Assembly (NCBI GenBank): GCA_023078555.1
Contig: CM041202.1
Span: forward strand, 1,298,022 to 1,362,021
Direction of reading: 5' to 3'
DNA from: Ulva prolifera
Lineage: Eukaryota > Chlorophyta > Ulvophyceae > Ulvales > Ulvaceae
Length of the DNA: 64,000 nt
Position 1 is the first letter of the stretch, and the number at the start of each line of letters is the position of its first letter. Both the position numbers and the translations under genes were made by a program. The notes beneath the pieces were generated by a model. That model was not told the origin of the DNA. It saw nothing but the letters and a program-made list of their open reading frames with translations, and ran no database searches. Shown in pieces: positions 1 to 64,000 of this stretch.

Positions 1-2630
1 TGATCTGGCACCGTGCACGTGTGATCCAGCTTTGCATGCGAACTGCCAACCTGGACAGGTTCCGTAGCATGCACATGTTGACCTGTACGCGATGGAGGTG
101 AGATGCATTTATTTCAGGCCATACCCTGTACTGCCTACAGACATGCACGTACCTCTTCCGTGTGTCCGTGAGACGCTAGTGTATGTCGCGCTCCGAGGCT
201 TCAGATGAATGGAGTGTGTGCAGCAAAGGCGGACGCCCCGGCCACCTGCCGGCCCCCGGTCTGTGATTCACCGGCCTGCGATTCGACCTGCGAGGAGTGC
301 GTGTTCAACAGCGCGGGCGGCGCGGAGTGCATGCGTGCGTTCTCAATGTTCTCAGTGTTGAGCTGGCCCCGTGTGATCCAGCTTTGCATGCGTACTGCCA
401 ACCTGATGTGTGAGTGTGTGGTGCCCGGCCTTTGGACAGGTTCCGTAGCATGCACATGTTGACCTGTACGCAATGGGGGTGAGATGCATTTATTTCAGGC
501 CATACACTGTACTGCCTACAGACATGCACGTACCTCGTCCGTGTGTCCGTGAGACGCTAGTGTATGTCGCGCTCCGAGGCTTCAGATGAATGGAGTGTGT
601 GCAGCAAAGGCGGACGCCCCGGCCACCTGCCGGCCCCCGGTCTGTGATTCACCGGCCTGCGATCCGACCTGCGAGGAGTGCGTGTTCAACAGCGCGGGCG
701 GCGCGGAGTGCATGCGTGCGTTCTCAATGTTCTCAGTGTTGAGCTGGCCCCGTGTGATCCAGCTTTGCATGCGTACTGCCAACCTGATGTGTGAGTGTGT
801 GGTGCCCGGCCTTTGGACAGGTTCCGTAGCATGCACATGTTGACCTGTACGCGATGGAGGTGAGATGCATTTATTTCAGGCCATACCCTGTACTGCCTAC
901 AGACATGCACGTACCTCTTCCGTGTGTCCGTGAGACGCTAGTGTATGTCGCGCTCCGAGGCTTCAGATGAATGGAGTGTGTGCAGCAAAGGCGGACGCCC
1001 CGGCCACCTGCCGGCCCCCGGTCTGTGATTCACCGGCCTGCGATTCGACCTGCGAGGAGTGCGTGTTCAACAGCGCGGGCGGCGCGGAGTGCATGCGTGC
1101 GTTCTCAATGTTCTCAGTGTTGAGCTGGCCCCGTGTGATCCAGCTTTGCATGCGTACTGCCAACCTGATGTGTGAGTGTGTGGTGCCCGGCCTTTGGACA
1201 GGTTCCGTAGCATGCACATGTTGACCTGTACGCGATGGAGGTGAGATGCATTTATTTCAGGCCATACCCTGTACTGCCTACAGACATGCACGTACCTCTT
1301 CCGTGTGTCCGTGAGACGCTAGTGTATGTCGCGCTCCGAGGCTTCAGATGAATGGAGTGTGTGCAGCAAAGGCGGACGCCCCGGCCACCTGCCGGCCCCC
1401 GGTCTGTGATTCACCGGCCTGCGATCCGACCTGCGAGGAGTGCGTGTTCAACAGCGCGGGCGGCGCGGAGTGCATGCGTGCGTTCTCAATGTTCTCAGTG
1501 TTGAGCTGGCCCCGTGTGATCCAGCTTTGCATGCGTACTGCCAACCTGATGTGTGAGTGTGTGGTGCCCGGCCTTTGGACAGGTTCCGTAGCATGCACAT
1601 GTTGACCTGTACGCGATGGAGGTGAGATGCATTTATTTCAGGCCATACCCTGTACTGCCTACAGACATGCACGTACCTCTTCCGTGTGTCCGTGAGACGC
1701 TAGTGTATGTCGCGCTCCGAGGCTTCAGATGAATGGAGTGTGTGCAGCAAAGGCGGACGCCCCGGCCACCTGCCGGCCCCCGGTCTGTGATTCACCGGCC
1801 TGCGATTCGACCTGCGAGGAGTGCGTGTTCAACAGCGCGGGCGGCGCGGAGTGCATGCGTGCGTTCTCAATGTTCTCAGTGTTGAGCTGGCCCCGTGTGA
1901 TCCAGCTTTGCATGCGTACTGCCAACCTGATGTGTGAGTGTGTGGTGCCCGGCCTTTGGACAGGTTCCGTAGCATGCACATGTTGACCTGTACGCGATGG
2001 AGGTGAGATGCATTTATTTCAGGCCATACCCTGTACTGCCTACAGACATGCACGTACCTCTTCCGTGTGTCCGTGAGACGCTAGTGTATGTCGCGCTCCG
2101 AGGCTTCAGATGAATGGAGTGTGTGCAGCAAAGGCGGACGCCCCGGCCACCTGCCGGCCCCCGGTCTGTGATTCACCGGCCTGCGATCCGACCTGCGAGG
2201 AGTGCGTGTTCAACAGCGCGGGCGGCGCGGAGTGCATGCGTGCGTTCTCAATGTTCTCAGTGTTGAGCTGGCCCCGTGTGATCCAGCTTTGCATGCGTAC
2301 TGCCAACCTGATGTGTGAGTGTGTGGTGCCCGGCCTTTGGACAGGTTCCGTAGCATGCACATGTTGACCTGTACGCGATGGAGGTGAGATGCATTTATTT
2401 CAGGCCATACCCTGTACTGCCTACAGACATGCACGTACCTCTTCCGTGTGTCCGTGAGACGCTAGTGTATGTCGCGCTCCGAGGCTTCAGATGAATGGAG
2501 TGTGTGCAGCAAAGGCAGACGCCCCGGCCACCTGCCGGCCCCCGGTCTGTGATTCACCGGCCTGCGATCCGACCTGCGAGGAGTGCGTGTTCAACAGCGC
2601 GGGCGGCGCGGAGTGCATGCGTGCGTTCTC
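1..2630. repeat. 381-bp tandem repeat array (about 6.9 units)
   Basis: Units begin (at the same ATG) at 205, 586, 967, 1348, 1729, 2110 and 2491, exactly 381 bp apart. A partial unit lies upstream (1-204) and carries a 30-bp deletion of the segment that follows CCAACCTG in the other units. The last unit breaks off after GCGTTCTC near 2630, where unrelated sequence begins. Units are nearly identical. The clearest variant is T/C in GATTCGACC versus GATCCGACC, which alternates T,C,T,C,T,C,C along the seven units. The first unit also has private changes (CAATGGGGG, ATACACTG). Each unit contains one 111-bp candidate exon and about 270 bp of candidate intron. The array runs off the left edge, so its full length is unknown. 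Confidence 0.97.
224..2620 (+). CDS. Tandem array of seven Cys-rich exons (candidate secreted repeat protein)
   Basis: Candidate exons lie at 224-334, 605-715, 986-1096, 1367-1477, 1748-1858, 2129-2239 and 2510-2620. Each follows a GTGTGCAG acceptor and precedes a GTGCGT donor. Each is 111 nt (37 codons), enters in phase 1 and leaves in phase 1, so any number can be spliced together without a frameshift. The domain reads K-x-D-A-P-x-T-C, then C-D-x-P-x-C-D, C-x-x-C-V and a final C, giving six cysteines in 37 residues, as expected for a disulphide-rich extracellular module. The only coding difference between most copies is Ser/Pro at one position. I do not recognise the family. The exon reading rests on splice-like borders, phase symmetry and a divergent relative at 2911-3018; the same units could be non-coding satellite. 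Confidence 0.5.
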
Positions 2631-2910
2631 ATCTGACATTGTTGTGGATGGGCTCGTCTGCCAGCTCTTGCGCTGCACACCGCGGGCGCGCGAACCTGAT
2701 GGAAACATGTGCTGTTCGTGTCTGTCCCATGCATGGGTTGTGTGTCGCGATGCGCAATCACCTCCATCCGGGAGCTGGGGCCCCCCTGCCTCTGGCCGTA
2801 TGTAGGACTGAGTCGTACCACGCATCTGTCCGCTCTGCATCTCCTTTCAAGGTAACGGAGCTTCTGCCTTTGCTGTCGGTGATTTTTCTCACATGGAAGG
2901 ATGTGTGCAG

Positions 2911-3018
2911 CGAAGGTTGACGCGCCATCAACGTGCGGAGGTGCCCCAGCTTGTGACTTGCCATGCGATGGCTGCACATCGTGTGTGCTCGACAGCAATG
3001 GAGTTCCGACTTGCACCG
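2911..3018 (+). CDS. Divergent exon of the same six-Cys domain
   Basis: This candidate exon follows ATGTGTGCAG and precedes GGTGCGACC. It is 108 nt (36 codons), again phase 1 to phase 1. It keeps the spacing K-x-D-A-P-S-T-C, A-C-D-L-P-C-D, C-T-S-C-V, then S-x-G and a final C, although its DNA differs heavily from the array units. Retention of all six cysteines, of the intron phase and of the AlaLys/AspAlaPro core despite divergence is the best evidence that the array units are protein-coding exons. It probably belongs to the same gene as the array. Confidence 0.5.
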
Positions 3019-3195
3019 GTGCGACCGGCCGACGCACGCACTGTCTGATACCTCCAGGCTGACCCGTACTTGGCAACAGTTGGTACAACTTGCTGTCTGT
3101 GATAGCGCACACATGTGCACACCCACCCACGGTCACATGCATACGTGTGCACCGTCTTCGGTAATCAGCTGCCGCACCAAGAGGCCATCAGGCAG

Positions 3196-3295
3196 TGTGG
3201 CAATCCAGTGATCATGTCGCGACGTGACTGAGTCCTTGCATGTCGCGGCTTGCAAGGATCCAGTGGTATCGCATCCATACCACTGGATTGCCACA
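3196..3295. mobile_element. Palindromic mini-element, 100 bp, TGTGGCAATCCAGTG ends
   Basis: The left end TGTGGCAATCCAGTG (3196-3210) is the exact reverse complement of the right end CACTGGATTGCCACA (3281-3295). A second hairpin made of the same arm, GATCCAGTGGTAT against ATACCACTGGAT, fills the right half. Flanks GGCAG and GGCAT look like an imperfect 5-bp target duplication. Related copies are at 24912-24963 (degenerate), 57341-57391 and 61338-61382; the last has an exact 5-bp duplication. No coding capacity. Confidence 0.75.
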
Positions 3296-3475
3296 GGCAT
3301 GCCGCAGTCGTAGGGTTGTACTATGTGTTTGTCTTTCTGCAAAAGTACAACTGAATCTCAAGGCTATGCTTCGTGCACCTGGCCAGAACACACGGAGGCT
3401 GCGCGAATGTGCACCAGCAATTGAAGAGATATCTGGCATGTGTTGTCCACACGGGACTTGAGCCGCATTCGGTGT

Positions 3476-3502
3476 TACAAGGACAAAGGCAGCAAGTCGG
3501 GC
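3476..3502 (-). mobile_element. 27-bp truncated retroposon insertion (CCTTGTA-tail family)
   Basis: Fifteen identical bases (AGCCGCATTCGGTGT) occur at 3461-3475 and again at 3503-3517, bracketing a 27-bp insert. The insert is the terminus of the repeated family that reads TTTGTCCTTGTAACA on the opposite strand. A target duplication plus extreme 5' truncation is the product expected of target-primed reverse transcription. Confidence 0.8.
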
Positions 3503-3557
3503 AGCCGCATTCGGTGTGCAATGCATGCTGGCCAACGCAGATTTATGTGTGCAGACG

Positions 3558-3921
3558 ATGCTTCAGTGACGTATGACATGGTGTGCTACAAGTGCGGACT
3601 GGATATCAACTGTGCGCTCAAGGCAGATCCGTCATAGGTCAGCATCGCGGCGGTACAAGCATCGTACAAGGCGGCATGTGACTCCAACAGGGGCAAGTCT
3701 TGTGCCAACCAGCTCTGCAAGGGCGACCTGGCCATCTACACAACAGACTGCTTCCCATCCTCAGGTTCGATCGGGTCATTCCATGCCAGTACTGCACTAG
3801 TGGGCCACCGTTCCTGCCTCACCCCATTCAATCACGTTGGCGGGCGTGGATCCACAGCGAGTGTGTAGGCCATCTCCATGTTGGCCGTGGCTGAAAAGCA
3901 TGCATGTCTCACCATGTTAAT
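3558..3921 (+). CDS. Candidate Cys-rich exon with in-frame TAG codons
   Basis: The segment begins after another ATGTGTGCAG acceptor in phase 1, as in the upstream Cys-rich exons. The frame reads D-D-A-S-V-T-Y-D-M-V-C-Y-K-C-G-L-D up to TAG at 3635-3637. It then continues in the same frame for 76 protein-like codons (with C-D-S-N-R-G-K-S-C and C-K-G-D-L-A) to a second TAG at 3866-3868, and on to a GTGAGT donor-like site at 3922. Either the first TAG ends the gene and the rest is 3' UTR or intron, or this is a decayed copy, or the predicted exon is wrong. The opposite strand also has a 112-codon ORF (3832-4170), so strand assignment is not certain. Confidence 0.3.
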
Positions 3922-4009
3922 GTGAGTGAGTCCACGAGAGAGATCGTCGAAATCTGGAATGCTTGGGATGAGGTTTTGGTTGCTTGCTGACCACTGCTGG
4001 AACGTGCAG

Positions 4010-4225
4010 AGGGCGACTGCCCATGCGACAAAATGGGCATCTCCAACTTTGCCGGATACGAGGTGTGCTTCATCTGCTCCAACTTCAGAGTAACCTGCTG
4101 TTTGAAGCGCCATGACCTGTACACCTGTTGTGCACATGTCCCAATGGGTTATGTAGCTACATCCTGCCACGTGCTATCATGTACCCGTGTTGGCCACATT
4201 CCACAAACCCAGAGTTATTTTACAT
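4010..4225 (+). CDS. Candidate Cys-rich exon
   Basis: After GAACGTGCAG the phase-1 frame reads G-D-C-P-C-D-K-M-G-I-S-N-F, then C-F-I-C-S-N-F, C-C-L-K-R-H and C-C-A-H-V-P-M-G-Y. It is open to TGA at about 4225. The acceptor type and phase match the upstream Cys-rich exons, and cysteine density is high. The 3' splice partner could not be fixed because several weak GT sites are possible. Family unknown. Confidence 0.35.
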
Positions 4226-4351
4226 GACATTGGTCATTCAGTTACCTCCGAGTTTGTGGAATACATTCAATTCACTGCCACGCGCCATCTCTCCGCTCAC
4301 CTCTGTCAGTTCCTCACTCCAAAGTGCCTTAGAAGTTGCTTGCCTGTGCAG

Positions 4352-4507
4352 GTCACTGTTGGTGGTGGGGCATCCTGTCCTGCCTCCATCACCTGTTCGG
4401 ATGTGAGGAAGTGTGATGTAGGGGGCTCCTGTGCCATCGGTGATCCATTCGAGAACTGTGCAGTTCCTGGCCCTGGGCAGTGCGGTGCCTTGCTTGCTCT
4501 TTCATAG
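4352..4507 (+). CDS. Candidate Cys-rich terminal exon
   Basis: Following CCTGTGCAG the frame reads V-T-V-G-G-G-A-S-C-P-A-S-I-T-C-S-D-V-R-K-C-D-V, then G-S-C-A-I-G-D and N-C-A-V-P-G-P-G-Q-C-G, and stops at TAG 4505-4507. Six cysteines with Gly/Pro spacing suggest an extracellular disulphide-rich segment of the same gene region. The exon enters in phase 0, unlike its neighbours, so linkage to them is tentative. Confidence 0.35.
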   Translation, partial: VTVGGGASCPASITCSDVRKCDVGGSCAIGDPFENCAVPGPGQCGALLALS

Positions 4508-4644
4508 CTGTTGACTCCTGGTGTCGGAACATAGTGTGGTGAACCTCAGAGAGGTGAAGACATGCATTTGGACTTGTGGCTTCTGACAGTGCTCCGCACT
4601 GGACTGCTGAAGTGTCCCGGGAATGATCGTACTGATCATCGTCA

Positions 4645-4896
4645 ATGCCCTTGAAAAGGCCAGTGATCACGGAGTCAGCAGATGCGCAGGCAGGCTTTGG
4701 TATGGGAATTGTGAAGTGGCACCGCGGCTCATTTTTTACTAGCGAGTCATTGGAGGTGGCAGATCCCACATCCATGGCTCATGATGCTACGCCATCGCCT
4801 TCTCAACTTGATTTGTTTGTAAGAGGGCATTGTCACCGAGAGTCAAGCGGGGCATATCAGTGCACCGCAGAATACTCATCTGGAGGAGACAAGTAA
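4645..4896 (+). CDS. Open reading frame of unknown function
   Basis: An 83-codon ORF with balanced, protein-like composition (M-G-I-V-K-W-H-R-G-S-F-F-T, S-L-E-V-A-D-P-T) lies just downstream of the Cys-rich exons on the same strand. It contains two cysteines near the end. No domain is recognised. It may be a further exon of the same gene or chance. Confidence 0.2.
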   Translation: MPLKRPVITESADAQAGFGMGIVKWHRGSFFTSESLEVADPTSMAHDATPSPSQLDLFVRGHCHRESSGAYQCTAEYSSGGDK

Positions 4897-4899
4897 CAC

Positions 4900-6330
4900 A
4901 GATCGTGCATCTCTTCAGGCATGTCTGCGATGCTTCCCTTCAATCCTCATCTGTACACATGTTCACAGACTGATTCAGCTCGATTGTGCTGCTTTGATTG
5001 CCTTCACACCAGACATTGCTGGTTCTGGTGGAGGAGAGGCTGTCAGTGCGTGCAGAACCGGCACCGCTGCAGCAGCATGCAAAGATGCTGGAAATCACTG
5101 AGAATGCAAACTCAAGGAAATTACGGAGTTCCTTGGCCGTATCCGTCGGAGACATTGGCAACACAGGATGGCCATGACCACATATGCCGAGTCAATGACG
5201 CCAGAGAGCCTAGCCAGAGGAAGAGAGGAACAACAGCACGGGCCTGGGACGCGGAGGTATGCGGAATGAGTCCCATAGAGACTGAATAGTGACATGTCAG
5301 TATATGCTTGCGATGAACTAGTTAATTGTGCAGGCGCGGTGCGCTGAGAGCTGAGTACAAGCAAACGCCACCGGCCTGGGCTCAGGTCAATCACCAGGTG
5401 CTGGCTGGCCGAGCCGTCCCGAGTGCAACACAATTATGCCGCAGGACTACCGGTGGTGGTCATCGCCAGCCCTATGTGCGTGCTTGCTACCGGCTGATGT
5501 GCGTGTGAAGGCGCATCGCTCTCGTATGCGACCGGCCGATACCGGGAAGCACGCACATAACTACCGCGTCACAACGATATCTGCATGAGGCCTCTCCATT
5601 CCATGGCGTTACATGTTCCTCGAAACTCCGACGAGCGCCCTCTCTGACCTGTTTGGACCACGTACAGCGCTGTAGGAGACAACAGTGCGAAACGAAGAGC
5701 GGCGGTTCAGTGAATGCCAGTGCCTCGTACAAACAATTCGAGCAGAAGATCCGCACGTCCACGCGTCTTGTGCGGCTTCATGCTTCAGCTCGCCTGCACG
5801 TCCGAGTTGCTGCTGCAGCTCGCGGCAGGGCTACCTGCTGCGGCAAGTGCGCTCAGGCCGGCCGCATCATACTTACGGCATGCCAACGGTAACAACTTTC
5901 ACACCAGCGGATCTCGTTGTCCGCGTGTGTGTAGGAGACTGACCCGGGGCTTGAAGACACGCAGTGAAGGTGCGTACATTTGACCCTTGCTGTAACGCGA
6001 TCCCACAGGCTCTACCGATCAGCGCAGGAGTTGTGACGCTGGGTGATGTTGAGTATTGAGAGCGCCTGCGGTGCTTCGTATGCTCGCACAGAGTTCTTGG
6101 CACTGCTGTGGCAGCGAGGCGAGACTGCCACAGCAAGCCCTGTCCGCGCAGCGGGCGTAAGAAGTCACGTAGATCACAATAGTTATGGTCTAAAGAGGTG
6201 GGAGCAGTGAGCTGTCGATATCTCCTGCCAAGGGCTGCAGCGTCCCGTTGCTTCTCCTGTCCGAACCTGCGGAGTTGCGATTGTGCGCACAGCGCATCCA
6301 CGTCAGTATGCAGACCGCTGCTGTATCATT
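4900..6330. other. No recognisable gene
   Basis: Several ORFs of 60-142 codons overlap on both strands (the longest is 5873-6301, minus) without a conserved motif, paralogue or consistent splice border. No repeat shared with the rest of the window was noticed. Confidence 0.6.
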
Positions 6331-6423
6331 AATGGGCGTTGCTGCTAATGTGTTGCCACAAACCAAGTGTTCGCAGCGTCAGGTGAAACCTGCAGCCCGA
6401 GCTCTCGCGATCGAGGCTTAAGA

Positions 6424-6705
6424 TTAACGTTTCCATTGCTTGCATATCGATAGCGCTGCCATGTGGACGCGCCCAGGTGTGTAAACTTTGATTCGGATGA
6501 GATCATTGTGCTGTGTCCGTCTGCACCCGTTGAGTCTTGGGCAACGCATTCTGCCCGCGATCGCTCCGGATCTAGCCAGTCCCTGGAAGCCACGACTCGG
6601 ATCCGCCGAAACCTTCCCGGCGCCTGCGGCGTAGGCCCTACACACTCCATGCACCGACGCCATCGCAGCCACCAACATAAGCGTCGCCATGCGTCCCGAT
6701 GCCAC
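6424..6705 (-). CDS. Putative secreted protein, signal-peptide ORF (copy 1)
   Basis: The minus-strand ORF opens M-A-S-G-R-M-A-T-L-M-L-V-A-A-M-A-S-V-H-G followed by an Ala/Gly-rich stretch, a plausible short signal peptide. A paralogue at 20061-20348 has its ATG at the aligned position and keeps the hydrophobic core. Of the codon differences in the first 35 codons, about seven are third-position synonymous, consistent with past coding constraint. The two ORFs diverge after about residue 37, so a splice site or decay probably follows. Function unknown. The plus strand also has an 86-codon ORF here. Confidence 0.35.
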   Translation of the reverse strand: MASGRMATLMLVAAMASVHGVCRAYAAGAGKVSADPSRGFQGLARSGAIAGRMRCPRLNGCRRTQHNDLIRIKVYTPGRVHMAALSICKQWKR

Positions 6706-6879
6706 CTGTTTGCCAAATTCTAAGTCCCATCGATGGATCGTGCGCGAGCATCCACAAACACGATGTTCTCCTCGGATCCGCGCATATATGTGGTCGTGCA
6801 GCGGATCCGCGCATACCTGGTCATGTAACGGCGGTCACGTCATGCAGGCCATACCCTGAATAAATCAATAATAGAATAA

Positions 6880-7510
6880 AGCGCCACCTCAGCATGTCAC
6901 CGGACTCGCGTGTGGCCACAGGCGTGGCCGTCGCCGCCCGACCTCCGACCTCCGAGCCGGTAGAGCAGGAGAGGGCAGCAGCGCTGCATACATGCGCTCA
7001 GCCTTTCCAAGCCCCTCCCCACCCTGCGGCTGGAAAGCAGGTGCGCGTAAGAAGGAGGACAAAGGAGCAGAGTGCGTTCCACTAGCCCCTGACACCCCAA
7101 ATGCATGCGTGTCCGAACGGTTGCTGGACTAGATTTAAGCTTGTGGATCCTCTAGTACCACGAAGGACCAACTCCGAGTCGTGGCAGCTATGGGCATCGC
7201 ACAGACTGCGTTTGCGCACACTACAAGAGCAGCAACACTCACACCACCACACCACAACGTGGCGCAGAGTCCAGACGCTGCAGCCTGCGAACACCACCTG
7301 TAGCTATGCACCGGAACGCCGCATTGACCACCACTCCCACGGCCATACACCCGTCCACACATGCATGCTGCGCTCTCTCACACCCGCACATATGCGGGGA
7401 CTACTTGGCAAGGGATCACGACGCTGTGGTGTTGAATTGGCTGCATGCAATCGTTTGAGCGCCCGACCCCATGTCAGAGACTTGGATTGTAGAGATGTTT
7501 GGTAGCAGTT
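6880..7510. other. Diverged repeat shared with 20480-21020, no clear gene
   Basis: This interval aligns loosely with 20480-21020; shared landmarks are the AATAAAGCGCC block, the GAGCAGCAACACTCAC block and the CCCGTCCA(C/T)ACATGCATG block. Overlapping ORFs such as 7101-7505 are His/Cys-biased and not conserved in frame, so I treat the stretch as non-coding. Confidence 0.45.
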
Positions 7511-7523
7511 GAGTTCAGTGCAG

Positions 7524-7628
7524 TGGTGGGACGCATTGCAGCATTTCCAGCGCTGCCACCCAAAAATTAGACGTAAATATTCAGAATTTTTCTATGTGAT
7601 CGGGCCCGATGACCCAACACCGCTGCAG
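7524..7628 (+). CDS. Exon of unrecognised protein family (copy 1, N-terminal part)
   Basis: After a GTGCAG acceptor the frame reads W-W-D-A-L-Q-H-F-Q-R-C-H-P-K-I-R-R-K-Y-S, then E-F-F-Y-V-I-G-P-D-D-P-T. A diverged relative at about 24752-24838 (and 50289-50375) reads A-L-H-H-F-R-G-F-H-P-E-I-R-Y-E-Y-S and M-I-G-P-D-D-P-T. Conservation at protein level between diverged copies supports a real exon. It lies directly before the next exon but one frame off, so an intron border or a frameshift separates them. I do not know the family. Confidence 0.4.
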
Positions 7629-7630
7629 TG

Positions 7631-7912
7631 AGATGGATCACGGGGACGACCGCCGCCACCGCGGCCTGTGTGATGGCGACACACTTCTGCATGATGCTGA
7701 ACGATGACGTGGCGGGCGCGGAGATGGTCACCGTCGGGCCGGAGGCCATCGCGGATCAGCTGCTCAGCACTCTGAGGCAGCTAGCGCCGGTGGCAGCGCC
7801 ACCGCTTCGGGAGGCCCGTCGGCTGTTGACGCGCGCGGGGGCGGCTTTCAAGCGGGACCTCGCTGTACCTCTGCAGCTAGGCCAGTGTGACGAAGTCACC
7901 TCTCGCCCCATG
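7631..7912 (+). CDS. Exon of unrecognised protein family (copy 1, central part)
   Basis: Open frame R-W-I-T-G-T-T, A-A-C-V-M-A-T-H-F-C-M-M-L-N-D-D, then V-T-V-G-P-E-A-I-A-D-Q-L-L-S-T-L-R-Q-L, ending R-P-M before a GTGCGT donor at 7913. The first part is conserved against 46609-46690 (R-W-I-K-G-T-T, A-A-Y-V-M-G-A-H-F-W-M-M-L-N-D-D) with many third-position changes. The second part is repeated at 18788-18975 and 32930-33117, where the same codon is followed by a GTATGT donor. Across the 62 shared codons copy 1 and copy 2 differ by three synonymous and three replacement codons. Predicted helical, soluble; no catalytic motif recognised. Confidence 0.45.
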
Positions 7913-8029
7913 GTGCGTTTCGGACTGCTGTGCTGGTGTGCATGCAGTGGGGCAGAGGGGGCAGGGGCATTTGCATGCAACTGATCTGCAGACGCTACAC
8001 GTCGCCGTCAGCATGGGTTGGCTGCTGCG

Positions 8030-8356
8030 ATGCAGGTGCTCTGGCAATGGGCAGCAGAGGCTGAGGATCTTGGAGTTTGTGTTCGTTAAAACAATTCGAT
8101 TGTTGCTTTGCATGTGGCTGAGGATGGAGGGAAGCCCGCTGATGCAAATGTAAGCATGTTCATGCATGTGGGGCGTGAGTATGCCAGGTTCCGATTGGTG
8201 TTGAGTGGCCATGGTGGATGCCAGTCGTTCCATGCTGAGCGACACCAGCGATGCCGCCTGGTCGAGCTGTTTTTTTGCGGTCCCCATCCTCTCCGACGTG
8301 CCCTGGTGCCACACAGCTTCATCAGGTCTACTCTTCGGTACAGTCTGTGGACTTGA
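8030..8356 (+). pseudogene. Conserved segment of the same family, frame broken by TAA
   Basis: The frame M-Q-V-L-W-Q-W-A-A-E-A-E-D-L-G-V-C-V-R reaches TAA at 8087-8089. It then continues V-A-L-H-V-A-E-D-G-G-K-P-A-D-A-N-V and M-F-M-H-V-G-R-E-Y-A-R-F-R-L-V-L-S-G-H. The same frame is kept at 19257-19523 and 33399-33665, each with TGA instead of TAA at the same codon. A stop shared by all copies points to an unrecognised intron there or to an ancestral break. Confidence 0.35.
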
Positions 8357-8722
8357 CAGGCTGCATATGATGTCCAGGGACAAGTGCATGTGCAAAGCGT
8401 GGCACCTGTGACCCCCACTGCCGACGACCACTCCACAAACCGTCTCCAAGGCGCTGGGAAACAGAGCAAGCATGGCTGGATTGCCTCGACCACCGATTGG
8501 ATCCACAGACTGACGTGCACAGCCCCCGAGGCAGTATGTGATGAGAGCCATCCCGTTCCAGCCAGTATGGCTCTCCAGACATGCATGGCAATAGAATTTC
8601 ATACTGCGTACTCACCCTGCGTGATCTCCACTGCCCTCTCGCGAGTGCATGCGGGTGTGCGCGGAAGCTGCCCGTCTTGAGTTTCGGTCGCTGTGGAAGT
8701 CATGTTTCCCGTGCATGTGCAG

Positions 8723-9180
8723 AGAAGCGCGGACTGGAGTCGGCCACACAAGTCGACTTGCCACAGCTGCCGGAGCGCCTGAACAAGCGGCCGCGACACG
8801 ATCGGGCTGCGGGACGAGGGCGTGGTCAAGATGCGATCTCCTCACGTCCGTGGCACTCTGCTTCACCCACTCTTACGAAGTGCACAGCACCTGCACGCCT
8901 CAACAACGCAAGCAGCTCTGTCGACTCCGCCAGGGCTGCCCCTGAACTGGCTGAAATGGATGATCACACTCCCCCCCCTCCCAGATCTGCTGCTGCTGCT
9001 TGTGCCGTTGCGACTGCCGACTCTGCCACTTCCGACGATGCCACCACCGAGGATGCAGCTGCATGGGCCGCCACAGACGCGGCTGTGGCTGCCGAGGCGA
9101 CCACTGCCGAGACTGCTGCTATCAACACCTATGCCGCCAAGGCGAGTGCTGCCAAGGCTGTGTCAGCAACAGTTGTCTAG
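8723..9180 (+). CDS. C-terminal exon, Ala/Thr-rich with basic patch (copy 1)
   Basis: Enters in phase 1 after TGCATGTGCAG and ends at TAG 9178-9180. It begins K-R-G-L-E-S-A-T-Q-V-D-L-P-Q-L-P-E-R-L, followed by a basic K-R-P-R-H-D-R patch and R-G-R-G that could be nuclear-localising. The C-terminal 80 residues are Ala/Thr/Asp low complexity. Against the copy at 33692-34137 all length differences are multiples of three (total 12 nt) and the stop is kept, which is good evidence for coding. The copy at 19550-19961 is broken. Function unknown. Confidence 0.55.
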
Positions 9181-9253
9181 CTTGGTAGGGTGGCGCTGCT
9201 GCTTGAGGCTTGCGCTGATGGAGTACTGCTGGTGAAGTGTTTGGAATGTTGCT

Positions 9254-9457
9254 TTGCCCAATCAGCTGATCTACCTTGCGAAGCGGGCCTTCGCCCACCT
9301 GGCTGCTGATGGAACTGAAGATGCGGTGTCTGGTGATGATGGTCATGTGCCACTCGCTCTGGAGCGGGGGTCACGGTCGGTCTTCGTTCCAGCCATCAAG
9401 CCTCTTTGGTGTGGGTCGATCTTGCAGCTGGGGAGCTGGAAATTTCACAGTCTCTGA
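9254..9457 (+). CDS. Candidate exon downstream of the C-terminal exon
   Basis: Protein-like frame N-Q-L-I-Y-L-A-K-R-A-F-A-H-L, then D-G-T-E-D-A-V-S-G-D-D-G-H-V-P-L-A-L-E-R, present almost unchanged at 34211-34414. It has no intact counterpart in the third copy near 20070. The minus strand is also open here (9122-9346), so this is tentative. Confidence 0.25.
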   Translation: MPNQLIYLAKRAFAHLAADGTEDAVSGDDGHVPLALERGSRSVFVPAIKPLWCGSILQLGSWKFHSL

Positions 9458-9622
9458 GGAGCTGTCACCTGTTTTGAAGCCTCTACATGTTCTGCAGCCT
9501 CAAATGAGCTGCCACCTGTTCTGATTTCCCTGTTCAAATCCTTAGGACTGCAAACTGTTATGATTTTTTTCTGGTATCAGCAGATGTGTTTGGGCTCGCA
9601 GGGAGGAGTGTGATAGATTTCT

Positions 9623-10075
9623 GTGTGCATTCCCGACACAATCGACAGTGTTCAAAGTGCCCTCGGTACTGCAAAGCTGCATCATGAGTATATATATGTG
9701 TCGAGTCACAGTACCAATCATGAGGAAAACGACAAGATCCGGTATGCTGTACCGATGGAGCTACCTTTGGATCATGGTACGGCAGCATCTTTTCCGCATG
9801 CCCACGAATTCTTGAAGGGTGCGGAGATTGCCAGGGAATCATTGACAGATTGCCCTGTGATTTGCCTATTCCCTGCTCTAATTTGCCTTTATCTAGGGCG
9901 TGCAAACGTATGCCGTAGTTGTCATCGCCAATGTGACCAGCTGCAGCGGTGGAGTAGGCCTAGGTGGATTCGTGCGTGTGGTACGAGTACGGAGGCGAGG
10001 CGAATGCTGTCGCAAATGAGCAAGAAAAAGACAGTGAGACTTTGCTCTGAGAAGGTGTATGTGGTATGCTGGACG
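9623..10075 (+). CDS. Candidate exon interrupted by the 10076-11472 element
   Basis: The ORF reads M-C-I-P-D-T-I-D-S-V-Q-S-A-L, then D-K-I-R-Y-A-V-P-M-E-L-P-L-D-H-G-T and a Cys/His stretch (C-R-S-C-H-R-Q-C). The block D-x-I-x-Y-x-x-x-x-E-L-P-L-x-H-G-T is conserved at 21278-21330 and 46813-46862, supporting coding origin. The undisturbed copy 34580-35041 ends a few codons after the point where the inverted-repeat element inserted in this copy, so here the natural end of the ORF is replaced by transposon sequence. Confidence 0.35.
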
Positions 10076-11472
10076 AGGGGGTCATCCACTCCCGCTAAAG
10101 GGTGGTCCCCCCCCGGGCGCGCAAAATTCGCTGCGAAACAGAGAAATTGGGGAAGGTTTCCACTATTGTTTAGGTAGGTTGGGAACTCGTAGTGTTCGAT
10201 CTCAGTCTTGGGAAAAGTCCCCAAGGTTCGTACCCTTTTCGGCACAAATCAGCCATTCTCCCCAATATCGACAGAACGAAGAGATAACGTCCCCAATCAC
10301 TCGCCTTTGCTTCCAGAACACAAACCACGCCATAAATAGGCTATAATATGGTTGGTGTATTTCCGTTGTATGCGGGTGACCCGACACAGTGTGTACAGTA
10401 CGTATTGTCGTTCGGCTGCCAATCAACTTGCTGGAGATGGCAAGCAAGCGTCGATCGATGGTGTTTTTGTTATATGTTAAGCAGTGTCGTTGATCAATGA
10501 GACAACGCCGATTACGTGCGTCGACGGCTGTATGGCACGTTTGCACGCACAGTTCTTTCGTAACGCGACGCAACCACGTGCTCATCGCATACCAAAACAC
10601 GACCATTAGATCAGCAGTCGGAACAAGCATTCTGCGCTGTTTGACAGCGTCCTCGCGAGAAGTAGCCCACATCGGAGGATGTCAGGCACTCAATTTCTCC
10701 ACGACAGACTCGACACCTCACTAAACACATCGACCACACTACGCCACTTACTCCAGGAGTTGGACTTGCATCCCGTATGTGGGCCCGTTTGAGCCTCGAC
10801 CGTTGTTCAGCTCTGCAACTGCATTGGCTTGCACACTGCACGAGCACAAATGCTCCGAACGGCTGTGACTTGGTTCCTGTCGATGTCCAGGCAACAAAAC
10901 GAGTTTATATGCTCTCGTGATTTTGCTTATGTTGTCAAGCAGGGTCCATTTGGTGCACCTCCGGGTCACCGTCTGCTGCCGTGTCAGAGAGACAGGAACG
11001 ATTCGAGAGCGCTGAAACTGCAGATGCCAAGACACGTAAAATGGTGTGATAATTTTCGAATAGACACAGTTAAAGCTACTCGCTTTGTCTCACTTGTGCA
11101 CTGTTACCCCTGCGTGCCGTCTCAACGTGCACGAATCAGCTGCCTCCCAGTTGACAAATTCGATGCATCGCGGCCGTCTAGGGGCAACATAACACAATAG
11201 CAAAGGTTGTAGAAGAAGTTTGGGAAAGATTGGGAAAGGAGCTGAGACACTGGGCAACATTGGGGAGCCGAGGACGGCAAATCGAGGTTCTCCGCAACCA
11301 GACCGGCCATTTCGGCGATTGTGACCCATTTTGCCCAAGACTCCGAACTAAAACACTACGATTGTTCATTCAACATAGACAATAGTGGAAACCTTCCCCA
11401 ATTTCTCTGTTTCGCAGCGAATTTTGCGCGCCCGGGGGGGGACCACCCTTTAGCGGGAGTGGATGACCCCCT
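10076..11472. mobile_element. DNA element with 94-bp perfect terminal inverted repeats, 8-bp TSD
   Basis: 10076-10169 and 11379-11472 are exact reverse complements over 94 bp, starting AGGGGGTCATCCACTCCC. The 8-bp GCTGGACG directly flanks both ends (10068-10075 and 11473-11480) and occurs once at the empty site in unit B (about 35021-35028). Subterminal blocks are also partly inverted (CGTAGTGTT and AGTCTTGGG near both ends). The 1,397-bp body is more AT-rich than its surroundings. An 8-bp duplication is typical of hAT, P and some other superfamilies; none is diagnosed. It is probably non-autonomous. Confidence 0.95.
10202..10672 (-). CDS. 156-codon ORF inside the inverted-repeat element
   Basis: This is the longest ORF within the element. 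Composition is protein-like (M-V-V-F-W-Y-A-M-S-T-W-L-R-R-V, C-H-T-A-V-D-A-R), but I see no DDE/D, zinc-finger or dimerisation motif of a transposase. It may be a remnant of the transposase gene or chance. Confidence 0.2.
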   Translation of the reverse strand: MWATSREDAVKQRRMLVPTADLMVVFWYAMSTWLRRVTKELCVQTCHTAVDARNRRCLIDQRHCLTYNKNTIDRRLLAISSKLIGSRTTIRTVHTVSGHPHTTEIHQPYYSLFMAWFVFWKQRRVIGDVISSFCRYWGEWLICAEKGTNLGDFSQD

Positions 11473-12880
11473 GCTGGACGCGTAGATCTATGTGAATCTT
11501 CGCATCTGTGCATTTGATTGCATGACCTGATGGAGCTGTGTCATGAAAAGCCCCGGTTTTTGTCATCTGGGTCCACTAGCCAGTGTGAGCGGTGACAAAA
11601 TTGACCACTTGCCGACGTAAATGTACTCGGTGCATGTCTTCCAGCGCATGGTTCTGAGATGCAAACATACGATCATGCAGTATGCCGCCATCGATGGCTG
11701 CTTGCCACAGCTTCCCCACAGCCACAGCACAAGCCAAAGCAGCGTGAACCATGCCACATCATAGGCAATTGAAGAGCTATAGCTATGCGCACGGGACATG
11801 CAATGACTCGGAGACAAGCCGCGAGCAATGCGTTGGCTTGCGCATGCGCCCGCCCACCAGAGCATTCGTCGTCAACTAGCATGGATTGCGCAACGGAATG
11901 CCGTAAAAAATATTTCTGAAGTCTTACGCATGGACGGGGGGAGGTCATGCTGCGCCCGCAGGTACGTATCGTCGGACCTCGAACCGCAGCTCTGGAGGAA
12001 GCACCTGGAAGTCGACATATCGTCGTTTATACGCTATTCTGTGTACAATTTATATCTTCTATTCATTTCTGGGATGACAGGGGTGATGGTGCGACAGCAT
12101 GGCCTGTGGGTGGAGAAGGGGGAGACATCAGGCGCTCGAGCACGTCAGATCATGTGCTGAGTATCGGTACCTTGTATACAGCGCAGTGCAGCTTTAAGTA
12201 TTGAGAGCAAGTCAAACATGACGATTGCATCGCGCAAAACAAGCAATCCTGCTGCCGACCTTGTTCCGCGAGCTTGCACAAACAGATACTACAAGCTGGC
12301 GCTTCAACAGCACGTAAGTCAGCATATGCTGTCTTTCTCTTTTGTTTCAATAGCTCGCCAGCGCTGTTGATCAAATGGTGTGTGCCATGCTTGTGGTGAA
12401 GTTTGAAGCACCTGTGGCCAAACTGATGCAATGACCTCCTATGCTACTTGTGTACAGCAACGCGCAAGTTCAATCAGCTGCAAGCAGAAACACTGCTAAT
12501 GAAATTCTATCGCAGCCTCACATTATTACGCTGCTGACCAAGACTCACGAACCACGGCATGCTTGCATGCTTACTGCCAAAGCCAAAGTCGCGACGCCAT
12601 CTGCAGATGGCGCCACAGCTGTAGCCTGCTACGTATACATTGAACGCGAGCAGGCATGTGCGGGATCGCGCATTGGAAAATCATAGCTTCTGTGCGCCGA
12701 GCACTGCCTCATGCAGATCACAGGAAGTGGCCCTGGCTGCTTTTTTTATGTCGCGTATTGAACAGAGTATGGTTCGCTCGACATAGAGTCCGAAGAGATG
12801 CGTTACAATGGCCAGGCACTGGTGATGGTGGGCTTTGCAAAGGTGAACCACCCCCGCCATAAACATGTGTTGCTGTGATT

Positions 12881-13367
12881 GTGTTACAAGGACAAAGGCA
12901 GCAAGGCGGGCAGCACCGCGAAAGAAGCAAACACACGAAGCAAACACCGAGACACCCGCGCACGCGACACCCACCACGCCCAGAACATCCGGAGTCCATC
13001 ACCGGGAGTCCATCACCGGCGCAGCAAACGACACAGATCCGCAGACCGCCAAGCACACACCCACACACCCATACACAAACGCACAGATCCCATGGCCTAC
13101 ACACCACAACACAACCGCCAACACCACAACGCCCGCCGCCGTACGACAGGGCCACACCCAACACACTGCTTCTTGAGGCCGCCCATCCTGGCCCCCGCCC
13201 GACTGCCGGGGGCCGCCCTAGCCCCAAACCCCACCCCCACCCCCCGAGCCACAGCACACCACGCCAGCCCTGCACACCGCCGCGTAGCCCCGCCGGCCCA
13301 CGCCGCACCGTACCCAGGACAATGCATCGCCCAAGCCGTCTCCGCAGTCCCTGCACTTGCCAACGAA
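12881..13367 (-). mobile_element. 487-bp retroposon of the CCTTGTAACAC-tail family
   Basis: TGCTGTGATT occurs at 12871-12880 and 13368-13377, flanking a 487-bp insert. On the minus strand the insert is GT-rich and ends GCCTTTGTCCTTGTAACAC. The tail is shared with many loci (17.7, 25.6, 29.75, 29.87, 31.5, 45.8, 51.2, 60.0 kb). The body is low-complexity G/T-rich with no coding domain, so it is probably a non-autonomous retroposon mobilised by a LINE. The unit-B copy is 36410-36867. Confidence 0.75.
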
Positions 13368-14084
13368 TGCTGTGATTTTGTGCGCATCACGTCTACTTCA
13401 AGTTCGTTACGCGCTTCTGATTCGAGTTCGTGAGGAAACTGCATCAGACGGCCTGCATCGCTTCGACTTCGGAACAGATTTCATTTGTATCTTCTGTGTC
13501 TCTGCCTGTCGTTGTGTCCGGGCTCCAAGTTCCTGTTCAGGCTGTGCACCAAGTCCGCTGCCATGACATCTGCGCCGCAGTCTTTCAGACTACAATGTGA
13601 AGATATCGCCATATATAAGGTATACCTTATTTCACGCGAACAATCAGTCCTCGCTGTCGAAGCATTCATCAGTGAGCAGATCAACGATTTGAAAGCAGGG
13701 CTCTATAGTGTCCTTTTTTCCATCACGGACACAGATGGAGCTCAGGCTCAGCTTTGACAAGAGTATTCGTGGACCTGTTTGGGAAGTGTCGCTTCGTATG
13801 TATCATGGCCACAGTGCCATGTAGTCTGTGCTGGAGCTCTGCCATGCAACATTGGGCCATACAATACGAGAGATCCGAGCTCAGGTAGTTTTCCGCACCT
13901 TGTGCAGGGCACACGCCGCTGTTGACTATGGCTGATCTCATCTGCTATAGCTAATGGCCATCCCTTCGTCGCCAGATATTAATTGATATCTTAAGATCAG
14001 GGCAGCGTGGACCAGGATGCACAAGGAGCACAGGCTGATGGTACTGATCAAGCACAGAAAATGCGCTAGCCCGTTGCTGGGCGT

Positions 14085-14345
14085 GCTGTGTTGCGCAGCT
14101 CCGTCGGCTGCTGGGCATGCGGTGGTTGGCCGCTCGAGCTCGGTGCGCTGCTGGCCATGCTGTGTTGCGCAGTTCGGTCGGCTGCTGGGCATGCTGTGTT
14201 GCACAGCTCGGGCGGCCACCGGGCAAGCTGTGTTGCGCAGCTCAGCCGGCTGCTACGCATGCTGTGTTGCGCAGCTCGGTGCAACGCTGGGTATGCTGTT
14301 GTTTTGCGCAGCTCGACTTGCTGCCGGGCATGCGGCACTGCCGTG
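14085..14345. repeat. 34-bp minisatellite, about 7.5 units
   Basis: Diverged units of the form GCTGCTGGGCATGCTG followed by TGTTGCGCAGCTCGGTCG repeat head to tail. All frames on one strand stay open (Ala/Gln/Ser or Cys-rich), which produces the long shadow ORFs at 14017-14673 and 14088-14636. The unit-B copy is 37618-37886 and has a 6-bp palindromic insertion. Confidence 0.9.
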
Positions 14346-14597
14346 CTGCACTACTCCTGGACCTGTGACGCACGGTCCCGGGGCTCCCATGCAAAGCACG
14401 TGGTCGAGTGGGAGAGACAGCACAGCCGTGCCTCCGGGGTCAATGTTAACGTGCTGTGCTCTGTCTGGTACGCTATGCACGGCACCGTACATGGAACACT
14501 ACGTTGCTCCAACTATGCACCAGGCCCCGGCATCATGTGTCTACATGCATATGCATATGATGCAAGCGGATGGTGCTCGGGCCTGGTGCCCAGTGGG

Positions 14598-14664
14598 AGC
14601 AACGCTGCAGGTACGGTCGTGTGCCCTATACTATAGGGCACACGACCCTACCTGCAGCGTTGCT
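14598..14664. repeat. 67-bp near-perfect palindrome (33-bp arms)
   Basis: AGCAACGCTGCAGGTA-C-GGTCGTGTGCCCTATA, a single central C, then the reverse complement with one mismatch. It is identical at 38144-38210 in unit B. It may be a mini-element, a large excision footprint or a hairpin RNA; the sequence alone does not decide. Confidence 0.9.
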
Positions 14665-14792
14665 AGTTGCTGAGATCCACGCCGCAGAAGATCTGCTCTA
14701 GCTATAGTGCCGATGGGTGCCGCGCGCAGCATTGCGTCCTTCATATCTGGCACGCTCGTACGTACACACTGTACCAGAGCGAAGATTCTGTT

Positions 14793-14864
14793 TTTTTTTT
14801 TACAAAAGAGTGAACGGGAGAAAACAAACACTGAAACCGAACCTCATCCGAAAATCAACAGCAA
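14793..14864 (-). mobile_element. Truncated LINE 3' end, 72 bp, with TSD
   Basis: AAGATTCTGTT at 14782-14792 and 14865-14875 flanks the reverse complement of the LINE terminus (CTCCCGTTCACTCTTTTGTA). A T-run on this strand corresponds to a short A-tail. Also present in unit B (38340-38409), so it predates the duplication. Confidence 0.85.
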
Positions 14865-15361
14865 AAGATTCTGTTGTATGTATGCAAGAGTGGACAGGCG
14901 TACACAAAAACAGCAAAGGATCTTCCGTAGCAACCCAACAGAATGCAATTGCGTACACGCATGCATCGAAGCCAACTTATCTTGCGAGATAGGGCACACA
15001 TCATAAGTGCATGTCAACGTGTTGTAACGAATCCACGAACTGTGAAAATTTCCACGCAGGCGTGATGGGCCGCCACTGGTGGTCAACGCAGGAAGCGCGA
15101 AGCACCTGCGCCGCCAGAGCTGCAGCGAGCTGCTTCAACGCAAGCGTAGCCGGCTTGCCCTGAAGATATGCACACGTCTACAGCTGTAGGATAGCCGGTT
15201 CTGGAGAAATTCTTCTGCGGTACTTGCCTGTACCCAGTTGCTCGTCTGTAGCAACCTTCTGCAGCAACCACTGGCATGTGTTCGGCGTATCGGCCGAGGC
15301 ATTGCCACGCCACAAAGAGATATCTCAAAGACCCGCGCCCATCGCCGTGTACGCAAAAACA

Positions 15362-15413
15362 TCGGATGAGATTTGGTATCAGTGTTTGTTTTCTCCCGTT
15401 CACTCTTTTGTAA
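15362..15413 (+). mobile_element. Truncated LINE 3' end, 52 bp, with TSD
   Basis: TCGGATGAGATTTGG continues into CTCCCGTTCACTCTTTTGTA. Flanking ACGCAAGAACA is exact in unit B (43429-43439 and 43492-43502) and has one mismatch here (15351-15361 and 15414-15424). Present in both units. Confidence 0.85.
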
Positions 15414-15419
15414 ACGCAA

Positions 15420-17280
15420 GAACACGATGCGCACCGCGTCAGAACGCACGCGATCTCGGAATTGCCCGTCACGGTCGACAAAGATCTTGCTCGCAAGTCG
15501 CAACAGCGACAGCGACAGGCGTTCCCGCGAAGGCCAGCCGAATATTAATGCCTTGTGAACATGTATGAATGTAGCCGCTGACTCATCTGTTGCACACTTG
15601 CGACTTGCGAACGAGCCTTGCCGAGGGATGACAGCACCGGTGGCCTCCGGTACCGTTTTAAAAATTGTACGAACGATGTCGCAGGCGTTGCCGGCCTACG
15701 ACGTCGCAACTCGAATTTACGAACAGCTGTGAACATGGTACCGTCGACAAGTGAAAAGTTCCCAGCACCGCCAGCCCGCACCAAACAGAAGGGGGAACAC
15801 GTCCAGAATCACTTGTGACGGAAACGTACACGGTACACGAAGATGATTACAGGCAAGCTATGTTGTAATTGGCTGAGTGCAGGGGGGTCCGACGTCCATG
15901 AAAACGATCCAAATGCAAAGTTACCACTCCAGAGACACTGAACTCCACAGAATGGCGTCGCAAACTTGAGATGCCATAACCATAGCTCTGGACACTCATT
16001 AATTCAATGTGTCATGACGCGACGCATCCATCATGATTGCTTGATGGGACAGACATTGATTTCGGGTGATGATCATGAGAGCGTCCAGGCTGGTGACATA
16101 TGCCGAACAGTAGTCAGCCCGCCCGCGTCCAGCGCGGGCGGATATATCGCTTGACCCAGTAGTGGCCACTGGACAGAACAACACCGGACCGTGCTCATCC
16201 ACGCATGCGTGGGTGGTGCCTGAACCGCTGAAGGCGGTCGATCGTACCGGTACCATTTCATTTTGCGAGGCAACAAAGGGTATCGCTGTTGCGACATGTT
16301 GTGTGTATACAAGATCTCCATCTGGGAAATGTAAACTTTATTTTTTCGTCGACGCACATGGCTGCACATCCCTGCGTGGCCACGCGTGATTGGTGCCTGC
16401 CGGATCATCTCGGAGATACAGGATGTATGTGAGCCTGTCGCAGGCTGACTCGCAGTGTGATGCTTTAGAAAGCCGCAGGAGACGGGGCAGGTAGCACCGC
16501 ACGAACTACACTACACGCGCCAGGCATTCCTTTCGCAACCATGAATCATGTCTGTATGTAGCTACATACATATGGGTCTGGTTGCTTGCGGTTTTGGATG
16601 ACATTTGCAATGTACAGATTGACAATTCCGGAGACAGGGAGTTGCGCTGACACATGACCTGTCTGTCACACAACCGGCAAAAACTTAAGCCATTGTGTGT
16701 TTGGTGATCCTGGAGTTTCGGGCCCTCACATGGGGCTCAACGTTTTGAACCTGCAGGATACATGCTGTCAGTGATGTCAGTGATGAGGTCAGAAGATTCA
16801 CGAGGAATTCAGCTGGGGGACTGGAGCATGCAAGATTCCACATGCAACATTGTGTCTGTGAAACTATGCTATGCACACAAATTGTGCATTATCCGGTGCA
16901 CCGGATCCGCGGTGATGCATGCAATTTCACCAGCCTGTACACAGCTGCCAGGTGATTGGCCTGTGTCCTTCCACTGTGCACCACATGGTTGCATGCAGGA
17001 ATCTTGCGCAGTATGACAGTATGATCACAGTCATATATATGTGGTCCACAAATACACTTCATGGCCTTGCTTCATAAGTTATGGTGAACCCATAGGATCA
17101 TCATTGCCTGGTCGGAGGTCAATCACATGTCCAGAGATCTCCAAAGAGATGGGCTCTTGATGCCGTGCAGTGCTTCATCGTCAATCTTGTCTGGTGGGCA
17201 GACAGCAGCTCAAGTGGATGCCCTGGAGCAGCCACCTGACCAGCGCGCGCGCCGCAGGCCCACACTTCAAACACAGCCTG
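15420..17280. other. No recognisable gene
   Basis: Near-identical to 43500-45410 in unit B. Only short ORFs (up to 111 codons) on both strands, none with a recognised motif. The two copies differ by several palindromic micro-insertions. Confidence 0.6.
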
Positions 17281-17289
17281 TAATCATAA

Positions 17290-17756
17290 GTGAGCTGCAG
17301 TGCCTGGCAATTGCGCAGTAGGTGGGCCACACACTCTCTTGGGGGGTTGTGCTGGGGGAGGCGGGGCCTCCCCGGGCTGGGGGTTGTTGTTGCGGTCTCG
17401 CTGTTTGTTTTCTGGGCGGCCTTGGCTGCTTGTGCTTCCAGGGCTCGTGCGCCTGGCTGGTGGGCGGGGTTCGGGTGGGGGTGGGCGTGTGGGCGTGGGC
17501 GTGTGTTACAAAGGAAAAAGCCGGAGGGGCAGGTAGCACCGCCAGGACCAAAAGGGAGAGCACAAGAAACGTGTGTGTGGCTGTGTGGCTGTGTGGCTGT
17601 GTGGCTGTGTGGCTGCGTCCGGCGCGGGTGTGGCCGTTGCGTGGGTGTTTTGGTGTGCGCTTCGTGTGGCTTGCTTGCTGCGTGGTGTGCGGTTCCCCTG
17701 GTTCTTGCTTGCGGTGCTACCTGCCCTGCCTCGCTTGCTTTGTCCTTGTAACACAC
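17290..17756 (+). mobile_element. GT-rich retroposon ending CCTTGTAACACAC
   Basis: A G/T-rich block with TGTGGC repeats ends in GCGGTGCTACCTGCC, then GCTTTGTCCTTGTAACAC, the common tail of the second retroposon family. Long ORFs through it (for example 17322-18293) reflect skewed composition and simple repeats rather than a gene. The 5' border is not fixed. Unit-B counterpart: 45412-45794. Confidence 0.6.
17507..17569 (-). mobile_element. 63-bp truncated retroposon, unit A only
   Basis: CGTGTGT at 17500-17506 and 17570-17576 flanks 63 bp beginning TACAAAGGAAAAAGCC, the inverted tail of the CCTTGTAAC family. Unit B (about 45636) has the uninterrupted site. Confidence 0.85.
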
Positions 17757-18737
17757 ACTCTCTTGGCTGCGGCCTTACGCAGATCACAGTTCACAGTTCC
17801 AATGCAGCCTGACTCATATCCTGACTCATATCCTGACTTGGAGGTCAGCCACCACGTGGTGGCACACCACCACTGGTGGCACGCCAGCTTGCAGGTGAAG
17901 GCACCAGCTGCACCTACTGGCAGTGTCACACCACACGGATGCACCCACACCTCCTGCCTCCTGCCTCCTGCCTCCTGCCCCCTGCCTCCTGCCACGTGGG
18001 ACGTGGGACGAGGCGAGGCGAGGCGATGTGAGACGGTCATACCCCCCAGCCCAGGCCATCACACAGCAGTGGGCAGCCGCCCTACAGCCCCCTCCCCCGC
18101 CCGACTGCAGTGTACATGTGCGCCTCCACTCTCACGCAAAGCATCAGTTGCAGCCCCCTCCAGGCACCTATTTGTGTTAAGCCCCCATTCAGGCACTGAT
18201 ATGTCTGAATCCCCCAACAGGCACTCGAGTGTGTTGAGCCCCCGTCAGCCACTGATATGTCTGAAGCCCCCCTCCTGCACCACCGGACACTGACTCCCGC
18301 CTGCCTTGAGCTGAGCTTACTGTGGACCGCTAGCTGAGGTTATTCCGACCACAGAACCATATTGGGCTCCAGAAACCAGTTGCCCGGACGGGTGTGACAC
18401 CGATCTGTACCACAGACTCACGAGAGTCTGAATTTTGGACAACCGAGGATGGCAGAAGGCAGGCAGGGAGGCAGGGCGAGCCTTTCGGACGTGCCTGGTG
18501 GCCAACGAGCGGCGAGGGGTCAACGTCGACGCAGTGCACGCACATGCACGTGTGTTGCGCGGATGGCGGCCGCGAGTCGGGAAACACTGCAACACCAGCC
18601 TTGAGCGCAAGGATACAATGAACCAGTCCAGCGCATCCACGCCACAGCCGCATGCAGCGCACGCAAAACCCATGGCGCCCCCGCAACCAGCACAAACACC
18701 CAGAGCGGGCATGTGTGTCCCAGCTATTAGTAGTCAT

Positions 18738-18975
18738 GACCACTAATTATGTTATAACCAGTCCTGAGCTGATCATCAGTCCTGAGCTGGTCACCGTCGG
18801 GCCGGAGGCCATTGCGGATCAGCTGCTCAGCACTCTGAGGCAGCTAGCGCCGATGGCAGCACCACCGCTTCGGGAGGCCCATCGGCTGTTGACGCGCGCG
18901 GGGGCGGCTTTCAAGCGGGACCACGCTGTACCACTGCAGCTAGGCCAGTGTGACGAAGTCACCTCTCGCCCCATG
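18738..18975 (+). CDS. Central exon of the unrecognised family (copy 2)
   Basis: M-T-T-N-Y-V-I-T-S-P-E-L leads into V-T-V-G-P-E-A-I-A-D-Q-L-L-S-T-L, ending R-P-M at 18973-18975 before a GTATGT donor. The shared part starts at 18788; the part upstream differs from copy 1. The ORF stays open to 19200 if the donor is ignored. Downstream exons of this copy are broken. Confidence 0.35.
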
Positions 18976-19256
18976 GTATGTCGTGTGTGCCCCGGATTGG
19001 GCGCTGCTTGCTCATCGGTTACCGGTGAAATTGAGCTCTGGCTGACGAGATCGCACTGTGGTTCCGGTTCGGGTTCCAGTCCGGCGGCACTGGTTCGGGG
19101 GCGCCTGACTCACACTCGGAGTGTGCGCTTGCTCGGCAGTGAGTGTGAACTCGAGCTGATTATCTCATGCGATCACCGTGCTTTCAGTCTGCTATGCTAG
19201 TGTGCATGTGATCTGCAGACGCTACACGTCGCCGTCAGCATGGGTGGGCTGCTGCA

Positions 19257-19523
19257 ATGCAGGTGCTCTGGCAACGAGCAGCAGAGGCCGAGGATCTTGG
19301 AGTTTGTGTTCGTTGAAACAATTCTATGGTTGCTTTGCAAGTGGCTGAGGATGGAGGGAAGCCCGCTGATGCGAATGTATGCATGTTCATGCGTGTGGGG
19401 CGTGAGGTTGCCAGGTTCCGATTGGTGTTGAGTGGCCATGTTAGATGCCAGTCTCCACTGCCCTCTCGCGAGTGCGTGCGTGTGTGCGCGGAAGCTGCCC
19501 GTCTTGAGTTCCGGTCGCTGTGA
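19257..19523 (+). pseudogene. Conserved family segment with TGA (copy 2)
   Basis: M-Q-V-L-W-Q-R-A-A-E-A-E-D-L-G-V-C-V-R, then TGA at 19314-19316, then V-A-L-Q-V-A-E-D-G-G-K-P-A-D-A-N-V and M-F-M-R-V-G-R-E-V-A-R-F-R-L-V-L-S-G-H, to TGA 19521-19523. Same frame and same break position as in copies 1 and 3. Confidence 0.35.
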
Positions 19524-19549
19524 AAGTCATGTTTCCGGTGCATGCGCAG

Positions 19550-19961
19550 AGAAGCGCATACTGCAGTCGGCCACACAAGTCGACTTGCCACAGCTGCCGG
19601 AGCGGCCACAACATGATCGGGCTGCCGGATGAGGGCATGGTCAAGATGCGATCTCCTCCCGTGCGTGGCAATCTGCTTCACCCGCTCCAACGATGTGCAC
19701 AGCACCCACACGCCTCAACAACACTAGCAGCTCTGTCGACTCCACCAGGGCTGCCGCTGAACTGGCTAAATGGATGATCACACTCCCCCCCATCCCAGAT
19801 CTGCTGCTGCTGCTGCCGTTGCAACTGCCGACTCTGCCACTTCCGACGATGCCACCACCGAGGATGCAGTTGCTGGGGCGTCCACAGATGCGGCTGCGGC
19901 TGCCGAGGCTGCCACGAGTGTGGCTGCTGCTAGCAAGGCTGTTTCAGCAACAGTTGTCTAG
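19550..19961 (+). pseudogene. C-terminal exon, inactivated copy 2
   Basis: Compared with 8723-9180 it has a 12-nt in-frame deletion removing most of the basic patch, a CGA-to-TGA nonsense change (19628-19630) and a 1-nt deletion in the AAAATGG run near 19771 that shifts the frame. The Ala-rich end then resumes in the original frame from 19770 and keeps the TAG stop. Confidence 0.6.
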
Positions 19962-20060
19962 CTTGGTAGGGTGGGGTGACAGCGGCGCTGCTGCATGCTG
20001 CATGCGACTTGCGGTGATATAATCCAACGATGGATTACTGCTGGTGAAGTGTTTGGAACG

Positions 20061-20348
20061 TTACTTTGCCCAATCAGCTGATCTACCTTGCAAAGCAGAC
20101 TTCGCGCGAATCGGCAGAGATTGTGTTGTCTTCCATTGTGCCGTGTTCGTCTGCACCCGGCGACTCTTCTGTGACACATTTCGCCCGCGATCGCCCCGCA
20201 CCAAGCCGGGTGTTAAAATGAACTCCATGTAGCTTAGGCTCGGTATCGCTGAAGCAGTCCCTGCGCCTGCAGTGAGGGCCCTACTTTGTCCATGCACTGA
20301 CGCCACTGCAGCCACCAACACACGCGCTGCTATGAGCCCGGATGCCAC
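20061..20348 (-). CDS. Putative secreted protein, signal-peptide ORF (copy 2)
   Basis: Opens M-A-S-G-L-I-A-A-R-V-L-V-A-A-V-A-S-V-H-G, aligned start to start with the ORF at 6424-6705, with a hydrophobic core and small residues at a plausible cleavage site. The rest (M-E-F-I-L-T-P-G-L-V-R-G-D-R) is not conserved with copy 1. Function unknown. Confidence 0.35.
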   Translation of the reverse strand: MASGLIAARVLVAAVASVHGQSRALTAGAGTASAIPSLSYMEFILTPGLVRGDRGRNVSQKSRRVQTNTAQWKTTQSLPIRAKSALQGRSADWAK

Positions 20349-21041
20349 CTATCAAAGCCCCACCGACGTACCATGCTCAAGGCATCCACCAACACGGTGT
20401 TCACCAACCCCGCACATCTGCTCATGTACCGGCCGTCACATCACGCAGGCCAAGCCCTAAATAACAGGATATTCGAATAAAGCGCCACCTCAGCCTGGCA
20501 ACGGAGTCGCGCGTGGCCACAGGCACGGCCGCCGCCGCCGCCCCGACCGGCGAGCCTGTAGAGAGGGAGGGGGCAGCAGCGCTGCATGCATGCGCTCAGC
20601 TTTTCCAAGCCCCTCCCGACCGTGTGGCCGGAAAGCAGGTCCGTGTGAGAAGGAGCATGAAGGAGGACAGTGCAACCCACTAGCCCTGGACGGCCGCATG
20701 CATGCTCTAGGTCTGGATGCTGCACTAGGTATGGGCCGCTGGAATAATTGTGCACATTATTTCAGTGCGTGTGTTGTTTGTTTGCAAGGCCCACATCGAC
20801 TCGGAGGAAGCTGTCCGCATCGCACGGACGGTTTGTAATTATATGCGCCAACCAAGAGCAGCAACACTCACGCTGCCACCGCCACGTAACGTCTACCAGA
20901 GTCCAGACACTGCCGCATGTGAATGCCACATACGGAAACCTCGCCTCCCATCGCCATGCACCCGTCCATACATGCATGCCGCGATCCCTCACACCCACAC
21001 TCACGCGGAAGTGGCTGCATGCATCCGTTAGAGCGCCTGCG

Positions 21042-21254
21042 GCCATTGGATGTTCAGACGATGCAATTGGTTCCGTTGAAATAATCAAGGGAACCACTAC
21101 CGGCAAAGCGGCTTATGTGATGGGGGCACACTTCTGGATGATGCTCAAAGACGACAATGGGTCCCAAATTTTACAGTCAGAGCTGCCTCATAAGCATGAA
21201 CTCAGGCTGAGTAAAAGTATGTTTCATGACCAAAAGGATCCGGTACCATCATGA
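21042..21254 (+). pseudogene. Diverged fragment of the unrecognised family
   Basis: G-C-S-D-D-A-I-G-S-V-E, then K-G-T-T-T-G-K-A-A-Y-V-M-G-A-H-F-W-M-M-L-K-D-D-N-G and K-H-E-L-R-L-S-K-S-M-F-H-D. The core corresponds to T-G-T-T to L-N-D-D of 7631-7912. In unit B (46572-46786) a 1-nt difference before K-G-T-T shifts the upstream frame, so at least one copy is decayed. Confidence 0.35.
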
Positions 21255-21400
21255 CCAAAAGGTTTCGGGAATACTTTGATGACCAGATCCATTACGATCT
21301 GTGGCCAGAGCTACCTCTGAAACATGGTACAACCACATCTCCGGAGCAATGCTGCTACTGCAGACATGTGGAAAGGCCAATTCTGCGAGAGGGGACATGA
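21251..21400 (+). CDS. Diverged fragment related to the 9623 exon
   Basis: M-T-K-R-F-R-E-Y-F-D-D-Q-I-H-Y-D-L-W-P-E-L-P-L-K-H-G-T, then C-C-Y-C-R-H-V-E-R-P-I-L-R, ending TGA. It shares D-x-I-x-Y and E-L-P-L-x-H-G-T with 9623-10075. Its ATG overlaps the TGA of the preceding ORF (ATGA). The unit-B copy is at 46783. Confidence 0.3.
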   Translation: MTKRFREYFDDQIHYDLWPELPLKHGTTTSPEQCCYCRHVERPILREGT

Positions 21401-21699
21401 GATGTACGTGATTGCAGGGGTGCATGCATGCATGCACACAGTTCGCACTCTGAGTTACAAGGACAAAGTCAGAGTGGCCTTTAGCACCACCGCCGCTGCA
21501 CACATGATACCACCGCCGCCAACTGTAGCGAATGCATACCCGTATCGAAGCCGTCCTTGGTATAGCCGGCCCCCCGGAAGCTGCCACAGCGAACGAGCTG
21601 GCAGAATTACCACGTCATGTGGCGACAGGACGCGGCGGTCAGTATGATGGTGTCCAGAAGTGTGACAGATGAAGCTTCACAAAGGATACCATCGTGACG

Positions 21700-24600
21700 G
21701 ATAACCTCGAGCCGGCCAGCGGGGCTGCGCATGTGTGTATGTCCTCGTTGCGCTGACACGGGCCCAGCTGCGTGTGTAGATACGCACAGAAGAGTGAACG
21801 GCAGTTGACATCCAGAACAAAGGAATCTCTTCCGGTAACAGATAGCAGTGAGCGTGCGTCACAGGGCCATACCTTCGGCAAAGATGGAAGCCAGAATGTC
21901 AGCTGGCACAGCCCTGAAGTGTGTGTGTCACCAGATGGTTCTGACCAGTTCAGCCGTCCTGGTCAGACCAGGACTGACATCATCTAGAGGTTAAACGCAA
22001 ATTTTCTCCCTATCTAAGACACGGCGCGGTGCAGAATATTAAATGAACGGGCTTGGCTGTCCGAGCACTTACACATGGGAACCGCGGCGCATGCAAGACG
22101 AACTCAGGCTTGATATTGAACATAGCTGCATGCCTGCAGCGCCAGCACTTCAAACTCAAATCTGTGCTGATCAGAACAACAGCCGAATGCTTTGACTGTG
22201 GCAGCTTGGCGTGGCTGATGTAGCACAGAGAATACACTCGAGACAGCAATGTTGCATATTGCAAGGACAGCAGCTCGGCCGGCAATCCAAGATTTTCATT
22301 CCCGTGCGACGACCGAGTACCAGAATGTATATGTATATCTGGGCGTAGGACTCGAGCAGTGATTTGGTGGCAGCTACAGAAGGGTCAAAGACCGCTGCCG
22401 AATGGACACAACACCGGCAGACGCAGATTGCATGTTGCAGGTTCGCAATTTGTCACAGTGTAATTTGCTGCATGCCCGTGGCATGAAGTGACTGTACGAC
22501 GAGCTACGAGGCGCGCGTGAGAGCTGTGCATGATCCCGCCCGCGAGAGCTGTGGCCGTTAAACTCAAGATATTGCGCACCACTGTAATTAAGAATCTGTA
22601 TTTTTGAAAGCCGAAAATTCAATATTATCGGCTCTGTGCGCATTAGCAAGAGAGGTCGCTGCAGGTGCTTACCTCTGGACCTCGGAATGCTGCTCAGGAG
22701 ATATATAGCACCAGGAACTGGAGACAGAATCTTTCGTATTGCTTCTTCTACATTGACGGTGGGTGGTAGAGATGATGGTCCTACAAAGTGAGCTGAGGCA
22801 AGCGATCAGGCATAGCAACAGGCGCCACCGCGTGCGCTGAACAGCCATGCTTGTGGTATGCGTTCAAGCCCGGAGTCAGTTGTTCAGAATGGCGAAAGCT
22901 CCAAGACTAAATCGTATTGTTCTAGTAATCCTGCTGCCGATCGTGTTTCGCGGGCCTCTGACAGCCGGATGCGAACAGCTGATGCAATGCTAGCGGCAAC
23001 GAGGTCGGACCGAATTGCCTGAAATGGAGCCTGTAAATGCTTCGGCAGCGCTGTTGAACAGTATTGCTTGCCATGCTTTCGGTGGAATCTGCAGCAGCGC
23101 GTGTGTAGTGCACCTGTGGCCAAACTGATGCACGCACTCGACCTGGCCACCTGCAGTTGTCAAGTATTGCAAAGCCCTACGTATACGGAACAAATGTATG
23201 GGAACCGAATTCTTGTTTCATGGCAGCCTCGCATAAGTATACCGCTGACAACAAAACATGCAGTACTGGCAGTCCTGCATACTTGAGTTTAGACGCTGAC
23301 AGCCACAGTTTGCTACCTTGCCCGTGTACTGCGTCGCATGACACCAAGTCTAGCAAACATGTAAGAGGTCGCAAAGTGCACAGGGATAGCACGTGTACGC
23401 GGAGAACTGCCTCATGCCGATCAAGGCAAGTGGCCGCGGCTGATCATTGTCCGTGTCGTTGTGGACACCACAAAAGACAGAGAATTCGAAGAGATCTGCA
23501 TCGATGCTCAGGTGCTGGTGATGATTGTCTTCTGAAGGCGAGTCGCCCTCATGGGCTTGGTATGCAGTGTGTTTGTGCTCCCGTCACACAGTCGATTTGA
23601 CATCTTTAGGCATGTTCGGCCTGCCGACATCATCTCGAAATCGGTAATAGGTTCAAGTCTGAGGTGTTTGCCTATGCCTGTCCTTGTGTCCGGGCTCGTA
23701 TTCCTGTCTCTCTAGATATCTCTGTGCGCTGCTGCTTTGAACATTGCGCACAAGGCTGTCAAGGTACACTTTACAGATGCCATCAGAGCTTTTCTCTCGC
23801 GATCAATCATTTCTCGCTGTCTAATCGCCTGGCAGGGAGCTGAATAACAACTTGCGGGATTTCGGTGCATGAACCTGTGTACACCTATAGCTACATGCGG
23901 CCCAAGCTTTGAACACTGTTGGCTTTGAACACTGTCGGCAGCTGAGATGCCAATCGTGGACCTGCATGCCGACGCTGGCCCGGATACCAAAAACTAACCT
24001 GATCGTGATGAAAGACTGAGGCTATGCAGCTGGCTATGGGGTGTTGCGAGGCAGGGCACACTTCTGCGCATGTCTAGACTCTGCATGATGCGAGCCCGAT
24101 TGAGATGGGTCACAACTTACCGCTGATGTGCAGTGCAAGCTCTAGGTTGATGGGGTCTCGAGCTCCAATCATGTGGAGTTTCTGGGCTGGTTTGCTCTGC
24201 GTTGATGCGCATGCATTGGAGGGTGCCACGAAATGTGGTGAAGGGGACACTCGTCCGTAGACCTAATAAGGGATGCCCCGCACAGTGGGTGCTGCACTCT
24301 GTGGCTCCGAGGGTGGCCAGCAGTTTGCAGCGCGACATTGCTTCCACCTCAGGCTATCCTGCTTGTGGGATGTGTGCGCTTGAAGTAGCGCCGGATGGCA
24401 TGGCCGGCTTTCAGGTCCAATGTATGCGCGTTTGTGCTCAAGGAAGGCTGACCAATTTCCGAATCTGCTGCACGCTTGCAGATCAGGAGGTGCCTGTGGG
24501 TTGCTGCGGATGGTGCATTCCAGCGGTACTGGTGAGGAGCAGCTGCAGTGGCCGCACCTCGAGCTCGGCCGGTTTGAACATGCAGATTCATGCGGCACGG

Positions 24601-24700
24601 CACACAGAGCTGTGCCAACATCAGAGGCAGACCAATTGGCACACAGTGCGATGCTCGCGCTTCCACTTGATATCAGTGTAGATAGTGCCCCGTTGTCCAT
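21700..24700. other. No recognisable gene
   Basis: Near-identical to 47240-50230 in unit B. ORFs are short. The most protein-like one in B (47592-47984) has about ten replacement and one synonymous differences relative to A and a CAG-to-TAG change at 22214-22216, so it shows no sign of selection. Confidence 0.55.
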
Positions 24701-24727
24701 CTGAGGGCATCGGACCGATAAACGAAG

Positions 24728-24979
24728 TTGCCCCTGCACCAGTGTCGGGTCGCTTTGCACCATTTCCGGGGCTTCCACCCAGAAATTAGATATGAATATT
24801 CAGAATTGTTACATATGATCGGGCCTGACGACCCAACACTGCCCTGCACGTGTTCAATGTTGCAACTGCAACAATTGTACATTTCCCCCACCTGGTCGAG
24901 ATGGGTGCTCGTCTTGCAACCCAGTGGTATGGCTGGTACACCACCAGTACTGGATTGCCACAAAAGCTGGGTCCTCTGA
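24728..24979 (+). pseudogene. Diverged fragment with the G-P-D-D-P-T block
   Basis: The frame reads A-L-H-H-F-R-G-F-H-P-E-I-R-Y-E-Y-S-E-L-L, then I-G-P-D-D-P-T, matching 7524-7628 at protein level, then unrelated sequence. A degenerate copy of the palindromic mini-element follows at 24912-24963. No ATG start; regarded as an exon fragment. Confidence 0.35.
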
Positions 24980-26002
24980 GATCTGAGGCTGGCCACTCCT
25001 CCAGCAGCCCCGGTCCGTTTCAGCATCGATCCGACCACTGCCTCTCTGCACTTGCGCTGGTCCTGTGATCCGTGCCCCCCACTTAACGCGACACAAGTAG
25101 CCGCGACCTTCACCAGCCCGCCCACGCACTGCAAACACCCCCTTCCTGTTATGCCCATGCACATGCACATATGTGCCCCTGCATGCCAGAGTGACTCTTG
25201 CGCATCAGGATCCGCCCCCGGCTCCTGCATGCTGAAAGCACCCCTGAGCCAGTACGTAAACTGCCCTCAGCGCACGAGCCCCAACTTCAAGAGGCGCACC
25301 TTGGCCCCCCCATCCCGGGCCAGTGATGCTTCTTCCAGTGATGTGAGCTAGTGGACCCCGTTTCAGACAAACACAGCACACAAATCCCTGACAAGTCAAT
25401 GTTCACCCTACTCTGGAAGCTGCAGGTTGGAGACAATGGCGCTGGCGCCATGTCAGCCCATCCCATCTTCAAGGTATGTAAATGGTGTGAGTCGTTGTGG
25501 GTCCCCTCCCGAGTGTGACCGCAGACCGTTGTGAAGGATACCAGAACTTGACAGATGTTAAGGACCTGTGTACATGTGCTCCTTGCCCACACAAACAATG
25601 TGTTTGCTCGCGGTGCTACCAGCCTTGCTTGCTTTGTCCTTGTAAAACACAAACAATGTGAGGGATTGTTACAAAGCATGGGTGCCCTTACGGTCGATTG
25701 CGTCTCGACGGCCGCGTCAGTATCTCTGAGATAGCGCTGCGACCAGAACGATAGCCACGCTGCAGCTGGAGCCGACCTCCACCACGTTGCACAAGGTCTG
25801 ATGATCACGAAGTCGCGTTGCACAAGGTCAACCGGGTATCGGGTACCGGCCGACACAGCTAGCGCGCGCACTGGTCTCGACCATGATATGTGTTGTTGAC
25901 GATGTATGCGTGCGTTCTCACGTCACAGACAAGTTAGCTGCCGCGGCACTCCAAAGCTGACGGCTGTTGATGTTGCACCATGTTATATGCTCACAGCTAC
26001 AC

Positions 26003-26135
26003 AATTTATCATCACAAAACAGTAAATGGGGGAAGTCAAACACCACAAAAGAGTCCCATCCGAAACAACAGCCACCCACATACGGCCACACTGCAACCGC
26101 TCCCACACCTCAGTCCGGCAGGATCGGGTCCTCCA
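26003..26135 (-). mobile_element. Degenerate LINE 3' end
   Basis: The reverse complement contains GGAGGACCCGATCCTGCC, GGACTGAGG and a CTCTTTTGTGG tail, matching the end of the LINE ORF and its 3' UTR with many changes. Also in unit B (about 51550-51690), where a TGA micro-insertion lies inside it. Confidence 0.65.
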
Positions 26136-27068
26136 GGTAGCTACGCAATGCTTATCTTGTTTGACTGCGACGCGTGCCCGTGCGCTGGCGGAGCACGTGT
26201 CTGCCCGTGGGCAAGCCGTGAGCCAACCCCTTCAGCGCCTTTTATTGTGGTCGTCTATTCCCTTTCAGCTGACAATATTAATGTGACTACGCCTTCAGCG
26301 CCTACATGGGGCTATATTACAAAAGAGACATAGGGACGTGTCCCTCCATTTTTTCAGAAGAGGGAACCGAAATTAGATAAACACGACTTTAGTATGAACC
26401 TTATCGGCGTTGCAATTCGCAGCAGACTTCGAGAAGGCAACAAGTCGACGCGGATCGAATGTCCCATCGAGAGATGCTGTGTCAGGGTTGTTGCACCCCC
26501 ATTTTTCACGGGGGGAGTCCTCGTAGCAGTCTGCGCTCGTCATCGGATTTGCCCATGGCCAGCGACCGATGCCACTGCAGCTGCATCAGTATTTTGTAAT
26601 TTACAATGTCACTGCAGCTGAATGCGGTGGGACTTCCTGGTGATGTGCTGAATGCCTACGGAGAACATGTGCCTAAAGTGCCTACGAGGGAACAAACTTT
26701 TTGGTTGCGCCATCATCTACAGTGCATGGCCATGACGTCTGTCGCATGCCTTTTCCATATGTTCAAGGACAGAGCAAGCAAGGCAGGTAGCACCGCGAGC
26801 AACAACCAGGGGGTCCGCACACCCACGCCATCAGCCTCACGCAGCACATACCAACACACCCGAGCAACGTCAGCACCCGCCGTTTTTATGTGAAACAAGT
26901 CTGCATCATAGGACAGCGGTCCAGGTTCGCAAGACAGCATTGATGTCCCCATGAGCTGGCCACACCCGACTGAAAGCAACTGCATGACAAGCGGTGTACG
27001 CATGCGTCGACGCCGACATATGGCAGGCAGCACGGCTGATGTCATACGGTGCACCTGACCGCACTACT

Positions 27069-27208
27069 ATATAGTTTCACGGGCATCCGCCTCCCACCCC
27101 AGCAGCTCATGCAGCTCGTCGAACAAGCCCTGCCAGCGCTCGGCCATGCCGGCCCCCGACAGGAAAGCCGCGTCAGCGACGCTGTCCACCAGCATCGTCA
27201 GTCCGAGC
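27069..27208 (-). mobile_element. Internal LINE fragment, 140 bp, with 69-bp deletion
   Basis: The minus strand matches LINE positions 41490-41693 but lacks 41565-41633 (69 nt, in frame, GCG microhomology). At the codon that is TAG in the full LINE (41677-41679) it reads GAG (Glu). CCGCACTACT flanks it at 27059-27068 and 27209-27218. It lacks the LINE 3' end. Confidence 0.85.
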
Positions 27209-27226
27209 CCGCACTACTGCATATGT

Positions 27227-27295
27227 TGTTACAAAAGAGTGAACGGGAGAAAACAAACACTGAAACCGAATCTCATCCGCATCAACATCAACATA
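27227..27295 (-). mobile_element. Truncated LINE 3' end, 69 bp, with 15-bp TSD
   Basis: CACTACTGCATATGT at 27212-27226 and 27296-27310 flanks the reverse complement of the LINE 3' UTR and tail (ends CACTCTTTTGTAACAA on the minus strand). Inserted next to the 27069-27208 fragment, as a separate event in non-collinear order. Confidence 0.9.
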
Positions 27296-27309
27296 CACTA
27301 CTGCATATG

Positions 27310-29260
27310 TAGCAAGGGCGGCATCGCCACGTGTGCACCTCAGCTGGTGCGTCGCAGCTGCACGCGGACTTGGTGAACGTCAGCTTTCACGCTTCGTGGC
27401 CACGCATGGTCACATCACATCGTGGTCACGTGAACGCCCCTGTGTGTTCCCCCCGGATTCCCGATCCGGCCGGGAGATGATGGGTGCGCTGCACAGACAA
27501 AAGCGACGAAGCAGGCACCACGCAGACACCAAGCACCTCAAATTTTAGGACAGGTTTACAGATAGGGATATCGACCCTGGCCAGCATATCGCACTTACGG
27601 GAGCCACAGCGAGCACTGCTGGCCCAGCAGCTCTCACACGGCAGGCGCCCAGTCCACACCAACAATGTGTGTTTGGACGCATGCATGTACACATATCCTG
27701 TTCCATTGAGACGTTGACGAATCCGCAGATCCGCACTTGTCCTGTGACTGCAGTTTGTCAGATACAAGCCATTTTTACTTGGCGACTCCTGGAAGTTTTG
27801 GGGTTTCTGACGTGTGAATCTGCTGGTGTTAATTGTATTGTATTTATAAAACTCAGAAATTGAAGACACACCAGGCATCCTGTGAAGATGCAGGAGGAAC
27901 TCAGAAGAACAGAGCATGCAAGATTACACCTTGCCAGCATGCAATACTGGGTCACAGACACTATGCACATGCATTCAACTTGCCAGTGCGTTGCCATTGC
28001 ATTACCCATGTCACACCTTGCATTGCTGTGTCGCACCTCCCACCTCCCACCCCTGTGGAGGCTCACACCCCTTTGCCTCAACCCTGCCGGTGGTGCCTCC
28101 CACCCTTGCAACTCCCACATGTCAACTCTTCTAGAATGCCTCCCACCCTTGCAACTCCCACATGTCAACTCTTCTAGCATGTTGACATGAGAAGCTTCTG
28201 TGCAATAGCATATGTGAATCATCCTGGCAATGGGATGTGCCAAGGTGAAGTGAAGTAAATCTGAATTTACTGTGCCATATCCTATTGGACATTGACAACT
28301 CCGAATTAACGGGCCAAATATGCTGAAGGTTGCACATCATCCTGCTATCATGCCATCTGCACTGCCAGGCTGACCCTGATCCACTTTGCTCCAGTGCTCC
28401 ACACAGCTGCATGCCTTGCTTGCTTTGTCCTTGTAATTAATTTTGAACACAGCTGCATGCACAACAGATGTGGTTGCATGCACAAGGGATATTGTGCAGT
28501 CATGTATGCACTCATGCATGATGACAAATACACTTCAAGAAAGCTTCACAGCCTTGCTGTGGTGCAGCCAATGGGCTTGCACAGCTGGAGGTGAACAAGA
28601 AGGCTATAGGTACATCTCTTCAGGGATGAGCTGTTGAGGTCAACTGCAGTGCTCGTTGTCATGGTTTTCCAGTGGCTTGTCTCCAACCCAACTTGCTGTC
28701 AAAATCCATGCATATGATCAGGTGAGCTGGCTTGAAAGGCTACTGCCATGCAACTGCAGTGGACACTGGAACTGGCTTTGCCAGAAGCTGGTACCAGTTG
28801 CCAGCCAATACGAATTACGTCTGTGTGACAACAGGGTGAAATTGCTGTGCCCGGGCCCAAGGGAACACACAATTTGGGACGCCTTGACCCAAGGGAACAC
28901 ACAATTTGTCATTGCAGGGACATGGGAATTGATCCACCATGACTGGCAGTTGCTGTGACTTACACAAACCACAGACTCTCGGAGAGTGTAACACACATCC
29001 CGGACCACAGACTCGACTCGGGATCACATGTTAGTGGAGTGTCTGTCACATCTATCAGCACAAATATCAGCACAGAGCAGTGTCCATGGCCCATCTACAC
29101 TGCTCAGGGCTAAACTGCCCGCGGTGTCCCCGCCCCTCCCTCGCTGACCGGGCTTCGGCTGCAGCACAGGCGCTTCCTTGGCCGGCGCGCGCCGCCTCTT
29201 CCGTGTGGCCCGGCCGGCGCCCAGACACATTCTGCTGGAGCTGGTCCTTATAAGTAATTA
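27310..29260. other. No recognisable gene; complex palindromic insertion at 28130
   Basis: Corresponds to 57640-59570 in unit B. ORFs are short and not distinguishable from chance. A tail of the CCTTGTAA family lies at 28405-28440 (TGCCTTGCTTGCTTTGTCC, then TTGTAA). A-specific inverted sequence at 28130-28195 is described under findings. Confidence 0.55.
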
Positions 29261-29439
29261 CCGGTATACCGGTATACGTAGGCGCCTCGGTCCTGAGCGG
29301 GTCGGCGCTGCCGTGTCATTGATGACGCCGCTGCCGTGTTACTCCGCCGCTCAGGGCTGCTCTGTTCGGGTACAGTATAGCAGCGGGAGGTGGCTACGGT
29401 TGGAGATTGGGTTGGGGTATGGCTACTGGGACCGCGAGC

Positions 29440-29758
29440 CCCCCAGGCGGCTAGCGCATGGGGACGGCTCCGGCCGGGCTGCCGGCTTGGGCCACCGCGG
29501 CCGCGCGGGCGCGGGGGTGTGTGTGTTGGGGGGTTGAGCGGGGACGGGTGCGTGGGTGTGGTGTGGGGGTGTGTGGGTGGGTGTTCAGTGGGGCAGAGGC
29601 GCGGTGCTGTGTGCGGGTGCTTGCTGTGACTTGGCCCTGTCTTCGGGCGGATTCGAGGTGGCTGTCACTCTCCTGACGCGTGTGCTTTGGGTTGTTTGTG
29701 TGCTTCCTCGCTGACCTGGCGGTGCTACCGGCCCCTCCGGCTTTGTCCTTGTAACACA
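29440..29758 (+). mobile_element. GT-rich retroposon ending CCTTGTAACAC
   Basis: The G-rich body (GTGTGGGGGTGTGTGGGTGG and similar) ends CGGTGCTACCGGCC, then GGCTTTGTCCTTGTAACAC. A second tail of the same family follows at 29840-29882. Unit-B copies are at 59770-60053 and about 60115-60157. Confidence 0.6.
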
Positions 29759-31211
29759 TCCCATACTGGTATGCGCTGCGTGTTGCTGCTGGTTGCGTGG
29801 GTGTGCGGTTCCCCTGGTGTGCGGTTCCCCTGGTTGTTGCCCGCAATGCTACCTGCCTTGCTCGCTTTGTCCTTGTAACACACAACCATACTTGTGTCTT
29901 CCAATTAGTCCGCCAGGTCAGGACAAGTCATCGCCTCAGGTAGGCCAGATCTCTAGCCTCAGGTCAGCGCACCATGGCGCAACAATGACCTGTGCCGCAG
30001 AAAAACAGAATGCAGAAAACTGCCAGTTTACCAGTGGGTGTCAGTGCGCGTAATGTAGTGTAAAGTGCAAGGTACCGTATTTGGCACATGTGCACCTTCA
30101 TGGCTGTGCGTTCCGCAAGCATGCACACACATCAAGGAGGGCGACTTGATTGAATGCATCCCCCACCTGTTCCACGAGCGGAAGAGAGTCTGGGAACCGA
30201 TTGCCGGACATCGAAAGATGGCTGCTGTCAAGCAGGGAGTGCACCCCCCACCTATAAGGCGCCTGGTGCCCAATGATCAGAGAAGGGTGGCCGTCAACAT
30301 CGTGTACATCAATGAGCAAGCATCGTGTGTCCCGGCCGAGCCTCCGAGCCCGTGTGCTAGTAGAACCGAGGCACGCCGGAAAGCAGGCCCTGAAAGATTC
30401 TCTCTGCAGCTACTAGGTTCAGCTGAACCTTCAAAGTTTCACTTTGAAAGCTTCATTTTCACAGTGTGAACTCTGGATTGCTTCTTGTGCAGCTGTGGTT
30501 CTTGTTGCTCGTCCACTCGTCTGTGCATGTAAAGTCTTTGCCACAGGAATTGCCACTAGTAGCACTGAGTTGTCCTTACAGCAGCACCACAGGAATTGCG
30601 CAATTCCGTACGTACATGTGGACAGTTGAGGCCGCGAGTATAGACACAGCATTGGATATAGCTGCAATTGCGGCCGCCCATGCAGACACAGCCGGCGCAA
30701 AAATACTCCCACCATCCACCCGTGAAGCCTGCTAGCACATCTATTGCTTCCAGAGCATGCATATGCCGGCCGGGCACCTACGACACGGGCCGCCTGGCAC
30801 ACCACAGTGGCGCCTACACATGGCACGTGTGCGTTACATAGACCAAGCCGGAGAGGCCGGTAGCACCGCCAGCGCAACGACGCCAAAGCCACCAGTGCAC
30901 GCGCATGCATGACAGCAGCTGCCCACCCATGCTGAACCCAACCACGGCACCCTAGCACAGCATGACAGACGCACACCCACCCACGCACGCACAGTGCCAC
31001 AGCCACAGCAGCGAAATCGAGCACCCTCCAGACCCGGCAGCCCCCGGGCCCTTACACCGAGTGGCACCGCCGCCCGCGCGGCCGCGGCGGCCCAAGCCGG
31101 CAGCATGGCCGTTAGCCCCCAACGCAAGCATCCACGCCCCCCATCCCGTCCTCCAGACCCAAACCTCCATCCCCCTTCGCACATCCCTGCAGCTGCACAG
31201 CCCCGCCGCTG

Positions 31212-31213
<2 letters not shown>

Positions 31214-31256
<43 letters not shown>
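31214..31256. repeat. 43-nt poly-C tract
   Basis: An uninterrupted run of 43 C. The corresponding part of unit B instead has a 15-nt poly-G run (61563-61577) nearby. Length is unreliable in any sequencing method. Confidence 0.9.
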
Positions 31257-31258
<2 letters not shown>

Positions 31259-31399
31259 GCTGGGCACTGTATCTGTAGGGGGCTGCGGCAGCGCTAGCCC
31301 CCTAGGTCTACACACATATATATGTGTGTATCGCTGCGAGCGGAGGCTTCAACAAGTTATCGAGGCGTCCGTTGGCGTTGCATACGCTGGTTGCGGGCG

Positions 31400-31496
31400 C
31401 GATGCTAAAGGACGAGTTGGTGGATTCGTGTTGGTTGTTTGTGTTCTTGCTGGTTTCGCGGTCCTGCCCGCCTTGGCGCCTGTACCCTTGTGACAC
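31400..31496 (+). mobile_element. Diverged tail of the CCTTGTGACAC family
   Basis: TCTTGCTGGTTTCGCGGTCC, then TGCCCGCCTTGGCGCC and TGTACCCTTGTGACAC, a diverged form of the GCTACC...TTTGTCCTTGTAACAC tail. Unit-B copy about 61650-61749. Confidence 0.5.
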
Positions 31497-31674
31497 CCGG
31501 CAGTGTACACACAGAACCTCTGAGCACTGGCAGGTGCCGGGTGCCTTGAGGGGTGGCGCCGCCTCCGACGGCGTGCATGAGCTCTTCTCGTGGATCATGA
31601 TGACAGAGGCGCCGCTGGCTGATTCATTTGATTGTTGTCCGTCTGTGGCAGCCGCTGTTCGAACAGCGATGGGT

Positions 31675-31760
31675 TTATAAAAGAGTGAACGGGAGAAAAC
31701 AAACACTGAAACCGAATCTCATCCGAATCAACAGCAACATACACTACAACCGCACTCACT
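31675..31760 (-). mobile_element. Truncated LINE 3' end, unit A only
   Basis: The reverse complement runs from GAGTGCGGTTGTAGTGT in the 3' UTR to CTCCCGTTCACTCTTTTATAA. The matching part of unit B (about 62000) lacks it and has different sequence, so the exact target duplication could not be read. Confidence 0.75.
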
Positions 31761-32879
31761 CCGGAGCTCTCCGGAGCTCCTAGGCCGAAGACGCGCCGCG
31801 CGGCGCGCGACTCAAGTCTGTTACATAAGAGCCGCGACTCATTTCGATTTCTGTCAGCCTGTGGTGTAGAATGGCGGTGGGTAGATTGACGCTTGTCGCG
31901 ACTGATGAGCGGCGAGCTGGCCGCGGGACCAAGCTTTGCAATCTGGATGAGCGGCGTCGTACGAGCTGCGCGTGCCAGCTCGTGGCTGTGCGTGCCACGA
32001 TATCAATATACGCCGCGTCTCACAGTCGCCTCCAGAGCAGCCCTCCACGACCGTTTTATTTGTGGAGGGGTCTCCGATGCCGTCACCGTTGCGTGGCCTT
32101 CTGTTTTTGCTTTCGAGCGGAGTTTGGAGACCGGCCTGAGCTCTGCTCTTCTGGCAACTCTACGCCCTGTGTTCACTGAGATGTTGCCATCGGCCTGGGA
32201 GACAACAAGTATGGCCAGGTGGGTGCGTACGACCACGCGAGCACCCTGAGATCATTGGAAGTCAGCTGACCGGCCATACATGGCGCGTGAAGCCATGCTC
32301 CACTTTTCTTCGTGTCGGGGGCTTTATGCCGGTCGAAAGCGTCGACGTGTCAGAGCCCCAGGGCTGCGAATCACGATAGATGTAGCCGCTCCAGCAAAGC
32401 ATTAAGTTTCTCGGGAAGCCGACGCCCATATCCACACTTGTCTTGCCTTGAGCTGAGCTTACTGTGGACCGCTAGCTGAGGTTATTCCGACCACAGAACC
32501 ATATTGGGCTCCAGAAACCAGTTGCCCGGACGGGTGTGACACCGATCTGTACCACAGACTCACGAGAGTCTGAATTTTGGACAACCGAGGATGGCAGAAG
32601 GCAGGCAGGGAGGCAGGGCGAGCCTTTCGGACGTGCCTGGTGGCCAACGAGCGGCGAGGGGTCAACGTCGACGCAGTGCACGCACATGCACGTGTGTTGC
32701 GCGGATGGCGGCCGCGAGTCGGGAAACACTGCAACACCAGCCTTGAGCGCAAGGATACAATGAACCAGTCCAGCGCATCCACGCCACAGCCGCATGCAGC
32801 GCACGCAAAACCCATGGCGCCCCCGCAACCAGCACAAACACCCAGAGCGGGCATGTGTGTCCCAGCTATTAGTAGTCAT

Positions 32880-33117
32880 GACCACTAATTATGTTATAAC
32901 CAGTCCTGAGCTGATCATCAGTCCTGAGCTGGTCACCGTCGGGCCGGAGGCCATTGCGGATCAGCTGCTCAGCACTCTGAGGCAGCTAGCGCCGATGGCA
33001 GCACCACCGCTTCGGGAGGCCCATCGGCTGTTGACGCGCGCGGGGGCGGCTTTCAAGCGGGACCACGCTGTACCACTGCAGCTAGGCCAGTGTGACGAAG
33101 TCACCTCTCGCCCCATG
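32880..33117 (+). CDS. Central exon of the unrecognised family (copy 3)
   Basis: Same sequence as 18738-18975, ending R-P-M before GTATGT. In this copy the downstream C-terminal exon (33692-34137) is intact, so copy 3 could be functional if the segment at 33399-33665 is spliced or tolerated. Confidence 0.4.
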
Positions 33118-33398
33118 GTATGTCGTGTGTGCCCCGGATTGGGCGCTGCTTGCTCATCGGTTACCGGTGAAATTGAGCTCTGGCTGACGAGATCGCACTG
33201 TGGTTCCGGTTCGGGTTCCAGTCCGGCGGCACTGGTTCGGGGGCGCCTGACTCACACTCGGAGTGTGCGCTTGCTCGGCAGTGAGTGTGAACTCGAGCTG
33301 ATTATCTCATGCGATCACCGTGCTTTCAGTCTGCTATGCTAGTGTGCATGTGATCTGCAGACGCTACACGTCGCCGTCAGCATGGGTGGGCTGCTGCA

Positions 33399-33665
33399 AT
33401 GCAGGTGCTCTGGCAACGAGCAGCAGAGGCCGAGGATCTTGGAGTTTGTGTTCGTTGAAACAATTCTATGGTTGCTTTGCATGTGGCTGAGGATGGAGGG
33501 AAGCCCGCTGATGCGAATGTATGCATGTTCATGCGTGTGGGGCGTGAGGTTGCCAGGTTCCGATTGGTGTTGAGTGGCCATGTTAGATGCCAGTCTCCAC
33601 TGCCCTCTCGCGAGTGCGTGCGTGTGTGCGCGGAAGCTGCCCGTCTTGAGTTCCGGTCGCTGTGA
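33399..33665 (+). pseudogene. Conserved family segment with TGA (copy 3)
   Basis: As copy 2 (19257-19523) with a single base difference (ATG for AAG, so V-A-L-H-V-A-E-D). In-frame TGA at 33456-33458. Confidence 0.35.
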
Positions 33666-33691
33666 AAGTCATGTTTCCGGTGCATGTGCAG

Positions 33692-34137
33692 AGAAGCGCG
33701 GACTGGAGTCGGCCACACAAGTCGACTTGCCACAGCTGCCGGAGCGCCTGAACAAGCGGCCGCGACACGATCGGGCTGCGGGACGAGGGTGTGGTCAAGA
33801 TGCGATCTCCTCACGTCCGTGGCACTCTGCTTCACCCACTCTAACGACGTGCACAGCACCTGCACGCCTCAACAACGCAAGCAGCTCTGTAGACTCTGCC
33901 AGGGCTGCCGCTGGACTGGCTAAAATGGATGATCACACTCCCCCCCATCCCAGATCTGCTGCTGCTGCTGCCGTTGCAACTGCCACTTCCGACGATGCCA
34001 CCACCGAGGATGCAGCTGCATGGGCCGCCACAGACGCGGCTGTGGCTGCCGAGGCGACCACTGCCGAGACTGCTGCTATCAACACCTATGCCGCCAAGGC
34101 GAGTGCTGCCAAGGCTGTGTCAGCAACAGTTGTCTAG
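33692..34137 (+). CDS. C-terminal exon, Ala/Thr-rich with basic patch (copy 3)
   Basis: Phase-1 entry after TGCATGTGCAG and TAG stop at 34135-34137. It retains K-R-G-L-E-S-A-T-Q-V-D-L-P-Q-L and K-R-P-R-H-D-R. Compared with copy 1 it has in-frame deletions totalling 12 nt in the Ala/Thr-rich region and no frameshift. The alternation of in-frame length change here and inactivation in copy 2 suggests that copies 1 and 3 were under coding constraint. Confidence 0.55.
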
Positions 34138-34210
34138 CTTGGTAGGGTGGCGCTGCTGCTTGAGGCTTGCGCTGATGGAGTACTGCTGGTGAAGTGTTTG
34201 GAATGTTGCT

Positions 34211-34414
34211 TTGCCCAATCAGCTGATCTACCTTGCGAAGCGGGCCTTCGCCCACCTGGCTGCTGATGGAACTGAAGATGCGGTGTCTGGTGATGATGGT
34301 CATGTGCCACTCGCTCTGGAGCGGGGGTCACGGTCGGTCTTCGTTCCAGCCATCAAGCCTCTTTGGTGTGGGTCGATCTTGCAGCTGGGGAGCTGGAAAT
34401 TTCACAGTCTCTGA
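34211..34414 (+). CDS. Candidate downstream exon (copy 3)
   Basis: Same as 9254-9457: N-Q-L-I-Y-L-A-K-R-A-F-A-H-L and D-G-H-V-P-L-A-L-E-R. Tentative for the same reasons. Confidence 0.25.
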   Translation: MPNQLIYLAKRAFAHLAADGTEDAVSGDDGHVPLALERGSRSVFVPAIKPLWCGSILQLGSWKFHSL

Positions 34415-34579
34415 GGAGCTGTCACCTGTTTTGAAGACTCTACATGTTCTGCAGCCTCAAATGAGCTGCCACCTGTTCTGATTTCCCTGTTCAAATCCTT
34501 AGGACTGCAAACTGTTATGATTTTTTTCTGGTATCAGCAGGTGTGTTTGGGCTCGCAGGGAGGAGTGTGATAGATTTCT

Positions 34580-35041
34580 GTGTGCATTCCCGACACAATC
34601 GACAGTGTTCAAAGTGCCCTCGGTACTGCAAAGCTGCATCATGAGTATATATATGTGTCGAGTCACAGTACCAATCATGAAGAAAACGACAAGATCCGGT
34701 ATGCTGTACCGATGGAGCTACCTTTGGATCATGGTACGGCATCATCTTTTCCGCATGCCCACGAATTCTTGAAGGGTGCGGAGATTGCCAGGGAATCATT
34801 GACAGATTGCCCTGTGATTTGCCTATTCCCTGCTCTAATTTGCCTTTATCTAGGGCGTGCAAACGTATGTCGTAGTTGTCATCGCCAATGTGACCAGCTG
34901 CAGCGGTGGAGTAGGTGGATTCGTGTGTGTGGTACGAGTACGGAGGCGAGGCGAATGCTGTCGCAAATGAGCAAGAAAAAGACAGTGAGACTTTGCTCTG
35001 AGAAGGTTTATGTGGTATGCTGGACGCGTAGATCTATGTGA
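34580..35041 (+). CDS. Candidate exon, uninterrupted copy
   Basis: Same frame as 9623-10075 but running through the empty target site of the inverted-repeat element to a stop at 35039-35041. It has a 6-nt in-frame deletion (R-W-S-R-W-I for R-W-S-R-P-R-W-I). Function unknown; C-R-S-C-H-R-Q-C could bind metal. Confidence 0.35.
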   Translation: MCIPDTIDSVQSALGTAKLHHEYIYVSSHSTNHEENDKIRYAVPMELPLDHGTASSFPHAHEFLKGAEIARESLTDCPVICLFPALICLYLGRANVCRSCHRQCDQLQRWSRWIRVCGTSTEARRMLSQMSKKKTVRLCSEKVYVVCWTRRSM

Positions 35042-36409
35042 ATCTTCGCATCTGTGCATTTGATTGCATGACCTGATGGAGCTGTGCCATGCAAAGGCCC
35101 GGGTCCTTGTCATCTGGGTCCACTAGCCAGTGTGAGCGGTGACAAAATTGACCACTTGCCGACGTAAATGTACTCGGTGCATGTCTTCCAGCGCATGGTT
35201 CTGAAATGAAAACATACGATCATGCAGCATGCCTCCATCGATGGCTGCTTGCCACAGCTTCCCCACAGCCACAGCACGAGCCAAAGCAGCGTGAACCATG
35301 CCACATCATAGGCAATTGAAGAGCTATAGCTATGCGCACGGGACATGCAATGACTCGGAGACAAGCCGCGAGCAATGCGTTGGCTTGCGCATGCGCCCGC
35401 CCACCAGAGCATTCGTCGTCAACTAGCATGGATTGCGCAACGGAATGCCGTAAAAAATATTTCTGAAGTCTTACGCATGGACGGGGGGAGGTCATGCTGC
35501 GGCAGCAGGTACGTATCGTCGGACCTCGAACCGCAGCTCTGGAGGAAGCACCTGGAAGTCGACATATCGTCGTTTATACGCTGTTCTGTGTACAATTTAT
35601 ATCTTCTATTCATTTCTGGGATGACAGGGGTGATGGTGCGACAGCATGGCCTGTGGGTGGAGAAGGGGGAGACATCAGGCGCTCGAGCACGTCAGATCAT
35701 GTGCTGAGTATCGGTACCTTGTATACAGCGCAGTGCAGCTTTCAGTATTGAGAGCAAGTCAAACATGACGATTGCATCGCGCAAAACAAGCAATCCTGCT
35801 GCCGACCTTGTTCCGCGAGCTTGCACAAACAGATACTACAAGCTGGCGCTTCAACAGCACGTAAGTCAGCATATGCTGTCTTTCTCTTTTGTTTCAATAG
35901 CTCGCCAGCGCTGTTGATCAAATGGTGTGTGCCATGCTTGTGGTGAAGTTTGAAGCACCTGTGGCCAAACTGATGCAATGACCTCCTATGCTACTTGTGT
36001 ACAGCAACGCGCAAGTTCAATCAGCTGCAAGCAGAAACACTGCTAATGAAATTCTATCGCAGCCCCACATTATCACGCTGCTGACCAAGACTCACGAACC
36101 ACGGCATGCTTGCATGCTGACTGCCAAAGCCAAAGTCGCGACGCCATCTGTAGCCTGCTACGTATACATTGACCGCGAGCAGGCATGTGCGGGATCGCGC
36201 ATTGGAAAATCATAGCTGCTGCGCGCCGAGCACTGCCTCATGCAGATCACAGGAAGTGGCCCTGGCTGCTTTTTTTATGTCGCGTATTGAACAGAGTATG
36301 GTTCGCTCGACATAGAGTCCGAAGAGATGCGTTACAATGGCCAGGCACTGGTGATGGTGGGCTTTGCAAAGGTGAACCACCCCCGCCATAAACACGTGTT
36401 GCTGTGATT

Positions 36410-36867
36410 GTGTTACAAGGACAAAGGCAGCAAGGCGGGCAGCACCGCGAAAGAAGCAAACACACGAAGCAAACACCGAGACACCCACCACGCCCAGAAC
36501 ATCCGGAGTCCATCACCGGCGCAGCAAAAGACACAGATCCGCAGACCGCCAAGCACACACCCACACACCCATACACAAACGCACAGATCCCATGGCCTAC
36601 ACACCACAACACAACCGCCAACACCACAACGCCCGCCGCCGTACGACAGGGCCACACCCAACACACTGCTTCTTGAGGCCGCCCATCCTGGCCCCCGCCC
36701 GACTGCCGGGGGCCGCCCTAGCCCCAAACCCCACCCCCACCCCCCGAGCCACAGCACACCACGCCAGCCCTGCACACCGCCGCGTAGCCCCGCCGGCCCA
36801 CGCCGCACCGTACCCAGGACAATGCATCGCCCAAGCCGTCTCCGCAGTCCCTGCACTTGCCAACGAA
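36410..36867 (-). mobile_element. Retroposon of the CCTTGTAACAC-tail family (unit-B copy)
   Basis: TGCTGTGATT at 36400-36409 and 36868-36877 flanks it, as in unit A (12881-13367). It is 29 bp shorter because tandem duplications near its 3' end are absent. Confidence 0.75.
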
Positions 36868-37617
36868 TGCTGTGATTTTGTGCGCATCACGTCTACTTCA
36901 AGTTCGTTACGCGCTTCTGATTCGAGTTCGTGAGGAAACTGCATCAGACGGCCTGCATCGCTTCGACTTCGGAACAGATTTCATTTGTATCTTCTGTGTC
37001 TCTGCCTGTCGATCGACGCGTCGTTGTGTCCGGGCTCCAAGTTCCTGTTCAGGCTGTGCACCAAGTCCGCTGCCATGACATCTGCGCCGCAGTCTTTCAG
37101 ACAACAATGTGAAGATATCGCCATATATAAGGTATACCTTATTTCACGCAAACAATCAGTCCTCGCTGTCGAAGCATTAATGCTGTATATTCATCAGTGA
37201 GCAGATCAACGATTTGAAAGCAGGGCTCTATAGTGTCCTTTTTTCCATCATGGACACAGATGGAGCTCAGGCTCAGCTTTGACAAGAGAATTTCGTGGAC
37301 CTGTTTGGGAAGTGTCGCTTCGTATGTATCATGGCCACAGTGCCATGTAGTCTGTGCTGGAGCTCTGCCATGCAATATTGGGCCATACAATACGAGAGAT
37401 CCGAGCTCAGGTAGTTTTCCGCACCTTGTGCAGGGCACACGCGTACGCCGCTGTTGACTATGGCTGATCTCATCTGCTATAGCTAATGGCCATCCCTTCG
37501 TCGCCAGATATCATATCAAGATCAGGGCAGCGTGGACCAGGATGCACAAGGAGCACAGGCTGATGGTACTGATCAAGCACAGAATTCTGTGCATTTTAAA
37601 ATGCGCTAGCCCGTTGC

Positions 37618-37886
37618 TGGGCGTGCTGTGTTGCGCAGCTCCGTCGGCTGCTGGGCATGCGGTGGTTGGCCGCTCGAGCTCGGTGCGCTGCTGGCCATGC
37701 TGTGTTGCGCAGTTCGGTCGCGATCGGCTGCTGGGCATGCTGTGTTGCACAGCTCGGGCGGCCACCGGGCAAGCTGTGTTGCGCAGCTCAGTCGGCTGCT
37801 ACGCATGCTATGTTGCGCAGCTCGGTGCAACGCTGGGTATGCTGTTGTTTTGCGCAGCTCGACTTGCTGCCGGGCATGCGGCACTG
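37618..37886. repeat. 34-bp minisatellite (unit-B copy)
   Basis: Same units as 14085-14345 plus a 6-bp insertion giving GGTCG-CGA-TCGGCTG near 37717. Confidence 0.9.
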
Positions 37887-38143
37887 CCGTGCTGCACTAC
37901 TCCTGGACCTGTGACGCACGGTCCCGGGGCTCCCATGCAAAGCACGTGGTCGAGTGGGAGAGACAGCACAGCCGTGCCTCCGGGGTCAATGTTAACGTGC
38001 TGTGCTCTGTCTGGTACGCTATGCACGGCACCGTACATGGAACACTACGTTGCTCCAACTATGCACCAGGCCCCGGCATCATGTGTCTACATGCATATGC
38101 ATATGATGCAAGCGGATGGTGCTCGGGCCTGGTGCCCAGTGGG

Positions 38144-38210
38144 AGCAACGCTGCAGGTACGGTCGTGTGCCCTATACTATAGGGCACACGACCCTACCTG
38201 CAGCGTTGCT
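38144..38210. repeat. 67-bp palindrome (unit-B copy)
   Basis: Identical to 14598-14664, including the single arm mismatch, so the palindrome predates the duplication. Confidence 0.9.
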
Positions 38211-38339
38211 AGTAGCTGAGATCCACGCCGCAGAAGATCTGCTCTAGCTATAGTGCCGATGGGTGCCGCGCGCAGCATTGCGTCCTTCATATCTGGCACG
38301 CTCGTACGTACACACTGTACTAGAGCGAAGATTCTGTTG

Positions 38340-38409
38340 TTTATTTACAAAAGAGTGAACGGGAGAAAACAAACACTGAAACCGAACCTCATCCGAAAAT
38401 CAACAGCAA
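38340..38409 (-). mobile_element. Truncated LINE 3' end (unit-B copy)
   Basis: Counterpart of 14793-14864. The target duplication AAGATTCTGTTG is exact over 12 bp here (38328-38339 and 38410-38421). Confidence 0.85.
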
Positions 38410-39018
38410 AAGATTCTGTTGTATGTGTGCAAGAGTGGACAGGCGTACACAACACCGGTTTTCACCCAAACTCGGGGTGTTGGAATCTCGCATGGGGCGT
38501 GCGTCACGGGACACCACTCACCACACCGCCACGCCATGCACTCCACGAGATCAGTGTTGACAACTGGAATGCAGATTCGCGAAGCACGCAAAAAAGCTGC
38601 CGGTGAATGCATTCGATTTGTGAGACTGAGTGCACAGCAACTTTCAGCACAGAAAATGGTGAAGCACACGCATAGTCGGGCTCGATAGCACACGCAGAAT
38701 AGCTGTTGGAGCTGGTGTGCAAGGATTGAGGCTCAGATTCGAACAGGAGATCACTTGAGGTATATGTGAAGTGCTGATCGGGCGGATTCTGGTCGAGCTG
38801 CATGTTGGTTGTTTGGCCTTGAGGCTGCGAATTTTCACAACACAACATCAGTGGTAATGCACTCTGGGGTATCACAGTGGGGGAGTTACCACGACTCTCT
38901 GGTCTGTTGCTGGTCGTGTCGATTGACCTCGTCCACGGCATGGCAGTCGAGCCCCCGGAGGCTCGGCAATTGGCATTTGATAATACTTGTTAGGCCATAT
39001 CTGCAATGCTAGGGTCCC

Positions 39019-42000
39019 ATGGGCAAGCCGAAGCGGAAGGAGCCGTCAAAGGCAAAGCTGAGCGACCTGAACCGCCAGCACGCTTCGCAGTCGCCCGTGC
39101 GACCTAGCCTATTGATTACAGACCAACGTAGCATCCTAGATACTAATGAAGTTGTTAACTGCAACAATGGACAGCTCGCAGTCGTGCAGCGCGAGTCACC
39201 GCGCGGGTCTCCACAGCCCAAGCGCCGGCGCGCAGCACCTGCCAGCGGGACAGCTACCGAGGCTCATCTCTCTGCAGATACAAGCAAACAGGTAAAATCG
39301 GCGCTGAATGTGGTGCCTGGTGAGACTCAGCTCGCCACGGCTGCCCCTCAGCAGCCGCCAGCCACCAGCAACGACCAGCACGACAGGGCTCACGGCACTG
39401 CACAGTGCCACCATCCACCCCCGCCCGCCTCCGCCGACACCCCTTCCCCGCCTCTTCCCCCGCCTCCTGGCCTCGCAGGCGCAGCAGCCAAGCAGTCTGC
39501 TACCCGCCGGCCACATCGCCAAGCCGCAGCAGCCGCCGGCGCACCCCCCCCTGCGCAGGCCAGTGGGGGCACGGGCGGCAACGCCAAGCAGCAACGTGCC
39601 CGGCGGGGAGGTAAGAAGAAGGGCAAGGGACGGGGAGCAGGTAGCCAGTCGCAGCGGGCGGGCCCCCGCAGACAGGCCGGGCTCCGTGCGGCTGCATCTG
39701 CCCCGCCAGTGCAGCGGGCCAACGCGGCCCCACGGCTGCGCCTGCCGCAGCATGTCCCCCCAGCCGCCCGGCTGGGGTGGGCCGAGTCGTGCACAAGGGT
39801 GTGGGAGCTGGTGGCCGACGCGTGCACGCATGCGCGCGGCGACAGCGCGCGAGAGGAGGTTGTTGCCGCTTTCGAGGAGCTCATGCGCCTGCCCATGCGC
39901 CTGCTAGCGTACAGCAGGGGGCGGCGCTCTGGGAAAGCGGCGGCAGGGCGGTGCCGCGACTACGCCCTCGGGCTGCCCGTGGAGATGTGGGAGGACACGC
40001 CGCCCGGCCGCTGGCCCGGGAGGCGCAAAGCTCCCATGTCTGCAGATCAGCTGCGGGCGCAACACATCGACAGATGCTTTCGCATCAAGCGCTCCATTCA
40101 CAAAGCTGGCCGCGGATTGCAGGATGGCAAGCCCGCAGATGCACGGTCCCCGGAGGTCCAAGCCGGTCTGCGCGCATTGTTCCCGCCAGCAGATCCGCCG
40201 GTCCCTCTGGAGCCGAACCCGGATGTCCCCGCTCTGTGCCTGACACGGGAGGCGCTGGTGGCGGCGGTGGCCGCCGTGAGCGCACACCATCGAGGGTCGT
40301 CGGCCGGCCCGTCCGGCTGGACGTTCGAGATGATCTACGCAGCATGCCAATCCTCGGACGCAGCCACCGACGCGCTGCTGGCGGTCGTCAACCACATGCT
40401 GTCCGGCATGCTGCCACGGGAGACGTTCCTGCTGGACGGGCTCCTCATCGGCCTGGAGAAGCCGGACGGTGGCACGCGGCCGATCGCGGTGGGGGAGACC
40501 TGGTACCGGTTCGCGGCAGTGTGCGCCCTGCGCAAGTACGGCCGCGGCATCGGAGAGAGCCTGGCGCCGCTGCAGGTCGGCGTTGGCACACGGGGCGGGA
40601 CCGAGACAGTCGTGCACGGCCTGTCTTCTGCTCTGGCCGAGGGCGCTTCGGTGTTCTCGGTCGACATGAAGAACGCCTTCAACTGTATCGACCGCGCGGC
40701 CATGTTCGCTGCCGTGAAGGAGCGTGCCCCGGCGCTGCTGCCCTTCACGCAGTGGGCGTACGGCGCCGGGACCCGGCTGCACATCGCGGGCGCTCCGGAG
40801 GACGTCGAGCCGGTCCTCTGCCAACGTGGCGTCCGCCAAGGTGACCCCCTGGGCCCCCTCCTGTTTGCGTTGACCCTGCAGCCTGTCTTGGAGCGCGTCG
40901 ACGCGTCAGGCGTCGGCGCACCTGTGGTGGCGTACCTGGACGACATCAGCATTGCGGGCGACCTCGCGGCTGGAGCTGCCGTGTTCCGGCGGCTGTGCGT
41001 GGAAGCTGACGGCGTGCGCAGCATTGGGCTTGAGGTGAACCCTGCAAAATGCGGCGTCCACAGCGCCGACGCCGAGGCGGCGGCCGCCGTGGCCGCAGAG
41101 CTCGGCATTCGGGATCTGCACGCGGGCTTCAAGGCTGTCGGCACGCCGCTGGGCACCCCGGAGTACGTCGCCGAGGTGCTGGACGCGCGGGCGCGCGAGG
41201 TCGAGGGCCTCGTCGAGACCCTCGTGCGCATCCCGCTCTCAGTGCAGGCGCAGTTCCTCCTGCTGCGTGTGTCCCTGAGTGTGCGCATGACGCACCTGAT
41301 GCGGACGGTGCCGTATGCCGTGCTCGAGCCGCACATGCGCAGGGCGGAGGCCGCTGTGTGGCGCGGTGCCGCCGCAATCCTGTGCCTGCCGCCGGAGGTT
41401 GCGGAGGCTGCTGCCGCGTCTGACAACTCGGCCACTGACGCTGAGACGCGGCGGCTTGCTTACCGGCTGATGTCCCCTGTCAGGCATGGCGGGCTCGGAC
41501 TGACGATGCTGGTGGACAGCGTCGCTGACGCGGCTTTCCTGTCGGGGGCCGGCACGGCCGAGCGCAACCTCGCCGGCTGCCCGGACCTGCTCCGCCCCCT
41601 CCGCGGCCACAGCCGGGGCAGTCTGTTGCAGCGCTGGCAGGGTTTGTTCGACGAGCTGCATGAGCTGCTGGGGTGGTAGGCGGATGCCCGTGACCTACCG
41701 GACCAGTTCGTCTCGGGCAAGCTGCTAGCGGCCCAGCGCGAGGTGGGGCGCGCGGTCGCGGACCATGCGGCCTCACTCGTGCTACAGGGCATCGACCTCG
41801 ACACGCCGGCCGGCAGGCGGGAAGCGGCGTGGCTCAGGAGCGCTTCGGGGGGGCCTGCAGGCGCCTTCCTCTCCGCTCTTCCGGGCGGCGTTCTCACCAT
41901 GGGCGACGACATGTTTGTCCTGGCGGTGTGGCACCGCCTGCGATTCCGCGTCCCGACGGACGTCCCCCCCCCTCCGTGCAAATGCAGTGCAGGTGTTGCC

Positions 42001-42615
42001 GCCGAACCAGACCACGCCATGGTCTGCAAGAAGGTGGCAAAGGAGACCCAGATGCGCCATGATAACCTGGCTCGTGCCTTGCGCCTGGTCGCCTCTTACG
42101 CCGGACTGCAGTCTGCCCTGGAGCCGCTCTACCGTGCCCTCGCGAGGGGCGCGGGTGTTGAGCTGAATCGCCGCGGGGACGTCGTCGTGGTCATGCCGCG
42201 CCTGGAGATGGCGGCCGTGGACGTCGTGGTCACGCATGCGCCCGCGGCCTCGTACGTGGCCGCTGCGGCGCGGGAGACGGGTGCGACGGCGGAGCGGGCG
42301 GAGGACAGGAAGCGGGACCGCTTCCGGCGGGACGTGCCTGACCATGCCGCGTTCCGGTTTGTTCCGTTTGCGGTCGAATCGTGTGGCTTCATGGGCAAGG
42401 CTGCCGTGAGGTTCGTCGGTCAGTTGGGGGATGTGGCCGCTGCCAGTGGGCGCATCTCCAAAGGCGCGTTTGTCCAGTGGGCGCTGCGGGTGTTGTCGGT
42501 GTCATTGCAGCGCGGCAATGCGGATATGTATCGGAAGTCTGGGCTTGTCATCTCTCGGGAGCAAGGGTTGCGATATGATGCGGGCCTGGAGGACGCGATC
42601 CTGCCGGACTGAGTT
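39019..42615 (+). CDS. LINE polyprotein: reverse transcriptase plus restriction-like endonuclease, one in-frame TAG
   Basis: 1,197 codons plus TGA if the TAG at codon 887 is ignored; 886 residues otherwise. The ATG is preceded by an in-frame TAG at 39010. Residues 1-240 are basic and Pro/Ala/Lys-rich with no zinc finger seen. Reverse transcriptase spans about 460-730: E-K-P-D-G-G (480-485), catalytic D549 in V-D-M-K-N-A-F-N, G-V-R-Q-G-D-P-L-G (604-612), Y-L-D-D (639-642, catalytic D641/D642), N-P-A-K-C (674) and G-T-P-L-G (708). After the TAG, a zinc knuckle C987-x-C989-x9-H999-x3-C1003 precedes a PD-(D/E)XK-like core with D1054, D1068 (V-D-V-V-V-T-H) and K1098, then P-F-A-V-E-S. This order is that of RLE-type LINEs. 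No apurinic endonuclease domain. The stop separates polymerase from endonuclease, so this copy probably cannot retrotranspose by itself. Confidence 0.93.
41677..41679 (+). other. In-frame TAG between the RT and endonuclease domains
   Basis: GGG-TGG-TAG-GCG-GAT in the LINE; the fragment at 27069-27208 has GGG-TGG-GAG-GCG-GAT. A single G-to-T change explains the stop. Frame and domain content continue undisturbed for 310 codons. Confidence 0.9.
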
Positions 42616-43439
42616 GTGAGTGCGGTTGTAGTGTTCGTGTGTGTGTTGCAGTTGATTCGGATGAGATTCGGTTTCAGTGTTTGTTTTCTCCCGTTCACTC
42701 TTTTGTAAATAACACTCTGGGGTATCACAGTGGCCTGCCGCAAACATCGATATCCTTGCACTGAGAATTGAAAAAGTCAGTTTTGGGGCATATTTGGAGG
42801 TGGACAGCACCACACATGGATCCCACCTGCCACATAATTTACATGTGCTACTCCTACAAGTGCCAGGCAAGCCAGCAAGCTGCTGGAATTGGGGGCTGGC
42901 ATGGCGGGCTCGCTCGGCCTCACTCTGCTGAGTCATGCCAAACCTGGATGTGAACACAACGAGTTTGGCAGAAAACCAGAGACAAAAACAGCAAAGGATC
43001 TTCCGTAGCAACCCAACAGAATGCAATTGCGTACACGCATGCATCGAAGCCAACTTATCTTGCGAGATAGGGCACACATCATAAGTGCATGTCAACGTGT
43101 TGTAACGAATCCACGAACTGTGAAAATTTCCACGCAGGCGTGATGGGCCGCCACTGGTGGTCCACGCAGGAAGCGCGAAGCACCTGCGCCGCCAGAGCTG
43201 CAGCGAGCTGCTTCAACGCAAGCGTAGCCGGCTTGCCCTGAAGATATGCACACGTCTACAGCTGTAGGATAGCCGGTTCTGGAGAAATTCTTCTGCGGTA
43301 CTTGCCTGTACCCAGTTGCTCGTCTGTAGCAACCTTCTGCAGCAACCACTGGCATGTGTTCGGCGTATCGGCCGAGGCATTGCCACGCCACAAAGAGATA
43401 TCTCAAAGACCCGCGCCCATCGCCGTGTACGCAAGAACA

Positions 43440-43491
43440 TCGGATGAGATTTGGTATCAGTGTTTGTTTTCTCCCGTTCACTCTTTTGTAA
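43440..43491 (+). mobile_element. Truncated LINE 3' end, 52 bp (unit-B copy)
   Basis: Exact 11-bp duplication ACGCAAGAACA at 43429-43439 and 43492-43502. Counterpart of 15362-15413. Confidence 0.9.
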
Positions 43492-45411
43492 ACGCAAGAA
43501 CACGATGCGCACCGCGTCAGAACGCACGCGATCTCGGAATTGCCCGTCACGGTCGACAAAGATCTTGCTCGCAAGTCGCAACAGCGACAGCGACAGGCGT
43601 TCCCGCGAAGGCCAGCCGAATATTAATGCCTTGTGAACATGTATGAATGTAGCCGCTGACTCATCTGTTGCACACTTGCGACTTGCGAACGAGCCTTGCC
43701 GAGGGATGACAGCACCGGTGGCCTCCGGTACCGTTTTAAAAATTGTACGAACGATGTCGCAGGCGTTGCCGGCCTACGACGTCGCAACTCGAATTTACGA
43801 ACAGCTGTGAACATGGTACCGTCGACAAGTGAAAAGTTCCCAGCACCGCCAGCCCGCACCAAACAGAAGGGGGAACACGTCCAGAATCACTTGTGACGGA
43901 AACGTACACGGTACACGAAGATGATTACAGGCAAGCTATGTTGTAATTGGCTGAGTGCAGGGGGGTCCGACGTCCATGAAAACGATCCAAATGCAAAGTT
44001 ACCACTCCAGAGACACTGAACTCCACAGAATGGCGTCGCAAACTTGAGATGCCATAACCATAGCTCTGGACACTCATTAATTCAATGTGTCATGACGCGA
44101 CGCATCCATCATGATTGCTTGATGGGACAGACATTGATTTCGGGTGATGATCATGAGAGCGTCCAGGCTGGTCACATATGCCGAACAGTAGTCAGCCCGC
44201 CCGCATCCAGCGCGGGCGGATATATCGCTTGACCCAGTAGTGGCCACTGGACAGAACAACACCGGACCGTGCTCATCCACGCATGCGTGGGTGGTGCCTG
44301 AACCGCTGAAGGCGGTCGATCGTACCGGTACCATTTCATTTTGCGAGGCAACAAAGGGTATCGCTGTTGCGACATGTTGTGTGTATACAAGATCTCCATC
44401 TGGGAAATGTAAACTTTATTTTTTCGTCGACGCACATGGCTGCACATCCCTGCGTGGCCACGCGTGATTGGTGCCTGCCGGATCATCTCGGAGATGCAGG
44501 ATGTATGTGAGCCTGTCGCAGGCTGACTCGCAGTGTGATGCTTTAGAAAGCCGCAGGAGACGGGGCAGGTAGCACCGCACGAACTACACTACACGCGCCA
44601 GGCATTCCTTTCGCAACCATGAATCATGTCTGTATGTAGCTACATACATGTGGGTCTGGTTGCTTGCGGTTTTGGATGACATTTGCAATGTACAGATTGA
44701 CAATTCCGGAGACAGGGAGTTGCGCTGACACATGACCTGTCTGTCACACAACCGGCAAAAACTTAAGCCATTGTGTGTTTGGTGATCCTGGAGTTTCGGG
44801 CCCTCACATGGGGCTCAACGTTTTGAACCTGCAGGATACATGCTGTCAGTGATGTCAGTGATGAGGTCAGAAGATTCACGAGGAATTCAGCTGGGGGACT
44901 GGAGCATGCAAGATTCCACATGCAACATTGTGTCTGTCACAGTTTCACGGTGAAACTATGCTATGCACACAAATTGTGCATTATCCGGGTGCCGGTGCGG
45001 GTGCACCGGCACCGGATCCGGTGCCGGATCCGGTGATGCTGCATGCAATTTCACCAGCCTGTACACAGCTGCCAGGTGATTGGCCTGTGTCCTTCCACTG
45101 TGCACCACATGGTTGCATGCAGGAATCTTGCGCAGTATGACAGTATGATCACAGTCATATGTGGTCCACAAATACACTTCGAATGAATGATCATGGCCTT
45201 GCTTCATAAGTTATGGTGAACCCATAGGATCATCATTGCCTGGTCGGAGGTCAATCACATGTCCAGAGATCTCCAAAGAGATGGGCTCTTGATGCCGTGC
45301 AGTGCTTCATCGTCAATCTTGTCTGGTGGGCAGACAGCAGCTCAAGTGGATGCCCTGGAGCAGCCACCTGACCAGCGCGCGCGCAGGCCCACACTTCAAA
45401 CACAGCCTGTA

Positions 45412-45794
45412 ATCATAAGTGAGCTGCAGTGCCTGGCAATTGCGCAGTAGGTGGGCCACACACTCTCTTGGGGGGTTGTGCTGGGGGAGGCGGGGCCTCC
45501 CCGGGCTGGGGGTTGTTGTTGCGGTCTCGCTGTTTGTTTTCTGGGCGGCCTTGGCTGCTTGTGCTTCCAGGGCTCGTGCGCCTGGCTGGTGGGCGGGGTT
45601 CGGGTGGGGGTGGGGGTGGGCGTGTGGGCGTGGGCGTGTGTGTGGCTGTGTGGCTGTGTGGCTGCGTCCGGCGCAAGTGTTGCCATTGCGTGGGTGTTTT
45701 GGTGTGCGCTTCGTGTGGCTTGCTGCGTGGTGTGCGGTTTCCCTGGTTCTTGCTTGCGGTGCTACCTGCCTCGCTTGCTTTGTCCTTGTAACAC
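45412..45794 (+). mobile_element. GT-rich retroposon (unit-B copy)
   Basis: Same as 17290-17756 but without the 63-bp inverted insertion and with fewer TGTGGC repeats. Ends GCTTTGTCCTTGTAACACAC. Confidence 0.6.
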
Positions 45795-46107
45795 ACACTC
45801 TCTTGGCTGCGGCCTTACGCAGATCACAGTTCACAGTTCCAATGCAGCCTGACTCATATCCTGACTCATATCCTGACTTGGAGGTCAGCCACCACGTGGT
45901 GACACACCACCACTGCTGGCGCACCAGCTTGCAGGTGAAGGCACCAGCTGCACCTACTGGCAGCGTCACACCACACAGATGCACCCACACCTGCTGCCTC
46001 CTGCCTCCTGCCTCCTTCCTTCTGCCCCCTGCCTCGTGGGATGGGACGAGGCGAGGCGATGTGATGAGACGGTCATATATACCCCCCAGCCCAGGCCATC
46101 ACACAGC

Positions 46108-46290
46108 AGTGGGCAGCCGCCCTACAGCCCCCTCCCCCGCCCGAGGAGGGCAGCCGCCCTACAGCCCCCTCCCCCGCCCGAGCCGCCCTACAGCCCCCAA
46201 CCCGCCCCCCCGAGGAGGGCAGCCGCCCTACAGCCCCCTCCCCCGCCCGAGCCGCCCTACAGCCCCCTCCCCCGCCCCCCCTTTTTTTTT
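46108..46290. repeat. Expanded GC-rich minisatellite
   Basis: GCCGCCCTACAGCCCC and CTCCCCCGCCCGAGGAGGGC blocks repeat four to five times with some internal loss; unit A (18072-18105) has one copy. It ends in a C-run followed by a T-run. The long ORF through it (45419-46417) is Pro-rich and due to the repeat. Confidence 0.85.
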
Positions 46291-46571
46291 TATTGCAGCG
46301 TGCGCCTCCACTCTCACGCAAAGCATCAGTTGCAGCCCCCTTCGAAACCTATGTGTGTTGAGCCCCCTTCAGCCACTGATATGTCTGAATCCCCCCTCCT
46401 GCACCATCGGACACTGACTCCCGCCTGCCTTGAGCTGAGCTTACTGTGGACCGCCAGCTGAGGTTATTCCGACCACAGAACCATATTGGGCTCCAGAATT
46501 GAACCTCGCCTCCCATCGCCATGCACCCGTCCATACATGCATGCCGCGATCCCTCACACCCGCACTCAAGC

Positions 46572-46786
46572 GGCCATTGGATGTTCAGACGATGCGATTG
46601 GTTCCATTGAGATGGATCAAGGGAACCACTACCGGCAAAGCGGCTTATGTGATGGGGGCACACTTCTGGATGATGCTCAATGACGACAATGGGTCCCAAA
46701 TTTTACAGTCAGAGCTGCCTCATAAGCATGAACTCAGGCTGAGTAAAAGTATGTTTCATGACCAAAAGGATCCGGTACCATTATGA
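46572..46786 (+). pseudogene. Diverged fragment of the unrecognised family (unit-B copy)
   Basis: L-R-W-I-K-G-T-T-T-G-K-A-A-Y-V-M-G-A-H-F-W, then M-M-L-N-D-D-N-G. One extra nucleotide before the W-I-K-G-T-T block relative to unit A. It begins at the junction where unit B lacks 18381-20934. Confidence 0.35.
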
Positions 46787-47097
46787 CCAAAAGGATTCGG
46801 GAACACTTTGATGACCAGATCCATTACGATCTGTGGCCAGAGCTACCTCTGAAACATGGTACAACCACATCTCCGGAGCAATGCTGCTACTGCAGACATG
46901 TGGAAAGGCCAATTCTGCGAGGGGGGACATGTGATGTACGTGATTGCAGGGGTGCACACATGCATGCACACAGTTCGCACTCTGAGTTACAAGGACAAAG
47001 TCAGAGTGGCCTTCAGCACCACCGCCGCTGCACACATGATACCACCGCCGCCAACTGTAGCGAATGCATACCCGTATCGAAGCCGTCCTTGGTATAG
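46783..47097 (+). CDS. Diverged fragment related to the 9623 exon (unit-B copy)
   Basis: M-T-K-R-I-R-E-H-F-D-D-Q-I-H-Y-D-L-W, then C-C-Y-C-R-H-V-E-R and C-D-V-R-D-C. Longer than in unit A because GAGGGGACATGA reads GGGGGGACATGT here. Tentative. Confidence 0.25.
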   Translation: MTKRIREHFDDQIHYDLWPELPLKHGTTTSPEQCCYCRHVERPILRGGTCDVRDCRGAHMHAHSSHSELQGQSQSGLQHHRRCTHDTTAANCSECIPVSKPSLV

Positions 47098-47239
47098 CCG
47101 GCCCCCCGGAAGCTGCCACAGCGAACGAGCTGGCAGAATTACCACGTCATGTGGCGACAGGACGCGGCGGTCAGTACGCGCTATGATGGTGTCCAGAAGT
47201 GTGACAGATGAAGCTTCACAAAGGATACCATCGTGACGG

Positions 47240-50230
47240 ATAACCTCGAGCCGGCCAGCGGGGCTGCGCATGTGTGTATGTCCTCGTTGCGCTGACACGG
47301 GCCCAGCTGCGTGTGTAGATACGCACAGAAGAGTGAACGGCAGTTGACATCCAGAACAAAGGAATCTCTTCCGGTAACAGATAGCAGTGAGCGTGCGTCA
47401 CAGGGCCATACCTTCGGCAAAGATGGAAGCCAGAATGTCAGCTGGCACAGCCCTGAAGTGTGTGTGTCACCAGATGGTTCTGACCAGTTCAGCCATCCTG
47501 GTCAGACCAGGACTGACATCATCTAGAGGTTGAACGCAATTTTTCTCCCTATCTAAGATACGGCGCGGTGCAGAATTTTAAATGAACGGGCTTGGTTGTC
47601 CGAGCACTTACACATGGGAACCGCGGCGCATGCAAGACGAACTCAGGCTCGATATTGAACATAGCTGCATGCCTGCAGCGCCAGCACTTCAAACTCAAAT
47701 CTGTGCTGATCAGAACAACAGCCGAATGCTTTGGCTGTGCCAGCTTGGCGTGGCTGATGCAGCACAGAGAATACACTCGAGACAGCAATGTTGCAGATTG
47801 CACGGACAGCAGCTCGGCCGGCAATCCAAGATTTTCATTCCCGTGCGACGACCGAGTACCAGAATGTAGGTGTATATCTGGGCTTAGGACTCGAGCAGTG
47901 ATTTGGTGGCAGCTGCGGAAGGGTCACAGACCGCTGCCGAATGGACACAGCACCGGCAGAAGCAGATTGCATGTTGCAGGTTAGCAATATGTCACAGTAT
48001 AATTTGCTGCATGCCCCTGGCATGAAGTTACTGTACGACGAGCTACGAGGCGCGCGTGAGAGCTGTGCATGATCCCGCCCGCGAGAGCTGTGGTCGTTAA
48101 ACTCAAGATATTGCGCACCACTGTAGTTAAGAAGCTGTATTTTTGAAAGTCGAAAGTTCAATATCATCGGCTCTGTGCGCATAAGCAAGAGAGGTCGCTG
48201 CAGGAGCTTACCTCTGGACCTCGGAATGCTGCTCAGGAGATATATAGCACCAGGAACTGGAGACAGAATCTTTCGTATTGCTTCTTCTACATTGACGGTG
48301 GGTGGTAGAGATGATGGTCCTACAATGTGAGCTGAGGCAAGCGATCAGGCATAGCAACAGGCGCCACCGCGTGCGCTGAACAGCCATGCTTGTGGTATGC
48401 GTTCAAGCTCGGAGTCAGTTGTCCAAAATGGCGAAAGCTCTAAGACTACATCGTATTGTTCTAGTAATCCTGCTGCCGATCGTGTTTCGCGGGCCTCTGA
48501 CCGCCGGATGCGAACAGCTGATGCAATGCTAGCGGCAACGAGGTCGGACCGAATTGCCTAAAATGGAGCCTGTCAATGCTTCGGCAGCGCTGTTGAACAG
48601 TATTGCTTGCCATGCCTTCGGTGGAATCTGCAGCAGCGCGTGTGTAGTGCACCTGTGGCCAAACTGATGCACGCACTCGACCTGGCCACCTGCATTTGTC
48701 AAGTATTGCAAAGCCCTACGGAACAACTGCATGGGAACGGAATTCTTGTTTCATGGCAGCCTCGCATAAGTATACCGCTGACAACAAAACATGCAGTACT
48801 GGCAGTCCTGCATACTTGACTAGTCGCTGACAGCCAAAGTTTGCTACCTTGCCCGTGTACTGCGTCGCATGACACCAAGTGTAGCAAACATGTAAGAGGT
48901 CGCTTTTTGCACAGGGATAGCACGTGTACGCGGAGAACTGCCTCATGCCGATCAAGGCAAGTGGCCGCGGCTGATCATTGTCCGTGTCGTTGTGGACACC
49001 ACAAAAGACAGAGAATTCGAAGAGATCTGCATCGATGCTCAGGTGCTGGTGATGATTGTCTTCTGAAGGCGAGTCGCCCTCATGGGCTTGGTATGCAGTG
49101 TGTTTGTGCTCCCGTCACACAGTCGATTTGACATCTTTAGGCATGTTCGGCCTGCCGACATCATCTCGAAATCGGTAATAGGTTCAAGTCTGAGGTGTTT
49201 GCCTATGCCTGTCCTTGTGTCCGGGCTCGTATTCCTGTCTCTCTAGATATCTCTGTGCGCTGCTGCTTTGAACATTGCGCACAAGGCTGTCAAGGTACAC
49301 TTTACAGATGCCATCAGAGCTTTTCTCTCGCGATCAATCATTTCTCGCTGTCTAATCGCCTGGCAGGGAGCTGAATAACAACTTGCGGGATTTCGGTGCA
49401 TGAACCTGTGTACACCTATAGCTACATGCGGCCCAAGCTTTGAACACTGTTGGCTTTGAACACTGTCGGCAGCTGAGATGCCAATCGTGGACCTGCATGC
49501 CGACGCTGGCCCGGATACCAAAAACTAACCTGATCGTGATGAAAGACTGAGGCTATGCAGCTGGCTATGGGGTGTTGCGAGGCAGGGCACAGTTCTGCGC
49601 ATGTCTAGACTCTGCATGATGCGAGCCCGATTGAGATGGGTCACAACTTACCGCTGATGTGCAGTGCAAGCTCTAGGTTGATGGGGTCTCGAGCTCCAAT
49701 CATGTGGAGTTTCTGGGCTGGTTTGCTCTGCGTTGATGCGCATGCATTGGAGGGTGCCACGAAATGTGGTGAAGGGGACACTCGTCCGTAGACCTAATAA
49801 GGGATACCCCGCACAGTGGGTGCTGCAGTCTGTGGCTCCGAGGGTGGCCAGCAGTTTGCAGCGCGACATTGCTTCCACCTCAGGCTATCCTGCTTGTGGG
49901 ATGTGTGCGCTTGAAGTAGCGCCGGATGGCATGCATGGCCGGCTTTCAGGTCCAATGTATGCGCGTTTGTGCTCAAGGAAGGCTGACCAATTTCCGAATC
50001 TGCTGCACGCTTGCAGATCAGGAGGTGCCTGTGGGTTGCTGCGGATGGTGCATTCCAGCAGTACTGGTGAGGAGCAGCTGCAGTGGCCGCACCTCGAGCT
50101 CGGCCGGTTTGAACATGCAGATTCATGCGGCACGGCACACAGAGCTGTGCCAACATCAGAAGCAGACCAAATGGCACACAGTGCGATGCTCGCGCTTCCA
50201 CATGATATCAGTGTAGATGTAGTGCCCTGT
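47240..50230. other. No recognisable gene (unit-B copy of 21700-24700)
   Basis: Differs from unit A by scattered substitutions and small indels. No ORF shows a bias towards synonymous change. Confidence 0.55.
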
Positions 50231-53006
50231 TGTCCATCTGAGGGCATCGGACCGATAAACGAAGTTGCCCCTGCACCGGTGTCGGGTCGCTTTGCACCAT
50301 TTCCGGGGCTTCCACCCAGAAATTAGATATGAATATTCAGAATTGTTACATATGATCGGGCCTGACGACCCAACACTGCCCTGCACGTGTTCAATGTTGC
50401 AACTGCAACAATTGTACATTTCCCCCACCTGGTCGAGATGGGTGCTTGTCTTGCAACCCAGTGGTATGGCTGGTACACCACCAGTACTGGATTGCCACAA
50501 AAGCTGGGTCCTCTGAGATCTGAGGCTGGCCACTCCTCCAGCAGCCCCGGTCCGTTTCAGCATCGATCCGACCACTGCCTCTCTGCACTTGCGCTGGTCC
50601 TGTGATCCGTGCCCCCCACTTAACGCGACACAAGTAGCCGCGACCTTCACCAGCCCGCCCACGCACTGCAAACACCCCCTTCCTGTTATGCCCATGCACA
50701 TGCACATATGTGCCCCTGCATGCCAGAGTGACTCTTGCGCATCAGGATCCGCCCCCGGCTCCTGCATGCTGAAAGCACCCCTGAGCCAGTACGTAAACTG
50801 CCCTCAGCGCACGAGCCCCACGAGCCCCAACTTCAAGAGGCGCACCTTGGCCCCCCCACCCCGGGCCAGTGATGCTTCTTCCAGTGATGTGAGCTAGTGG
50901 ACCCCGTTTCAGACAAACACAGCACACAGAACCCTGACAAGTCAGTGTTCACCCTACTCTGGCAGCTGCAGGTTGGAGACAATGGCGCTGGCGCCATGTC
51001 AGCCCATCCCATCTACAAGGTATGTAAATGGTGTGAGTCCGTTGTGGGTCCCCCTCCCGAGTGTGACCGCAGACCGTTGTGAAGGATACCAGAACTTGAC
51101 AGATGTTAAGGACCTGTGTACATGTGCTCCTTGCCCACACAAACAATGTGTTTGCTCGCGGTGCTACCAGCCTTGCTTGCTTTGTCCTTGTAAAACACAA
51201 ACAATGTGAGGGATTGTTACAAAGCATGGGTGCCCTTACGGTCGATTGCGTCTCGACGGCCGCGTCAGTATCTCTGAGATAGCGCTGTGACCAGAACGAT
51301 AGCCACGCTGCAGCTGGAGCCGACCTCCACCGCGTTGCACAAGTTCTGATGATCACGAAGTCGCGTTGCACAAGGTCAACCGGGTATCGGGTACCGGCCG
51401 ACACAGCTAGCGCGCGCACTGGTCTCGACCATGATATGTGTTGTTGACGATGTATGCGTGCGTTCTCACGCCACAGACAAGTTCGCTGCTGCGGCACTCC
51501 AAAGCTGACGGCTGGTGATGTTGCACCATGTTATATGCTCACAGCTACGCAATTTATCATCACAAAACAGTAAACGGGGGAAGTCAAACACCACAAAAGA
51601 GTCCCATCCGAAACAACAGCCACCCACATAAGGCCACACTGCAACCGCTCACACACCTCATGATCAGTCCGGCAGGATCGGGTCCTCCAGGTAGCTACGC
51701 AATGCTTATCTTGTTTGACTGCGACGCGTGCCCGTGCGCTGGCGGAGCACGTGTCTGCCCGTGGGCAAGCCGTGAGCCAACCCCTTCAGCGCCTTTTGTT
51801 GTGGTTGTCTATTTCCTTTCAGCTGACAATATTAATGTGACTACGCCTTCAGCGCCTACACGGGGATATTTTACAAAAGAGACATAGGGACGTGTCCCTC
51901 CATTTTTTCAGGAAGAGGGAACCGAAATTAGATAGACACGACTTTAGTATGAACCTTATCGGCGTTGCAATTCGCAGCAGACTTCGAGAAGGCAACAAGT
52001 CGACGCGGATCGAATGTCCCATCGAGACATGCTGTGTCAGGGTTGTTGCACCCCCATTTTTCACGGGGGGAGTCCTCGTGGCAGTCTGCGCTCGTCATCG
52101 CGATCTGCCCGGCGACTGATGCCACTACAGCTACATCAGTATTTTGTAGTTTACAATGCCACTGCAGTTGAATGCAGTGGGACTTCCCGGTGATGCGCTG
52201 AATGCCTACGGAGAACATGTGCCTAATGTGCCTACGGGGGAACAAACTATGTGGCTGCGCCATCATCTACAGTACATGGCCATGACGTCTGTCGCATGCC
52301 TTTTCGATGTGTTCAAGGACAAACCAAGCAAGGCAGGTAGCACCGCGAGCAACAACCGGGGGAACCGCACACCCACGCAATCAGCCACACGCAGCACATT
52401 CCAACACACCTAAGCAACGTCAGCACCCGCCGTATCTATGTTAAACAAGTCTGCGTCATAGGACAGCGGTCCAGGTTCGCAAGACAGCATTGCCGTCCCC
52501 ATGAGCTGGCCACACCCGACTGAAAGCAACTGCATGACAAGCGGTGTACGCATCGACGTCGACATATGGCAGGCAGCAGGGGTGATGGCATACGGTGGCG
52601 TGCAAGATTGCCAACGATGTGGCGAAATTCGATGTGCAACAAAAGCGTGCTGCCCACTGGCACAGCGGTGCACCGTGGCGGGCTTATCGATAAATCGACG
52701 AGGTCAGGCTTGAGCATAAGGAAGCCGCACGGTTCTGAAGGAATGCCTTCTTAAGAAGCTTGCGCCGTGCCTGTGTGTGCCCTTTCACTCTACCGCAGTA
52801 AATTTATAGAGAAGTGCGGGGTGCTCCAGAGAGCTTCCGAATTGAATGCGTCCTCACCCCATAGCTGGAGATGCGCCGCCACGAGCGCTGCTAGCGCAGC
52901 GCTGGCTCTGCGACCCGTCACGTCATGCTCATACAAAATCTTGAAATCTCAGAATCAACTGCGCACATAAAACCCTCGCCACGTGTAACGTGGCCAACCT
53001 GTTGCA

Positions 53007-53112
53007 GCAGCGGGCCTGGAGGACCCGGTGCTGCGCAGCGCCGGACTGAGGCGTGGATCCTGCTGTAGTGTGGCCGTTATAACATTTGTGTGTGGCTGTT
53101 GAATCAGGGATG
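53007..53112 (+). mobile_element. Degenerate LINE 3' end
   Basis: GGGCCTGGAGGACCC, CGCCGGACTGAGG, then TGTAGTGTGGCC and GGCTGTTGAATCAGGG parallel the LINE C-terminus and 3' UTR with many changes. The terminal CACTCTTTTGTAA is not preserved. Confidence 0.6.
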
Positions 53113-53121
53113 TACAACCCG

Positions 53122-53263
53122 GTCGGGATCCCGACAAAAATGGCGAATTTTGGGGAAACCCTGGGGCCGGTGAAGCCGGCTCAGGGGGTTTCCCCGTAAG
53201 CTACTTGCGCTCACCGGGCCATTCCCGCTGAGCCGCGCGGCGGCTCACGGGAAGCCCGCCGGT
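53122..53263. repeat. Cluster of three strong hairpins
   Basis: GTCGGGATCCCGAC (53122-53135); a stem of GGGGAAACCC with GGGTTTCCCC and inner CCGG/CCGG pairing (53152-53195); and ACCGGGC...GCCCGCCGGT enclosing TGAGCCGC/GCGGCTCA (53213-53263). Possible structured RNA, terminator-like element or mini-element cluster. Unit B only. Confidence 0.75.
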
Positions 53264-53269
53264 CAACGA

Positions 53270-56200
53270 CGGCGAGGTCACTGCATTGCAATTGAGCGGA
53301 GAGATCTCTAGACATGCATGTGAGCAACGCTAAGCACTGATTTGAATGTGGTCGTGCAAATCTGGACCTCTGTCCCGTGACGCACACGTGTGCCACATCG
53401 AACAGGCCTCGAGAAACCGGTCCTCAGGCGTCGACTGATATCATGTCTCATGTCGTCAGCACCGCGCCATTCACAATGCATGGAGCCTGTGCAGCCCGGC
53501 TGGTGCCACCGCCACCGCAATTTCATGCCCCCAACGGTGCTAATAGGTTCGAAAGAGTGAACATACGACATCAGTTGTGTAAACAAACGGGCTAACGATG
53601 CTGCGTGCACGATGAGAGCTGCGGTCATGCCGCTCGATTGTTACGGCCGTAACGCTGCGCGCCGGAGGCAGCACGCATCTGCAACTGTGACAACTCAATG
53701 TAGATACAATCTCTATACGTATAGTAGCGTGAAGAAGTTGGGATAGCAGCGGTTCTGTAGCCTTGGCGAAGGAGGTATCGCCAAGGCACGTCTGTACAGT
53801 TGTCTATAGCAAGCCCGACCGTTGCCACAGCCCTGCCGAATTTGTCAAGCAGATACAATGTCAACGTCATTATCACTTTGCGGGAGCATGCTGTATGGGT
53901 AAATTCAATGCGTTGCGAGTGCTAGACAGCGCTGTCTGTCATCTCCCGATGCCAGGGCACATACGGTCACTCATAACGCGACGCTATTTACTTCAAAGTG
54001 AGCCACTAGGTGTGATTTTACTGCCGTGCTGTAGCGAGCTTCGGTAGCGTTGTGAGGATGTTATTCCGTTAACAATGCTGCGGAGTGCGCCTACGCCTGA
54101 CGCTGCAACGCTCACGCGATGTCAATCACGCATTCTTTACAAACCTCTAGCATTGTATGATGATAGAGTGTCTGGCTGTGAACGCAGAGACGGTCAATCT
54201 GCTCAGAGCTGGCGTCGTCGGCGACACCAGGCTAGCGACCAAAGCCAGTGCGCAGTTGCAAACGCCCCGGAAACAGACGATTCGCTCGTTTCAGCCTTCG
54301 CCATGTAGCTTTGACGCAAGCAAGTAATAGCTTCTGTCATATCAATTCAAAAAGTGTGCAAAGCTCGCTGCATGCCGAGGTATTGCAGTTGTACGCACGG
54401 CGCGCTGCAACCGGTACCGGTGCCTGCGTCGCAGCTGGCAGTGACAGTCACACATGAGACGGATCGAAACCTGAGGACCGGGGAAAAATGACATCACCCA
54501 TGCGACATCATGGCCATGCACTGGATGATAGCGCAACAAAAAGCGTTGAACCCCCATTGACATTTAGCTTATGACCGGGAGATGCCGCTGCAGTGGCAGC
54601 AGTCGCTGGGGAAATCCCGGTGAAGAGCGCAGAGTCTGCGCCGCAGAGTGTGACGCGCACTAGTGCTCCCGCCATGAAAAAGGGGGGTGGAACAACACTG
54701 CTGTTGATTCGGAAGAGGTTTTTTGATGATGTTTGTCGATTACCATTCTCTCTTCTGTAACCTTTTCAGCAGAGTACACGGGCTCAGCTGAATTCAGCCG
54801 AGAGCACCGTGTACCCGTGCACCCCTGTTTATAAGCGCATGCATGGACACGGAGCGCGATGCGCAATTGCGCAAGCAATCATGTGAAGGATGGACTGTCC
54901 TGCTGGGCAACGGCGACGGCGATAGGCCTCCCCGTCAAGGCCATGCGAATAACAAGGCCTTGTTATAATTACCCACCGGGCCTTAGAGGCTCGCCCCCCT
55001 CCCCACGCCGCAGAGTTGGAACGGACGGTTGCTTTCACCGATCAGAAAAACTTTACAGCTGCACATGTAGCTTCCGAGATTCACAAACGGCGCTCCCGCT
55101 GCATGCGTGGCTGCATCCTGTGTTTCTGTAGTCGACGACGCTCTGTGCGCGCTGTGAGCCGTGCTGAATGTCTGCTGTGTGCGAATCCCACCGCGCACAG
55201 CTTGCAGAGGATTGATATCTAGATCTGCTCAAGCAGCTGTAAATGCTGCGACCGCCTGCCCTGGTCTGGCCCCGATGAAGGTAGCCAGCTTCGGAGTGTA
55301 GTCCGGGTATGCTGTCACAAATCACACTCTTGCTGTGTGCGGCCCTGTCGATCGTATGGCCATGCTGCATCGAGTATAGTGTCACAACAGTATGGTCCAC
55401 GCAGAGCTGTCAATGATGCAACAGCTCTGCAGAGCTGTATACGTAGGTAGCTCTGCAGTGCCCGCGACGCCTGGCTGCTCTCCTTTGCTGTGCACCGCTT
55501 CGCCGTCTATACACTCGCAGAGATCTGTGGAGAAAGGCAACGAGGCTCATGTCACCGCATTGAAATATGGCGTTTGCTCTGCTCGGCTGCTTGCACAGCA
55601 GCATGACGTCGCTGTCCCAGCGTACTAGCTACCAACCACGCCAGATGCAACGTTAACACAGCATCGATTGTTCGCTCAAAACATGTACCGTTCTGTTGCT
55701 GACATATAGCTGGAGAAGCGACGTGATGCGTTGCTATTCCAGCGGCATGTACCGTCGCTGTTGCGAAGATGCACTACCGCTGCGCACACAGCTGCACAAG
55801 CTCTCGACACATTATAAGTGAACTCGACTGCAAATTTTGCTGCATCGCACAGCATGCGCTGGCTGCCGATGGCCACAATCCTCTGTTTCACCGCTCCGAG
55901 ACAGCACTTACAGTCTGTTTATCACCACAGTCTGCTGCAGCCCCTCACGACATAGATCTGGCCACTCGCCTCGGTAGCACAATTGGCGCTGGCCTTGTGA
56001 TGGCAAAGCAGGCAGACCACTCGAAGCAGGGAGCGATGGAATAGCAACAGAAAACACAATGTCACACAAGCAGCAGCACTGCCGTGCTTGAGGCATGCAC
56101 ATTCAGACCTGCATTCTCTGCACATGGACAGATGTCATCTGATCACAGAAGAACACAAGTTATCGCAACAGAAGCTTGCACACTCTGGCACACACCCTCT

Positions 56201-57000
56201 GTCCTTTGCTAGGAACTCAATGGGCACCACAACATAGAGCAACACATCACAAGTTGCTGCAAATGAAGCTTACACTTTTGGACCCGGAGCTGGATCATCC
56301 CCCCCGTTGTGAGGGACCAACAAACATGCACTCACGCTAGTTTCAAAGTCCGAACCATGCACACCCACCACAACACCTGCAGCCATCTGCCCTCTTCGGA
56401 GCTTACACACGTTCACAACTACCTAAAACGTAGAGAACAGCTGCTGCTACTACCTAAGTGCCCTGCTCCCACCACCTCAGCACCTCGGCCCCACATGCCA
56501 CCTCCGCAGCCCCCCGCCCCCATGGACGGGCTTTTTGAGGCTACAGCAATCACATCACATATATCGGAATCCCGAAACCCAACGCGCACCCCGCCCGGTG
56601 GGCTAGGCACGTAGTGCCATCGTTATCCCTTCTGTCAGAAACTGGCCAGCAGTGCTGGGTACCACTCACATGTCGGCAATATCGCGTCGCCGCATGCATA
56701 CTATAGTAGTACTATAGTATGCGCGAACCTGCCGCGGTACTAAATACCACCAGTGCTGGAACGACCCCACCGCACTGGCAGGGCTTGCTCGCATGGCCTT
56801 CATAGCAGAAGAGTAGAAACAGGTACAGGCAAACGCACAAGCCTGTTTCGAAACAACGCGTACACGCACATTTGCGCGAGCGTTGATGTTGTGTGTGTCG
56901 ACACCGCGGTGCGCACCGCAGCTGAGTCACCGGGGTGCACCGTACGTGGCATATGTTTGTGCGTGTGCATGCATAGACGCACCGAGCGGATCAGGCGCGG
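53270..57000. other. No recognisable gene
   Basis: ORFs up to about 115 codons on both strands without motifs. A diverged LINE end lies at 54700-54770 (GTTGATTCGGAAGAGG, then TTCTCTCTTCTGTAACC). Short perfect palindromes occur at 55421-55438 (ACAGCTCTGCAGAGCTGT) and around 56697-56721. Confidence 0.5.
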
Positions 57001-57002
57001 TT

Positions 57003-57085
57003 GTAGTGTGGCCATGTGTATGTGGCTGTTGATTCGGAGGACGTTCTTCTGTGGTATTTTTTCTCCCGTCCATTCGCTTGTTAAA
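57003..57085 (+). mobile_element. Degenerate LINE 3' end
   Basis: GTTGTAGTGTGGCCATG, TGTGGCTGTTGATTCGGAGG and TTCTCCCGTCCATTCGCTTG follow the order of the LINE 3' UTR and tail. Confidence 0.65.
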
Positions 57086-57340
57086 GTCGGCGTGTCAGGA
57101 AGTACCTTTGTCAAGACACTTGACTACGAAAGTTGATGACGGAAGCTTGCAAATCCAACATGACAGCGTTGCCAAGATCGAACATCATGCCGCGACAGAT
57201 CGTAGCGAAGCATTGCTGGTGACATCATGATGAGTGCGTCCAATGTTGCAACATGTTGTCACATATGCAGTAGTGCGTTCAGGTGCAGCTGACGCGACAG
57301 TCCTCGATGCGGCTGCAGGCCAGGCACGAGCTAGTACTAG

Positions 57341-57391
57341 TGTGGCAATCCAGTGATATGGCCATGGCCGCTGTACCGCTGGATTGCCACA
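57341..57391. mobile_element. Palindromic mini-element, 51 bp
   Basis: TGTGGCAATCCAGTG on the left and CGCTGGATTGCCACA on the right, flanked by ACTAG and GCTAG (4-5-bp duplication). Same family as 3196-3295 and 61338-61382. Confidence 0.8.
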
Positions 57392-59769
57392 GCTAGACGT
57401 TCCAAGTATACGGCCTTGCCCTGATTATAAAGGGCCGAAGGTCACACATCGGTTTCGTTTACACGAGAGTGAACGGGAGAAGGTAGACACCGCCGATGAA
57501 TGTCAGCTTCGAAAAGGTCAAATATTCGTGGTGCAGGACCCCCTGGACTCGTGTAGGATTCTGCAGACTGTTTTCACTTGCGCAGACATGCATGCGTCGG
57601 TAGCGCTGGGCACGCAGTGCGCAGGACCAATGGTTCGTGCGTAGCAAGGGCGACATGGCCACGTGTGCACAAGCGCTGTTGCGCCGCAGCTGCACGCAGA
57701 CTTGCAATTGGTGAACGGCAGCTTTCACGCATTGTGGCCACGCGTGGTCACATCACATCGTGGTCACGTGAACGCCCCTGCGTGTCCGGACATGTCCCCA
57801 CCGGATTCCCTATCCGGCCGGACAATATATCTGCTGGAGATGATGGGTGCGCTGCAAAGACAAAAGCCGCGAAACAGGTGGCACCACGAAGACACCGAGC
57901 ACCTCAAATTTGAGGACAGGTTTAAGGATAGGTTCATCGATCCTGCAGTGGCCAGCACATCTCACGCGCACGCGAGCCACGGCGAGCACTGCTGGCCCAG
58001 CAGCTCTTACACAGCAGGCGCCCAGTCCACACCAGCACGGCCGGATGTGTGCTTGGACGCATGCATGTGCACATATCCTGTTCCATTGAGACGTTTACGA
58101 ATCCGCAGACCCGCACTTGTCCTTTGACTGCAGCTTCTCAGATACACGCCATTTTGACTTGGCGACTCCTGGAAGTTTTGGGGTTTCTGACATGTGAATC
58201 TGCTGGTGTAAAAACTCAGAACTTGAAGACATACCAGGCATCGTGCGAAGATGCAGGAGGAACTCAGAAGAACAGAGCATGCAAGATTACACCTTGCCAG
58301 CATGCAATACTGGGTCACAGACACTATGCACATGCATTCCACTTGCCTGTGCGTAGCCATTGCATTACCCATGTCACACCTTGCATTACCGTGTCACACC
58401 TCCCACCTCCCACCCCTGCCAGTGTGGAGGCTCCCACCCCTTTGCCTCAACCCTGCCAGTGGTGCCTCCCACCCTTGCAACTCCCACATGTCCACTCTTC
58501 TGTGCAATAGCATATGTGCAGCATCCTTGCAATGGGATGTGCCAAGGTGAAGTCAGGTAAATCTGAATCTACTGCGCCATATCCTATTGGACATTGACAA
58601 CTCCGAATTAACAGGCCAAATATGCTGAAGGTCGCACATCATCCTGCTATCATGCCATCTGCACTGCCAGGCTGACCCTGATCCACTTTGCTCCAGTGCT
58701 CCACACAGCTGCATGCCTTGCTTGCTTTGTCCTTGTAATTAATTGTCAACACAGCTGCATGCACAACAGATGTGGTTGCATGCACGAGGGATATTGTGCA
58801 GTCATGTATGCACTCATGCATGATGACAAACACACTTCAAGAAAGCTTCACAGCCTTGCTGTGGTGCAGCCAATGGGCTTGCACAGCTGGAGGTGAACAA
58901 GAAGGCTAGAGGTACATCTCTTCAGGGATGAGCTGTCGAGGTCAACTGCAGTGCTCGTTGTCATGGTTTTCCAGTGGCTTGTCTCCAACCCGACTTGCTG
59001 TCAAAATCCATGCATATGATCAGGTGAGCTGGCTTGAAAGGCTCCTGCCATGCAACTGCAGTGGACACTGGAACTGGCTTTGCCAGAAGCTGGTACCAGT
59101 TGCCAGCCAATAAGAATCACTGCTTGTGACAGCAGGGTGAAATTGCTGTGCCCGGGCCCAAAAGAACACACAATTTGGGACGCCTTGACCCAAGGGAACA
59201 CACAATTTGTCATTGCAGGGACATGGGAATTGATCCACCATGACTGGCAGTTGCTGTGACTTACACAAACCACAGACTCTCGGAGAGTGTAACACACATC
59301 CCGGACCACAGACTCGACTCGGGATCACATGTTAGTGGAGTGTCTGTCACATCTATCAGCACAAATATCAGCACGGGGCAGTGTCCATGGCCCATCTACA
59401 CTGCTCAGGGCTAAACTGCCCGCGGTGTCCCCGCCCCTCCCTCGCTGACCGGGCTTAGGCTGCAGCACAGGCGCTTTCTTGGCCGGCGCGCGCCGCCTCT
59501 TCCGTGTGGCCCGGCGCCCAGACACATTCTGCTGGAGCTGGTCCTTATAAGTAATTACCGGTAGGCGCCTCGGTCCTGAGCAGGTCGGCGCTGCCGTGTC
59601 ATTGATGACGCCGCTGCCGTGTTACTCCGCCGCTCAGGGCTGCTCTGTTCGGGTACAGTATAGCAGCGGGAGGTGGCTACGGTTGGGGGATTGGGTTGGG
59701 GTATGGGAACTGGGACCGCGAGCCCCCCGGGCGGCTAGCGCATGGGGCCGGCTCCGGCCGGGCTGCCGG

Positions 59770-60053
59770 CTTAAGCCAATTGGGCCGCCGCGGCCGCGCG
59801 GGCGCGGGGGTGCGTGTGTTGAGGGGTTGAGCGGGGACGGGTGCGTGGGTGTGGTGTGGGGGTGTGTGGGTGGGTGTTCAGTGGGGCAGAGGCGCGGTGC
59901 TGTGTGCGGGTGCTTGCTGTGACTTGGCCCTGTCTTCGGGCGGATTCGAGGTGGCTGTCACTCTCCTGACGCGTGTGCTTTGGGTTGTTTGTGTGCTTCC
60001 TCGCTGACCTGGCGGTGCTACCGGCCCCTCCGGCTTTGTCCTTGTAACACATC
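59770..60053 (+). mobile_element. GT-rich retroposon (unit-B copy)
   Basis: Counterpart of 29440-29758, ending GGCTTTGTCCTTGTAACAC. Slightly shorter. Confidence 0.6.
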
Positions 60054-61337
60054 CCATGCTGGTATGCGCTGCGTGTTGCTGCTGGTTGCGTGTGTTTGCG
60101 GTTCCCCTGGTTGCCCGCAATGCTACCTGCCTTGCTCGCTTTGTCCTTGTAACACACAGCCATACCTAAGCTTGTGTCTTCCAATTAGTCCGCCAGGCCA
60201 GGACAAGTCATCGCCTCAGGTAGGCCAGATCTCTAGCCTCAGGTCAGCGCAACATGGCGCAACGATGACCTGTGCCGCAGAAAAAAAGAATGCAGTAAAC
60301 TGGGTGTCAGTGCGCGTACTGTAGTGTACAGTGCAAGGTACCGTATCCGGCAGATGTGCACCTTCATGGCTGTGCGTTCCGCAAGCATGCACACACATCA
60401 AGGAGGGCGACTTGATTGAATGCATCCCCCACCTGTTCCACGAGCGGAAGAGAGTCTGGGAGCCGATTGCCGGACATCGAAAGATGGCTGCTGGCAAGCA
60501 GGGAGTGCCCCCCCCACCCATAAGGCGCCTGGTGCCCAATGATCAGAGAAGTGTGGCCGTCAACACCGTGTACATCAATGAGCAAGCATCGTGTGTCCCG
60601 GCCGAGCCTCCGAGCCCGTGTGCAAGTAGAACAGAGGCACGCAGGCAGGACCAGGAAAGCAGGTCCTGAAAGATTCACTCTGAACCTTCAAAGTTTCACT
60701 TTGAAAGCTTCATTTTCACAGTGTGAACTCTGGATTGCTTCTTGTGCAGCTGTGGTTCTTGTTGCTCGTCCACTCGTCTGTGCATGTAAAGTCTTTGCCA
60801 CACGAATTGTGGACAGTTGCAGCCCCGAGTGTAGACACAGCATTGGATATAGCTACAATTGCGGCCGCGAATGCAGACACAGCCGGCGCAAGAATACTCC
60901 CACCATCCACCCGTAAAGCCTGCCAGCACATCTATTGCTTGAGAGCATGCCGGCCGGGCACCTACAACACGGGCCGCCTGGCACCCCACCGTGGCGCCGA
61001 CACATGGCAACGTGTACGTTACATAGACCAAGCCGGAGAGGCCGGTAGCACCGCCAGCGCAACGACGCCAAAGCCACCAGTGCACGCGCATGCATGACAG
61101 CAGCTGCCCACCCATGCTGAACCCAACCAAAGCACCCTAGCACAGCATGGCAGACAGACACCCACCCACTCACGCACAGTGCCACAGCCACAGCCGCGAA
61201 ATCGAGCACCCTCCAGACCCGGCAGCCCCATGCAGCCCCGGGCCCTTACACCGAGTGGCGCCGCCACCCGCGTGGCCGCGGCGGCCCAAGCCGGCAGCAT
61301 GGCCGTTATCGGCCCCCCACGCAAGCAGCCAGGCCCC

Positions 61338-61382
61338 TGTGGCAATCCAGTGATATGACCGCTATACCACTGGATTGCCACA
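61338..61382. mobile_element. Palindromic mini-element, 45 bp, unit B only
   Basis: TGTGGCAATCCAGTGATAT, a 7-bp centre, then ATACCACTGGATTGCCACA. Exact 5-bp GCCCC at 61333-61337 and 61383-61387. Unit A (about 31135) lacks it, showing recent insertion. Confidence 0.88.
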
Positions 61383-61781
61383 GCCCCCCCTTCCGTCCCC
61401 CAGACCCAAACCCCCACCCCCCTTCGCACATCCCCGCAGCTGCACAACCCCACAGCCCTCCACCCCCGCGAAGATCCAACCCCCCACCCGACCAGAGCAT
61501 CCCCAGCGCGGCAGAACAGCACAGCAGCACCATCACCTGCTAAACCGCCTGGGAGGGGGTGTGGGGGGGGGGGGGGGATTTGTGTATCGCTTCAAGCGGA
61601 GGCATCAACAAGTTGTTTAGGCCTCCGTTGGCGTTGCATACGCTGGTTGCGGGCGCGATGCTAGTGGATGAGTTGGTGGATTTGTGTTGGTTTTTGTGTT
61701 CTTGCTGGTTTCGCGGTGCTGCCCACCTTGGCGCCTGTACCCTTGTGAAACTCGGCAGTGCACATGCAGAACCTCTGAACC

Positions 61782-61819
61782 GGTTTCTGTGTTTGCTTTC
61801 TCCCGTTCACTCTTTTGTA
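61782..61819 (+). mobile_element. 38-bp truncated LINE insertion with 20-bp TSD, unit B only
   Basis: An exact 20-bp duplication (61762-61781 and 61820-61839; starts ACATGCAGAA) brackets 38 bp: GGTTTCTGTGTTTGC followed by the LINE tail TCCCGTTCACTCTTTTGTA. Unit A (about 31510) has the single, uninterrupted site. Confidence 0.93.
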
Positions 61820-62741
61820 ACATGCAGAACCTCTGAACCAGCACTAGCTATAACTATAGTACTGGCAGCTGCCTGGTGCCTTGAGGGGTGGCGCCGCCTC
61901 CGACGGCGTGCATGAGCTCTTGTCGTGGATCATGGTGACAGAGGCGCCGCTGGCTGAAATATTTGATTGTTGTCCGTCTGCGGCAGCCGCTGTTCGAATG
62001 GCGATCGGTATGCTGGGTGTGAGGCACCCCCGTGACGTCACAGGCACTGCAGCTCGCGATGGAGCTCCTAGGCCGAACACGCGCCGCTACTCAAGTCTGT
62101 TACAGAAGAGCCGCGACTCAATTCGATTTCTGTCAGTCTGTGGTGTAGAGTAGCGGTGGACAGATTGACGCTTGTCGCGACTGATGAGCCGCGAGCCCGG
62201 GCCGGCCGCGGGACCAAGCTTTGCAATCTGGATGAGCGGCGTCGTACGCGCTGTGCGTGCCAGCTCGTAGCTGTGCGTGCCACGATATCAATATACGCCG
62301 CGTCTCACAGTCGCCTCCAGAGCAGCCCTCCACGACCGTTTTATTTGTGGAGGGGTCTCCGATGCCGTCACCTTTGCGTGGCCTTCTGTTTTCACTTTCG
62401 AGCGGAGTCTGGAGACCGGCCTGAGCTCTGCTCTTCTGGCAACTCTACGGCCTGTGTTCACTGAGATGTTGCCATCGGCCTGGGAGACAACAAGTATGGC
62501 CAGGTGGGTGCGTACGACCACGCGAGCACCCTGAGATCATTGGAAGTCAGCTGACTGGCCATACATGGCGCGTGAAGCCATGCTCCACCTTTGTTCGTGT
62601 CGGGGACTTTATGCCGGTCGAAAGCGTCGACGTGTCAGAGCCCCAGGGCTGCGAATCACGATAGATGTAGCCGCTCCAGCAAAGCATTAAGTTTCTCGGG
62701 AAGCCGACGCCCATATCCACACTTGTTCATGCTCCCGGCCG

Positions 62742-63410
62742 GTGGTGGATAATCAGCGCTGGCGCTCCAGGCTACGTCGCGACGCGTTGAAGCGGGTCAC
62801 ATCGCGCCGCATGCGGGCGCACGTGACTGCACAGTCTACCATGAGCTTCTACAAAAGGAAGATCATGCATGAGATCCGTGACGCATCTGTCCAAGCTCAG
62901 CTGCAACGTGCGCGTCATGTATGCCGCATTTGTGGCCGCCGCCACTGCAGATTCAGTTTTGCACACACGGCAGCGGCTCGAGACGACATTATAAATGCAA
63001 GCGCACGCAGTCCAACGGGATTTCACGCCAGTGTGAACATCTGGATATTCTTGCTACGATACTCCCTAATTTGTCGATTGGGGCGCGCATTGTTTGGAAT
63101 TGAGTTTGATCATGCCAGTGGCCGTGCGCTCCGAGTAGCAAGCGTGAAGGCGACTACGGAAAACCGACGGTTCTGTTTTTTCTTACAGACAGCGGTGCTC
63201 TCCCTCTCCTTGCCATGCTTAGATCGACTCGAAGTTTCCATAGCTTGCCGTGCCGCTGAAACAAGCCCTTCAACGTCGCATCCGCGTCTCGGGCCGGACA
63301 CTTGGTACTGCGCCAATGCACCCTCCAATGTTCCGAGTCGACAAACTGCGGATATACAACAGCGAGTTGGTGATATTTGTCTTCTCTTGTTCCACTCTTT
63401 GATGACTTGA
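62742..63410 (+). CDS. 222-codon ORF of unknown function
   Basis: Arg-rich N-terminus (R-W-R-S-R-L-R-R-D, K-R-V-T-S-R-R-M-R), M-S-F-Y-K-R-K-I-M-H-E-I-R-D, then C-R-I-C-G-R-R-H-C. A Cys/His group could bind zinc. It lies outside the duplicated units. It overlaps an open minus-strand frame, so at most one is real. Confidence 0.25.
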   Translation: MVDNQRWRSRLRRDALKRVTSRRMRAHVTAQSTMSFYKRKIMHEIRDASVQAQLQRARHVCRICGRRHCRFSFAHTAAARDDIINASARSPTGFHASVNIWIFLLRYSLICRLGRALFGIEFDHASGRALRVASVKATTENRRFCFFLQTAVLSLSLPCLDRLEVSIACRAAETSPSTSHPRLGPDTWYCANAPSNVPSRQTADIQQRVGDICLLLFHSLMT

Positions 63411-63576
63411 GTTGGTGCAGAAAGAGCCCAGATAGCACGAGTATCTCGTCCGTATCAGGGGTCAGCCGTGTCGACAAACTCGTTCGAACATTGCGATGTC
63501 CATCACAAGGGCAACGTCCGCTGTCCTGAATGCTCTGCCGCTGATATTTGGGAATGTTTTCGGTGCACAGCTGCAC
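63154..63576 (-). CDS. 140-codon ORF of unknown function
   Basis: Balanced composition (D-E-I-L-V-L-S-G-L-F-L-H-Q-L-K, Y-H-Q-L-A-V-V-Y-P-Q-F-V-D, H-G-K-L-W-K-L-R-V-D) and an ATG start. No family recognised. It competes with the plus-strand ORF at 62742-63410. Confidence 0.25.
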   Translation of the reverse strand: MQLCTENIPKYQRQSIQDSGRCPCDGHRNVRTSLSTRLTPDTDEILVLSGLFLHQLKSSKSGTREDKYHQLAVVYPQFVDSEHWRVHWRSTKCPARDADATLKGLFQRHGKLWKLRVDLSMARRGRAPLSVRKNRTVGFP

Positions 63577-63904
63577 CGCACCGCAGATTAAGCCAAGGTT
63601 GACAAAAGCTAGCTGCCAGCTTATCCTGCAGTAGTGGCGACAGCTGCGCCACGTGTATTTTCCACAGCAGTGACTTTCGCGATCCAGATTTTCGTCTTGT
63701 TGTATGCATGGCGCCGTACTGACTTCGCGACGGGTGTCCGTATGTGCTCAGTGCGGGCAGCTGCAGTGGGCGCGCAGGTATGACAGATGCGTTCCGCGGT
63801 GTAAATACATTGCTTCGCAGTCGTGCATCTGGCGGCGCACGCGCAGCCGCAGGTCCACGTGTCCGCTGTGTATACGCTCGTGTGTTGCAGCAGCGCTACC
63901 GTGT

Positions 63905-64000
63905 CAGCAAGGGTCGGGTCGTTGCAGTGGGGCAATGCGGAGATGTATCGAAAGTTGGGGCATGTCATCTTGCGTGAGCAAGGGTTGCGGTACGATGCGG
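63905..64000 (+). mobile_element. Second LINE copy, C-terminal coding end, cut by the window edge
   Basis: S-L-Q-W-G-N-A-E-M-Y-R-K-L-G-H, then L-R-E-Q-G-L-R-Y-D-A corresponds to S-L-Q-R-G-N-A-D-M-Y-R-K-S-G-L and S-R-E-Q-G-L-R-Y-D-A at the end of the 39019-42615 ORF. DNA identity is moderate, so this is an older or different subfamily. Its upstream border near 63900 is not clear; probably 5'-truncated. Confidence 0.75.

Follow-up and report, generated by a model that had tools for sequence, protein, structure and literature searches.

Palindromic micro-insertions in Ulva prolifera DNA as probable excision footprints of a CACTA-type transposon family

To our knowledge, how CACTA transposases cut DNA is less well settled than the corresponding chemistry of hAT transposases. 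CACTA elements are defined, in the available portions of PMC4158355 and PMC4423477, by CACTA...TAGTG ends and a variable 3-bp duplication, and the accessible text of the latter, a rice study, states that DNA transposon excision generally leaves overhangs of element ends. The hAT elements (Ac/Ds, Tam3, Hermes), given a duplication of 8 bp in the same portion of PMC4423477, leave palindromic footprints copied from the flanks, which the excerpts available from PMC1978519 and PMC4561436 attribute to flank hairpins. P nucleotides of 1-3 nt, with no palindrome >7, are given for one human T-cell receptor data set in the part of PMC3528771 that we could draw on. Neither P nucleotides at CACTA ends nor palindromic resealed ends were described among the matches listed, the subscription literature lying mostly outside the scope of that search. 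Here, we analyse a window of 64,000 nucleotides of Ulva prolifera DNA (contig CM041202.1, positions 1,298,022 to 1,362,021) together with elements found elsewhere in the genome. Chlorophyll a/b proteins mark the genome as one of the green lineage.

Small insertions that separate units A and B

The window holds two tandem units, A (about 7976-32441) and B (about 33345-62726), which we compared over ten aligned blocks comprising 19,267 columns. Substitutions amount to 2.3% of these columns, and the blocks contain 75 indels, 47 of them 4-40 bp long. Removal of eight pure tandem duplications left 39 insertions as the tested set; a third partial paralogue block (18302-20105 versus 32444-34251) and the stretches between blocks lay outside this A/B test. 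A strict pass was defined by a 3-bp duplication, at least 3 palindromic nt and at least 60% of the insert explained. This geometry (flank, reverse complement of one or both flanks, flank, with a 3-bp duplication) was found in 13 of the 39 insertions, and 26 failed. The four controls averaged 0.3-0.9 passes and never exceeded 5: shuffled inserts gave a mean of 0.33 (maximum 3), random positions 0.41 (maximum 3) and swapped flanks 0.94 (maximum 4) in 400 runs each, and forced 3-bp duplications gave 0.75 (maximum 5) in 1000 runs. The excess over shuffled inserts is clear, and bears out the claim of the initial annotation that palindromic micro-insertions recur at A/B differences. When the length of the duplication is varied, 9, 14, 15 and 13 of the 39 pass at 0, 1, 2 and 3 bp, respectively, and passes fall beyond 3 bp to 1/39 at 4 bp and 0/39 at 5 bp. 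The strict triplets are AGG, CTG, TAC, CCA, GTA, CTG, ATG, CGC, ATT, ACG, TCG, TCA and TTG. The sites are the following (A or B is the unit carrying the insertion; P, P nucleotides; "new", absent from the initial annotation).

9955-9960: A, footprint AGG-CCT-AGG, 6 bp; strict pass, new
12601-12618: A, CTG duplication, left P 9 nt, filler 2, right P 4 nt; strict pass
23178-23183: A, footprint TAC-GTA-TAC, 6 bp; strict pass
26553-26558: A, footprint CCA-TGG-CCA, 6 bp; strict pass, new
29264-29277: A, GTA duplication, left P 8, right P 3; strict pass
30404-30422: A, CTG duplication, left P 3, right P 8, 5-nt filler CTACT; strict pass
30553-30616, plus strand: A, 64-bp insertion with a remnant of a CACTA-type end; B is the empty site; new
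30757-30762: A, footprint ATG-CAT-ATG, 6 bp; strict pass
31797-31805: A, 9-bp insertion CGC-GCGGCG-CGC; strict pass, but CG-only sequence
37176-37188: B, ATT duplication, left P 6, right P 2; strict pass
37439-37444: B, footprint ACG-CGT-ACG, 6 bp; strict pass
37583-37597: B, AA 2-bp duplication, left P 8, right P 7, overlapping; passes only at 2 bp
37718-37723: B, footprint TCG-CGA-TCG, 6 bp; strict pass
42739-42761, minus strand: B, GAT-ATC-GAT form in the 3' part of the 38453-42981 insertion, seen against one other genome place
44936-44949: B, imperfect footprint at GTG, one base lost left and one extra right; strict fail
45179-45190: B, TC 2-bp duplication, left P 3, right P 4; passes only at 2 bp
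51658-51663: B, footprint TCA-TGA-TCA, 6 bp; strict pass
57702-57707: B, footprint TTG-CAA-TTG, 6 bp; strict pass, new
57944-57948: B, 5-bp insertion CTG-CAG-TG, left P 3; passes only at 2 bp, new
59771-59779: B, TT 2-bp duplication, left P 5, right P 4, overlapping; passes only at 2 bp, new

The comparison place for 42739-42761 is a single locus on contig C3, labelled L007, L015 and L050. Among seven sites initially annotated as clear, those at 12596, 29261, 30400 and 37173 pass, 37578 passes only at 2 bp, 44933 fits only with one base fewer on the left and one more on the right, and 61844 is weak and lies within a stretch outside the alignment. Both simple X-rc(X)-X forms named at the outset (51658 and 37718) hold, as do four of six sites described as partial fits (23181, 30755, 37441 and the CG-only 31792); 45179 passes only at 2 bp and 37008 fails. 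The process had also been called ongoing, as it may be, and not lineage-specific, which agrees with the carriers of the strict cases (8 in A, 5 in B). An element origin of the filler at 30404 (CTACTAG) was considered and rejected, there being no excess over chance, and the likeness of footprint filler to element ends stays within chance (P 0.43 and 0.29). A census outside A/B gave 10 further footprint alleles at 8 sites. An overlapping census within CACTA copies covered 52 insertion alleles, of which 6 pass with a 2- or 3-bp duplication; three of these six are gains, since each is carried by a single copy and absent from 12, 7 and 4 others, respectively. Mirror-image scars seem to account for a good share of the small insertions observed.

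A CACTA-type element family and its damaged ends

The genome harbours a family of elements whose ends are terminal inverted repeats, CACTA...TAGTG. Termini of this type occur at 80 genome places within one mismatch, 59 of them perfect, and the reversed terminus pattern, taken as a control, at none. Paired ends 11-15 kb apart are found alongside short relatives of about 2.8 kb. Two full-length copies, at C5:7370585-7382248 and C5:7791575-7803238, have the same length. The target-site duplication is 3 bp and variable in sequence: with the element boundary of L053 placed at the centre of its palindrome, exactly 3 bp are common to both flanks in 18 of 26 elements and exactly 4 bp in 0/26, and empty alleles hold the target triplet once. 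A profile search for Transposase_21 (PF02992) found no match in the genome, nor in any control genome. DUF4218 matched a 372-aa open reading frame of one element at E = 0.028, below the cut-off; the genome has at least 60 sub-threshold loci, of which the best scores 25 bits (cut-off 27) and three or more are enclosed by paired ends of the family, and one archaeal control was also matched below the cut-off. Within the window, part of a CACTA-type end survives in the A insertion at 30553-30616, which B lacks: 37 bp (30554-30590) come from the element, and after them the left flank is repeated in direct orientation and palindromic pieces occur. Neither of two large insertions fits an element with a 3-bp duplication, because that of 1396 bp in A has a 9-bp duplication and that of 4.5 kb in B is LINE-like; inspection by eye revealed no CACTA ends in the remaining large A/B gaps.

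We then considered termini still joined to the flank that have lost, or show changes in, their last 1-5 bases. A palindrome of at least 3 nt abuts the element in 8 of 18 such damaged termini against 2 of 65 intact ones (Fisher p = 3.9e-5), and the background rate is 3.6% of 5229 flank positions. The other 10 damaged ends show no palindrome of this length at the exact junction, and two of the eight positive ones (L049 and L086) are CG-only. In L054 a palindrome lies at either junction (5 nt at one, 4 nt at the other), both around the same CGA; L053 has a 5-nt palindrome on TCC and L047 a 6-nt palindrome on ACT. Each is centred on the element's own 3-bp duplication. That damaged, still-attached ends bear abutting palindromes links the family to hairpins, and a CACTA-type family is the likely agent of the footprints. 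The element search thus yielded what the initial annotation had expected as regards a family with 3-bp duplications, with the addition of an end inside an A insertion and of palindromes at damaged ends. The empty-site alleles carrying footprints that it had also expected did not appear: no insertion was seen in the 27 junctions read at the L044 site, the 29 at L083 or the four aligned places at L045, and at the three insertion sites that could be compared no element-bearing copy had a footprinted counterpart. The joined-flank search covered 19 of 26 element sites and scored 39 of 221 candidates, repeats having crowded the candidates; the L044 site lies within a dispersed repeat with 27 empty copies, not inside CACTA copies.

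The number of termini, about 80, looks small for 13 footprints in 19 kb, and either fast turnover or other CACTA families, such as may lie behind the at least 60 weak DUF4218 loci, would be needed.

Proposed excision through flank hairpins and its alternatives

Most probably, the palindromic micro-insertions are footprints of the excision of CACTA-type (CMC/EnSpm-like) elements through flank hairpins opened off-centre. This supports the cut-and-paste excision with hairpinned flanks and a 3-bp duplication first proposed for the window; from the geometry we infer hairpin formation, nicking, pairing and resealing. Insertion of an element would duplicate 3 bp, and its excision would leave each flank as a covalently closed hairpin with its tip at the boundary between duplication and element. 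Nicks would fall off-centre in the hairpin, in many cases 3 nt from the tip and at most 8-9 nt from it, and the resulting overhang would give rise to P nucleotides. End joining would then unite the two flanks, both carrying the 3-bp duplication, sometimes with a few bases of filler or with one base lost. Some breaks may instead be resealed onto the element, which would place P nucleotides between the flank and a damaged CACTA end; in V(D)J recombination, resealed ends are termed open-and-shut joints.

The bare 6-bp X-rc(X)-X form, which makes up 8 of the 13 strict cases, needs only a 3-nt palindrome. It could hence be ascribed to an unrelated, slippage-like process, leaving only the longer cases as CACTA footprints. 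We regard this mixed origin as unlikely: the 6-bp form is also met in repeat copies (AGG-CCT-AGG in L053, GAT-ATC-GAT at 42739), and the hairpin model itself predicts it through complementary overhangs of the duplication. If both hairpins were opened 3 nt from the tip, overhangs of the same triplet could pair, which would account for the bare cases.

Polymerase theta, or snap-back synthesis at ordinary breaks, in which a 3' end folds, copies its own flank and joins, also yields inverted flank copies, and the second direct copy of the left flank in the A insertion at 30553-30616 points to the occurrence of templated synthesis. To fold back, a 3' end requires a loop. Inverted arms of at least 4 nt that abut without a loop are present in 15 of the 39 insertions against 1.6 in shuffles, whereas odd loops of 1, 3 and 5 nt, found in 5, 4 and 4 insertions (1.9, 2.5 and 2.3 in shuffles), show little excess. 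Even loops of 2, 4 and 6 nt occur in 9, 10 and 7 insertions (2.1, 2.5 and 2.7 in shuffles), of which 8, 8 and 5 are also zero-loop insertions. Because fold-back needs a loop and the arms here abut, and since snap-back predicts neither a fixed 3-bp duplication nor a link to CACTA ends, we hold this explanation to be distinctly improbable. Excision of PIF/Harbinger elements or their MITEs, another superfamily with a 3-bp duplication (PMC4423477 and PMC4561436, available portions), is barely credible, given that its targets are TAA/TTA in the accessible text of PMC4423477 and its Tourist-like members generally excise precisely in that of PMC4561436, while TAA/TTA is present in 0/13 strict footprints and the element remnant in the window is a CACTA end.

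Returning to hairpin-mediated CACTA excision, we tentatively put forward a fuller reading, about which we remain hesitant: CACTA chemistry in this lineage may be RAG-like, with boundary hairpins that the host opens unusually far from the tip (to 9 nt), a preferred 3-nt opening that makes the duplications self-complementary, some breaks resealed as natural open-and-shut joints, and the process as a whole ranking as a leading source of the genome's small insertions.

Relation to known systems

Element ends still in place next to mirrored flank DNA would directly record an excision intermediate, and palindromic damaged ends could be counted wherever a genome contains CACTA elements. Scars left by transposons could in this way be told apart from small insertions of other origin, and the opening of DNA hairpins in a given lineage would find a natural test. 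The kind of process is already known; the family, the long mirrored stretches and the resealed ends are new. So far as the available portions of the sources describe them, CACTA (En/Spm, CMC) elements have the same inverted ends, a variable 3-bp duplication and long end pairs beside short relatives, but here PF02992 is without a match (as in the control genomes) and DUF4218 stays below threshold. With hAT elements, on similarly partial sources, the footprints share palindromes copied from the flanks, but differ in their duplication, 3 bp instead of 8 bp. The likeness to V(D)J coding joints lies in P nucleotides that would arise through off-centre hairpin opening and in resealed ends; in contrast to the data set cited above, as far as its available text goes, P nucleotides here reach 8-9 nt.

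Palindromic insertions between two tandem units

The genome around the window comprises 88.9 Mb in 44 contigs and encodes green-lineage chlorophyll a/b-binding proteins. Two tandem units of the window were compared:

about 7976-32441: tandem unit A
about 33345-62726: tandem unit B

In ten aligned blocks, A and B differ by 2.3% substitutions over 19,267 columns. A short repeat, AAAAGAGTGAACGGGAGAAAACAAACACTGAAACC or part of its complement (about 27230, 31690 and 61790), recurs in the unaligned gaps between blocks and is possibly SINE-like. We also observed a 43-C run in A (31214-31256) and, at 52-2631, a 381-bp unit in 6.8 head-to-tail copies that are 99% alike.

The initial annotation had noted small palindromic A/B insertions that look like excision footprints with a 3-bp duplication, a reading to be dropped if they were no more frequent than in a shuffled model. 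Independently of its list, we scored every 4-40 bp insertion in the ten blocks (47 in total) and removed 8 pure tandem duplications. For each duplication length k, the two edges of the insert were compared, under every equivalent gap placement, with the reverse complements of the flanks they adjoin, and a match at one or both edges counted; an insertion passed if it had 3 or more palindromic nt and if 60% or more of the insert was accounted for. Both the excess and the 3-bp duplication were borne out. At k = 3, 13 of the 39 tested insertions passed, against means of 0.33 (maximum 3) with shuffled inserts, 0.94 (maximum 4) with swapped flanks and 0.41 (maximum 3) at random positions (400 runs each), and of 0.75 (maximum 5; 1000 runs) when the null imposed a 3-bp duplication. 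Only one of the 39 passed at k = 4 and none at k = 5; shorter duplications (k = 0, 1 and 2) let 9, 14 and 15 pass, for the most part the same sites under a weaker demand. The strict test (k = 3) was failed by 26. Eight of the 13 strict cases have the bare 6-bp form X-rc(X)-X; in the remaining five, one of which (31797) is CG-only, the stretch of palindromic flank-derived (P) nucleotides reaches 6 to 9 nt.

Snap-back synthesis also makes palindromic insertions, but it requires loops and predicts no fixed duplication. Zero-loop arms of at least 4 nt were present in 15 of the 39 insertions, versus 1.6 in shuffles, and loops of 1, 3 and 5 nt showed little excess (5, 4 and 4 insertions versus 1.9, 2.5 and 2.3). 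Loops of 2, 4 and 6 nt were in excess (9, 10 and 7 insertions); we read them as the interior of the same palindromes, since 8, 8 and 5 of these insertions are identical to zero-loop ones.

Further A/B differences were also seen. An insertion of 1396 bp, in A only (10076-11471), has long inverted ends of GGGGGTCATCC and is flanked by a 9-bp duplication, TGCTGGACG; a table of PMC4423477 gives this duplication size for Mutator elements. In B, a LINE-like insertion flanked by ACAA (38453-42981) contains an 888-aa ORF (39013-41679) that is reverse transcriptase-like by eye, and an exact 9-bp tandem duplication, CACGAGCCC (50810-50818), is what an element that duplicates 9 bp would leave behind on precise excision.

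A CACTA-type element family

A 64-bp insertion in A (30553-30616) is absent from B. Its positions 30554-30590 match 37 bp of a repeated sequence with 0 mismatches; elsewhere this repeat starts at the same point (CACTAGTAGCACTGAG...) and lies in unrelated flanks. It forms the termini of CACTA-type elements, in inverted orientation at the two ends. Such termini occur at 80 genome places with at most one mismatch (59 perfect), whereas a reversed control pattern gave 0 in the same search. The short element class measures about 2.8 kb; ten long end pairs among these places form a class of 11-15 kb. Flanks share exactly 3 bp in 18 of the 26 elements with both ends read, and 4 bp in none of the 26. 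Three of the eight exceptions (loci L083, L100 and L102) are one insertion in retroelement copies, with TCA on one side and TCG on the other; 29 empty copies have TCG once. Because the same insertion occupies one site in three copies, it was probably copied along with its retroelement. In L047, L054 and L081/82 the triplet appears once P nucleotides are set aside, and in L079/80 one end base seems to have been lost, leaving only L066/67 without an assigned reading.

Two ORFs, of 398 and 372 aa, lie in one 11.7-kb copy, and the 372-aa one matches DUF4218 weakly (E = 0.028, below cut-off). Genome-wide, DUF4218 gave at least 60 sub-threshold loci (best 25 bits versus a cut-off of 27), at least three of them between paired ends of this family, and it also appeared below cut-off in one archaeal control genome. 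Transposase_21 had no match in the genome, nor in any control genome.

An all-against-all comparison of the sampled sequences yielded 21 passing insertion alleles among 130 (14 tandem duplications included). Eleven are A/B sites; the remaining 10 alleles, from 8 sites, are in CACTA copies, with one at 42739 in the LINE-like insertion. An overlapping census within CACTA copies gave 6 of 52 alleles (variants of the same indel included) with a 2- or 3-bp duplication; three of the six have a single carrier versus 12, 7 and 4 copies without, and are therefore gains.

Element junctions and empty sites

A core pattern gave 93 termini in L044-L125, 82 after identical ends were merged; with one in the window, we examined 83, a set without some known ends (e.g. 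C3:6214043). Of these, 65 are intact and 18 have their last 1-5 bases missing or altered. A perfect flank palindrome of at least 3 nt adjoins the element at 8 of the 18 damaged termini (two CG-only) versus only 2 of the 65 intact ones (Fisher p = 3.9e-5), the background being 3.6% of 5229 flank positions; at the other 10 damaged ends, no palindrome of this kind lies exactly at the junction. L054 supplies one intact case (right end) and one damaged case (left end), its two palindromes being centred on CGA. In L053 and L047, palindromes of 5 and 6 nt are centred on the elements' own duplications, TCC and ACT. We read the damaged palindromic ends as elements that were cut, then resealed, and these junctions tie the footprint palindromes to CACTA ends. 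L086 and L088, on different contigs, have one damaged end and its adjoining flank in common; that junction was therefore copied later.

The expectation that footprints have filled alleles elsewhere was answered in part: a matching family with a 3-bp duplication exists, but no filled/footprint pair was found at the three sites compared. None of 27 junctions at the L044 site (two with a base change) or 29 at the L083 site has an insertion, and all 4 aligned places at the L045 site are empty.

Proposed hairpin opening and known systems

The reading we favour is excision through hairpinned flanks: the hairpins would have their tips at the duplication/element boundary and be nicked off-centre, and the opened flanks would be united by end joining. 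Nicking of both hairpins 3 nt from the tip would give complementary overhangs, because both derive from the same triplet, and we infer that these account for the 6-bp peak. Element-like filler in the footprints was not significant. A density of 13 footprints per 19 kb is high for about 80 termini and would call for rapid turnover or further CACTA families.

Passages in PMC4158355 and PMC4423477 describe CACTA elements as having CACTA ends and a variable 3-bp duplication. Hairpin-type palindromic footprints are of a kind already known: those of Ac/Ds, like ours, are palindromic, with hairpins as the explanation in passages of PMC1978519 and PMC4561436. For one set of human T-cell receptor data, PMC3528771 describes P nucleotides of 1-3 nt and no palindrome above 7, whereas P stretches here reach up to 9 nt. 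As far as could be seen, what is new is the CACTA-type family, together with the length of its P stretches and the ends read as resealed.
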